Origin: Sipunculus nudus
Taxonomy: Eukaryota > Annelida > Sipuncula > Golfingiida > Sipunculidae
Reading direction: 5' to 3'
Length of the DNA: 64,000 bases
NCBI GenBank assembly: GCA_026874595.1
Contig: CM049308.1
Coordinates: 92,075,624 to 92,139,623, forward strand
A program made the translations under genes and the position numbers. The notes under the pieces were generated by a model. That model made no database searches. It was given only the letters and a program-made list of their open reading frames with translations, and had not been told where the DNA came from. Below, piece by piece: positions 1 to 64,000 of the stretch; the stretch's first letter is position 1; every line of letters starts with the position of its first letter.

Positions 1-446
1 TTCATTGTCACCAACAAAAGTAAAATTTCAACATGAGTACTCAATATAAAATATTGATAAAAAGTCATGGATTCACATCTGAAAATAGTAATAAATCATT
101 ACTCTCACTCCTGTGCATGTCACTACATAGCCGGAATGGCAAAAAAATAAACTGACTTTATGAGTTGCTTTGTCATTGATGAATATTTTTAACTGTATGA
201 ACATGAAATAAAAATGATGGAGACTACCCGGGATAGTAAGAGACACTGGTTTGTGTATTGTACCAGTTGAACTGAGTGACATTTTCAGTACCCAGTTTGG
301 AAAAATAGCAACCAGTAGCTGTGTAATCGTGTAAGGATCTAAAATATGTATGAAACAGAGACAATGGAATGTTTCACTGTAACATGATCTTAGTCAACCT
401 TTGGAATTACCAAAAAAACATTTTAACTGAAATGTTTCCTTTTTTT
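1..446. other. upstream non-coding sequence
   Basis: AT-rich sequence with no recognisable coding region, RNA gene or repeat. It ends in a T-rich run directly before the hairpin that opens element B1. Confidence 0.6.
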
Positions 447-1365
447 AGCTCAGCTGACTATAAGTCCTCGGAGCTGTAGTCGTGGTCCATTGTCTGTCAT
501 CCGTCCGTCTGTCTGTCCGCCCGCCTAGGTGTGAATAACACTGTTAACTTAGTATTAAAATTAGGAATATTGGTCAAACTTTGTTATGCCCCCGCCACAA
601 AGTGGCTGGGGCATATAGTTTTACCCATGTCCGTCCTTCCGTCATTCCGAAATCAAACAGTTGTACGGACTTTTCTTCGCAATGCCTGCAGATATTGGTC
701 TGATTTTTGGTGTGTGGGCAGATAATGACAAGTTACAGATCGAGTTCGCGTTTTGTCCTGGTTGACCTACTTTTACTGTTTTACGGGTCCTTAACTTAGA
801 AAATTTCATGAAAAATAGAAATTTTCATGACAAATACACATGTACAGACTTTTTTTCGCAATGCCTGCAGATATTGGCCTGATTTTTGGTGTGTGGGCAG
901 ATAGTGACCAGTTACAGTTTGAGTTCGCGTTTCGTCCCAGTTGACCTACTTTTGACCATACGACACCTCCTGAACTTAAAACATTTTACAAAATTTAACA
1001 AATGTTTCTAATTTGCCCCTGGCAGGGGCATTCGTGTCGTTCCGACACATCTAGTTGGATTATTTTTTTAACTCATATGGCCATATATTTAACTTTTGAA
1101 AACTTAATTACCTTCACACATTATTTGTTTATGAAATGTTACTTTTATATAACACTTACAGTAGGCCTATTTGTTCCCTTGGTGCATCACTAAATGGTTT
1201 AGCTCATGTCCATTATTCTATAATTTACAGTTTCATTTTAGCAGGGCCATTTTCTCATAGCCTTTCTAATGATAGTATACATGAAAAACCAAAAGAAACA
1301 AATATATTTCGCAGTTACTAATATTTTCCAAAATTCAGCTGAGCGATGTGACCCATGGGTCCCTT
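447..1365 (+). mobile_element. family B element, copy B1 (Helitron2-like, non-autonomous)
   Basis: The left end is a hairpin: AGCTCAGCTGACT, a short loop, then an imperfect complementary arm ending GGAGCT at 475. CCGTCC-type simple sequence follows at 490-530. The right end near 1336-1365 has TCAGCTGAGC, which complements the left hairpin arm, then the palindrome ACCCATGGGT and a CCTTG end. No coding capacity is seen. The same ends recur at 18069-19305, 23835-26229 and 26396-28502. Element A1 is nested inside. Assignment to a Helitron2/Helentron-type family is inferred from architecture only. Confidence 0.6.
587..1054 (+). mobile_element. family A element, copy A1, nested in B1
   Basis: It opens with a hairpin: TGCCCC and GCCAC pair with GTGGC and GGGGCA around an AAA loop (587-613). 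Two tandem units of about 178 bp follow, starting near 659 and 837 and sharing 'cgcaatgcctgcagatattg'. The right end has a GCCCCTG/GCAGGGGC palindrome that recalls the left hairpin, then a GTGTCG-TTC-CGACAC hairpin, then AT and CTAG (1051-1054) followed by T. This hairpin-plus-CTAG end is the classic Helitron 3' signature. It is non-coding, and related units recur from 22592. Confidence 0.6.
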
Positions 1366-1730
1366 GATTCAGTTAGTTTTGCTTGAATTATTTTTTGAGT
1401 ATGATATAAAACACATTTTACTCTAGTAACAAAATGGTAACCATAGCCTGAAGGAAACCCAGCAAAGATGTAAAGCAATGTCATTCTCATTTCTGTGTAT
1501 GATCAGCACATAGCTGATTTTCAGCAATCATCTTTGTAGCTGGTAAGGGAGCACCCAGGTAGTTGCTATATATATAATATTATTACCGGAGAGCTTGAAT
1601 CAGAATTAGAAGAGAACTGACCTCAGAGAGGCTTGTCACGCCCCATCTTTTCCATAAGTGCAGTGGTTGGCTGAATATATATATAAGAGTTGATAAATTG
1701 TTAGCAGTTTTCATATGCCTGCCTGTGATG
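1366..1730. other. non-coding spacer
   Basis: No gene, RNA or clear repeat is visible between the end of B1 and the hairpin of element G1. Confidence 0.5.
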
Positions 1731-2247
1731 GGACGTATTATGGGATACCCATAGTCAGTCCCTTGTCTGTCCGTTAAGTTTTTTTAGTGTTGCCACAGTA
1801 ATGTAGCAGGTGGATTTGATGTATTTTTACAAAACTCACCATAACTACTAACCAATAGATTATCTCACCCAATTTTAATTATAGGCAAAATCCATGCAAA
1901 TTTAATGAGGTCAGAGGTCACGTTACATCGTTGAGATAACTAATTACCAGGAATATGATGGCTTGTGATGAAACTCGACAGAAATATTAACCAATATTAT
2001 TTCTTGCCTAAGTACTATTCCTGGCAAAATCCATGCATATCCTATGAGGTCAAAGGTCACCAGACCTTGGTGGCATCATGATGATTTACCAAAAATGTTA
2101 TGAATATTCATTGGACACATTATAAATATTAACCAATACAGTTTCTCTGGTGAGTTAAATTTTTGGCAAAATTCATATCTATTAAAAATGGGGTCAGAGG
2201 TCACAAGACATAGGACAGGCATTTTATGCACCTTTGCTGTGCTCTTG
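1731..2247 (+). mobile_element. family G element, copy G1
   Basis: The left end folds as GGAC..ATTATGGG (1731-1744), loop ATA, CCCATAGT..GTCC (1748-1761), followed by 'tgtctgtccg'. The body is about three divergent units, each with 'aatccatgc..tatgaggtcaNaggtcac', giving perfect AGGTCA-N-AGGTCA direct repeats at 1908-1920 and 2047-2059. The right end is a decayed ATTTTATGCACC.. followed by GCTCTTG, matching the better preserved end of copy G2 at 29988-30018. Non-coding. Confidence 0.5.
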
Positions 2248-5200
2248 ACGGTCTTGGTGTGTTTTGCATCAGATTATTTAAACTATTTCAGCCTACAGTA
2301 ACATTGAGTATTGCAATAATTATACAGTTATTTCATTTGCTAACAAAACATTCTCAGTTTGATGAGGGCCAAAGGGAACATCGACAATAGGAAATACCTG
2401 GTCATTATTTACTAATAACATAAATGGATTCATACTTTTTACAATATATATTTCATTTATGGACAACATTTAAGATCTGATATGAAACTTAAGTGCATCC
2501 TAATTTAATGAATTAATTGTTAATAATGACAGTACATTAGATGTACAGTCCCATATCTCTGTCTATATATTCAATTTAGACTGGAAGGTTTTGTAAATGC
2601 CAAGCTATGAACTTTGAACAGAGCAGTATGTTATCTGAGAACAAGATATCTGATCTAACTTAAAATGGGGTGACTATAGTTAAAACATGATAACATTCTG
2701 AAGACTGTTTTATCTTTGGAGCTCTTTAGGACACTTTACTATTTACTTGTCAGAGACAGGGCTTCAAAGATATATTTAATGAAATATTCCTAGGAATGTG
2801 TAAAAAAAGAACTGCAGGGTGTTTAAAAAATTGTCATGAATCATTTATTGCCATTTAAATGAAATAAACAGAGCACCTAAGAAAAAAAAAATTACTTATG
2901 GCTTTTGTTGGAATAATACTGCAAGCACATCATGCAAACAGTTGATTTGTTGTTGCATGATATGTCTGCCAAACAGACATTTAGGGTTTTCTTTACAGTC
3001 TGAAGAAACAATGAATAATTCAGCGACGTCTTTACAGCACTGCCCACAGTCATTTCTGAGGGAGTCCTGGTTGATGAGTCTTTAAACAAGTATTTAGGGT
3101 CTTGATTGTTGGCATCATGGGATTGGTGTCGTTTTGAAGACTGTGCAGTGCATCGCCAGATGAGATTACTAGGTCTTTGAAAAGACTGGCTATTTTGCAT
3201 TTGAAAAGTCACATTGCAGGATGTTGGATTCCTGGTTCTCAGCTTTCCTGAGATTTCTCATGTGAGTTTGCATCATTTCAGAGCATCCAGTAAAAGCCCA
3301 ATAGTTGACTATTGGACCTTGACTGGGAGTGACGGGTCATCAGTCTTATTCAGGCTTGTGCTGACATTATGGTAAAGCTTTTGCAGTCCACTCAGATGCC
3401 TTTGTTATTGATGTAACTTCTAGATGACCTTTAACCCGAGGAAAATCCTTATATTTAAGGATGGTCTAGAAATACCAGGACCATCCATAACATTATTATG
3501 TCGATGGCTCAAACACCATACACTGTACTGACATGATATGTCATTCAGCAGATTGAACTCTGGCCTGCCAAGTCATTTTTTATTTTCCAGATATCAAACC
3601 TGTTCAAATCCTGTGCTTGAACCTCTACAGGAGGATCAGATAGTCAGAATGGAACAATCACCATGGTGATGGAATTTTAAGTTTAGATTAAGCTAAAATT
3701 TAAGGGTGTCTGGATAAATGATACAGATTTGGTGATGTTCTCTTAGTAGAAAGTGGCAAATAGATTCATTTATCAAATGTTTTTGAATAACATCCTAATT
3801 TAATTTTTCATTTGGCCTGTGTATTTATGTATTTGGTTTAATCAAGTCCAAATGTATTTCCAGTGATTGGGGGGGGGGGGGGGGGAGGGGAGTCTGGCAA
3901 GAAAATCAAATACTAGTATTATCTCAATTCATATCTCACTAGTACCTCCCTAAAAACAGGGTTCATATGTCTTAGAAAAAAGTCATGTATTTTGGAATTT
4001 GGATTTCAGTACTCCAAAAGTCACTACTTTTTTTTAATTTAAAAAAAGTCATGACATTTTGATTTGTCCAAATCGAATAAATCCTGATACAGAAAATGGC
4101 CCACATTATAAAACTTGTGTTAATGCATTTTTTCAATAATTTGCATACAAAAAAACTCAAAATGTGAAAATACGAAAGAAAGAATGAAGACAAGAATAAA
4201 AGATTTCATTATTCAAGCTTTATGGATTCCAGATTTTATATACACAAGATCAGGGATAATTCAGATGTCACCAAGATAACAGCGGTTCTATCAGGACCTC
4301 ACCATTAAGCTGTTTCAACAATACAAGTGTGTCAAATACTTTTTCCCAAATACCTAGTTCAACTTACAGTATTTGATACACTTTAAGTTCATACTGCATA
4401 AAAAAGCATAATCAATAAGGTTTTCAATTCACTTCTTATTTAGACGCTTCAGCCTTTTAGACTTTTTGTCTTTCAGCCTTTTAGACACTAGTGGACACAT
4501 CAGCTTATAAATCGACATTCGAGGGCAAAGCTTCATTACAGATAACAAAATATGGCCTAATTCATACTTTAACATGATGAAGAATTTCCTCATAAGGATG
4601 CATGCAGTACCTGAGCAGCTTGAGAGATCCGGCATCCCTGAATCATCCATGAATTTTGATGATCTAAAGATATACCACAAATAGCGTGAAAAGGGAGACT
4701 GGAGATACAACAGGGGATTAAATCCATGTCACTGGAATGGGAAACATGCCTTCTCCCTGGCTTAGACTCGCACAGAGCCTGACGATCAAACCTCTTGGGT
4801 GTTTTGTGGTCACTCAATGATTTTAAACCACTCCTGATGTGGCACAGATATGGGGATGGTGAATCTGGCTCCACGCTGAATATTTAATAACATCCCTGCC
4901 CGTGGTGTGACCAGGAATTAGATGAGGATACCAAGTCTTTTGATAAACTCTGCACTTTCTGTGTTTGATTGTAAACGTGCAGCTATACTTAACTCTAGGA
5001 CCTCTGTGATACGCTTCCTACCCTCTACGAGGACTACGGCAGGAAGATACTCTGGTTGACATACATTGTAATACAAAATCAGATTTTGTACATGTATTGC
5101 TATTGCCAGATGTCCAAGTATTGATATGCTGACAGTATTTAAGTCTCTTCAACCCTCCCCCCTTTGTTTGGGTTGTACACTCCATGTGGGAGTTGGTGAG

Positions 5201-5999
5201 TGTATTACTACATTTATATTTGGGTAAAATTCTGATTGGGGAACGGGGGAGGACTTCCTAGGTCCTTGAGGTCACTCAGGAGTTGCAGACATCTAGCTGA
5301 TTATCTGATTAAAAAACAATGTCCAATGTTTAACAACTGACCTTCTGGACCAAATTCTGCATGTACCATGGAACACTGTCGGTCAGGAAAAAGTTGAATT
5401 GCATATACTATAGCTAGTTAATCATCCTGCTTGTACCGGTATTGTATTTTGTATCATATCATGAGCAATGTTGTGCAAAACCAAGTTGTGCAATAAGGTA
5501 CAACCAACCAATCAAAAGTTGTGTTACAAGTAATTAGGTTTAATTAAAAACTTAATATAATATCCTTGAAATCCACATTTGGTTTGTTTAAATCATTAAT
5601 CAAATTTTTTATTGACTGAACACAAGAATACATGATATTTAATGTAGGTAATCATTTTCTGCAAATTAAGAATATCTGTATTCAGGTGTGCTTCAAATAT
5701 TACTATATATGTTTTATATCAGTACCATTAAGCTGTGTTTAAAATCTATAAAGATATATGTATAGATACAGCAATGGTATATCATAATTATGGAAACAGC
5801 TTGTTCATATAGACTCAGAAATACAATTAGAACAAATGATACATTTAATACATCAGGAGAATATGTGCCACTGTTATAAACAGAACAGGATATCAAGGTG
5901 AATACCTGCGTGTAAAAGCATCAGTCAAAACAAGACACTATAAAAATATCAATATTTATATCCCCAGGTGTGTCTGTGTCATAAATTAGACATAATATT
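2248..5999. other. upstream non-coding sequence
   Basis: No conserved coding region is recognisable. Short open frames here lack any family match and are not supported as genes. A poly-G run of about 17 with one A interruption lies near 3868-3890. A promoter or 5' non-coding exon of FUT8 could lie here or outside the window; nothing in the sequence fixes it. Confidence 0.45.
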
Positions 6000-6748
6000 A
6001 CAACACTAGCTTTGCCATAAGAAAGCCTTTTTGATGGATTTGAAAGAATTTACAGTTATATAGATGGATGATACTCTAGGAAATAAAGATACAGCTACAT
6101 AACTCTCCAGCACTACCTGTATCACTGCACCTGTCCATGTGAAACTCTGGTCATAAAACCATAAACATGACCTCATCATATCTGTGCCAGTGTATCTGCA
6201 TATTTGAAGATGACTGAAGAGTTTAACAGTTAACTTGTAGGTGATTGTAGAGGAGGAACTGAGCTATTTTACCATAAAGCACTATTAAATATCCTATATC
6301 TGTATCCGTTTATGTGAACACTCTGATCGTAAAACTTGTGACATAACTTTTGTCATGTGTCTGCTTATTTGAAAAGAGTAGGAGAAGTTATCAGTTAAAA
6401 TACAAGTGATAGTTGTGGTTGAGATACAGCACTGTGCAGCAATATCAAAATAACAATGCCTGTATCCTACAGTGTATTTGTGTCAGCTCTCTCTGTGTGA
6501 GACCTATGCACTGACTTTTGTATCTGTATTCATATTTCTGTCTGGTTGAAGACTGCTATATAAAATATAATTGTACATGTAGATAATGGTTGTGGATGAG
6601 AGGAGCTACATCTGTATTAAAACTACTGTATCTATATCTGTATAATCTTTGTGAACAGTCCATTTTTAACATCCGCAGCATGAACATACCTGTGCCTGTT
6701 TGAAGGTAACTGAAGAACTTATCATTTTACTTGTAGGTGATGGTTGAG
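6000..6748 (+). repeat. degenerate tandem repeat ending in FUT8 coding exon 1
   Basis: Four or five diverged units of roughly 155-176 bp. Each carries 'tgaagatgactgaagag', then 'acttgtaggtgat', then a G/A-rich stretch like 'ggttgaggatgagaggagc'. Recognisable junctions are near 6235, 6408, 6580 and 6737. The last unit supplies the putative splice acceptor (TTGTAG, 6731-6736) and the sequence around the FUT8 start codon. Divergence between units is high, so the duplication is old. Confidence 0.55.
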
Positions 6749-6886
6749 GATGAAAGGAGCAACATCGCGTGTGATTGCTGGCCTGTTTGTCTTCTGGCTG
6801 GTGGTATTGCTGTACATGAGTACGTCCCTGTACAGCAGCGAGAATTCTGTGGACCGCACGGAGAGACAGCTCAACAAGGCACTTGA
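6740..6886 (+). promoter_or_regulatory. overlapping upstream open reading frame
   Basis: An ATG at 6740 begins a 48-codon frame ending at TGA 6884-6886. It lies 10 bases upstream of, and out of frame with, the FUT8 ATG at 6750. It has G at -3 and G at +4, a favourable context. If the transcript contains it, ribosomes starting here would miss the FUT8 start, so it could lower translation. It is only relevant if the 5' exon extends at least to 6740, which the putative acceptor at 6735-6736 would allow. Confidence 0.35.
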
Positions 6887-6946
6887 GGAGCTGGATACGC
6901 TGAAAAAACAGAACCAACAGCTCCAGCAGCTAGCTACAGAGCTCAA
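6750..6946 (+). CDS. FUT8: FUT8 coding exon 1: cytoplasmic tail, membrane anchor, start of stem
   Basis: Encodes residues 1-65 plus two bases of codon 66. Residues 1-7 are a short basic tail (MKGATSR). Residues 8-27 are a hydrophobic signal-anchor, giving type II Golgi topology. From about residue 36 a heptad-like, Glu/Lys/Gln/Leu-rich coiled coil begins (RQLNKALEELDTLKKQNQQL). The donor is AA|GTCAGT, phase 2, and fits exon 2, which starts with one completing G. The ATG at 6750 is chosen because it has A at -3 and the anchor follows at once. A TTG two codons upstream is in frame but is not a normal eukaryotic start. Known FUT8 proteins have the same tail-anchor-coil order. Confidence 0.88.
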
Positions 6947-9113
6947 GTCAGTAACACTCTGTATCAGAGTGTTTATATTTAACTCCCATCATTTTTTAGA
7001 CATTGGGTGGAAGTAACTATTGTTTCTCTTATTAAAATCTCACTTGCATTTCTTTTTGTGGGTTAAATACTTCTGAAAAAAATCATATTTTATATGTGCA
7101 CTAATTTTGGCCAGCCAGCCCAGGTCAAAACGAGCATTAGCAGAGATAACAATTTCATCTCTGTTTCATTAGTTTTTATATAATACCTGTTTCAGACTTA
7201 GATCTTAGACTGAATGCCTGCAAGAGGGATATTCAGTATTCCTTCAATTAATAGAATACCCTGGGGTGAAGGTGTACATATTAAATGCATGACGATATAA
7301 GATTCAATCCCACACTTCACAGGATATCAGATCAATGGTGGGACATGGCGATTTCTTCACTATGCGCTGATCAGCAGTTTGTAAAGTTTACCAGCCTTGG
7401 AGAACCATGTTCAGAATATGAGAGTGCAAAATCAATAATCGTAAATATCTGATATAAGATCTTTGTAGTGCTGTGTCTTGTAATGCATCACAAGGATTTG
7501 ATGTTGTACTTTGATTTTTAGAAAAGGCAGACGTTAGGTTTTGTACTACTCTGCACACAAATGATGGGGAGTGGGAGTTTATTTGTGTGGGTGGAATTTT
7601 GCTCTGGAGGGCATTACTGTATCCAAAATGGAGTAACAGTGGAAGTCCCCATCATGTTTAGCTACAGACGTCCCACTTACACTACTACACTTTCTGATAT
7701 TCAAATCAGCCGGGTAACTGCTTTTTGTGTTACCAATTAACTTTTTTAGGAATGTTACTTGACAAAGTTATTTCTTATGCTTGACATGCTTTACCCCTTA
7801 GGGTAAACAGTTTTCACAGGCCACAAAGGATATAGCTGAGAAAATGATGATTAATTGCAGTGCTAGAAGAAATTGATTGAGAGCAACAGTCAGGGGCTTT
7901 ACCTTGTGACCAGCATTATTCTCATCAGCTTAAATTTGCAAACTAATTAACTCTAAGTAGCACATTAGCATTGTCGGCAGCATTGGTGTTGTGTAAGCAA
8001 GTGCTATCAGCAGCAGGCTGTAGTGCAGGCTGGAATTATCTAACCTGTTTACAGAAAGGATGGGCGGCTTCGTTTAACCACTTAGTATCACCAGCAGGAC
8101 TGCTTTCACTGAACTGGTGTCAGTGGTGGGATCGCAATTACTTCTACATTGTCACGCTAGTTTACAGGTCATTTAGCGCTAAAAGAGTTCAGGATCTTGG
8201 GGATGTTGCACATAAATTTGGAAACAATGTTCATTCCATGGATGTGTTGTTGAGTTCAGCCCTTTATAAGTCACCCACCAGGGCATTAATGGAACTTGCT
8301 AATGTAGAGCAATGTGCCCATGGTTACATCGGCCCAATTCATATCAGCAGGTACTAGCATGTTGATTTTTCCTGCTTAGTTCCTCAAATCTTTTTTACTA
8401 TTGATTGGTTGAACCTAGTTAATCCTGTTCAGGAAATATACTTGGCAAGGTGGAATACCGGTATTATATGATTACTTGTGGTTGAAGGATACCACCATAG
8501 CTTAAGGGGGGAAAAATGAAATGGCAGGGACTAGAAAATAGACAAGCTCATATCATATTCACCCACAGACAGACTCATCCTGGTATCTCATTTGTTTGAA
8601 AATATGAAGGAACAGAGAATGTACTTGCTCTTGTAGTCTCCTTTCCATACATCTGTGTGTCATACCAAGTGTGATTCTGCTCAAGTGCAATTAATTTTCA
8701 CATCATTGAGATGAGCTTTATCTTATAGTCTGATGAAAAAGCACTAACTTACGAAGCAAGCCTTTTGTGTAACTATTAAAATGCTCCATTGTAACAGTTA
8801 TTCATGAACCACCCTTTAGTCTTATACAAAAGTACTAGTTCCTAAAATTTTATCTGTAAATTGCTAATATTGTATTTACATTCTATATTGCCTGAAGGGA
8901 GAAATTCACTTATTTAAAAAAATATTTCCATTTGTATGCCTTACAACCTTTCTCATTTTTTTATCATAAGTCCTTTAATCTATAACAAAGAGAAAATGGA
9001 GTAACATGAAATAAAGCTTATGTTCAGTAAATGCACTTCTGTCTGCATTTCTGAGCAATTAAACAGTGCTCTGAATGTAAGTGCTGCTCCTCTCTTACCT
9101 TGGCATTAAAGTT
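6947..9113. other. FUT8 intron 1, proximal part
   Basis: No further exon or named repeat is recognised here. An open frame at 7971-8357 (about 128 codons) has no identifiable domain and no splice or start context that supports a gene. Confidence 0.5.
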
Positions 9114-12100
9114 TGATTGATGTAGATCAGAGTCTGTATACTGAACCTTCAAACCAGTTATAATGGAGGTGATTGATATAGATCAGAGTCTGTATACTGA
9201 ACCTTCAAACCAGTTATAATGGAGGTGATTGATATAGATCAGAGTCTGTATACTGAACCTTCAAACCAGTTATAATGGAGGTGATTGATATAGATCAGAG
9301 TCTGTATACTGAACCTTCAAACCAGTTATAATGGAGGTGATTGATATAGATCAGAGTCTGTATACTGAACCTTCAAACCAGTTATAATGGAGGTGATTGA
9401 TATAGATCAGAGTCTGTATACTGAACCTTCAAACCAGTTATAATGGAGGTGATTGATATAGATCAGAGTCTGTATACTGAACCCTCAAACCAGTTATAAT
9501 GGAGGTGATTGATATAGATCAGAGTCTGTGTACTGAACCTTCAAACCAGTTATAATGGAGGTGATTGATATAGATCAGAGTCTGTGTACTGAACCTTCAA
9601 ACCAGTTATAATGGAGGTGATTGATATAGATCAGAGTCTGTGTACTGAACCTTCAAACCAGTTATAATGGAGGTGATTGATATAGATCAGAGTCTGTGTA
9701 CTGAACCTTCAAACCAGTTATAATGGAGGTGATTGATATAGATCAGAGTCTGTATACTGAACCTTCAAACCAGTTATAATGGAGGTGATTGATATAGATC
9801 AGAGTCTGTATACTGAACCTTCAAACCAGTTATAATGGAGGTGATTGATATAGATCAGAGTCTGTATACTGAACCTTCAAACCAGTTATAATGGAGGTGA
9901 TTGATATAGATCAGAGTCTGTATACTGAACCCTCAAACCAGTTATAATGGAGGTGATTGATATAGATCAGAGTCTGTATACTGAACCTTCAAACCAGTTA
10001 TAATGGAGGTGATTGATATAGATCAGAGTCTGTATACTGAACCTTCAAACCAGTTATAATGGAGGTGATTGATATAGATCAGAGTCTGTATACTGAACCT
10101 TCAAACCAGTTATAATGGAGGTGATTGATATAGATCAGAGTCTGTGTACTGAACCCTCAAACCAGTTATAATGGAGGTGATTGATATAGATCAGAGTCTG
10201 TATACTGAACCTTCAAACCAGTTATAATGGAGGTGATTGATATAGATCAGAGTCTGTATACTGAACCTTCAAACCAGTTATAATGGAGGTGATTGATATA
10301 GATCAGAGTCTGTATACTGAACCCTCAAACCAGTTATAATGGAGGTGATTGATATAGATCAGAGTCTGTGTACTGAACCTTCAAACCAGTTATAATGGAG
10401 GTGATTGATATAGATCAGAGTCTGTGTACTGAACCTTCAAACCAGTTATAATGGAGGTGATTGATATAGATCAGAGTCTGTGTACTGAACCTTCAAACCA
10501 GTTATAATGGAGGTGATTGATATAGATCAGAGTCTGTGTACTGAACCTTCAAACCAGTTATAATGGAGGTGATTGATATAGATCAGAGTCTGTATACTGA
10601 ACCTTCAAACCAGTTATAATGGAGGTGATTGATATAGATCAGAGTCTGTATACTGAACCTTCAAACCAGTTATAATGGAGGTGATTGATATAGATCAGAG
10701 TCTGTATACTGAACCTTCAAACCAGTTATAATGGAGGTGATTGATATAGATCAGAGTCTGTATACTGAACCCTCAAACCAGTTATAATGGAGGTGATTGA
10801 TATAGATCAGAGTCTGTATACTGAACCTTCAAACCAGTTATAATGGAGGTGATTGATATAGATCAGAGTCTGTATACTGAACCTTCAAACCAGTTATAAT
10901 GGAGGTGATTGATATAGATCAGAGTCTGTATACTGAACCTTCAAACCAGTTATAATGGAGGTGATTGATATAGATCAGAGTCTGTGTACTGAACCCTCAA
11001 ACCAGTTATAATGGAGGTGATTGATATAGATCAGAGTCTGTATACTGAACCTTCAAACCAGTTATAATGGAGGTGATTGATATAGATCAGAGTCTGTATA
11101 CTGAACCTTCAAACCAGTTATAATGGAGGTGATTGATATAGATCAGAGTCTGTGTACTGAACCTTCAAACCAGTTATAATGGAGGTGATTGATATAGATC
11201 AGAGTCTGTGTACTGAACCTTCAAACCAGTTATAATGGAGGTGATTGATATAGATCAGAGTCTGTATACTGAACCTTCAAACCAGTTATAATGGAGGTGA
11301 TTGATATAGATCAGAGTCTGTATACTGAACCTTCAAACCAGTTATAATGGAGGTGATTGATATAGATCAGAGTCTGTATACTGAACCCTCAAACCAGTTA
11401 TAATGGAGGTGATTGATATAGATCAGAGTCTGTATACTGAACCTTCAAACCAGTTATAATGGAGGTGATTGATATAGATCAGAGTCTGTATACTGAACCT
11501 TCAAACCAGTTATAATGGAGGTGATTGATATAGATCAGAGTCTGTATACTGAACCTTCAAACCAGTTATAATGGAGGTGATTGATATAGATCAGAGTCTG
11601 TATACTGAACCTTCAAACCAGTTATAATGGAGGTGATTGATATAGATCAGAGTCTGTATACTGAACCTTCAAACCAGTTATAATGGAGGTGATTGATATA
11701 GATCAGAGTCTGTATACTGAACCTTCAAACCAGTTATAATGGAGGTGATTGATATAGATCAGAGTCTGGGTACTGAACCTTCAAACCAGTTATAATGGAG
11801 GTGATTGATATAGATCAGAGTCTGGGTACTGAACCTTCAAACCAGTTGTAATGGAGGTGATTGATATAGATCAGAGTCTGGGTACTGAACCTTCAAACCA
11901 GTTATAATGGAGGTGATTGATATAGATCAGAGTCTGGGTACTGAACCTTCAAACCAGTTATAATGGAGGTGATTGATATAGATCAGAGTCTGTATACTGA
12001 ACCTTCAAACCAGTTATAATGGAGGTGATTGATATAGATCAGAGTCTGTATACTGAACCTTCAAACCAGTTATAATGGAGGTGATTGATATAGATCAGAG

Positions 12101-12698
12101 TCTGTATACTGAACCTTCAAACCAGTTATAATGGAGGTGATTGATATAGATCAGAGTCTGTATACTGAACCTTCAAACCAGTTATAATGGAGGTGATTGA
12201 TATAGATCAGAGTCTGTATACTGAACCTTCAAACCAGTTATAATGCAGGTGATTGATATAGATCGGAGTCTGTATACTGAACCTTCAAACCAGTTATAAT
12301 GGAGGTGATTGATATAGATCAGAGTCTGTATACTGAACCTTCAAACCAGTTATAATGGAGGTGATTGATATAGATCAGAGTCTGGGTACTGAACCCTCAA
12401 ACCAGTTATAATGGAGGTGATTGATATAGATCAGAGTCTGGGTACTGAACCTTCAAACCAGTTATAATGGAGGTGATTGATATAGATCAGAGTCTGTATA
12501 CTGAACCTTCAAACCAGTTATAATGGAGGTGATTGATATAGATCAGAGTCTGTATACTGAACCTTCAAACCAGTTATAATGGAGGTGATTGATATAGATC
12601 AGAGTCTGTATACTGAACCTTCAAACCAGTTATAATGGAGGTGATTGATATAGATCAGAGTCTGTATACTGAACCTTCAAACCAGTTATAATGGAGGT
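9114..12698. repeat. 56-bp satellite array, 64 copies
   Basis: The anchor GATCAGAG recurs every 56 bases from 9125 to 12653 (63 intervals of exactly 56), so there is not one net indel in about 3.6 kb. Units differ by a few point changes only: GTATACT, GTGTACT or GGGTACT, and CCTTC or CCCTC. The pattern of variants repeats with a period of 15 units (840 bp): roughly 9317-10312 and 10157-11152 are identical at that offset. GGGTACT units occur only in the right third. 56 is not a multiple of 3 and there is no coding potential. There are no spacers, so it is not CRISPR. Confidence 0.97.
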
Positions 12699-15600
12699 AA
12701 TCAAAGGTAATCCAACGTCTCTTGCTGCATGCTTATATTGACTTGTCTAATACTTAACTCCTTGAACTGTAAGTGCAGCCTCAGGCGCATGCTTTTCCCT
12801 GTGCTTTTACATATGGAAAAAATGGCAGTCTGGATTGCTTAATTTGTCCTTTGGAAGGCCCCCAGAGGGGGAACAGACAGGCCAACATTGTGCCTTAATG
12901 GCTTTTATTAGTATATTACATTTACTTTTAATATCTCACCCACATGTATGGACCTACATGTCCCCATTTTCACACATGAAAAGTTTTCAAGTAAACCTTA
13001 GCCATCAGACATCACATGTATGTAGACTTAACATGTTACAAAGAACATCTTAAAGCTGCATATCTCATAATTTCACATAATGCTCAATTTTCACTTTCAG
13101 TGTTCAAATTTAAAAAAAATGACAAAGTGAAATGTTAAAAGAAGAAAATAACATTTCATCATGATACAGAGCATCAGGATAAGATTTAATATTTCTAAAT
13201 CAGGGCAGGAAAATAAATACCCAGTAATGGTTAAATGAAAGGATTCCTGTTAGAATTAAATGTTACCCCTCGTTTTTGTTTAACAGTTCATGGTAAGTTC
13301 AGATCATAACCTAAACAACTATTCTAAATTTTGAGCCTGCAATCAAGACCCAGATCTCAGTAGCCAACCTAGTGATCAAATAGTCATATGACTAGTTTAA
13401 TCCTTATTGAAAAGGAAAACAGTGGTTGGACTGCGGGGACATGCAGATATATACTATTTACACACTTAGTGAAATGTGAACAAATCCTTTCAAAATTTAG
13501 ACAACTTTGGATGAGAACAACATGTCCAGGTGGAGTGCTTGTTACAGCCCTTTTGTAACCCATATTTTTCTTTCATTGGCTTATTCTGGCCTGTCAGAAT
13601 CCTGACTACAAAAGAACCAGCCTTGAGACTGAGACACCAAGACAAAGTTCTAAGACTCGCAGTGAGACAAATTATGGTTCAATCAACAAACCATCTTTTT
13701 CCAAATCTTCCCTCTCTGCCAAGGTTTGAGTTGGTGGACGGGTTATTAATCAAGAAGAAACCATGGATGACAACCAATCAGAAAGTACTGTCAGCGTAAG
13801 CCCCATGGCATACAACTAAAGAAAAAAACTCTGTTATCGCAAACAACAGTCCCTTCTGGAGTATGTTAGTAGTCCTTCAGGAGAGCCTTGTAGAGAATCC
13901 TTGCCTCCTTTTTCAATCTCACTCTGTCATGTGGATGATTGAAATATTCACTCAGATCCCATCAGGTTATGAAAAGGCTTACAGACACAGGGTATAAACA
14001 TTTATTACGTTTGGTTAAACAGATTGGTTGTCAGTGGGCCGTGGTAACAAGAAGAGCCAAACCCTATTGACCTTTGCAGGCGTGTCTCATACATCAGCTC
14101 CAGTATAGGTGATACAAGTCCTGTATTACAGTAAAGGGGGATATAGCTTTGTGTTACAGGCCAGAAAATCCAAAACTGAGAATCCCTGGTTCATAGCCTA
14201 CTAGATCTAACCATGTAATGGTGGTATTTCCAAAGTACATCTCTGAGATTACAGTGCTGCTTACACTCTTAAAAAAGTAGAAGATTGATTAAAATGTAGA
14301 ACATTTTTTTCCTCATGTAGAATTACTTGTTATACTTTTTAAAGTATAACAAGAGACCCTGTACAATGGTGCAACTTCATCAATTTCTTAAAAGTATTTT
14401 AAACAGAGCAATGTATACTTTCTTAAATAAAAGTATATACATAAACAATATGATATGTTGATTTTATATTCTTTGAACATGTTTTAGGAAAATATTTGAG
14501 ATTATAAGATGAGATTGAGAGATCTAGACTACCAGCAAGTGTTCTGAGCAAGGCTCTTTGTCCTTGACAGATGAAGAAACACTGCAATATATTCAGAATT
14601 AATTCTCAGTCAACAAAACTCTGCAAACTATCACAGTTATCCCTCCTGGAAGATGCTCTTAAGCCATATTAAGATATTGGTGTTTATTAGAATTTTCATT
14701 TCGTTTATACTTTTGACAGTTAATGACACTTTTTCTCAAAAGGCTTCACTATGTTTCTGGAGTGATAACTCTGGATGTCCTGGTTATAACACTGTGCTGA
14801 ATTGCTTAGGTTTTTTCAGTATCTAGACTAGCAGTGAATAACCCCTTACTCTGCAATATAAAAGACTCCGCCGTCACTAAACTACAGTGACTTCAGCACA
14901 GTACAGTGAAAATTTATTTGAATAATGTCACTTTGCACCAGTACTCTGGGAATTACACTAGCTCCCGTAGAAGAAAAAAGTTTATACTGTATGATCCCAC
15001 TAATGTGTTTGAGATATACAGTCCTGGCATGTGTTCCATCAGGGTGCTGTTAGATATCCTATATATGTGAATACTGATCTTTTTTTACTGTCTCAAGCTC
15101 ATGGTGAAGTGCATGTTCCAGATAACTGATTTGTCAATGTTGGTATTCTTCTGATAAGTGTATATGGTTATTGTATTGTGCCATGGTTAAAAGGATTTCA
15201 GTTGAATGTACCCTGTAGATACATAAACAAGGTAATGTGACAGTAATTTGGACTGGAGGTTTAAAACCTTACACCATTAGCAGGCACTTATAATATAAAA
15301 TTCATGAAACACTAAAATTTCATTGATTTACTGGATGCATTACAGGGTTTAACAGATTCTATTCTCTTCATTCATAGCGATGAATTAAAACCATAAATCT
15401 TCATTTGTAAGTTTAAGCAAGTCAGAATATTTGTTAACATGATGCATATCTTTTCACAGTTTGTGTGGCTTTCTGTCATGAACCCATACCAATGGAAACC
15501 TCAAAGACAATCCATCCATGCGAATGGTTAGCACCTTCTAAGGACGAGCAGCTTGTGGTGTGTAATTAAGTGGAAATGATTGCTGTGATTAAATTAAAGC

Positions 15601-16259
15601 AGTGAAATTTTAAGTTTTAATGTCCGTTGATGAAAATGTATTAAAATTTAAACTGGTGAAATCTGCCACCTGCACCTTCCTAAGAAAATAAAGTCAAACT
15701 CTTCTTATGATTTTTTACCAGAAGCAGATCAGTAATGAGATTAATTAATCAGTTAATCCCACGTTAAATTTTCACTAGTAGTGTACTTTTTATGTCAGCT
15801 GGAACCATTAAGAGAAACTGCATTTCTAATGTTAGATTGATGAAAGTGGTGAGTTTTCTCTTTGTGAGGAATCTTAAGTCAGAAGCTTTATAATTTTTTC
15901 ATTTGCTATCCTATCAGTGCCACTGGTGACCAATAATGTCCTATATTCCATAAATATCTATGGCTGTGTTCTTTTCTCATGTTGTCACTCAGGAAGTCAT
16001 TATAATAACCCTTTGAATGAGTGTATTTATATTACAGACCTTTACTTTGATCTGAAACAGCCTAAGATTTTAATAACTGAAATCATAATTATATATTTGA
16101 AACAATTATCACTGAGTTATCTTTAAATTATCTTTGGAGATGGGGGCCTCAGGCCATTGAGAGTTAAATATTCTAACTCATGGAGTTTCTTCTAGTATTT
16201 ATGGCTTGTAGAAGGATTTTGTACAGTTGCAGTATAAAATATAAAAGTAATGATATAGA
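12699..16259. other. FUT8 intron 1, no feature seen
   Basis: AT-rich intronic sequence. An open frame at 13530-13799 has no recognisable family. No RNA gene or clear repeat is visible. Confidence 0.5.
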
Positions 16260-16690
16260 AATATCATAAAATTTGTTAGGTTTGGGAGCTTGTTTTGGAA
16301 GGAATCTGGATTGATGATATTAAGTAGGTGATCTGGACAGAAATAAGTGTGTATCAAATTTGGGAGGTGATCTGGAGTGAAATAAGTGTCAATTAAAGTT
16401 GGGAGCTAGATGAACTTGATAGAAATAAGTGTTGATCAAATTTTGGAGGTGAAGTTATTACAAATAAATGTTGTTCAAATTTGGGAGTTGAAGTTGATAT
16501 AAATAATTATTGATCAAATTTAGGAGGTGAGGTAGATATAAATAAGTGTTGATCAAATCTAGGAGGTAAAGTTGATATAAATAAGTGTTGATCAAATTTG
16601 GGAGGTGATCTAGAGTGAAATAAGTGTCAATTATAGTTGGGAGGGGATCTGGATAGAAGTGAGTGTTGACCAAATTTGGGAGTGTTATAG
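16260..16690. repeat. degenerate minisatellite, about 40-bp unit, about 10 copies
   Basis: The unit resembles 'ataaataagtgttgatcaaa' followed by 'tttgggaggtgatctgga'. Copies diverge by substitutions and small indels, unlike the 56-bp and 36-bp arrays. The reverse strand shows a short repetitive open frame (LINTYLYQ-type) caused by the repeat, not a gene. Confidence 0.75.
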
Positions 16691-17527
16691 AAATATACTG
16701 TTAGTATAGTTATATGCACCCTCTTAATGATGTCTAGGTAACCTGTACCTGGAACCAGTTCAACCATTAGATTTCTCCAGTACAGAAAGATAACTCGCAC
16801 ATGGGCTTAGTTTGCCCACGGAGAGCCCGGTGGACTATATAGATTCATTTATCTGGAAATTTCATGGCAGTCTGCTCACTGACTCCATACTGTTCCCTAT
16901 CCTCGGAGGCTGGGCAACAATCCCAAGACATTTAATAATATGATCAATTTGCTAATTATGAAAAAATATTGTTCCCAACAGAAAACTGAATGACGATAGT
17001 TTGTCCTAAAAAATGGTTTACCGATACTGGCGTGGGCCTTCAGGTCAATCCAAATCTTGTGGTGAGGAGTTGAAAACGTTTACTTCCTGATAAAACAAGA
17101 CTGATTGAGCCTGGCCTCGCTGGTCGTAAGTTGATTTTATTGCTCGTGCTGTGTGTGAACTGTCACCCCCATCATTAGGCACTAAATTAACTTTTGATCA
17201 AGAGATGTCATTCACTGAAAAAAGTGGTTTCTTATGACCCCCCCAAGGCGTGACCGATCAACATCAAAACATGCAAGCACGGGGAGCCTAAATTGAATGA
17301 GAAATGATCTGCCCAACTGGATTCAGGAAGAGGCTCCATTTAGCAGGAAGAAACACATAATGATTGGACAATTTTCTGTAAAAGTTACTTAAACATGGTA
17401 GATTACCATATTGTCCGTGCCTTCAGCTGGTACCCACAGATTTTTGGTGATTAATTTTAAAGCCATTATATTATTACCTGCTATGTCATGAACCGGTTTA
17501 TCATCATTTTATTGGCTGATATTTTTA
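16691..17527. other. FUT8 intron 1, no feature seen
   Basis: No supported gene or repeat in this stretch. Confidence 0.5.
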
Positions 17528-17600
17528 ACTCAGCTGACTATAAAACAACTGAGCTGTAGTTAATATCCAAATTAAGTTATCCATCTGACCATAAAATAGA
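17528..17600 (+). mobile_element. family B left-end fragment (B2)
   Basis: Contains 'aactcagctgactataaaa' and 'caactgagctgtagtt', a diverged version of the B left hairpin, with no matching right end before the next element. Probably an old truncated copy. Confidence 0.45.
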
Positions 17601-17770
17601 TTGAGGCAACATATATCAGAAAGAAGATACTATGATTAAAAGTCAGATATTCATTTGTAGAATTTATGTGATTTCTGGCTTACTCTGTGTAAATATTACT
17701 AATATGTAGGTAATTCCTGCAAAGACAGATTCTTATACTGCCTCTGTGATGGATGTATGACATTGTTTAT

Positions 17771-18068
17771 TAGTCCCCCGCCGGAGGGGGGAGGACTACT
17801 ATAATGGTCCACCTCTGTCCGTCTGTTGTGCTGTCCTTCTGTCCATCTGTCCGTCCCAGCCCATTATTTTACCACATATCACTTAGACCCTTGCTGCTTT
17901 CTTCACCAAATTTGACAGACTTACTTAGCACATGAATGACTATAACATGCAGGTGTAGCCCCCTCTGTTTAACAATTTCTCCATTTAAATATTTCATCAA
18001 GAGATTTTCTTTAAAATCTAGTAAGAGAACCCATTGTTTGTGCCACCAGCTGATACCAAGAGATTATT
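17771..18068 (+). mobile_element. family F element left part, interrupted by B3
   Basis: Begins with a GC-rich hairpin: AGTCCCCCGCCGG pairs imperfectly with the stretch ending GAGGACT (17772-17797). Simple sequence of the type 'gtccatctgtccgtcc' follows, then about 200 bp of non-repetitive sequence. The layout matches the starts of families A, B and G. Its right end is not found; element B3 begins at 18069. Confidence 0.45.
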
Positions 18069-19305
18069 AGCTCAGCTGACTGTAAGTCATCTGAGCTATA
18101 GCGATCACCCTTTGTTCGTCCTCCGTCTGTCCGTCCGTCCGTCCGTCCATCTGTCCGTCCGTCCATCCGTCCGTTAACCTGGCACAAATCATAACCCCTG
18201 GACCTAGAAACTTGTAACTTGACATTCTGAGAGGTCCATGAAAAATCTCCTTGGAAACCAGAAATGAGGTCTCTGTTACCCATATCCTTCGAGCTATGGG
18301 GCCCCAAAGTACCCCCCAGAATAGTAAAAAATTTCATACAAAAACTTTTAATATCTCATTAACTTCATCACTGATGGTCATAATTTTTGGGATACATATT
18401 AATCATGAGATGTTCCATCAGTTCCTGCAGACTGGTGGCGCCACCTGTATTTTTCAATTTTTTACGAATTTTTTTCTCTATTTTTGAGACCTTTAAAAAT
18501 GTGAACATCTGTTAACAGGGCACAAATCGTTAAGACTGGACCTAGAATCTTCATTCTTTACACACTAAGAGACCTATGAAAAGTCTCAATGGAAACCTGA
18601 AATTAGGTCTCTGTTACCCATATCCTTTAAGCTGTATGGCTCCAAAATACCCCCCAGAATAATGAAAAATTTGATACAAAAACTGCAGTTTCTCAATAAC
18701 TACAACACTGATGGTCATGATTTTTCGCATACATATTGATCATGAGGTGTTCCATCAGTTTCTGCAGACTGGGTGCGCCACCTCTATTTTTTTTCAAATT
18801 TTTACGAATTTTTTTCTCTATTCTTGAGACCTTTAAAGATGTGGTTATCTGTCAACAGGGTACAAATAGTAACAACTGGACCTAAAAATCTTCATTCTTG
18901 TCATGCAAGGAGGCCCATGAAAAGTATCTGTGGAAACCTGAAATTAGGTCTCTGTTTCCCATATCCTTCAAGCTATAGGACTCCGAAGTATCCCACAGAA
19001 TAATGGAAAATTAGATACAAAAGCTGAAGTATCTGAACAACTAATGCAGAGATCACCATGGTTCTTTGCATGTATATTGACCATTAAGTGTCTTTATTAG
19101 TTTCTGCAGACTGGTGGAGCCACCTGTCTTTTTTTAAGTTTACACGTTTTTTCTCTATTTTTGAAATATATATGAATGCAGACACAATCTTGGCCTGTTG
19201 GTTAATCTGTTTGATGCTTCAGTTGAATGGGTATATACTACCATTCAGACGATAAAATTTCCTTTTGCGAATCTCTTCCCAGTCAGCTGAGCGTCATGAC
19301 CCATG
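18069..19305 (+). mobile_element. family B element, copy B3
   Basis: Left hairpin at 18069-18097: AGCTCAGCTGACT, loop GTA, AGTCATCTGAGCT, which pairs at 12 of 13 positions. CCGT/CCAT simple repeats run at 18122-18176. The core is three tandem units of about 337 bp starting near 18174, 18510 and 18848, each with 'aacagggcacaaat', 'tctctgttacccatatcctt' and a GGTGGCGCCACC-like palindrome after 'tcctgcagact' (18434, 18771 and 19113, the last two altered). The right end TCAGCTGAGCG..GACCCATG near 19283-19305 lacks the final bases of the family. Non-coding. Confidence 0.65.
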
Positions 19306-20791
19306 TTTATTTTTTTTTTAAACCATTAAGGAATAGTTTCTAGTGTGTGATGAAGCTGTTAATGGTATTTTTTGGGTTTATATTTTTGGACCCTCAGGAC
19401 AGTCCCTTCAGTGTGACATTGTTTGATGGGAATGTACCTGAGCAGTCATTATCCCTTGATCTGGTTATATAATTGGAAACATCAACAGACCAACATGGCA
19501 CTCAGCATCAGTATTTGCTATACAAATGGTCTTTGTTCTCAGCCACTAACTCCTATTGTTATGACTACTTTCTTGCACATTGTGCCATTACATTATGACT
19601 TTAATGGAATAGTTTTCAACTTTTTAAAGGTAATTCCACAGGCTTCTGCTCTTGCTGAACCATTACAGCGTTAAAAGTAAAATGTTGATGTAAACATAAA
19701 TGACCAAGCACATCATAAATATGTGCACTGGATTTCAGACATGTTGTTGTACTAAGAGTGTACATTTCTTCCAGGCTACCAAGTTGACTGTATGCGTTTA
19801 ACCCCTTGATCTCAGGAACATTAGGAACTTTAGTGATAAGGTGTCGACAAAGACTGGACTGTAGGGGGATAAAATTTACATTGATATTTCTGCTTGTCCC
19901 AAATGCTGTCCATTCCAACTTATAAATAATTCACCAAACAAACAGTGGAAATAGACAAATGGCCAAAATTGCTGTTAAAACTCTTATCAGTTGACAGATT
20001 AAGAATACATAAGAATTTGAATGATGGTATTATACCCTGAAGATTTTGAATGATGATATTAATACTCTGTTAGTATATTTTACAAAGCCCTTTTGAGAAT
20101 TATGCCTCTTGTTACACCCTCAAGATGCATTTATCACCTTGACGGGTAAATGAAAAACCAACCCCCCAAGGAGCTACAAGGAAATTACCTGCAGGGCTAG
20201 TGAGTCGACAGATAATCTATACAGACTGAACAGAAGTCAGCCATGCTCCTTCCTGTAATTGATTCCGTGTTGAATTTCAACTTTTTGCCATTTTGCTCCT
20301 TGTATAGTTAATCTTTTGGTTGTATGCTCTGAGGACCCATAATGCCCTTCTCTTCATTTCGTTGAAGAATACTATGTTGGAATCCCTGAGGTGAAGCTGA
20401 AGTTATGACAATACATCTTGAATCCCTTTTGTGTTGACTGGATAAGCACAGACTTCTGTTAAATACCATCAACAGGTATTGAGTTGGGGGCTGTATACTG
20501 TATTAATTGTCTCTGAAGGATTGTCTCCTACATTAGTTCCATCATTGCCCTTATTTAGGGAAGAAAATATTATCTTATGAAATGCTATCAACCATTTAAA
20601 TTCATGTGGATACTGGAACGTTTTGACTTTAATGTAAAAGAAAACTATACAATTCACATATCATATATGATTGGCTTGTGTAATCACAATGTATTTTCAA
20701 TACATTTTCAACTGGATTAACAAAACTAAAAAAATAAATTTAAAATCATGCAGTTTGTGGGATATGGCTCTAAAACATTGAAGAAAGAAAA
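19306..20791. other. FUT8 intron 1, no feature seen
   Basis: No supported gene or repeat. Open frames on either strand here are short and without recognisable domains. Confidence 0.5.
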
Positions 20792-20972
20792 TACAGTGGA
20801 ACCCCACAATTACGACCACCTTGGGGACTGACCAAAGTGGTCGTAATTTGGGGGTGGTCGTATTTGTTAAACTCTAAGTAACATGGATTGGATTTTTTGG
20901 ACCAAGAAAGGTGGTCATAATTGTTGGGGTGGTTGCAATTGCGGGGTGGTCGCAAGGTGGAGTTCCACTGTA
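20792..20972. mobile_element. MITE with pogo/Tc1-mariner-style ends
   Basis: A 177-bp element (20794-20970) flanked by TA on both sides (20792-20793 and 20971-20972). The ends are inverted repeats: CAGTGGAACCCC on the left and GGAGTTCCACTG on the right. Internal GACCACC / GGTGGTCG motifs extend the symmetry. A TA target duplication with CAGTGGAAC ends is typical of pogo/Tigger-like Tc1-mariner MITEs. There is no transposase. Confidence 0.75.
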
Positions 20973-22591
20973 GTTCGAATGTAACTTCTGTCAGTGGGCA
21001 TCAGCTGAACTATTTGAAAAATGAGTTTGGGGATTCAGATTGCAATTTAAACCAGAAACAAGATGAGGAATGCATTCTTTTGTTATATTTTCAATATAAA
21101 ATGTAATTTAATCAGTTTTACAATGTCTGAGACCTGAGTGTATCTTAAAGAGTCCTGCTGTTCTCACTCTGATATGCTGATTATGCTCCAGGATTGTATG
21201 TCTTATTCATTCATTTCACATTGATATTTAAAAAAAAATGATATTGCCTGCCTTATGTGCTGGGTTTAAAAATAAATATTTCATTTATAAAAGAAAAATT
21301 ACAAAACAGCAGTAGACATTGGATATATTTCGCAGATACCAAAAAGCTACAAGGGTTAGGATGTTTATGAATACTTGATCAGGAAAAAGATACAGAGACA
21401 AGAAAAAAATGCAAAAAAGCGATCTTTGAAGATGATTGAGAATGCCAGCATCAGGACAGCACTAGGACATGGCATCCTAGTTTGTCAATACAATTAGTGA
21501 ACGAAGCAGGATGCTGTTACTTGGGCAAGAAACCAGGTATCTGTCATCATATATAATTACCCGTCTCTCCGTGGGTGGAGATATAGTCAGGAAATCTTTA
21601 ATAGTCCATCAACTGGACATTCAAAGCTTAGTGGGGGTTTTTATTTTAATACAGGAGTGTTTTTATTGTTATGCGACTAGGCAGGGATGTGGATTGAACA
21701 AGCTGCAGAATGACAGGAATGCAGGTTTTCCTTTGATATATTTGACTGGCTGTCAGACTGACACTTGGTCAAGGAAGTCTTTATTCAGGAACTTCCTCAC
21801 AGCGGTTGTATCAGGAAAAGTTTAGTTATTTTGTTACATTTTCAGTCCATATTTAGGATTTATGACTTCCTCTGTCCTCAAGTATCAGGAAACAAGTTGA
21901 AATTAAATGTCCTGTAAATTCTCAAAAAGTGTCTTGTATAAGGAACTTTTTAAACAATTTTTATTGATGTCATTTGTTACCTTGATGACCAGCAAATGTG
22001 TAAAGAAAAGATGTATAGTTTATGTATCACATTGTTTATTTGCAGACTCCCGTAAATACAGTGAGCCAGCTGAGCACATGATAGATATTGTAATCACCAT
22101 TGTAATTTTAATCAATGAAACTGATACTTGAATTTTACATCTCTTTAAATGTAGAAGAATGAGTTTTACCACTTCAGCATGTTATTTTGTAAGATCTAGT
22201 CTAACATCCTTTTCCATTCATTGTATTAAACATTATATTGATTTGTCTTACAGTTGTTGTGTATCAGCATCAGACATACCAGCCATGGAATTCAGCTTCT
22301 GTTTCAATCCTTTGGGGAAATCTATAAATTTCTTATAAAATCCTTATTAGGCATTGATTAATTAGCCTGCACACTATGTCTCTTTATTTGTCATTTGTCA
22401 CTGGAAACTAATTCACAAACACCTTATTCCTCATTAATACCTAACACAAAGTGCACTGTGTATTCCCCAAGCAAGCAGTTAAATTACACTTAAACCCCAA
22501 ATGGAGTTCGTGAAAATTGTACACCAAAATTGGTTTTGGTACAGTGGTGTTACATACACCATATTTTTTGATCAGCCAATTATTTTAATAA
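20973..22591. other. FUT8 intron 1, no feature seen
   Basis: No gene, RNA or named repeat is supported. Open frames at 21511-21825 and 21907-22131 have no recognisable domain. Confidence 0.5.
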
Positions 22592-23400
22592 TACCCCTGC
22601 CACAAAGTGGCTGGGGCATATAGTTTTACCCATGGTTGTGATTCTGTCCTTCCGTCATTCTGAAATCAAACAGTTGTACAGACTTTTTTTCGCAATGCCT
22701 AAAGATATTGGCTTGATTTTTGGTGTGTTGGCAGATAATGACCAGTTACAGGTTGAGTTCGAGTTTCATTGGGGTTGACCTACTTTTGACTGTTTCATGG
22801 CTCCTAAACTTTGAAAATTTCATGAAAATTGAAATTTCCTGACAAATACACATGAACAGACTCTTTTTTGCAATGCCTGCAGATATAGGCCTGTTTTTTT
22901 ATGGGTGGGCAGATAATGACCAGTTACAGATTGAGTTCATGTTTCGTCCCAGTTTACCTAATTTTTGACTGTTTTATAGCCCCTGAACATAGAAAATTTA
23001 ATGAAAAATAGAAATTTTCATGACAAATACACATGAACAGACTCTTTTTCGCAGTTCCTGCAGATATAGGCCTGTTTTTTGGTGGATGGGCAGATAATGA
23101 CTAGTTACAGATCGAGTTTGTGTTTCATCCCAGTTGACCTAATTTTTACCGTTTTACTGCTCCTGAACTTAGAAAATTTCATGAAAAATATTATTTTCAT
23201 GAAAAATGCACATGTACAGACTTTTTTTTTCGCAGTGCCTGCAGATACTGGCCTGATTTTTGGTGTCATGTCAGATAATGACCAGTTACAGATTGAGTTC
23301 ATGTTTCATCTCGGTTGACCTACTTTTGACTGTTTGACAGTTTTGGACAGTTTGACGGCTCCTGAACATAAAAAAATCAATGAAAAGAAAAAAAATTTTC
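22592..23400 (+). mobile_element. family A repeat, copy A2 (four tandem units)
   Basis: Starts with the A-type hairpin (CCCCTGCCAC AAA GTGGCTGGGG, written with its loop), then 'ttacccatggttgtgattct'. Four units of about 180 bp follow, the 'cagactttttt' marker falling near 22678, 22858, 23039 and 23217. No A-type right end with CTAG is seen at 23400; the sequence passes directly into family C. Similar units reappear at 28751-28915, so the whole may be one composite later split by insertions. Confidence 0.6.
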
Positions 23401-23834
23401 AGGCCATTAACTTTTACCTTGTGAGCGGGATATCTCTAAAAGGATTCCCCATTGGAATTTTATTTCATCAGTGAAGATGTATATCAATAAAATCTCATGC
23501 AAGGTTGAAGATGGTGACCTTGGCCCATTTTTCTACATTTTAAAGTTGATTATAGAAAAACACTCAGAAGCTTATATCTCAGGAACAATTGTGTGGATTT
23601 CTATAAAACTTACTATGGTTGTTGGGACTGATGGTCTGTACCTGCTGCACGAGTTTGGTGGTGCCACCTACAATTTTTTACTTTTTTATGAATTTTTATC
23701 GGATATTTCACCTTTGGCCTTGTGAGCAGGATATTTCTTAAAGGATTTGCCATAGGAATTTTTATTTCATGGTGAAGATGTATATCAACACAATCTTGGT
23801 CAAGTTCGAAGATGGGTGACCTGGACCTATTTTT
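23401..23834 (+). repeat. family C repeat, first segment
   Basis: Units of about 298 bp, each with 'cttgtgagcaggatatctc', 'gattatagaaaaacactcag' and 'tggtggtgccacctac'. The segment stops at 'ggacctattttt', where element B4 is inserted, and resumes at 26230. Non-coding. Confidence 0.65.
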
Positions 23835-24571
23835 AGCTCAGCTGACTTTAAGTCATCTGAGCTATAGTCATGGTCCTTTGTCCGTTGTCCGTCCGTTAAC
23901 AGGGCATGTTTTGAAACCATTGGACCTACGAATCCAAAATTCTGCATACCATTAGATGTCCCCAAAATCTCCTACCATACCGAAATTTGGGTCATTAGGA
24001 CTTCGTTCCTTCGAGATATTGAGGAAAAACCTCTGTTTTCTTTAAAAAAGCCATTGTTACACTCTAAGGCTGCTTCATATCAAAACCACTGATCTGTTTT
24101 TGATGAAATTTATATATTTTTTATATTCTTCCATACATTTTCTATGCACATACCAAAATTTATGTCAGTATTGGGTATTATTTTGAAGTTATAGATCCAA
24201 ATATAATGCAATTTTAAAAAAATCAGGAAATATATTTGCTCACTTAACATGACAATTGCTGAAGCTGGAGACTTTTTTTCAGGAATATAACTTTATTTAA
24301 TCAAGATTCAATTGTTTACCCAAAATAAGATCTCAATTTTGCAAATTTTTTAAGTTATTAGCATAAATAAAAAATCAATACCTTAAATTTTGTCCAACTT
24401 TGGCAATGGCACGTTTTTTCCCTGTAAGCAGTGTTGATTTAATTTTCACAGCATATATACATAAGGTTTTAAACTTTTAAAATCTGAAATTTCAAAGTAA
24501 TTGCTTGAAAAGAGAAGCTTTTATTCAAGTTTTCATACACCATGTAAAGTGTTGTTTACCTCTGCCCTGCA

Positions 24572-24592
24572 CTCCCCCCCCCCCCCCCCCCC
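24572..24592. repeat. poly-C tract
   Basis: About 20 consecutive C residues inside element B4. Such tracts also occur near 37796 (C), 37896 (G), 42757 (G) and 51557 (C) in this window. Confidence 0.9.
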
Positions 24593-25139
24593 AAGATGGT
24601 GCATTAACTAGATGAATGTTATTAATTTCCTATTTTATTTTATTCTTGGCTGTGCTACATTTTAGATTTTGTATTGTACCACCAGGGTTACAATGATTAA
24701 AGTGCACATTTATTTGTGTCCACAAAGTGGTGTATTGCTGTGAAAGTGTGGATGTTCATCAGATAAGTAATGCTTTACTTCAGAAGAGTAAAACTTCACC
24801 AGGTGTGAAATTGACTATTAATTCCAGTAATAAATTATAGCTGAGATTGTAATTAGCATAATGATATTGTTTGTCCCTCATTCAACCAACAGTGTGTATA
24901 CTTTATTTGAAAAGATGTTTTTATTTTATCAAATTTACTGAATCTTTTATTTTATTTCGGTGAATAAAATTAAGCATGTACTGAAAACTCCAATGTGCAA
25001 AACTTTTTAATAGTGATTCAAGGAATATTCTTGTAGATGCCATGTTGTGGCATTATTTTCTTTTAAATTCAGTTTAAACATTTATGATTTAAAAAAAATA
25101 AAATATATGTGTATGCATAATATGACCCAATATGAGCTA

Positions 25140-25278
25140 CACTCTGGATATATGATGATTGCAACTTTTGCAACAATTCTAATATTTTAACTTATAGTTT
25201 CAGTTTTTTACTCTGTATATATAATGATTGCAACTTTTGCAACAATTCTAATATTTTACCTTTTATTTTCAGGTTTTT
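25140..25278. repeat. tandem duplication, about 70-bp unit, two copies
   Basis: The segment with 'gattgcaacttttgcaacaa' and 'ttctaatattttaac' occurs twice in succession with only a few changes. It lies inside element B4. Confidence 0.8.
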
Positions 25279-26229
25279 TTATTAAAAATTTATAAAACCT
25301 GTAAATAAAAAAATGATTCAGATAAAAACTTCTTAATTGAAAAAGTGGATATGCTTTAAAAAATAGGATTATATATAAACTTAAATGCATTATTCCCTTG
25401 AAAGTGAAATAAAGGTATTAGTCCATTCTGTCCACTTGCCTGTCAATCTGTAAATTTTTCATATGCATCACAGTATCTCAAAACATTTACTATTTTCTTC
25501 ATGACATCTTGTTAGAGTATTAGTTTGCAATCATATATTTAGAACTTTACTGTAACCAAGTAGGAGGGCCCCTTTCCTCTTAGCTTCTCATATGCTTATA
25601 TAAATGAAAACATTACAATAGAATATTTTTCATATTTTGCATTTGCAAAAATGTCAAACTTAAGCTCGGCCAAACATGGTGCGAATACTTTGCAAATGTA
25701 TTTGAATACGAATATGAATATTTACTCCATTATAAAATTTCTTGAATAAGAATGGGAATTCAGGTAAAAATGAAAGTATTTGAATACCAGTGCAAATACG
25801 TTCAAAATGTATTCATGAATGCATTCATGAATATATTCTATAATATAATTTTAATAATCATTTCAGTTATATTTTATTTTAAAAAATCATATGATTCTCT
25901 TATTATTTTTAATCAAAATTATATTTGGCACAATATTTGTTATTAAATTTTAATAAAAAGTTAAACTCTTATCTTATATTTGCTGCTTATCAGTTATATG
26001 GCCAAGTCAAAATCTGTATGACCATAGCACTCCATTTGTTAATAAAATAAATGCATTCAATCTCTTCCCTGTCTCCACAGAAACTATCAAAGTCATACAT
26101 AAGCTAAACACCAACAACTCATAATACAACTTATATTTATTACCGTACAAAACCAGCATGTGCCTCATTTCAAAATCATATTTTTTTTTCATATATAACA
26201 GCTGAGTGCCGTGACCCATGGGTCCCTTG

Positions 26230-26395
26230 TTCTTTGTTTAAGTGCTGATTATAGAAAAACACTTAGAAGCTTATATCTCAGGAACCATTGTGTGGTTTTT
26301 CACAAAACTTACTATGGCTATTGGGACTGATTGTCTTTACGTGCTGCACAATTTTAGGGGCGCTACCTTCAATTTCTTATTTTTTAGCTCAGCTG
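26230..26395 (+). repeat. family C repeat, second segment
   Basis: Continues the C unit interrupted at 23834: 'gctgattatagaaaaacact', 'cttatatctcaggaaccatt', 'gggactgattgtcttta', then 'aatttcttatttttt', where element B5 is inserted. Confidence 0.65.
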
Positions 26396-28502
26396 ACTTT
26401 CAGTCATGCTGGGCTATAGCGATGGGTCTTTGTCCGTCGTCCTTCCGTCTGTCCGTCCGGCCGGGGTGTGTTATGGGGTGTGTTTGCACCCCCCAGAAAT
26501 AACTCTTTGAGACAAAATTTTCATTCCAAACCTTCCATCTTTCACATACAGCTCACCTACCAACAGGGGAAGAACCATAATTTTTTTGAGGTCAAAAGGT
26601 CAAAGGTCAAGGTCACAGGAGCCTCTTCTTTGAAAAGCCTGTGGATGCATTTTAAGCCAACCCTTTCATCCCAATTCTTTGATCTTTCACATATAGCTCA
26701 CCTACTAAGTTGGAGAAGAATCCTATGGAGTCTTTTTCAGGCAAACTTTTCAATCTGTACCTTCCATCTGTCATATATGGCTTACCTACCAATAAGGGAA
26801 GAAACCTATTGATGTTGAGGTCAAAAAGTCAAAGGTCAAGGTCACAATATTTAATTGTTCTAAATGCTTGTGAGCATATTTCAAGTGTAACTGTTCAACC
26901 CAAACCTTCAGTCTTTCACATATGCCACATCTATGCATCACTCAGTTTGACTCAAACTTCATATTTATGGGTCTTTTTGCTTGAATAAATAACTTATTGA
27001 TTTTGGGGTCAGCTGGTCAGCAGGTTAAAGGTTGCAGGTCAAAGTTATTCACCCATTGGTTGCCAAGTAATTACACCAGATTTAAGTGGTTAGTAGTTAC
27101 CCATCATTTAGAAAGAATCCAGTTGATATATGGGCAAAAGGCCAAGGTCCTAGGTCAGGGATGTTCACAATTACTTATTTTATAGACCATCTCTATTTTT
27201 CTTGTATATATAACCATCCCACTCCAGCTGGTACATCTCCCTGTGTGGCTGTAATTGTGAGTGACACTGGTGACATATGACTCCCTTTTGTATCAGCCTA
27301 TTAAGTGATAAGGCTCAGTGATAAGTACCTCGTTACTTCATAACAAAAACACTGTTGTCAGAATGCTTCAGCCAGGCATTAAGACTATGAGAGTATAGTA
27401 TTAAGGTTTAGCTACTGATTTATAAGATGATGGGAACATTTTGCAGTTTATTTTATGGAATCCTAGCAATTAACTTAGTTTTCTAGATATCTGAATATTT
27501 TAATATATATCACCACATATAAAAGCAAGTGTTTGTTCTCATAATATGTGGATGTGTACCTTGATTTAGGATGGCTTTTTGTTTTATTTCAAGACTCTTA
27601 GTCATGCTTTCTGCATTTCTTTTCTTTCAGGTTTGGCAGTTTACCTACCCTGCTGACCCCATTGAAAAGCAGAGTGATAATAAAATATATTGGACTTACA
27701 CTTTTTACAATTGCATATCTATAAATCTGATATGAGGGCCTGGACATGCCTTCTGAATTATTTTGGGCATCCATTACTGGATAATTTGCCCCAAGTTTGG
27801 TCTCTTATTGGAGAATGTGGGATATCAAATGTCATACTTGTCAGAAATCCATTATGTCTGCCAGTTAGCCACCTTAGAAATTCTTTCTTCAGTGCAGTTT
27901 CAGTAATTTTTCTTTAATGTTTGGTCCGATTTAGAGAATGTTTGTTGTCTGATTTCAGACTTGTCAGAAGTCCAATATGGACACCAGGCAACCATCTTTT
28001 AATTCCTTTTGATCATTTTATCTCAAGAACAGTTAAAGTGAATGCAGTTGGATGTATATTTATGTAATCTTGTAAAGGATTGTGTCAAATATTTCTGAAT
28101 AAATATTACCATCATTTATAAAAGTGCAGTACAGTTGGCTTGTATTGAATAAAAATTCCGACAGAAGCACCTGTTTCTCAATAATTCTTGCATGTATTTC
28201 CTTGATTTTTGCTATATATTTTGATCTTATATTTGCCCTTTGTGGTGTTCCTTTTGAGACTGACAGGTTTCAAGCAAGCTGTTGGAATAGTTCCTGATAG
28301 CTTAACAATCATGCATTTTCCTCAGACCATCAATTCACTGTGTTTTAACCAGACATAGGTGATATATATTTCTGTTGTCATAGAAAATTTTCAACAAATT
28401 GGCAAATTGGTTCTTCAAAATTTGACTGGAAGTTGTGAATCTCAGTCCATGATGTCACAGGTCATGCTTGGCAGCTGAGCGTCATGACCCATGGGTCACT
28501 TG
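26396..28502 (+). mobile_element. family B element, copy B5 (2.1 kb), inserted in repeat C
   Basis: Left end AGCTCAGCTGACT at 26396 with a decayed second arm, then 'tccttccgtctgtccgtccg'. The right end is CAGCTGAGCGTCATGACCC..GGGTCACTTG at 28471-28502, given here with the middle AT omitted. The interior (26490-27260) holds tandem units with 'ggtcaaaggtcaaggtcac', including a perfect AGGTCA-A-AGGTCA at 26597-26609 directly followed by another AGGTCA. Similar units form repeat H at 31.8 kb. Non-coding. Confidence 0.7.
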
Positions 28503-28750
28503 TTAATGAATTGTTATCAGATTTTTCAATTTTGGCCTTTTGTGCAGGATATCTCCAAAGGTATTCAACACAGGAACTTCATTTCTTCAGTGCTGTTGAA
28601 TATTTACAAAATCTTGGTCAAGTTCAAAGATGGGTGATCTTAACCTACTTTTCAAGGTCATAGAGCTAAGAATAGAAAAAAACTTAGGAGCTTATTTCTC
28701 AGGAAGCATTTGGTGGATTGTTATGAAACATGGAACATACCTCTCCAATG
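28503..28750 (+). repeat. family C repeat, third segment
   Basis: Resumes the C unit after B5: 'aattttggccttttgtgcag', 'gatatctccaaagg', 'cttggtcaagttcaaagatg' and 'taggagcttatttctcagga'. It aligns in order with the unit at 23401-23834. Confidence 0.6.
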
Positions 28751-28915
28751 TAAAATTATAACTGATTATCAGCTTTTGCTAATATTCTAGTTTCACAGTG
28801 CAATGCTTACAGAAACTAGCTTATTTTTTGGTCTGTTGGAGCATAATGACCCGTTATGGATTGAGTTTGCATTTTGTCCTGGTTGATCTACTTTTGACCA
28901 TATGAAAGCTACCCT
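28751..28915 (+). repeat. family A unit, decayed
   Basis: Carries 'agcataatgacccgttatgg', 'ttgagtttgcattttgtcct' and 'ggttgatctacttttgacca', matching the tandem units of A1 and A2. No hairpin or CTAG end is present. Confidence 0.5.
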
Positions 28916-29410
28916 CATTTTTGGTTGACCTCTGACCTTTCCTCTCTGCCTAGCGTCCATTTGTGCGTCTGTTTCCACACATAAACCCACATATCTCGGG
29001 AACTGTTTGACCGATCAGGCTAAAAACTGTACAAATGTGAAGCTTAATAACATACACTAAAATAGGTGGGCCACCTGCAACAGTTTTTGCACAGCGTTCA
29101 TCTGTTCATCTGCCTTGGGATAAAATCACTCATATATCAGAAGTGGTTTGACTTATCCACCTGAAATTTTGCAGGTTTAGGTTTATACATCCTGAACAGC
29201 TTCCTCGATTTTATGACAGGTGGCGCCACCTACATTCACATTTACTCTGCAGACATCCAAGCTCATATCTTGGGAACTGTTTGACCGATTGGGCCATCCA
29301 TGCTAATATGAACACACCCTACTCTATTCCCCTTGCCACTTAATCCATGCCTCACTTCACCCGTCTCACTCTGATTTCTGCGGATACACATAGTGACTTG
29401 TCTGAAACTT
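28916..29410 (+). mobile_element. family D element, copy D1, short and truncated
   Basis: Begins with 'ttgacctctgacctttcctc' and 'tttgtgcgtctgtttccaca', as in the 5' region of D3 read on its own strand. It then has about one and a half core units, with GGTGGCGCCACC at 29220, and a subterminal GCGGATACACATAGTGACTTG near 29380-29400. The hairpin and CTAG end seen in D2 and D3 are missing. The core here is much shorter than in D2 and D3. Confidence 0.55.
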
Positions 29411-29554
29411 GCAGGTCTGAAATGTCCATTTTGCGGAAATCATAATGACCAAGGTAGATATGCAGGACATAAGAGGATCAATATTAAATATAAAAAATAA
29501 ACCTCCATTCATACTCCCAAACTTTGCACAGGTTCGCATTAGGCCTGTAGGCCT

Positions 29555-30018
29555 TTTTAGTGTTAACAAGATAGCTTACCGGGGCTTTGATGGATTATCA
29601 CAAAACTCACCATAACAACTTACCAACAGATTATTTGGCCTGAGTTTGATTATGGGTAACATCCACACATATTTAATAAGGTCATGGGTCGCTTGGCCAC
29701 TTTGTTGTGATGCCACGATAACTTATAAAGAATATGAAGGAATTTGATAAATCTCATCAGAAATGTTAATAAATTATCTGGCCTAAATTTGATTTCCAGC
29801 AAAATCCGTGCATATTTTTGAGGTCAGAGGTCACTCCATTTTGTAGGCACTTTGGTGACTTAACAAAAATCCTGTGGATTTTCATGAAACTCATTTTACA
29901 TTTTTACCAATAGAGTTCTCACCTTAATTACCTTCTCATCAAAATTCACACATATTTATTGAGGTCAGAGGTCACCAGGTACACAATGGACGTATTATGC
30001 AAGCTTGCGGTGCTCTTG
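29555..30018 (+). mobile_element. family G element, copy G2, 5' truncated
   Basis: About three units with 'caaaactcaccataac' and 'gaggtcagaggtcac'. Perfect AGGTCA-G-AGGTCA repeats lie at 29821-29833 and 29962-29974. The right end has GGACGTATTATG (29988-29999), a copy of the left hairpin arm of G1, then the perfect palindrome GCAAGCTTGC (29999-30008), then GCTCTTG. No left hairpin is present. Confidence 0.55.
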
Positions 30019-30224
30019 TTAGCATGATGTACAAGTCAGACTGAATTAACTTAGTCAAAATGTTAGGTATCATTTTATACAGCGGGTTTCATGGGTATAT
30101 AGAAGGTACATTAAATAATCAATTAATAGTCAATCATCTTTCTTTGAATCATAGAACAGATGATTTTACAACCAATTCCTATCACTAAATGTTAGTTCAT
30201 CTTTATTCTTGTAGTAGAGACATA

Positions 30225-30345
30225 GCCTGCATACTGGAAAATGACATAGCCTTCCTACTGGAAATTGACATACCTGCATACTGGAAATTGACATACCTGC
30301 TTACTAGAAGTTGACATAGCCTAAGCCTGCATACTGGAAATTAAT
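30225..30345. repeat. minisatellite, about 25-bp unit, five imperfect copies
   Basis: Copies of 'gacatagcctgcatactgga' with 'aatt' or 'aaat' linkers. The unit length varies, and one copy has an added 'ctaag'. Confidence 0.75.
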
Positions 30346-31796
30346 GGGGCCATTCAAACAAATGTTGAAATCTTATCAATTAATGATTGCAAAACCTCAG
30401 AGAAGTATCATTATGAATATATCTCATGATACTTTCGCAACTGTTAGAGCCTTGAGTTGCTGTTAATGGACACATCAGTTGGTAGAAGTGTTTGTGTAAA
30501 TTCCTTCAGGGAGAGCTGAAACTTAAGCGGTTAAGTTTTGTAGCCCAAACATAAACACATTTTGCTGTAGGGTTTTATATGATACTCTGATGATTTCTAA
30601 GATGTAAATAATCTCTCAGTGTAGTTTTATATTGATTTTCAGATCTCATTTACTAATGGATTTCTACATCAAAACCACCTCTTTCCTCCTGATAAAAAAA
30701 TATGATGGGATATGTTTGGGTTTCTTTACACATTACACAACTCCGTATGATACCTTTGAAATATTATGGTCAAATTACCTGATTTTGATATGATTCTCAT
30801 AGGCATTTATAAAAGTTATGCTGTGTAAAAAGTTACACTTACATAGGTCAGGGTAAAAGGTTTTTTTTAAATGTTGATAGTCCTATTCTCCATGGTAACC
30901 ATACCTTTACCTAAAAAATATGATAGCTATATTTAAGTCAAAATCATTGGTTTATATGTACATCTCAAAATAAAGGTCATATATTGATGAGTATAAGTCA
31001 GTCTAATCAATGTCCTGATATCTACTTCAGAATATTCTGTGCTACAAATTAAAATGACTTGCATTCACAGATTTCCATCTTTATAAAAAGTTATGAGTCA
31101 CATCTTCTGAAGGTCAGTTTTGACCATTAAAAATGTTTGTAATAAACGTTTCCAAAGGGTCAGCTGAACACTTACTTGGAGAAACTTAAGATAAAGAACA
31201 AGATGTGACATTATATAAGAGTCTTTGTACGTGAATATAAGCTTTGTTTCCAAGAACAAATCCCTCAAGGACACAAGGATCCTTTTATGGGTTGCTGACA
31301 TTTTGGAAAATAAATAAATAATGGGTTTTATTGAGTTACAGTGGCCCTCTATCATGCTATCATTACTTGGTTCATCCTTCATGAATTCTGAATGTGCACT
31401 GGTCTGTGAACCCATAAGAATAAGGTTGAGTGAATTGCAACATTCTGTTAGACATACTGTGTTAAATTTTACATAAATCTTAACTTTTAAAATAGGATTT
31501 GGTGAAGATATGCACCATGAAAAGTGTTTAATCATTTTACTTTTTCAAAAAGTACACTGTTTTCAGATCATTTGACATGCTGAATTTAAAACTACACTGC
31601 TCTTGTCAACCTGTGGTGTCTTACTTCATTATAGTGTCACCTCCACCAAGAAGCAGGGTTACCATATTTTTTACCACCACTGGTTGGTTTGTTTGTTCAT
31701 ATGTGAGTTATACCAGCTTTTTTGATTTGGCAATCTACAGACTGTGGTGCTTCGAATGACACTACAAACAGCTTTCCACATATTTAGGGCCTGCTT
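30346..31796. other. FUT8 intron 1, no feature seen
   Basis: No gene is supported. A minus-strand open frame at 31098-31535 (145 codons) is the longest non-repeat frame in the intron but shows no recognisable motif. Confidence 0.45.
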
Positions 31797-32610
31797 GAAA
31801 AGTTGGTGCCCTATAGGAATCACCCTGTCCATCTGTCTGTCCATCCACAAATCGACAAAAAAGCAAGAACCATATTGATTTTGGAGTCAAAGGTCAAGGT
31901 GACAGGACCCACATCTTTGAAAGTTTGTGAGTGAATTTAAGCCAACATTTTCATCCCAGATCTTACATCTTGCACATATTGGACACCTTTGATTGGGTAG
32001 ATGTCTATTGATTTTGGGGTCACAGGGTCAAAGGTTACAGTCACAGGAGCCAGCTGTCCACAAATTAATTTCCAGGTGATAACTCAAGTTCTGATTTAGA
32101 TATATCTTTCAAACTTATATGTGGCCCACAACTAAAGCAAGGGCCCTATAGATTTTTGGGGTCAGAAGTCAAGGTCACAGCACCCAAATCATTACAAAGA
32201 GTGTGGATTCATTTTTAGCAACTTTTCATCCCTAACCCTCCATCTTGCACATATAGCTCAACTGACAATAGGGGCAGGTTCCTAGCCATTTTTGGGTTCC
32301 TAGGTAAAAGGTCAAGGACACAGGGGCCATCTGTCTTCAAATTTGTTTATGGATGGTAACTCTAGTTGGGATTGACACATGAATTTCAAACTTGACTTAT
32401 ATATTGCTAATCGCTAAAGCATGAACCCACTAGATTCTTGGGTCATGAGGTCACAGGTGAAGGTCACAGGAACCACATTTTTTAAGAGATTATGGAGGCA
32501 TTATAAATCTTTCATCCGTAATCTTTCACTTTGTGGTTACCTAACAGTAGGGGAATAACCATATTGCTTTCAGCATCACAAGTTAAAAGGTGAGAGTCAC
32601 AGGACCATCT
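31797..32610 (+). repeat. family H repeat with AGGTCA-rich units
   Basis: Opens with a possible hairpin GGTG..CCTATAGG..CACC (31805-31824), then 'ctgtccatctgtctgtccat'. About three units of roughly 265 bp follow, each with 'ttttggggtca', 'aggtcaaggtcacag' and 'catcttgcacatat'. They are related to the inner units of B5. No right terminus is recognised. Confidence 0.5.
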
Positions 32611-34079
32611 TATTGATTTATATATTAAACAGGCTTACAGTTTAATACACCAGATGTAATGATGCCTCTATTGCTTCACCTTCCTACATGACCGTCACTG
32701 ATTCAAACCTTAACATCTTGGTTCCGATGTTTAAATATTGTTTTGGGTCTGTTCCCTCTGTCTCTGCATGTAATCAGATCTTTTGCTATATTTTTTTTTC
32801 AAGCATCACTCAGCCTGCACTAGAAGTACATGGGCCTTTTGTGTAGCCCTTCCTGACCTGTCATATACTATTTTTATGTAAAACCTCCACCTACAAATCA
32901 TCTTCTCCCTTTGAGCATATAAACTTGCAATTAGGTTCTATTTGCTTAATGTTTGACTAAAATTTTAACTTTCATATGATTAGGGGCCAAAAATACGAAG
33001 CATAAATGAGCTATAACAAAAAGGATTAGATCCGGCCCATTTACTTTCATCATCATTGATAAAGGGATCAGTCTGGAACTGAGGATCACGAGAGCCATTC
33101 TCAAATGTATAATCCTCCCTCACTGAGGTCAGGGTGCATGAGTGACAGAAAATCATCTGTGGCGTCATTTATCATGTAAAAAGAGGCATTACGTGGATTG
33201 GCATGAGCTCAATAGGATGTGTAGTGAGCTCTTGTTTCTTGGTAGTGGCTTGCAGATATTACAGTACCTTCCTAAATCTCATATTTCTGCATGGGCATTT
33301 CAGTATCGGACAAGTCACAGGCATTCGGGGTGTGACTGATGAAAAATGCCAAATGTACCTTAGATGGAGGGCTTGTCAGGGTGACCCTAATTTCTATAAA
33401 TGATGGACTGGTCCAGTGGATTGAAATTGTTTTCCATTTTTCACCAGGACAGTATGTTTACCCTTGCACCCACGCCTTTGTATAGAAGATCTGCCAATAT
33501 TTGCAGCTGGGAGCTTGGGAACCGTCTATTTCTGATATTGTTTGCTTATATTACTCCAGCTACTATATAGCTGTTATATCATGACTCTCAATAAATTTGT
33601 ATTTTGTCAGATTAAGCCCAGCAGAGTGATTACACCAGAGATGGTGTTATATTGAGAAGTACATTAATTAATATTCCATCTTTTTTCCTGAACACTGGTT
33701 AATACCTTAACTTCAGTCTAACATGGTAAAATATTCATTTTCACAAATATATATTGAAATATGAATGGCTAATCTTATTTGTATAACAGAAGTGATTTTT
33801 CTCTACTTTCAAAAAAGCCATTGTGTTTCACTTAATATCATAACTGACTCCTAATTTTTCAAAAGAAAATATAGAATCTTTTTCAAGAGAACATGCAGAA
33901 ATCTATAGTCTGTTTCACCATCTGAAGTCCATGGAAATTTCATGACTGTTCTTTTAAACTAAATTTTTAACATTCCATTGTCATTCAACTTATCTTATGC
34001 CATGCCTGAAAAATATGCTTCCTGTTGTATCAGGAAAACAGTATCCAGAAACTTATATTTAATGCATGTTCATTAGTAC
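32611..34079. other. FUT8 intron 1, no feature seen
   Basis: No gene or clear repeat. Short open frames at 33142-33403 and its reverse are unsupported. Confidence 0.5.
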
Positions 34080-35763
34080 CAATACTGGTGGCGCCACCTG
34101 CAGCCATATTTGCACAGCATCCGTCTGTTTGTCTGCCATGGGATAAAATTACTCATAACCGGCAGTGGTTTAACATACCTGCCTAAAATTTTGCAGGTTT
34201 ATACATCCTGGACAGCTCTGTTAATTTTATGACAGATGGTGCCACCCACATTCTAGGTTATGCTGCAGACATCCAAGCTAATATCTGAGGAACCGTTTGA
34301 CTGATTGGGCCAAAATTTTGCATGTGTATAGGTCTCACATAGCTCTTTATCATACGCAAAACTGGTGGCGCCACCTGCAGCCAATTTTGCACAGCATCCA
34401 TCTGTTTGTCTGCCATGGGATAAATTACTCATATCTAGGCAGTGGTTTGACATACCTGCCTAAAATTTTGCAGGTTTATACATCCTGGACAGCTTTCTTG
34501 ATTTTATGACAGGTGGCGCCACACACATTCACTTTTATGCTGCAGACATCCAAGCTTATATATCGGGAACCATTTGACTGATTGGGACAAAATTTTGCAT
34601 GTGTATAGATCTTACATAGCACTTCATCATAGGCAAAACTGGTGGCGCCATCTGCGACCACTTATGCACAGCGTCCATCTGTTCATCTGCCATGGGATAA
34701 AATCACTCATCTCAGCAGTGGTTTGACTTATCCACCTGAAATTTTGCAGGTTTATACATCCTGGACAGCTTTCTCGATTTTATGACAGGTGGCACCACCT
34801 ACATTCACATTTACGCTGCAGACATCCAACCTAATATTTAAGGAACCAATCGACCGATTGGGCCAAAATTTTGCATGTGTATAGATCTCACATAGCTCTT
34901 TATCATACACCTGCAGCCATATTTGCACAGCATCCGTCTGTTTGTCTGCCATGGGATAAAATTACTCATAACCGGCAGTGGTTTAACATGCCTGCCTAAA
35001 ATTTTGCAGGTTTATACATCCTGGACAGCTCTGTTAATTTTATGACAGATGGTGCCACCTACATTCTAGTTTATGCTGCAGACATCCAAGCTAATATCTG
35101 AGGAACCATTTGACTGATTTGGCCAAAATTGTGCATGTGTATAGGTCTCACATAGCTCTTTATCATACACAAAACTGGTGGCGCCACCTGCAGCCAATTT
35201 TGCACAGCATCCGTCTGTTTGTCTGCCATGGGATAAAATTACTCATATCTAGGCAGTGGTTTGACATACCTGCCTAAAATTTTGCAGGTTTATACATCCT
35301 GGACAGCTTTGTTGATTTTATGACAGGTGGCGCCACCTACATTCTAGTTTACGCTGCAGACATCCAAGCTCATATCTCAGGAACCATTTGACCGATTGGG
35401 CCAAAATTTTGCATGTGTATAGATCTTGCATAGCTCTTAATCATATACAAAACTGGTAGCGCCACCTGCAACTATTTTTGCACAGCATCCATCTGTTTGT
35501 CTGCCACGGGCTAAAATCACTCATATACATGTAGTGGTTTGACTTATCTGCCTTAAATTTTGCATATGGATACAACTTGGACAGCTTTCTGGATTTTATG
35601 ATGGTAGGTGGGGCAACCTACATGCACATTTTGGCTGCAGACATCCATGCTAATATGCAACACTTCACTCTGTTTCCCCTTGGCACTCAATCCATGCGTC
35701 ACTTCACCCGTTCCACTCTGAATTTGGATACACATAGTCGCTTGTCGACTACCCATATTCTAG
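34080..35763 (+). mobile_element. family D element, copy D2, expanded core array
   Basis: About six tandem core units of 267-285 bp start near 34085, 34370, 34639, 34909, 35176 and 35454. Each has the GGTGGCGCCACC-type palindrome, 'tgccatgggataaaat', 'aaattttgcaggtttataca' and 'catgtgtatagatct'. The 3' end has GGATACACATAGTCGCTTG, a decayed GAATAC..GTATTC hairpin and CTAG (35760-35763) followed by T. The 5' end is missing. It lies in the orientation opposite to D3. Confidence 0.7.
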
Positions 35764-38489
35764 TTATTAATGCATTGAAACCGCCTCCCGATGTGGTTCA
35801 CTGATGTGGATTGAATTATGAATAGATATTGGTGAAGTGTGAACAAAATGTGGAGGAAGTAAAAGGGTATTGGATGTTTTATTCAGTGAATATGGATGAA
35901 GTGTGAACACATGCAGCTTATTTTAGATCCAAGTGACAAGGAGAGCTACAGAATTTACTGGAAACTCAAACAGAGCAATGTGGAAACTGTCATGTGTTAA
36001 ACATATGATGTCTTGTATGCAGTCTGTGATTGCAGTTGTCTTGTATTTTTTAAGGTTTAACTGTTTTCAGAAAAGTAGTTTTAACAGAAACAAATGAGAG
36101 GTGACAACTGTAAGAGTTATATTTTGCTATAATTTGGATTCTTCCTTTTTTTAGAATCACATTTTGATTCCAGATTTTATTTTATTTTAGTATTTGTCTT
36201 ATTTAGTTTAAATCATATTCTAAGAAGGATGGTCAATTGATTCCAAAATATTCATATTGGAGACAGAAGTTTCCTTTGTATTGAAATAGGTTTAAAGTAC
36301 CACTTTGTCATTGCTGAAAATAAATAAATAAACTAAAAGGTTATGGCTGTCAGTGACATTTATGTTAATTCCAGATGTGTTACTAAAAGTAATGGATATT
36401 AATGAATAATTAAAAAAAATAAATGAGATTTAAAAGTAGATTTTGTATTATTTTGACCTGAATAATGCACAAAATAAAAAGAAATCCAAAGAAATGTATG
36501 AGGAAATAAAACTGGAGACCTTTGTGACTATTAGTAGTTCAATCAAATAAGACATTGTGACAGGAGGCTTTAAGAGAAAAAGACACATGGAAATCATATC
36601 TTGAAATTGATTTTATCTTCTGGATGAAGCAATCACCACAATGTAATCAACTTTTTCATCACCAGTCTTACAGAATGAATGAGCATGCCTTTACCCTCTG
36701 TTAGTTTAAATTCCCATTTTAACCAATTAATTTCTGCTTTAACCTCCTAGTCTCCAACAATTTTATATATTTAGAAGTACTGGGATGGTTTTCACACAAT
36801 AAAGCGACAACCTTGGATTATCTTATAAATTTTTTATTAAAACTTATAAATGGTGGTCACAGAGGTCTTTCCTTAAAACAGATGCTATTTGAGCAATGAA
36901 GCTTGGCAAAAATTTGACTCCTAAGAAGGCACATGAATGGCTGACAATTCATTAGTGAAAGGTTGATGATTCATTATTGGTCTGAAGAAACTCAAGGAAC
37001 AGATGAATGAATTAATCAAATTATCTGGGAGTAGGCCATTAGCAGGAATCTGTGATTCATATCGCAGTTTGACTCGAGGCAGAACATTCAATCTTGCTTT
37101 ATTAAAAGCCATACATTTGTAGGGCAGGATGTTGCCTAGGGGCTAGGGCTATGGAATTTGAAGTTGAGGGTTTCTTGTTTAAAATCTGTGATAATTTCTT
37201 AAGCCAAATTTGACATTTTTAATATAGCCATATAGAACTCCTCAGTGATAGTATATTATCAGTAGGTAAACTATGTCACTGCTGGGAAAACTATGAAATG
37301 TTAAAGAATAATCTTTTCAGGAACATGCATGATTTATCTAATACAGCATCTACTCAAAGAGTTCCCCTCCCCTGCTCCTAGCCTGCAATTCCAGTGCCTG
37401 AAACATCATTAATCAACCTTTTTGAACTTCTAGAGATAGTAAAACCTTGACCTTTAATCTGAGTGGTATTATTTGACCTAATAAAATGTTACAAGACGAT
37501 AAAGCTGTCCATAGAAGTGATCCATGTAAAAATTTTTAAGAGATAATGAAGTTATTAGCAAAAAAAATAGTTTTATATTTTTGTCATGACCATGAAAATT
37601 AGGTCACAGTAAAAAATAATTATCAGGTGCAAATTTGTTACTTGTCAGTTGTTTTTAGACAGCTAGCAAAATATGGGCAGCAGAAAAATAAAAGATGAAT
37701 GAATTATATAGATGAATATATAGCAAAAAAAATAAAAGAAAGAAGAAAATTCTTGGCAGTGGTTTTGCTCTCCAGGGGACCTAAGAGAACCCTCCCCCCC
37801 CCCCCCCCCATCAAAACATTAAAAGAAAATCTGGTCCAAATTTTGATATAGAAATAAAATCACCACCCCTGTTTAAGCCTCCCTTCTGTCCCGGGGGGGG
37901 GGGGGGGGGGGCTTAATAAATTATTGTAAGTATACTCATAACTGTAATACTGGTTATTGACAAACTTATAGGATAAATTGGTGTGATGGGTTTTGTATAA
38001 GGGAATTCATGTCTTTAGTTTATTTATGACATTACAAGAAATAAAAGACCACTGTTCCATTGATATATGGAAAATAATTTCAGATTATGTCATATAAAGT
38101 TTCCTTAGAGTCTTCAAAGAAAGCAGATATGCAGAGAGTTGAAAGCCGTCAGTGTATTTTATGAGACACTATCATAATAAACGGTCTGACCTGAGCTGTC
38201 TATTGTATTAATCTTCTTGGGGATACAATATATCTGTCTATCCTTTGTTCATGTATTTTCTAAGATGTTAGCTTATGTGGCTTTAATGTAATAAACCAAG
38301 ATATACTATTCATTGTTGTATAGCAATTAATATGTACAGCCCAAATTATTACTAAGATGAGCAGAGGTTCCTCATTGCTTTGATGGCAATAAGCTGTACA
38401 TCATGGAAGAATAGACTTTGAAAGAAAGGATTGCTATGGTTTTGATTTAATTAACAGAATTGTACCAGATTAAGTTATTTTTATGATAG
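35764..38489. other. FUT8 intron 1, homopolymer tracts only
   Basis: AT-rich, no gene supported. Poly-C near 37793-37810 and poly-G near 37893-37911 form a nearby complementary pair about 100 bp apart. Confidence 0.5.
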
Positions 38490-38580
38490 AAATATTGAGA
38501 TAACATTTGGCCATCTCACAATAATGAGATAATATGTGGCCATCTCACAATAATGAGATAATATGTGGTCATCTCAGAGT
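38490..38580. repeat. minisatellite, about 30-bp unit, three copies
   Basis: Three copies of 'gagataatatgtggccatct' plus 'cacaataat'. The unit is partly self-complementary (GAGAT..ATCTC). Confidence 0.75.
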
Positions 38581-41099
38581 ATCATTCTTTCAGATTATCT
38601 ATATTAGCAGGGCATAGTCATCGTAAGACTAATACTATTTCATCATGTTGTTTCTCCAAAGTGTAAACATGATTTGCTTCAAAGAAATCCGTTATACTCC
38701 TAACTTTTATGGGTTTTTTTTTGTGTTATATTTATTTACGCAATTGTTTTCCAATCAAAGCAGCATGTTCAAGGCAGCTTCTTGCTGTCAGAAAGCCATA
38801 TTTTATTAACAGAACTGACATCACCAGGAACAGAAGTTTGTGAACTTCTGTTGAGTCTGGGGATAATCCATTTATCCACTTTTTAAATTAGGAACACCTT
38901 ATATTAGACTGTGCTTAGACTTTATTAAGCCTCAGTATGTAAGGAGCGTCAAGAAATCATTGCATGCAAGATCACCACAGGGAATCATTGTTTTGGAGAT
39001 CATTGATTTTAATTATGTTCTGTCAAAACATACATTTGGGGGACCACACTAAGGCTGAGTCGTGGGTACGGCTTGGGAAACCAAGATAAGACTCCGGAAA
39101 TTATGAGCACAGGTTTCTGGACGGATAAGTTTGAGTGGCATACAGTGTTGTTAGCTGTGGCAGGGACAAATGGTAGGCAGTCTGTTATAACAAGAGAGTC
39201 ATACAGTCCCTCCTTCTGGAGAACAGAACTAATTCACCTGCTGGTCCCTGGAAGCAAAAATGTCAACAGATGATCCCCTGAGATCATACAGCCTGCTGGA
39301 ACAGCTTCAGGGCAGTTCCTGCTTTTTAGTCTCTTTAGTCCATTGCTCATCAGAAATTCATTGAAGTTTCTACCCTGCATATTTTTCTCAAAGGTTATTA
39401 ACCAGTTTTCCTGCCGTAGAACTTGTTCCGACAAATTGAGGGTCAATCAGAAGTGTGCTTAAATGTGTTGGGAAGATTTAGTGTGTGTCTGAATTTTCTT
39501 TTTCCAAGATCTGCGGGGACATTGAGAGAGAGCTCAGTAGTGGTAGGTGGCACACCGGGAATCTGACTGTCAGTCTGATCATGCAAGATCCTCCTTACTG
39601 TTGCCAGGCTCTGACAGCTGTATGACTGCTGACACTGAGGCATCCAGTTTGTCTGCCAGCCAGCCTAGCCTACTGATTGCCAGGCCTATTTGGCATCGAC
39701 CCTCGCCTGCCAAACTGTTATAAAATTCAACTTCAGATTGGCTTCTTGTTTGTAGATTTTTGATCCGACGCTTCCTCTTTCAGGGATGGTTTTATGATCA
39801 TTGCCAGTCAGTGCAAGGTCGTGGTACATACAGGAATAATATGGATTACTCAAGTGGAGAACTCCTTAGGGAGCAAATTCTTCCACCAATGTGGAACATT
39901 CCAGCTGAATGTTGTTAGATTGAGCTTTCACATATAATGTCTATACTGTTAGGTCTAAACTTTGGCCCTCTTTTGGATGACCTTATGAAAACATTCTAAT
40001 GTAAAACTGTGTTGAAATTATAAAATAAAGGCAGGAAAATTGGAAACAGGTAGAGGTTTACCTTTTTATTGAAGAATTGGTAATGTCTAAATGCTACTTA
40101 ATTTAAAACCAGACATTGCACACCAATATCAGCTCCACCTGAAAAAAAAATCTGACCTATAACCTATATATTGAATGAGCAAGAGGTAAATAAAGTACTG
40201 GACATTTTCCACCTGAGGCTATTGCTCCATCCATTCCTACATATATATGTACCTGTAATGTAAATTATGCACTGTCCAGCTATAAAATTTTGCCTCAAAA
40301 TGTTAGCATTACATTAAATAGTTGTGTGGAGATATTATCCGAGTATCTAATTTCCTGCTTTTTTCCTCTGTCCTCTGAATTATTTATTAAAGGTTTCCAT
40401 GGTTACATGTCCAAGTAATCAAGAACCAAGAGGCCCAACTCATTAGATAATCCAATTTCCAGCTTCACTAATTAGAGAAAATTAGGATTTACTCACTGCT
40501 AATTACAAAGTACAATCTTAGATAATTATGGAAGACTGTGCATTGTCCAGCAATACCAAGCTTAAATCAATATCATTGTAATGGAACTATGGGGAACCAG
40601 GATTGGTGGAGAATTCTTTACATCAATATATTGAGTTTTAAAGTCCTGGACAATTAGAAATGCTTGGTTGTATTAGAGCTGTTTGTCATTTATAGCATGA
40701 AGAGCTGTGAGGACTTTTCACTGCACAGATATCAGTGGCTTCCATTTACATGTTGCTGTGAGGAGAATATATGCTGCCTGTTATGCTATCCATTTCTGAA
40801 GGACAGCTTACACAAGTGTTTAAATAATTAATATTGCAGAAGTGCTGTGAACATTTCATTATTCATGTCCAGTTCCTGGGTGTAAATGGTTCAGTTACAC
40901 AGTTAAAAGAAAAAATTGATGAAGAGCATCCAATTAGTAACACGTAATTTAAAAAATCCTTGGCATCATGTACCAGCTACCTAAATACATGAGTTGTAAA
41001 TACATAAAAATATGCACAAGTGCTATTAACAGTTCCCCATAACGTTACCCTTGAGATGAAAAGTTGACATAGCCAAAAGTAATTTTAGGTATAAATTTA
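38581..41099. other. FUT8 intron 1, no feature seen
   Basis: No gene, RNA or clear repeat is supported. Confidence 0.5.
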
Positions 41100-41440
41100 T
41101 ATTTCTTATCCAAAGGAAACTTCTCTGATGGCAAGAAATCCTCAAGATATTTTTTTTCATTTATTGGCAGCATGCTCAAGTCAAGAAAATATACCTAGAT
41201 TTTCCTAAGTTAAGATATTTTATATCAAAAGAAAAATTTCCTTCATCATGATATCCAAAGTTATTATTTCTTGCCATAAGATATTTTTTCTGATAACAAG
41301 AAAAATGATCTTATCAGAAGAAAAAACCCTTATCATTAGAAATTTTGTGTACCATAACAAGAAAAATTTTCTTGCCCCACTCAATCCCTAGAACATTTTC
41401 TCACCATAAGATATTTTTTATAGTAACAAAATCATAGGGA
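41100..41440. repeat. degenerate palindromic repeat region
   Basis: Repeated alternation of 'aagatattttt', 'ttcttgccataag', 'cttatcagaagaaaaa' and 'aacaagaaaaat', giving many short inverted matches. Probably an old tandem or fold-back repeat; unit borders are not definable by eye. Confidence 0.5.
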
Positions 41441-42756
41441 TTTGGGCAAGCAAATTAATCTTTTAAACAAATTATTTTTGGCAGTTCTGTTATATGATTT
41501 CCAGAGGAATTGATTACATATACATATGTCAGCATGTCAAACCTATTAACACAGTTTCTTTCTGTACAAAGATTCTTATAACGTGTCATATTGCAGAAAA
41601 TGTTGCATGTGGGTTTCATTTATTTTATAAAAAGGGGAAAGTCATCAAGTAGAACCACATTCTCTTTGACCTCCTGTGCTAGGAATTTTATCAAGACAAT
41701 AATTAAGGGCTGTATAGATCCTCAGATACCTTTTATTTATAGTGATATTGATGATTTAAAGTCCTTAAAGGGACCTAATCTGATATTTGGTTCACAAATA
41801 CACACACATAGAGACACAGCTTTACACTTAGATATTGTTGCATAGCTTAACACTTCAATGAATGAGACCTGATATAAGATGACAAACTGAGTACAAGAAC
41901 TGACATTTCCTTACCTCATGGCACAATATGTATGAGGACCAGGAAAAAAACACAAACCCTAGTGTGTATTACTGTACCTGTGTGTATGTGACCAAGGACT
42001 TAAGCTCCCATTACTAGAATAATACCATCTTTATGTTTCATCTTCATTACAGTTAATAAAGATGATTACAAATAGCTTGCTGTGCAAAATATGAATTCAA
42101 TGTATTATGTAGTTCTGCTTAAACATCCTTATATTATATCTCTGTTTCCTCTGGGAATACTTCAGTATCATCTAAATGGTCATTTTATTGTGATCAGTTT
42201 GTCTTATATTATAATCTTAAATGAAATCTGTAATGAATTACTTTTCTGTATCTCTGAAAGGAAAACAACTTTGAATAATTACTTAGTTCTCTCTCAAAGG
42301 ACAAACAGGAAATGTCTTTTAGTTTAGATGTCCCTGAAGACATTTGTGTATTGATTGCTAGCATGTCTCAAGAAAGGGAGACTTAATTGTTCCTGGGCTT
42401 GTCTCAGAATGAGGCTGACAGACAAACTCCACAGGGTGAGCTACGATTTGTCTTCAGTCACTCCACAGAAGTGAAATGCAATAGTTATCAGCACTGTGTG
42501 CCGTTGTAATTTTGTCGATACAATTGGTGCTGATTTAATAATGTATTGAGCCATGAGAACAAAAATAAAGTGGAATGATATTAATTGATGACATTAACTG
42601 ATGAAATATTGATATTAATTGATGAAATAATTGTATTCATAGGTGAAAGTAAGTCAGATTCCAGTTGTTTCTGAAAAGTTCATACAGGTGACATCTTTAT
42701 TCACTTTTATAGTAACTTAAAGTGGCAGATCCAGAATTTTCCCCGGGGGATGGAGG
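41441..42756. other. FUT8 intron 1, no feature seen
   Basis: No gene supported. Local direct repeats of 'gatattaattgatga' occur near 42577-42630. Confidence 0.5.
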
Positions 42757-42925
42757 GGGGGGGGGGGGGGGGGTTACTCTTCATATCAGAGACTTGTGAG
42801 ACTGGCCAAAAGTGGTCTTAATTCACAGGTGGTCTAATTAGATAGGTTAGTTATAACCAGTGAGGTTCACTCAAGAGTGGTCTTAATAGACAGGTGGTCT
42901 TATGAAACAGGTGGTCATTCAGACA
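42757..42925. repeat. poly-G tract and decayed MITE-like sequence
   Basis: A G run of about 17 ends near 42773. It is followed by repeated 'aagtggtcttaat', 'caggtggtct' and 'acaggtggtcat', recalling the GGTGGTCG interior of the MITE at 20794-20970, but without intact terminal repeats. Confidence 0.4.
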
Positions 42926-43812
42926 GGATAACTGTGTATGGGTTCTCTTATTACAATGAGCCAGATTTATAATGGTTACATATTCTTTGTGTTAACAATA
43001 GATAGTTACAGTGTACAAGGTGTGTTATATTTGTTCAGAAACAGCCCAGGTGGGTGGCCAGGTGCATGAAATCAGGTATTTTCACAGGATAACACTTCCA
43101 GTATTTGTTAACATCTTGGCCATATTTTGTGCTTTTTGTGTTCTATTTCTCACTAACACAGATTAGTTATTTGTTATTTACAATTTGTATTTATATATAA
43201 GCTATTTATATATAAGCTTTTGTAGAATATCATGAGTGTCTCTGCTCCTATGATATTGTACTCTGCCTCACTGTCACACAAAATGTTCTCCAAACCATTT
43301 TATTCAAGATCCATTCTTGCACCAGTTGCACCAGCAGTAGGAAAATTTAAATTGCTAATAGTGTTTTTGTTTTGTGTCAAAAGGTTTTGGAAATGAAATC
43401 TTTTGAATACATCTCCTAAAGAAGAAAAACAGTTTTTTGTTTATTTTCATTTTAAACCATCTTGTTGGCCCAGATCACACAAAAAGTGCTTTAAAACCAT
43501 TTTGATGTATAAAAGAGATTTATTCCATAATATCATTTGTGATGAAAATATGTTGCATTTATTTGATACATGAACAAATCAAAGAGCATTGTATCTTTTT
43601 GTCCTTCCAGAAAAATTAAAAACAGAAAAAGAATTTAACAGAATTTTTGTATTGAAAGACCAAATGAAAGTCCAATGTCTGTTAGATTTCATGGAAATAA
43701 TAAATTACCCAGATAACAGATAAAGTACATGTATATTGTTTTAAAAATACTTGGATAATAATGCAGCAGACATAATTATTTGTGTTAATTTTTTATTTCT
43801 CCTGTTTTTCAG
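42926..43812. other. FUT8 intron 1, distal part
   Basis: No feature beyond the splice acceptor, a pyrimidine-rich 'tttctcctgtttttcag' ending at 43812. Confidence 0.55.
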
Positions 43813-43964
43813 GGACCTGCGGAGTCTTGTTGGGAAAGGTGAGAATGAGGTGATATACTCCCTGCAGCAGAAACTGAGTGAGGCTCGTAAAGTCAACCAA
43901 GACTTACAGTACAAGATAAGCAAGCAAGGTCAAGGTCAAGGCCAGCCATCAGGTCATGATAATG
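43813..43964 (+). CDS. FUT8: FUT8 coding exon 2: coiled-coil stem
   Basis: Completes K66 and encodes residues 67-116 plus the first base of codon 117. Residues 67-100 continue the coiled coil (EVIYSLQQKLSEARKVNQDL), which in FUT8 supports dimerisation. Residues 105-110 are GQGQGQ, encoded by near-perfect hexanucleotides (GGTCAA, GGTCAA, GGCCAG), a low-complexity stem insert. The acceptor is TTTTTCAG|G and the donor is ATG|GTAAAT, phase 1. This stem region is poorly conserved in the family, so the exon call rests on phase, splice sites and coiled-coil character. Confidence 0.85.
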
Positions 43965-44605
43965 GTAAATAGTTCATTTATGGTCTCCATTATATCAAGT
44001 GAGTTTGAGAATGGGTTTTAGTGCTGCTTTTGTCAAATCACTCAGTGCATTTCAAACTTTACAAACAAATCTTGTTATTCATAGGAATTGAACAAAAAGA
44101 ACTGCATATAAAAGAATTAATTTATATTTAGGTTTTAACAAATGTTGTTTCTAACAAAAGTGAATTTTCTAAATGTCACTTGATACATGAGTGATTCATA
44201 ATTATTTCTGGTTTAGTATATCAGAAACACCTGAATGCTTTCAGTAGAGCTACATGATCAACTTATATTCTTCTGCTAGAAGATACGCTGACCTGCCCTG
44301 GGTAGTGAAGAAAAATTTTGGTTTCACTTTCATTTTGTATGTATGTTATCCTGTGTTTTCTGTGTCTCCAGATGTGAATATCATAATGAAGCAGTTTATT
44401 TGACTTGTTTGCAACATTTAGTTTCAGAGTGCTTTGTAATGAAGCTAACACACATACAAACACATGCAGAAGACCTAATACATTATAGTCCTACCATCCT
44501 TTATATGACTTCGGGTATTATATTACAAGTTTACAATTTAATTAAAAGTTTAACCTCTCTGTCAGTTCATTTTTGGCAAATTTTCCTGCATGCTTTTTGT
44601 TTCAG
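43965..44605. other. FUT8 intron 2
   Basis: A 641-bp intron. It ends in 'gctttttgtttcag'. No repeat or gene is seen inside. Confidence 0.8.
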
Positions 44606-44771
44606 CCCCAGGTCATAATCATGAAGTGATTAGAAGAAAAATTGATAATGGGGTCGTGGAGTGGTGGTACTTTGTCAGGTCAGAGTTGAATAAAATCATG
44701 GAGATTGCAGAGAAACCAGCTTTGAAGACCAAAATCAGCCAGGTCCTTGAAGATGCTGGTGTACAGGAAAG
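44606..44771 (+). CDS. FUT8: FUT8 coding exon 3: stem helices
   Basis: Encodes residues 117-171 and two bases of codon 172. It includes HEVIRRKIDNGVVEWWYFVR (residues 121-140), which matches the conserved 'EI.RR.I.NG..E.W.F...EL' stem segment of FUT8, and ends in GVQE before ER. The donor is AAAG|GTAGGT, phase 2. A second acceptor six bases downstream (CCCAG|GTCAT, exon start 44612) keeps the frame and would drop Ala-Pro. The 36-bp satellite begins almost directly after the donor. Confidence 0.92.
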
Positions 44772-44779
44772 GTAGGTCA

Positions 44780-46445
44780 AAAACTTACAGTCACACAGAC
44801 ATATAGAAACCTAAAACATTATAGTCCTACACAGACATACAGAAACCTAAAACATCATAGTCCTACACAGACATACAGAAACCTAAAACATTATAGTCCT
44901 ACACAGACACACAGAAACCTAAAACATTATAGTCCTACACAGACATATAGAAACCTAAAACATTATAGTCCTACACAGACATATAGAAACCTAAAACATT
45001 ATAGTCCTACACAGACATACAGAAACCTCAAACATTATAGTCCTACACAGACATACAGAAACCTGAAACATTATAGTCCTACACAGACATACAGAAACCT
45101 AAAACATTATAGTCCTACACAGACATACAGAAACCTCAAACATTATAGTCCTACACAAACATACAGAAACCTAAAACATTATAGTCCTACACAGACATAC
45201 AGAAACCTGAAACATTATAGTCCTACACAGACATACAGAAACCTAAAACATTATAGTCCTACACAGACATACAGAAACCTGAAACATTATAGTCCTACAC
45301 AGACATACAGAAACTTGAAACATTATAGTCCTACACAGACATACAGAAACCTCAAACATTATAGTCCTACACAGACATACAGAAACCTAAAACATTATAG
45401 TCCTACACAGACATACAGAAACCTGAAACATTATAGTCCTACACAGACATACAGAAACCTAAAACATTATAGTCCTACACAGACATACAGAAACCTGAAA
45501 CATTATAGTCCTACACAGACATACAGAAACCTGAAACATTATAGTCCTACACAGACATACAGAAACCTGAAACATTATAGTCCTACACAGACATACAGAA
45601 ACCTGAAACATTATAGTCCTACACAGACATACAGAAACCTGAAACATTATAGTCCTACACAGACATACAGAAACCTGAAACATTATAGTCCTACACAGAC
45701 ATACAGAAACCTAAAACATTATAGTCCTACACAGACATACAGAAACCTGAATCATTATAGTCCTACACAGACATACAGAAACCTAAAACATTATAGTCCT
45801 ACACAGACATACAGAAACCTGAAACATTATAGTCCTACACAGACATACAGAAACCTGAAACATTATAGTCCTACACAGACATACAGAAACCTGAAACATT
45901 ATAGTCCTACACAGACATACAGAAACCTAAAACATCATAGTCCTACACAGACATACAGAAACCTGAAACATTATAGTCCTACACAGACATACAGAAACCT
46001 AAAACATTATAGTCCTACACAGACATACAGAAACCTAAAACATTATAGTCCTACACAGACATACAGAAACCTAAAACATTATAGTCCTACACAGACATAC
46101 AGAAACCTAAAACATTATAGTCCTACACAGACATACAGAAACCTGAAACATTATAGTCCTACACAGACATACAGAAACCTGAAACATTATAGTCCTACAC
46201 AGACATACAGAAACCTGAAACATTATAGTCCTACACAGACATACAGAAACCTGAAACATTATAGTCCTACACAGACATACAGAAACCTAAAACATTATAG
46301 TCCTACACAGACATACAGAAACCTGAAACATTATAGTCCTACACAGACATACAGAAACCTAAAACATTATAGTCCTACACAGACATACAGAAACCTAAAA
46401 CATTATAGTCCTACACAGACATACAGAAACCTGAAACATTATAGA
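44780..46445. repeat. 36-bp satellite array, about 46 copies
   Basis: The unit is 'aaacattatagtcctacaca' + 'gacatacagaaacct(a/g)'. The ACATT marker recurs every 36 bases from 44816 to 46436 (45 intervals, no net indel). Because 36 is divisible by 3, one forward frame stays open from 44751 to the stop ending at 46520 (about 590 codons, HYSPTQTYRNLK repeated), but it contains no ATG within the array. The reverse strand shows short MFQVSVCLCRTI repeats. The array starts within ten bases of the exon 3 donor; the first copies are the most diverged. Confidence 0.97.
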
Positions 46446-48800
46446 TCTATTTTCCAGGCTGATACATGGGCACAGATTGTTTCAATGCTAACAATAATAA
46501 ACATGAATTGGCTCACATAAAAAGTTGGGCAGTGGAAAATTGTTTCTGTTCCTCCGTGCCTCAACTGTGTTTGGCTTTTTCAAGTTTATCCATTGTTCAG
46601 GACTGATGTTTTTATTCATGTCTCTCTACAGCAGCAATACTTTCAACTGGCAGGTCTCCTGAGTGTCTTTGCGGTGTCTGATCAAGACAGTGAATTTTCT
46701 TTCATCTCACTGATCACCTGGTACAAGGACAGATAAAAGGTTTTCATTACACATACGAGATTTCCCACCATTTTCAAATTGCCGGGCACATTGTTCTTTT
46801 TTGGGAGTAAAGCTTTGTGAAGGATTGCATTTTTATACAAACTGATGACTCATCATAAACATGTCATCCTTGAAAACGGACGACTTGGCCTTGTGATTTG
46901 ACTGATTCTATGCAGGAGAATGCCAGTTGGGAACCAGAAAACCGGCAAATCGGTGGATGACTTCTGTGTTTTACTCCTGGCCCCTATATTTGTAATCAAA
47001 GTAAAAAAGGCACTAGCACTGGTATTAATCATGCGGTGTTTCTTGAGTATATACATTTTGTATTATGAATACAGGTTCTGATTTCAGTCAGGTCCCACGA
47101 GTAAAATTGTTTTGTAGGATGTCTGCTTCTGTTATTCATTCATTGAAGTATCATGGAAAATGGACAGACCTTCGTCTTCTTGCATGCACAGTTGCAACAA
47201 ATTGAACTCATTTTTATCCTCCATGCAAGCTGACAGATTTCCAAATATTTTTTTTTCATCAGCAAATTAAATAAAAATATAATTTTGCTACATATCTTTT
47301 GTCCTGAGTGAGCAGAATAATTTATATCCTTTTATTTTAGACCTGGCCTTGCGTTTTGCATATTATCCTAGTAAACATTATTAAACATACATTTTATATT
47401 ATGCAAAAATTCCAGTCACCAGTTGCTTGGGGTGTTAGAATACCACAATCTTCTGTTTGTTTATATTTTTTGTTACCTTTTTAATACATCAACATAAGAT
47501 AGTTATACTTTCAGTTATTCAGGTTTGTTTTTCCTCAGCAGAATATCTCTGTCCCCCCTGAAGAGCATGTTGATAGTATTACATAGGGAAGCCATGAGTG
47601 AAGAATTCATAATTCAATATTTTTTTACAAATCCTTATTTTAATACGAGGCTCAGGTGGTCTAGGTACCAAGCAGCATAAGCTGCTTATATTAATAAAAA
47701 AAACAGATGAGCATGTGTGGAAAATGATTTGAATAATTAAATTGTAGTAATCAGAGATTATTCCTGTCAACCAGAAAGATATATTTGACATAAGGCAGGA
47801 TGAAACTTCCAAATACTTATTGTATTGTATTGAAAATTCACATTTTTTAGGTAATTTGGGAAAAAATAGAGGATTAAGTTTTGTCTGGTGTTAAAGCCAG
47901 CTGTTCACTTTAATGTGAATTTATATGTGATTTCTGGCTGACTCTTCATACATAGTAATGAACTGAAGATTTTGCCTTCTAGGATAGGTTCATATAATGC
48001 CTCCATCTGTGATGGATGTATGATCTTTTTTAGCTACAAGTTTTTAATAACATGGCACATGTGCAAACATGTTGGCAAACAGAATAACCATGTGACTGAA
48101 GGTGGTTTGCTGCATAAGTACAGAAGTTTGAGATCACTGGTTGTAAAATGAAATTTGCAAAACTCTGGTTTATCTGACTTGCCACCAGATGTCATCAGTT
48201 GTTGAATGTTTTGATTATTTTATTGGACCCCACATGTTATAAGCATGTGGATATAAACAAACAGAACAGCTTGTTTACCACAGGGTTAGTGTTTTCTCTT
48301 GCCTTTTTTTATGAAATGCTCAATGGATTATCTTTAGTTTATAGATGTCAGATAGGCCCCTTTAATATGATCACTAACAATTAATCTGTCTGTGGTATGT
48401 AAGCTGCTGATTGAATTTCTGAACAGGTGAATCTTGACACAGAAATATTCATTCAGTTTATGATGTGATACAGGGTCATCTGTGATTGTACATCTCTCAC
48501 CAAGTCACTTCCTGATGAAGGAACCCTCCTTTTAGAAGATGTTTTCTTTCTGTCATTGTGTACCTTGACTGTCACCATTGTTTGTATTCGTTTCTGTGAT
48601 TTTTCTCTTGAACACATTCACTTTTCAACTCTTTTGTATTTTTCATTATATTTGATACAAGAATTGATTAAACAAACGTCTTGGATGAGTTAAAAAAAAA
48701 GTGACCTTGTCTTTCATTTCTAAGTTCATATTTCAATTGGTATTTTTTATCCCCCCCCCACAAAAAAAAAATAAATAAAAACCTCTTTTAGTTAACATTA
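46446..48800. other. FUT8 intron 3, no feature seen
   Basis: No gene supported. A short C run and A/T tracts occur near 48752-48778. Confidence 0.5.
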
Positions 48801-48804
48801 GATA

Positions 48805-49222
48805 AGTATTCAACTGTCAGCAGTGGAATCAGATGAGTTTTTAACTGTTAACAATTGAATCAGATAAGTTTTCAACTGTCAGCAGTGGAATCAGATGAGT
48901 TTTTAACTGTCAACAATTGAATCAGATAAGTTTTAAACTGTCAGCAGTGGAATCAGATGAGTTTTTAATTGTCAGGATTGGAATCAGATAACTTTTCAAC
49001 TGTCAGCAATGGAATCAGATGAGTTTTCAACTGTCAGCAATGGAATCATATGAGTTTTCAACTGTCAGTGATGGAATCAAATGAGTTTTCAATTGACAAG
49101 ATTGGAATCAGATGAGTTTTCAACTGTCACCAGTGGAATCAGATGAGTTTACAGTTGTCAGCAATGGAATCAGATTAATTTTAACTGTCAGCAATGGAAT
49201 CAGATGAGTTTTCAACTGACAA
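48805..49222. repeat. minisatellite, about 31-bp unit, about 13 copies
   Basis: The unit resembles 'gttttcaactgtcagcagtg' + 'gaatcagatga'. Copies vary by substitution (cagcagtgg, caacaattg, cagcaatgg) and small indels; early copies alternate between two subtypes. Confidence 0.85.
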
Positions 49223-49330
49223 GGAACAAGAAAAACTGAAACTCAGCTATCTTAACTATTGGTTATGCCTTTTGAATTATGTTAGTTTCATGTATATAAA
49301 TGCTGAGATAGAGAATTTTTTAAAATGAAA

Positions 49331-50790
49331 CTAGAATACGGGTATTCGACAAGCGACTACGTGTATCCGCCTAAATCAGAGTGGAACGGGTGAAGTGAGG
49401 CATGGATTAAGTGGCAAGGGGAAATAGAGTGAAGTGTTGCATATTAGCATGGATGTCTGCAGCCAAATTGTGTATGAAGGTTGCCTCCCCTACCACAAAA
49501 TCCAGAAAGCCGTCCCAGTTGTATACATATGCAAAATTAAGGCAGATAAGTCAAACCACTACATGTATATAATTGAATTTTAGCCCGTGGCAGACAATCA
49601 GATGGACGCTGAGCAAAAATGGTTGCAGGTGACGGCACCAGTTTTGCGTATGATAAAGAGCTATGTGAGAACTATACACATGCAAAACTTTGGCCCAATC
49701 GGTCAAACGGTTCCCAAGATATGAGCTTGGATGTCTGCTGAATAAACTAGAATGCAGGTGGCTCCACCTGTCATAAAATCAAGAGAGCTGTCGGGGATGT
49801 ATAAACCTGCAAAATTTAGCCAGATATGTCAAACCACTGCCGAGATATGAGTGATTTTATCCCATGGCAGACAACAGACAGGAGCTGTGCAAAAATGGCT
49901 GTAGGTGGCGCCACCAGTTTTGCGTATGTTATAAAGCTCTCCAAGGGCTACATTTGTGCAAAAAATTTTCCTGATCGGTCAAACGGTTCCCGAGATATGA
50001 GCTTGGATGTATGCAGCGTAAACGTGAATGTAGGTGGCGCCACCTGTCATAAAATCAGAAAAGCTATTCAGGATGTATACGCATGCCGAATTTCAGGTGA
50101 ATTAGTCAAGTCACTGCAGAGATATGAGTGATTTTAACCCAAGGCAGACAAACAGATGGGCACTGTGCAAACATGGTTGCAGGTGGCGCCACCATTTTTT
50201 GTGTATGTTATAAAGCTCTCCAAGGGCTACATTTGTGCCAAAAAATTTTCCTGATCGGTCAAACGGTTCCCGAGATATGAGCTTGGATGTCTGCAGCGTA
50301 AACGTGAATGTAGGTGGCGCCACCTGTCATAAAATCATAAAAGCTATCCAGGATGTATACGCATGCCAAATTTGAGGTGAATTAGTCAAGTCACTGCAGA
50401 GATATGAGTGATTTTAACCCAAGGCAGACGGACAGATGGACACTGTGCAAACATGGTTGCAGGTGGCGCCACCATTTTTTGTGTATGTTATAAAGCTCTC
50501 CAAGGGCTACATTTGTGAAAAAAATTTTCCTAACCCGTCAAACGGTTCCCGAGATATGTGGGTTTATGTGTGGAAACAGACGCACAAACGGACACAGAGC
50601 GCAGAGGAAAGGTCAGAGGTCAAAACAAAATCGGGGCGCAGCAGTTCACATGTGACCCGAACATAATCCCGGGTTTCGTAAAATTCCGCCCAGCGGTTAC
50701 GGAGGAGTTCTCCGGAAACCTACGCCGCAGCGGCGGCGGCGGCGTGCAGCTGAAAACATAGTATCCGCAAAACTCTGTTTTGCGGATACA
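49331..50790 (-). mobile_element. family D element, copy D3, with both ends
   Basis: Read on the minus strand. The 5' end is a perfect 13-bp hairpin, GTATCCGCAAAAC and its complement around three bases (50761-50789). A GC-rich stretch (GCC repeats near 50730) and 'gacctctgacctttcc' follow. Then come core units of about 276-280 bp (palindromes near 49627, 49905, 50033, 50183, 50312 and 50462). A subterminal GCGGATAC (49363-49370) copies the 5' hairpin arm. The 3' end is a GAATAC-CC-GTATTC hairpin (49334-49347) and CTAG (49331-49334), with T next in the host. Hairpin plus CTAG and the asymmetric inverted repeat fit a Helitron2/pearl-type non-autonomous element. No coding capacity. Confidence 0.75.
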
Positions 50791-53700
50791 ATAACATTTT
50801 TATCATAAGATTATCTTCATCCTCATTCTGTAGTTAGTGGCAACTACCGGCCTTTGTCCTGTCCATAAAATAAAGACACACCTTGCCAAAAATATTGACT
50901 GAAATTCATCATAAACACAAGTAATTGTTCAAAGAAGTAAAAATTACCACACAGCAGACTACTGACATTGATCAACCTTGGATCAGTTTCTTGAAGTGAG
51001 TGAACATACACCCTTATTCCAACTTTTAAGGAGGTAAGATTTAAAACACACTTTAAATCAAAAGAGAGAATATCAGCTCTGTCTCTTACAGAAAGATGAT
51101 GTGGTATACTGTGAGAAGAAAAACTTCAGTAAAACAGATTATCACAGGCTGCTGAGAAAATAAGATACATGTTTTCAGAACCAGGACATCAGTGCTGAAC
51201 AAAGACTGGATATCGAGGGAGTTACAGTGAGATCAGAGCAGACGGATTAAGGATATCCATCAAGGTTTTATGTAATAGAAGAAAGCAGAATTGAGGGAGA
51301 AAAAGCATAGAGGAAGCCCAGCCCGGTAGTGAAGGAGTTAATAATAGGTCAAAGATATACATGACTAAGTGATATGTTGATATAAAATTAAGACAAGGAA
51401 CAAGATCAAGCTCAGGAGTGAATATGAAGATGGACATGATTGGTTGTTTTAATAATAAATAATAAAATTATCTTGTATTTGTGTTTTATATATTAATAAT
51501 AACCTCTTGGTGTATTATTTAGGAGTCCAAAGGAGAACTATATTATATAATAGTTCCCCCCCCCCCTGTCCCAGATGTTGTTTTTAGTGCCATCAACAGT
51601 CATTGTCATCTGTTGGATTTCTTATGGACACAAATGTTTAATCAACATTGTGTTTAAGTTAAATTGAATATTGAAGTCAAGAAATGTACCATCAAAAGCA
51701 ATTTCAAGAATTTATGGAAGAAGAAGAAATAAAAGATTAATAGAAATTTCCTGGGTTTTAAGACAGATATAGGTCAGACATAAATCTACAATAGGATGGC
51801 ATAGCTGAGGTTTATTGGGTCATAGGTCAGAGGACAAGGTCACAAAAGGCCAGACTGGGTTTTTTTATGCAGTCTTCTTAATAATTTTACCTTGTTGAGG
51901 CAACCCCATTCAGTGCTATTCAGAAAAATGTGCAGACCTTGGAATGGCATTCTGGTCAGACAGTATTTCACAAGTTTGTGTATTAAAGCAGAACTCCTTA
52001 TTCTGAACCTGATAGCAAGTTTTCTGTCCAAGAGGAGCTTTTTTGTCTGGTTACTAATGAAGTATGCCACTGTCACATTTGTCTCATTTAAACGGACCAT
52101 GAATGAAACATGAAGTTATTTTACTGTTCAGTGTCTTGTTTTGTTTGCCTTGTTGACACCTGATGTTGAAGGCATCCACTGAACACCTCCAGGGTTTTTG
52201 GCTCTCCGAGTCAGGTAACATTATCTTTGGTTTTGACAGACTTGAGGGATATTGTTGCTCTATATTTTCACCTCCTTTTATCTGTCTTTCCCATTTCAAG
52301 GTGCTCTCATTTGTTTAATTGCGTCAAGGAAAATTTAGTTTGGAACTTTCCATTTCTCTCAGTATTATTTTCCATGTCGTTATACTAAGAAATCTTTCAA
52401 CTAAATGAGAAATCTAAGAATGTCAAAATTTAAGTTGTTACATCAATGCCACACATTTCCTGATAGTCTTTCTTTTGCTCTTGTCAAGAAATTTACAGTG
52501 TAAAAGTCATGTACTTTTCATAATTTGTAGTTAGCTTGGAACAAATTTGTAATTAATGTTCAGAATTGTATGAAGATCAAAATAAAAACTTAAATATAGT
52601 CATGTAATTTACATAATATTAATACAGATATTAGAATCATATGAAGATCCAAATAAAATCTTTAATATAGTCATGAAATTTTCATAATATTAATACAGAT
52701 GTTAGATGTTTTATAAAGATCCCCTTTAAAAATGTGCAGAATTTACCAGGCCAACATGGACAAGATCAGTCTGTAGAAATGTCCTTTTCTAAATTCTAAA
52801 ACAGCCAACCCTTTGCATGCACTGTTGTGTTTTCTAAATGTTCTGATGTAATGGTAGCAGGTCATGCATTTTCAGTATAAATAATAATAAAACTGAACCT
52901 AGTATTTTGATTGGATGATTTAATTATTGAATTAATTGATTATTTAGTGTCAAGGCTATTTATGTTGTCAGGTGTTTTTATCAGTTTATACAAATAGCCT
53001 TTCAGAGTTTGCTGATCTATTTTCCCAGTGTCCATTAAATGTTAGTAAAGTGAAAATACCTGAGCTAATCAATTATCAAACTTGGAAAAATAAAACCATG
53101 TTTACGACATGCGTTAATGAAGGCACTTTACCAGCATGGTATTAAAATGGATATTGATGTTATGACTATGAGGTTTTTACAATTGTTAAAATGTTCCCAG
53201 ATAATTTCCCTGGAACTAATAAACAAGTTTGTTAATGAGCCACTTTAGAAATGTAGCATTTTGTGATGGGGAGATGAATTGCATTTCTGGTTTATATGAA
53301 TTTGATGGCTGTAATTTGAATGGATTATCCTTCCCATTCAGTAGGAATAAAGATTCTCTGATAAAGAACAGAGGTGTCCATCTCTTCGGAACTGCAGGTC
53401 AGTTGTGTCTATTTGTTTTATTACAGGATATTTTTAGAGAATTCAGTTAACAAGAATGGGGTCATGGGTCAAGGTAGAATTTTTTTATAGAAAATAAATG
53501 TGAGTCCAGGACTCAGATAATTAAAAAAAGTTGATCTAATCCATAAAGTAATTTTCAGGATTTGATAATAATAATGTTAGCAATGGCCCCCCCAAAGTAA
53601 ACCATTATATTTATAGCAGAGGTTAAATATAATTTGATATAAACTGAGGCTACAGATGATAAAATGAATCTTAATCTTTACCCAAAGTGAGAAAAAAGTC

Positions 53701-53958
53701 ACGAGGATTCAGGTCCAGAGCTGGAACAGAGGTCCATTGATTTTGGAGTTAATTATAATATTAATTCTTCCAGCAAAAATATGTAAAGAATATTCTAATA
53801 TGTCTCTAACTAGATTACAGGACATAAAAAAAAAGCTTAGAAATGCAGGAATTTAAGTTTAGACTCAGTTTGTATAAAAGGTCAGATTCTGGATTTGAAT
53901 ATAAAAATAATAAACATTCACACTTTAATCCAGGCTTCAGTAAATAAATTAATGTTGA
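50791..53958. other. FUT8 intron 3, middle part
   Basis: No gene supported. Contains a short poly-C tract near 51557-51566 and the local duplication listed separately. Confidence 0.5.
52561..52705. repeat. tandem duplication, about 72-bp unit, two copies
   Basis: 'atgaagatcaaaataaaa', 'atatagtcatgtaatttaca' and 'taatattaatacagatatta' occur twice in the same order with a few changes. Confidence 0.8.
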
Positions 53959-54370
53959 TCCAGCCACTTTTGAATAATGATTGTTTAACCAGGCCCAAAT
54001 TGGGAAAAGTTGTGTGTACCAAGGCAATGTCACACCACTCCTCAAACAGCTCCATTGGCTTCCAGTAAAGTACCACATACAATACAAAATTGCTGTTTTT
54101 CCTTACCATCATTTCCATGACTCACCGCCATCATATTTGCCAATATAATTATTATCCTACTGGCATTTGTGTATGCTGTACTCAGCTGGCAAAACTCTTA
54201 AACTACGTTACCAAAGCGTCACATGAAAGGCAGTGAACGTTCCTTCAGTTCCAAAGCCCCAAATGTCTGGAATTCGCTTCCTACTAAACTTATAATATCT
54301 CTGATCCTTACATCATTTAAAACCAATTTAAAAAACTTATCATTTCTGACAAGCTTTTTGTAATTTTTTA
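53959..54370 (+). pseudogene. 3' remnant of a non-LTR retrotransposon reverse transcriptase
   Basis: Around 54039-54110 the + strand reads TPLLKQLHWLPVKYHIQYKI, the characteristic C-terminal (thumb) motif 'L..LHWLPV..RI.YKI' of LINE reverse transcriptases of the CR1/L2/RTE-like kind. Further downstream, in shifted frames with stops, are traces of the usual tail (SPPSYLP, LRYQS, and 'PQMSGIRF..L' where 'FG.RAFS..AP..WN.LP' is expected). Frameshifts and stops show it is dead. The rest of the element is absent. Confidence 0.75.
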
Positions 54371-54734
54371 TTAGAGAATTGCAATGGATAAATGAGTTGG
54401 AGAAAGTGAGAAAGAAATAGGAGCTTGGGGTGAGTTACAGTGAGGTGGTTTCCCAGAAATTGTGCTACAGATGTATATGAGTATGAGTGCGTCTCAGGGC
54501 TGGGAGTCTGACTATCCCATAATTGGTGCTGTATTAAAACTATTTAGTATTATTGATAAGAAAAGAAATTAATATGGATCTAGGCATCAAGTGAATCTGC
54601 TAACCAGCTGCCTTGGTCTAAGGTAGAGACACAACTTCAGGTCAGGAGATTGTAAGCACAAATCTCAGCTGAGCAGTTGTGAGATTTTCAATGGTCATCT
54701 GGGCATTGAAGGTAGAACCAGTTAGTGCAGACCT

Positions 54735-55015
54735 CAGTGATCCAGGCCTGCAGGGGAAAATAGAATGTGGATCCCAAGTCATATGTTAAAATAATGTGGG
54801 ATACTAGCTTTATGAATAAAAATGTACATTTAATCCTCATGTTAAGATGATGTTGGATCCTGGCCTCAATAAAAAAATGTGTGTCCACACTTCATGTTTA
54901 AAAGATGTAAGAATTATCTTCAGGAAATAAACTGGATCCTGGTCACAAGGAAAAAAAAGTGAATGCAGATCCATTCCTCAGGTAAAACAATGCAAGTATA
55001 TCCAACAGAAAAAAA
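54735..55015. repeat. degenerate tandem repeat, about 60-bp unit, about five copies
   Basis: Repeated motifs 'gatcctggcctcaata', 'aaaaatgtgtgtccac', 'ttcatgttaaaatgatgt'. Fainter copies appear upstream at 53490-53560 and 53760-53960. Confidence 0.5.
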
Positions 55016-55155
55016 TGAATTCCTAATTCCCATAACACCGCTCCTGAGCCCCTGCCTGGGCACGTTTCACCACTTGGAAAAATCTTTGATGAATACTTGT
55101 ATGAAATCCACCAGTTAGCTCTGTGATGATGATGTTATGTGTTTTATAATTGTAG

Positions 55156-55270
55156 ATCAATCAGAACAGACCTGTACAATCTGAGCGTTACTGATGGAGC
55201 TGGTAGGTGGCGGGAGCAGGAAGCTGAGGAGCTCAGCAACATAGTACAGAGGAGGCTGCACTATCTACAG
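55156..55270 (+). CDS. FUT8: FUT8 coding exon 4: end of stem, start of catalytic region
   Basis: Completes R172 and encodes residues 173-210: [20 protein letters not shown] (173-192), then [18 protein letters not shown]. The 'TDLY.LS.TDGAG.WRE.EA..L...VQRR..YLQ' pattern is strongly conserved in FUT8. The acceptor is AATTGTAG|A and the donor is CAG|GTACAA, phase 0. Confidence 0.96.
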
Positions 55271-56019
55271 GTACAATCCTGCTTATCACCCTATTATAAG
55301 TCAGCTTGGTTGTGCATTTTGTACTTTCCACTTAGTTATAATTGCTCCTCACCAGGCTCATATTACAAGTATATGAACCTTTATTTCACAGTGGAGATCA
55401 CCTGAAATGTACTTGGATGATACGTTAATTACACAGTGTGGATAGGCACATCATTTGTGAAGAATCTCGATCTGCCATCTGGTGAGGGATCTGTAAACTA
55501 ATCAGTTGTACTGAGAGAAATGTGACTCACAGGAGCCTTTTCTAAAGGGGAAACAAAATTGTAATAACTGACAACCAGTGACTCAGCTTAAAAAATAAGT
55601 GAATTTTAAGAACTCAGATTATCAGTTATGATCCATAAAATAGTTGACTGAAAGTGAAAATAGTCTTATTTGAGCAAGTGGTTGAGTTTTATGTCATGTA
55701 AGTTAACTTCAGACAAGTAAGGGATTAAACTCTACTAATGTATATACTTATTTATATGCTTATTAATCATTTTAACCAACCATTTCTAGATTTTTAATTT
55801 GAACGAGAGTATAAGAAAATATGCAGCCGGCACTATATACTGTCTATACATTTCATTGTACGATATTGTTTATGATAGATCAGTGTATTTTTAAATTTAA
55901 ATAATATACACGGTACATTTATGCCACAGTTGTCTAATTAAAATTAATGAAGATCAACATAGGTTAACTTAAGACAAGATTTTGGTTGTTAATATGATGA
56001 TTATGACTGTGTATTACAG
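55271..56019. other. FUT8 intron 4
   Basis: AT-rich, 749 bp, ending in 'gtgtattacag'. No repeat or gene recognised. Confidence 0.8.
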
Positions 56020-56257
56020 AACCCATCAGACTGTTCAACAGCCAAGAAGATAGTATGTAACATCAATAAGGGGTGTGGATACGGCTGCCAGCTCCACCAT
56101 ATTGTTTACTGCCTCATTGTGGCATACGGCACACAGCGCACGATGGTTCTGGAGTCTCACGGCTGGCGCTATTCTTCCGCTGGCTGGGAGAAGGTGTTTA
56201 AACCAGTCAGTGATACATGTACTGATAAAAAAGGCAGCTCTCATATCATGTGGGGAC
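56020..56257 (+). CDS. FUT8: FUT8 coding exon 5: cysteine-rich part of catalytic domain
   Basis: Encodes residues 211-289 plus one base. Contains Cys215, 223, 229, 233, 241 and 277. In human FUT8 the corresponding residues form disulfides 204-266, 212-230 and 218-222, so the pairs here would be 215-277, 223-241 and 229-233. The segment [19 protein letters not shown] (219-237) is a family hallmark, as is AYGTQR (246-251). The acceptor is TATTACAG|AACCC and the donor is GGAC|GTAAGT, phase 1. Confidence 0.97.
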
Positions 56258-57178
56258 GTAAGTACCTAGTCCACAAAATGAACTACAGTAGAGAGCCATT
56301 ATCCAAACAACTGGGGGACAACATTTTGTTCAGATAAAGAGTAATTCAGATAAATGATTTTGCATGAGTCTGCATCAGAATTTACTGCCACTTAGTGTAT
56401 ACCATATGTTTTTAAACACTAATAAACATAAATTAATTAAGCTATTGTTTCTCTGTATATATGCTTGGAATTAGACAATTTTTCATCTAATTTTTCTTAT
56501 TTCTTCATCATTCAGATTTTGGATAAATAATAAAATTTTTGTTTCTTAGATTTCAGATAAACAATTTTCAGTAAACTACACTCTGCTGCTCTTGAATGAT
56601 ATCCTGACTCTCTTGTATTGACATTTAGTAAACACATGAACATTACCAGGAATACTTAAATACTTGAGTCTCAGCTTTTCCAACTAGATACTTTATTTTT
56701 CAACTTAGGACTTGGGTACTCATATTGACCTTGTTTTTTTTTCATTTTAAAGAAATTAGTCATGTGGCTATTAATTACATGTTTGAATCTTATTGTTTCT
56801 GTAAAATATAAATGACTTGTACAGGTGTACCACTGCACTCCTTCACGAGCCTTATCACTTTAAAGCAAAATCATTCTAAAATCCCATCATTCATCCTACA
56901 GCAGATGTCAAATGACCAATTTGGCAGTGTTGCTATGGTAACAAGTACTCCAGTCTGAGTGAGTAGAGGTGGTTTCATACATTGATGCTCACCTGTATAA
57001 AAGACTTGACAAAACTGTACTTTAAAATAACAGTGTTGTGACAGTGACATTTACTCAGCAGTTATCATTGATTCAAGTAAGATCATTATTAAATGCATGA
57101 GTTGACATGATTAAATTTATGTTGATCTAATAAAAGACACTTTGTATTAAGAACTACACAGTATATATTGTTTTACAG
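56258..57178. other. FUT8 intron 5
   Basis: 921 bp, ending in 'tatattgttttacag'. No repeat or gene recognised. Confidence 0.8.
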
Positions 57179-57425
57179 CTCAAGATGTTATTGAAAAGTA
57201 CCAAGTTATAGACCTGCCCATTGTGGACAGTATGCACCCACGGCCAAAGTTCATGCCTCTCAGTATCCCAGAAGACATTGCTCCACGGCTGACTCGTCTC
57301 CATGGACACCCAATAGTCTGGTGGATTGGACAGTTCCTGAAATATTTATTACGTCCCCAGGCAGAGCTGCTTAATGATCTGACAGACACAGAAAAGAGGC
57401 TGGGATTTAAACATCCTATTGTAGG
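57179..57425 (+). CDS. FUT8: FUT8 coding exon 6: catalytic domain
   Basis: Encodes residues 290-371 and two bases of codon 372. It includes VIDLPIVDSMHPRPKFMPLS (about 299-318) and PIVWWIGQFLKYLLRPQ (residues 335-351), matching conserved FUT8 segments around the GDP-fucose-binding fold, and ends in LGFKHPIVG just before the catalytic VHVRR. The acceptor is TTTTACAG|CT and the donor is GG|GTGAGG, phase 2. Confidence 0.97.
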
Positions 57426-57679
57426 GTGAGGGAGCTTATCTTCACTCCTGACATGTATTATTAGTAATCAAGTTTCTGAGCTCCTGCATATAGAGACTTA
57501 ACATTTATGAACTAAGTTGAAGTAGAAAATCTATTGTGTAAAGTTCATATCAAGAATCAGGCAGGACAGATGAAAGGCCTTTGCAGGAGACTTGATATTG
57601 CAGAAGATTGATGATGTTAATAGTGAATTTGAGACTTCAGAAGCAAGAATATGATGGTATATTCAGGCCTGGATAAGTA

Positions 57680-57935
57680 TAAAAATGATAATAATAAACT
57701 TTATTTATTTTACATGGATTGTACAACTAGTTATAATATCTAATATGAGGCATTATCCATGCCTCAGATTTTGTTGCTGGGTAGTCAGTAAGGTTTTGAG
57801 GAAACCAGAGGACCCAGAGAAAACCTCCAGCCTTCAACAGGTAACTACAACCCACTCTCATAGCCCTGCTGGGAATCAAACATGAGTCACCGGCAAAGAG
57901 GGCTGAGCGTTTTACCACTCAGTTATCCAGGCCTG
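57680..57935 (-). mobile_element. tRNA-derived SINE
   Basis: On the minus strand, a tRNA-like head starts near 57935. A Pol III A-box-like 'actgagtggtaaaacgc' (complement of 57907-57923) and a B-box-like 'gtttgattccc' (complement of 57871-57881) are spaced as in a tRNA. The body includes the complement of 'gaaaccagaggacccagaga' (57801-57820), a motif of a kind widespread in invertebrate and fish repeats. The 3' tail is AT-rich and ends in 'aataaagtttattattatca' (complement strand). It lies antisense to FUT8. Confidence 0.65.
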
Positions 57936-58025
57936 AAATATATGATAAGAATAAAAGCTTTGATTTTGAAGGATATTTTAAGGCCACATAGGTACAAACA
58001 GATTTTCATCTAAAAACAATGAAAA

Positions 58026-58162
58026 AAAGTAGTAGTAGTAGTAGTAAAAGAAGTAGTTCAAGTTCATTATTGGTTGGATATTTAGATAACTGCAAAATCA
58101 GTTTCTTTCTCTCTCTCTCTCTCTCTCTTTCACTCTCTCTTTCTCTCATTCTCTCTCTCAGA
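58026..58162. repeat. (AGT)n and (CT)n microsatellites
   Basis: A short AGT/AGA trinucleotide run at 58026-58060 and an interrupted CT/TTTCT-rich run at 58103-58162. Repetitive open frames there (KKSSSSSSK, SLSLSLS) are artefacts. Confidence 0.9.
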
Positions 58163-58723
58163 CATATACGAATGTGTGCATTGACATTCTTGTGCATGAT
58201 CTATTTTGAAACCACTGACTGGGTGATGAGATGTAAAATAGTTATGTAAATAGGCTTTCTGTAACCCTTCGGTGGGTGATACATATATCTGTTTGCTAAA
58301 TTCAATTATTTTGCTTTCCTTTAAAAATTCTGTTTGTCAAATCCAGGATAATGAAGAAATGATAATAATAGTAGTAATTATGATTATAAGATAAATGTAT
58401 ATATGTTTAAAGTGCAACCATACATTTTGTTAATCTCAGTAAAAGATATTGCGATTTGTAAAATGAAAGATGTTTCCTTACCATGTCATATTAAAATGAA
58501 TTAAAGATTCTCATATCAGAGTCTTTGATGAGCTTTTGGCAATATAGCAATCTTTTAAATTTGTTTTATTATATGTAATCAAGAACACCATTTTCAAAAT
58601 AAAAGAATTTCCAGTATATTTAATAATTTTGACATGTAAATATCTCGGTAAAAGAATAATTAGATTCTGTGGTGTTAATTAGTACACAGGCCTGATTGTT
58701 CATTTTATTATAATTACTTCCAG

Positions 58724-58900
58724 GGTACATGTAAGGCGAACAGATAAAGTCGGTACAGAGGCAGCATTTCATGGTATAGAAGAATATATGAAACATGTAG
58801 AGGAGTACTTCCAGCTGATAGAGAGAAGACAGAAGGTTGACAAAAGACGAGTATACCTGGCCACAGATGATGCTAATTTACTTAACGAGGCCAAGAAAAA
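58724..58900 (+). CDS. FUT8: FUT8 coding exon 7: catalytic core (RR and DD)
   Basis: Completes G372 and encodes residues 373-430 plus two bases. It begins [16 protein letters not shown]; Arg376-Arg377 correspond to human Arg365-Arg366, which are essential for GDP-fucose binding. [10 protein letters not shown] places Asp420-Asp421 at human Asp409-Asp410. All are intact, so the enzyme is predicted active. The acceptor is CTTCCAG|G and the donor is AAAAA|GTTAGT, phase 2. Confidence 0.98.
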
Positions 58901-59369
58901 GTTAGTACTAAAAATCTTGTCCTACTTTTTTGTAGAATTCAGGAAGATAGATCCCTTATTCTTTTTAAATCCTGAAACTTATTTTCTTTATTGGTGACAT
59001 TTGAACCAAGTTAAGCAGATATGTGATTTTCCCTTATCCATAAAGCACATACTGGGGGTACTTAAGGTAAGATTCAAAGTTTAATAAAGTAATCAAGGAA
59101 AATAAGTTACACTGGAAAATGTTTTCACACTTTTCAAAAAGTTTGTTATGATTAAAGCAGTATATATACTAATACCTAAGCAATATTTTGATGTTAAAGT
59201 TGATAGGCATTAACAGGAGGTTGACATTGTATTAATAAGCAATACATGCTTGATCCATGGACCAATAAAAGGTGTCCTACAAATACAAAAATGAGTTATG
59301 CTGTTCAAATATCAGTTTGAGAATTATTGAAGAAATGATGTTTCTAAACTGTTTTATGACTTTTTCCAG
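58901..59369. other. FUT8 intron 7
   Basis: 469 bp, ending in 'atgactttttccag'. No repeat or gene recognised. Confidence 0.8.
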
Positions 59370-59520
59370 GTACACAGATTATGAGTTTGTGAGTGACAAT
59401 GAGTTTTCAAAGTCAGCGGGCCTTGGTACACGATATTCTGATGCGTCGTTACGAGGCATCATTATGGATATCCACTTTTTGTCAAAATCAGATTATCTAG
59501 TCTGCACATTTTCCTCTCAG
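59370..59520 (+). CDS. FUT8: FUT8 coding exon 8: catalytic domain
   Basis: Completes K431 and encodes residues 432-481: [18 protein letters not shown], then [20 protein letters not shown] and [10 protein letters not shown]. Asp464 in MDIHFLS corresponds to catalytic human Asp453, and Cys476 to human Cys465. The acceptor is TTTTCCAG|G and the donor is CAG|GTGAGT, phase 0. Confidence 0.97.
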
Positions 59521-60590
59521 GTGAGTGAAATAGAATTATCCCATACAGAGTTCACAGCCAGCAGAAATCAGGGACAATCTTTGTTTCCCTTTTCCTTATA
59601 TATGTGGCCATACAACAGTATAAAGTTCTACTGGGGATTAAATGATGGTTTGGTCCAGTGTCTGTTATGTTGGAAGGCTGGCCATTGATACCAGTTTCAA
59701 CATCACAATTTACAATGCCAGGTAACATTATAATCCTAACATGGGAGTTGAAGCTAGAAAATTGATAGTTCAGACCTTAGTAAAAGAGTGCTGAGAGTTT
59801 TAGACTTTTGATGTCCCATGAAACAGTCTCGGAATTAGCTGTTTTATGTTACTACTGACAAATCATTTGGATCTATCAGCTTAACTTCCACCTACAGGAC
59901 CCACATATCAAAATAAATATGTATTTAATGGAAATAATCATTGCACACCTTGCACAACTGGTGTGAGATACAGCAGTCTGCTCCGTTAAACAGGTTACAC
60001 AATACATACAAAAATCAACTACTGGTAAACCAATCCATTGTTTCAGTTCAGCTGAAAGTCTGTGTGTATTGACAGGGCACAAATAATAAATATTAGCACC
60101 AGAAACTTCTAACTGAAACTCCTGGAAGGTACTTTAGGTATCTCCTTAGAAACTAAGATCACAAGTGACCTATATTCTGCAAGGCACATATGGTTGAATT
60201 TATGATATTTAAGCTTTTTCAACTTTGCTCATATAACCTCTTCAAATGCATTTTTCAGGGTATGGGCTTTCAAACATTTAGTAACATATTTACATTATAT
60301 TTTCTTTAACAACCATACTCTGATCTTATAAATGTGAAGTTTTTTTTTTCATATTTCATGTTATTTATTATTATATAATTGTTGTAATATATAAGACATG
60401 TTTGAATTATACTCTCTCAGTTAGTGACAGAATTTCTGAAACCCTGAGGGATTTATATTACATAATTGCTGGTGTCGTTAATGATTTGTTTACAAACACA
60501 ACACATACAGTCACATCTTGCAAATTTCCTTGTAAGATTTTATATTCATGACCCAGCTCAGTGAGTAATATATTTTTTTCATTCTAACAG
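59521..60590. other. FUT8 intron 8
   Basis: 1070 bp, ending in 'tttttttcattctaacag'. Near 60065-60180 'tgacagggcacaaataataa', 'ccagaaacttctaac' and 'tctccttagaaac' resemble the inner unit of element B3, so a decayed family B fragment is likely there. Confidence 0.6.
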
Positions 60591-60920
60591 GTCTGCCGGG
60601 TGGCATATGAAATAATGCAGACATTACATCCTGATGCTTCTGCGTATTTCCACTCACTGGATGACATCTATTATTACGGTGGCCAAAACGCCCACGTTCA
60701 AGTCGCTATATATCCACATAAACCTCGATCACGAGAGGAGGTGGAGTTAATTCCGGGAGACGTTATATCAGTGGCTGGTAACCACTGGGACGGGTTCTCC
60801 AAGGGAACCAATCAGAGGCTGGGGAGGGGAGGGCTTTATCCTTCATACAAGGTTGTAGATAAAGTGGATATCGCAAAGTTTCCTACATATCCCGAAGCTG
60901 ATAAATCCGGTAAAAGGTGA
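60591..60920 (+). CDS. FUT8: FUT8 coding exon 9: end of catalytic domain, SH3 domain, stop
   Basis: Encodes residues 482-590 and the TGA at 60918-60920. [20 protein letters not shown] opens it; Cys483 pairs in the family with Cys476. [14 protein letters not shown] (503-516) leads into the SH3 domain (about 513-574), with [19 protein letters not shown] and [10 protein letters not shown] typical of the FUT8 SH3. In FUT8 this domain is luminal and contributes to activity. The protein ends [12 protein letters not shown], a little longer than vertebrate forms that end near PEAEK. The acceptor is TTCTAACAG|GTC. Confidence 0.97.
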
Positions 60921-62720
60921 CCTTAGTTCACTCTTATTTATATGTAAATTTGTTGTATACATATTTATGAGGATATTTTAAATATTAATGATCACTCTTG
61001 ATATTGAGAGTGGATGATGAGCTGACCCGAATATAAAATACAGGATATCATCAGGTATTAGCCATTTTATCATTGTTATCATGTTTTCTGGGTCAGCTGT
61101 GTTGATAAGATGAATGTGATGATATCATCTTGACTTCAGCTGTTAACACCTGTATTTGCTGTTTTATATGTTTTCTTTTAATTTTAAATGTTTTTGTAAA
61201 GAATTGTGACCATCAAGTGATATATGAAATAGAAGAATGTCTTTTCAGGGTTCAGTTGTGACAAGAGAAATTAGTTTGGTGTTCAACAGGGGAGATCTTG
61301 GTGGGGTGATGTTTTTTATTATCTTGACTATGACTGAATGGAGTCTACTCTCCCAGTAGTGATGTGATCCCATGGCTGATTTGTATCATTTCTGTAAATA
61401 TTCCTGGAGATGAGTATTTGTAATGGGACCCCATTGACAATGGCATTCAACTGAATGGCCTCTCCTGATTAAAATTGATTCAAATGAACTGATAAATAAA
61501 TCACTATGCTTTTGGGAAAAAAAAAAGAAAGGCAAATACCAGGTACTGAAATGGTACTTTCCTATGCTATGGAAACTCATCCTTAACATGAAGTTTCATA
61601 TGTACAAGCTTACTTGAACCATTTACAGACATATATGCAGCTATAAAACCAGTTCAAAGATTATGTATCTGGGTTTGGATGAAAAGTGAAGGTAGAAAGC
61701 ATTTTGTTAAAAAAAACATGCATCTTAAAATTTTCTGTTGTATCAGTTTGCAACATATATCACAGGGACTTTTAAAGGGCAGCCAACATCTTATAACACT
61801 GTACCAGTAGTGTGATTTTCAGTTTCAGTGAGTTTAACTAAGTAAAACAAATGAAGGTCTTCAGGAGTCTCCATGTAAAATCTTTTATCAGGTTTAATCA
61901 GTTATTTTCATATATGATTTGTATAACTATAAATTGGACTTATTTACACTTACTGGATGGTGCTATCAAATAAACACCCTCAACACTTGTGACAAGTGTT
62001 TTGTGTAAGTTTGTGTAATTTAGTGGTAACATGTCATACCCACACCTTGTTGGATGGTCAATGTAAATGCAGTATAATTAGCTATAGCATGCTAAGAATC
62101 ACTTCAAAGGTGACTGTATGTTTTACTCTGGAAGATATTACATATTGCCTAACAGACTATTGTTAACATTAAGTCAAAAACTACATCATTAAAAAGGACA
62201 GAGGTCAGATATTTGTTATCATAAAGGTTAACCTTAAGCTGTATTAACACTAAACATCAAGAGACTGATAATGAAGCACAACTAGAGAGCAGAAGTTTAA
62301 CATCTTATATTTATATTATATTTTACATTGTATAAATATTTCAGATGTGTTCAAGTAGTATTTTTGTGAATAGGACTTGTACACCAAAACTGGATTCTTC
62401 ATTAACTGGATTCTTGAATATCATTAAAAATTGTATCCTATTATCTTTGTCCTGGAGTAGCAACATCTTTTAAGACTTGATGCTTTTAAGGTTCTGCAGA
62501 AACCTTTTACTGAGATGTTTGAACAATACAAGTTTGCCTGTTTATCATTGGCATAAATCTGTGAAGGAAAACATGACAAGATATAGTTTATGAATCCCTT
62601 TGCACTGAAAATATACATCAAGTATTATACAAATTCTACGCCGATGAAGTAGATAATTTCCTTCCTTTCGTAAATCTTTCTATCAGATTAGAGTTGTGTG
62701 GATAGGTGTTTGAAAATAAA
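60921..62720 (+). promoter_or_regulatory. FUT8 3' UTR with candidate poly(A) signals
   Basis: Non-coding AT-rich sequence after the stop codon. AATAAA occurs at 61495-61500, 61969-61974 and 62715-62720. Which is used cannot be told from sequence alone. No other gene is visible here. Confidence 0.4.
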
Positions 62721-63189
62721 TATGTTTCATTGGATCTTGCTTTTGGGGGAAATATTTCTAGAAATTATCTGCATTTTTAATCACTGTTTCAAAGAGTTAT
62801 TTATACTTACCTTTATAATTAACTTTTATCTCTTTGATGGAGTCTGTGGTTCCTAATGGCAAAATTTTTAAATGAAATATGGTCTATCCATGGAAAAAAG
62901 GTATGGCACTTTCATGCATTGACAGTATTTACTGCAACAGAAATTAGTGTTCTAAATTGGTATTTGTATATTCTTATATCATACCTATATAATCAGCCCA
63001 CAGTTTCACACAAATTCTATTTAAAGAATTTTTCAAGAATGACATTTATGATATATTATGTACATTTTCTTTTAACCCATTTAATAAAACGGGAGGCAGG
63101 GTTCCCTTCCTGTCAAATTATTGCAATCAACAAAAGATATTGTAGAATTGCGTATCCAATCATTTCACCAAGTTAAGTGATAACATCTT
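62721..63189. other. downstream non-coding sequence
   Basis: No supported gene. An open frame at 62856-63176 has AT-rich composition and no recognisable domain. Confidence 0.45.
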
Positions 63190-63510
63190 TTCAGTACTTT
63201 ATTATATGACATACAGTTCATATAATATAATATACTCTTAATAATATATTATTAATAGTGTATCCTATTAATAGTACAGTATACTATATCGTTAATAGTT
63301 TATCCTATTTATAGAACAATATACTATAAATACCGGTAGTAAGAATTTACTTTTAATGACAGGATGTGCCATTGATAATATGATATACTATTAATTGTTT
63401 GACATAATGTTAATAACATGATATATTATTAAAAGTATGGTATAGTATTATTAATGTGATATACTGTTAAGAGGTTGATATGATATTTATAATATGATAT
63501 ACTATAAAAA
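63190..63510. repeat. AT-rich degenerate tandem and palindromic repeat
   Basis: Many variants of 'tgatatactattaatagt' and 'atagtatatcctattaat' spaced about 25-35 bp apart, largely self-complementary. Confidence 0.65.
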
Positions 63511-64000
63511 ATATCAGCATAAGACATGTGGACAATGTATTGACACAACAAGTTTTAAAAGAATAGATAACCTGGTTTCTGTTAATTGAAACCTTTAGCA
63601 GGGATATATAATGTGAAGAAATCGGTTGTGTTCGAATAAAAGTAATCATTGAATGCTTTTACATTTATTTAGGTATCAGTATTAGAATGTCTGTGTTTAA
63701 GCTTTCAAGGTCACAGAGTAGTGGGGTTTAATTTGTGTGCTAATGCTAAGGAGAATATATGAATTATGAAATGAGATACGTATTACAAAGACATGCTTGT
63801 ATGTGCTTTAAAAATATTTAATGATACTGTAGACCAAACAGTTTTGGCAGAGAACTTTCTCTGTTCCACTAAGGGAGGCCCACTGAAACAGTTAAATTCT
63901 GAAAATGAAGTTGTAATGAAAGAATTCAATGAAGGATAATAATTGCAGTAAGATAAATATAAATTTGTGAAATGAAATGTATTCAGAATCTGAGATTGGT
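63511..64000. other. downstream non-coding sequence
   Basis: No gene or clear repeat is visible up to the window edge. Confidence 0.45.

What the first reader, a model, noticed from the sequence alone, without database searches (positions are those of the whole stretch)
447..50790. Four repeat families with unrelated sequence share one terminal design
Seen: families B, A, D and G each have (1) a 5' hairpin with arms of about 11-14 bp and a 3-base loop in the best copies; (2) in B, A and G, CCGTCC/CTGTCC simple sequence just inside it, and in D a GC-rich stretch with looser 'tccgtttgtgcgtctg'; (3) a core of tandem units of about 180-340 bp; (4) a copy or complement of one hairpin arm near the 3' end; (5) a small 3' palindrome or hairpin; (6) an end in CTAG (A, D) or CTTG (B, G). 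Examples: D 5' GTATCCGCAAAAC, 3' GCGGATAC then GAATAC-CC-GTATTC then CTAG; B 5' AGCTCAGCTGACT, 3' TCAGCTGAGC then GACCCATGGGTC then CCTTG. F and perhaps H share the 5' half. Known: asymmetric terminal inverted repeats plus a 3' hairpin mark Helitron2/Helentron elements and their non-autonomous relatives, including 'pearl'-type elements of bivalves. Inference: several lineages are mobilised by one rolling-circle machinery that reads structure more than sequence.
Basis: partly seen in the sequence, partly recalled or inferred. Interest (0 to 1): 0.75.

Follow-up and report, generated by a model that had tools for sequence, protein, structure and literature searches.

The report
Rolling-circle transposon offspring and their parents
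These repeats are short, protein-less offspring of Helentrons, a known kind of rolling-circle jumping gene; protein-coding parents of two of the families were found in the same genome, and each of these families has its own parent instead of sharing one machine.

Summary
The repeats are elements in thousands of copies with sharp ends, a 5' hairpin, a 3' copy of its arm, a 3' hairpin, and insertion into oligo-T without duplication at three readable empty sites. That is the published Helitron2/Helentron (HINE) design. New here: protein-coding parents in the same genome. Family B/G ends exactly like a 14.9-15.9 kb Helentron (2342-aa Rep/PIF1/endonuclease frame). Family A ends exactly like a 12.0-12.4 kb Helentron of another Rep lineage (35% identity). 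Both parents carry the family's tandem array behind their 5' end. No parent for D was found. 'One machinery' is not supported: eight of eight intact B-type ends found lie behind clade II Reps, two of two A-type ends behind lineage III. 'Structure over sequence' is partly supported: the B 3' palindrome occurs as GA..TC (13,304) or GG..CC (993), seldom half-changed (192). The common 5' hairpins of A, B and D each carry one stem defect at the eighth or ninth base, while the two terminal repeats pair without mismatch over 9-11 bp. Corrections: B and G share ends, so there are three terminal families; the D palindrome quoted is a rare variant (31 against 4,527 copies).

The parts
447..1366 (+). B-type HINE; 5' hairpin 447-475 (diverged), GTCY stretch about 481-530, 3' repeat 1335-1344, palindrome 1350-1361, end CCTTG; interrupted by the A element at 586-1054
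   Evidence: sequence
586..1054 (+). A-type HINE nested in the B element; 5' hairpin 586-614, 181-bp core units, 3' hairpin GTGTCG-TTC-CGACAC, end CTAG, TT on both sides
   Evidence: sequence, core; ends equal those of lineage III Helentrons
17772..17797 (+). F: 5' hairpin followed by CTGTCC repeats, no 3' end found; not studied further
18069..19305 (+). B-type HINE with 341-bp core array holding GGTGGCGCCACC; 3' palindrome truncated (GACCCATG)
   Evidence: the array is homologous to the array of clade II parents
22591..23410 (+). A-like 5' end (diverged hairpin) and 181-bp core array; further array downstream, to about 28905, is split by two B-type insertions (extent inferred)
23835..26229 (+). 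B-type HINE inserted in that array; paralogous empty site in the array, oligo-T, no target duplication
26386..28502 (+). G: HINE with B-type ends and another interior; paralogous empty site in the array, oligo-T, no target duplication
28917..29402 (+). truncated D copy
34080..35763 (+). D copy without its 5' end; 277-bp array; 3' hairpin close to the common form (TAGTCG-CTTGT-CGACTA), end CTAG
49331..50789 (-). complete D HINE; 5' hairpin 50761-50789 (atypical, perfect), 280-bp array, 3' repeat GGCGGATAC, rare 3' variant, end CTAG

Best explanation
The repeats are non-autonomous Helentrons (HINEs). Each terminal family is moved in trans by the Helentron lineage whose ends it shares: B and G by clade II, A by lineage III, D by a lineage that is lost or was not reached. 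The HINEs look like internal-deletion derivatives that kept the parent's 5' hairpin, GTCY stretch, tandem array and 3' end (shared ends and arrays are shown; the deletion step and the movement in trans are inferred). Likely cycle, inferred from the anatomy and from the model in PMC3627910: Rep nicks at the 5' end next to oligo-T, a strand is peeled off and copied towards the 3' end, the 3' repeat pairs with the 5' repeat and opens the 5' hairpin, the 3' hairpin marks the stop, and the single strand is joined into a new oligo-T site without duplication. The shared design is the family trait of Helentrons; the end sequence is matched to the Rep clade.
For: Lineage III: two loci (L022 on C3, a second copy on C5, Rep 94% identical over 177 aa) start TTTTT|ATGCCCCCGCCAC.. 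and end ..CGACACATCTAG|TTT like family A; inside the ends 177/183 and 198/200 aligned bases agree, outside 71/118 and 113/183. Clade II: L015 (C17) and L021 (C1) start TTTTT|AGCTCAGCTGACT.. and end ..GACCCATGGGTCACTTG|TT like family B/G; inside 178/184 and 197/200, outside 106/169 and 104/172. The outside values, 60-63%, equal the background of unrelated window pairs (mean 63%). Both parents hold the family's array inside the 5' end: 180 bp x 6.5 in L022, 337-bp units in L015. Proteins: Helitron_like_N, PIF1 and endonuclease matches; Rep motif GSPH. Ends: 12 of 13 A 3' ends are CTAG|TT, 7 of 7 B 3' ends (C/A)CTTG|TT, 4 of 4 D 3' ends of the rare variant CTAG|TT and 2 of 2 of the common one, 8 of 8 D 5' ends TT|GTATCC. 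Three paralogous empty sites, oligo-T, no duplication. B-type ends: 8 of 29 Rep 3' sides, with Reps 70-100% identical to L015 in the best-aligned stretch; A-type: 2 of 29.
Against: D, one of the three families, has no parent in the 29 Rep 3' sides examined (of 143 listed Rep matches, chosen, not drawn at random). 18 of the 29 gave no recognised end, one (L095) only a degraded B-like one, and lineage I Reps were not traced to their ends. No transposition was observed. L021 and L022 have broken frames; L015 has an open 2342-aa frame but its activity is unknown. In L022 the endonuclease match is partial (E 3.2e-4, under Pfam's cut-off). For each lineage both ends were read in two loci only.
Confidence: 0.9

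Rival explanations
1. One Rep/helicase machinery moves all families by reading structure alone.
For: Same layout in A, B and D; CTAG and CTTG exchange within the B type; compensating pairs in the B palindrome.
Against: A and B ends sit on two Rep lineages 35% identical, 2 of 2 and 8 of 8 without crossing; the end sequence is kept in thousands of copies of each family.
Confidence: 0.08
2. MITEs or fold-back elements moved by a DDE transposase.
For: Short, abundant, hairpin ends, T-rich sites.
Against: Asymmetric repeats, three empty sites without duplication, parents with Rep/PIF1 and no transposase match in the frames scanned.
Confidence: 0.02
3. The A and B ends near the Rep genes are chance nested HINEs, not the ends of the Helentrons.
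For: HINEs are dense, and a D HINE is indeed nested in L015 and L021.
Against: Two loci of each lineage share the sequence inside the two ends and drop to background at both; inside the L022 and L015 copies there is one family-type 3' end only.
Confidence: 0.04

Closest known systems
HINE elements, in particular Cg_HINE of Crassostrea gigas (PMC7492417; abstract, whole results and first of two parts of the discussion read)
   Same: 5' subTIR with complementary inverted repeat, GTCY-type microsatellite, satellite-like tandem core, 3' subTIR, 3' palindrome, TT target, no duplication; several families with unrelated sequences in one genome
   Different: That paper could not connect its HINEs with any autonomous Helentron; here parents of two families are found and carry the arrays
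Helentron (PMC4067079; abstract and two of three parts of the results read)
   Same: Rep motif 2 with GSPH, PIF1 helicase, endonuclease domain at the C-terminus, subTIRs, 3' stem-loop, T-rich target; HINEs as derivatives of Helentrons
   Different: Parents here hold satellite-like arrays behind the 5' end; ends are CTAG or CTTG (that paper, in the parts read, gives CTAG for a Phytophthora relative)
Helitron2 (PMC3627910; section on features and matched passages read)
   Same: 5' repeat 0-2 bp from the end forming a hairpin, 3' repeat about 20-30 bp before the end next to a second hairpin, compensating changes, proposed competition of the two pairings
   Different: Here the common 5' hairpin of three families has a single stem defect at the same height, which the passages read do not mention
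Non-canonical Helitrons of Fusarium (PMC5148889; matched passages read)
   Same: Asymmetric repeats, 5' hairpin, similar termini within a group of related elements
   Different: Short hairpins without mismatch in the sequences quoted there, no endonuclease, no satellite arrays mentioned in the passages read

Membership tests
Helitron2 | 5' repeat 0-2 bp from the 5' end, folding into a hairpin | tested here: met
   A, B, D
Helitron2 | 3' repeat about 20-30 bp before the 3' end, just upstream of a second hairpin | tested here: met
   A 23, B 22, D 32 bases between repeat and end, counted on the sequence (D slightly outside)
Helentron | Rep with GSPHxH motif 2 and PIF1 helicase | tested here: met
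   L015 and L022
Helentron | C-terminal endonuclease | tested here: met
   L015: Exo_endo_phos E 2.4e-5 (24.6 bits, cut-off 24.5), Exo_endo_phos_2 E 3e-5 (below its cut-off); L022: partial, E 3.2e-4, below the cut-off
Helentron | Insertion in T-rich sequence without target duplication | tested here: met
   three paralogous empty sites (two B-type, one D, none for A) and flanks
HINE | non-coding element sharing both ends with an autonomous Helentron of the same genome | tested here: met
   A and B/G
HINE (family D) | non-coding element sharing both ends with an autonomous Helentron of the same genome | tested here: inconclusive
   no D end in the right place among 29 Rep 3' sides
canonical Helitron (Helitron1) | 5' TC, 3' CTRR, no 5' hairpin, insertion between A and T | tested here: not met
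   5' hairpin present, T-T sites, 5' ends ATGC/AGCT/GTAT; CTAG would fit CTRR, CTTG does not
MITE / DDE transposon | symmetric terminal inverted repeats and target duplication | tested here: not met

The most novel reading that the evidence does not exclude
The 5' hairpin of these Helentrons is deliberately imperfect. In A and B the stem is 7 bp, one mismatch at base 8, 5 bp, loop of 3; in the common D form it is 8 bp, one bulged C, 5 bp, loop of 3. The same 5' strand pairs with the 3' repeat without mismatch over 9-11 bp (A 11, B 10, D 9), with a better computed energy than the hairpin (A -18.1 against -12.1, B -13.9 against -9.6, D -15.9 or -12.3 against -10.0 kcal/mol; the duplex carries no loop cost, and against the bare arms, -14.5, -12.0 and -12.4, the D variant at -12.3 is no better). 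In the first 100 listed copies the base opposite C8 is T 97, A 2, C 1, G 0 in B, and C 95, T 5, G 0 in A, and it differs between the parents L015 (A) and L021 (T). This would make the hairpin a built-in weak lock that the 3' repeat opens at the end of rolling-circle copying.
Probability: 0.35. Interest if true: 0.65.

Novelty: new member of a known kind. Interest (0 to 1): 0.5.

Why it matters
HINEs that carry satellite-like arrays are a proposed source of dispersed satellite DNA in bivalves, and their autonomous partners were unresolved in the oyster study (PMC7492417). Here two partners are found, with the arrays already inside them, which makes it testable whether the arrays spread with the Helentron instead of being captured later by the short copies. 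The link of end sequence and Rep clade, and the shared hairpin defect, give concrete predictions for how Rep recognises and ends a transposon.

Tried and rejected
One shared machinery: rejected as best reading because ends follow Rep clades. D parent: I looked for D ends in 29 Rep 3' sides and in the 5' sides fetched; the D ends found near Reps were nested or neighbouring D HINEs (one in L015 466-1322 and the same one in L021; reverse-strand copies upstream of L016, beside the Rep at C3:57.29 Mb and beside the one at C6:50.12 Mb), not element ends in the right place and orientation. Lineage I (Rep VIRIEFQARGSPHAH): the alignable blocks of L014 and L020 add up to about 20 kb over some 24 kb, with breaks and 3 kb in the middle unread, and no end was recognised, so no HINE partner could be named. 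I first took the endonuclease for absent because the scan was cut at a fetch border; the uncut C-terminus shows it. I first took the Reps behind L093, L094, L096 and L101 for a separate lineage; once read (L113-L116) they belong to clade II; in L113 and L116 the frame is broken and secondary stretches are only 64% and 43% identical. The Rep of L095 was not read. Other species were not searched for these ends.

Print: searches of the open PMC library listed no paper whose title or opening abstract names an autonomous partner of a bivalve HINE; of most listed papers I saw only that, and subscription journals are not held.
Full report
What was checked. The described repeats are present. Sequence reading and self-comparison give: B type at 447-1366, 18069-19305 and 23835-26229, and G at 26386-28502 with the same ends; A type at 586-1054, nested in the first B, and an A-like 5' end at 22591; D at 49331-50789 (minus strand), with damaged copies at 34080-35763 and 28917-29402; F, a 5' end only, at 17772. 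The hairpin scan gives four places in the window (7 rows), all of them 5' ends of these elements, against a mean of 0.55 rows in 20 shuffled controls.

Boundaries. Genome-wide the motifs occur in thousands with zero or near-zero controls. Sampled flanks show sharp ends: 12 of 13 A 3' ends are followed by TT (the exception by TC), 7 of 7 B 3' ends by TT, D 3' ends by TT in 4 of 4 copies of the rare variant and 2 of 2 of the common one (in a third D copy, L051, no 3' end was found in 2.1 kb), and 8 of 8 D 5' ends are preceded by TT. D 5' and 3' ends pair up: 42 of 55 listed 3' ends, median 1,475 bp; four further neighbours are in the wrong order or strand. Three empty sites could be read: the two B-type insertions at 23835 and 26386 sit in a tandem array whose other units lack them, and the D copy in L015 sits in a Helentron whose relative L016 lacks it. 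All three are oligo-T sites without duplication; the number of T differs slightly between filled and empty sites. No empty site was read for A.

Parents. PF14214 gives 143 matches in the genome; 12 were cut out with the search, and further ones were chosen by score, frame length and lineage. Of 29 Rep 3' sides fetched (11, 9, 9), eight end with the B-type 3' end (L015, L017, L018, L021, L093, L094, L096, L101), one has a degraded one (L095), two end with the A-type end (L022 and its second copy), 18 show no recognised end in the stretch fetched, none ends with D. For L015/L021 and for L022/second copy both ends were read: identity is 97-99% just inside and 60-63% just outside, the latter equal to unrelated pairs from the window. 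L015 is 14,883 bp, L022 12,003 bp; from coordinates L021 is about 15.9 kb and the second lineage III copy about 12.4 kb. L015 encodes one open 2342-aa frame with DUF6570, Rep, PIF1 and a C-terminal endonuclease match; L022 has the same order in broken frames with a partial endonuclease match. The arrays of the HINEs lie in the parents between GTCY-like stretch and coding region: 180-bp units in L022, about 337-bp units with GGTGGCGCCACC in L015, homologous to the 181- and 341-bp units of the window.

Ends follow the Rep clade. Reps behind the eight B-type ends (L015, L017, L018, L021, L113-L116) are 70-100% identical to L015 in the best-aligned stretch; L022 is 35% identical to L015 and about 47% to lineage I. 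The second A-type parent has a Rep 94% identical to L022 over 177 aa. So the layout is shared, the sequence is clade-specific, and a single machinery is not needed.

Structure. The B 3' palindrome, behind the intact 3' repeat, appears genome-wide as GACCCATGGGTC 13,304 times, GGCCCATGGGCC 993 times, and in the two half-changed forms 89 and 103 times. Copies are related, so these are not independent events, but both paired states occur on protein-coding relatives (L015, L017, L021 against L093, L096, L101), and L018, whose Rep is 88% identical to that of L015, shows GGCC..GGCC; L094 has one unpaired change. CTTG and CTAG exchange within the B type.

The hairpin defect. Common A and B 5' hairpins fold as 7 bp, mismatch, 5 bp, loop of 3; common D as 8 bp, bulged C, 5 bp, loop of 3. 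The pairing of 5' and 3' repeats has no mismatch over 11 (A), 10 (B) and 9 (D) bp and scores better by 2-6 kcal/mol than the hairpin; part of that gap is the loop cost, and for the D variant with TTTAGGCGGATAC the duplex only equals the bare arms. The 3' repeat GGCGGGGGCAT is intact in 10 of 13 A copies. The window D copy, with a perfect stem, is an exception. This fits the published idea that the 3' repeat opens the 5' hairpin at the end of replication (PMC3627910), but the defect may also be simple inheritance from one founder per family; three families are a small sample, and the first 100 listed copies are all from one contig.

Known or new. The element type is known: Helitron2 (PMC3627910), Helentron and HINE (PMC4067079), Cg_HINE with 11 elements of the same substructure, some unrelated in sequence (PMC7492417). 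New in this data set are the parents of two array-bearing families, the arrays inside them, and the clade-specific ends. In the library searches made I saw no paper naming such partners for bivalve HINEs.

A composite. Both clade II parents read through to their 5' end (L015, L021) carry two 5' hairpins, 724 bp apart in L015 and 1,062 bp in L021, before one 3' end; the outer hairpin is the boundary in both. A copy that starts at an outer 5' end evidently can pass an inner 5' end and stop at the 3' end (inference). The review PMC12628747 (passages read) describes arrays with several 5' ends and one 3' end for plant Helitrons.

Noticed in passing
L053 (read on the minus strand, 940 and 1664); L077 with L054: Clade II parents have two 5' hairpins but one 3' end, and the composite has moved as a unit.
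   Followed up: partly
18434, 29219, 34087, 34364, 35177, 35326, 49904, 50033, 50182, 50313, 50462: The palindrome GGTGGCGCCACC lies in the otherwise unrelated core arrays of B and D, and (with up to one mismatch) four times in the clade II parent L015, but not in the lineage III parent L022.
   Followed up: partly
9114-12698 and 44793-46444: Two very regular tandem arrays, 56 bp x 64 (98% matches) and 36 bp x 46 (97%), without visible link to the HINEs.
   Followed up: no
L013, L014, L020 and their flanks: Lineage I Reps (L013 with an OTU protease match) lie in repeats whose homology extends discontinuously over some 24 kb without a recognised end.
   Followed up: partly
L015:3-3728 (minus strand): The N-terminal part of the L015 protein matches PF04843 (Herpes_teg_N), E 4.7e-12, and DUF6570; a captured protease-like domain is possible (the protease role is recalled).
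   Followed up: no
whole genome: B-type 5' hairpins (25,390) outnumber B-type 3' ends with the main palindrome (13,304) about two to one; the two patterns differ in strictness, so this may not be biological.
   Followed up: no
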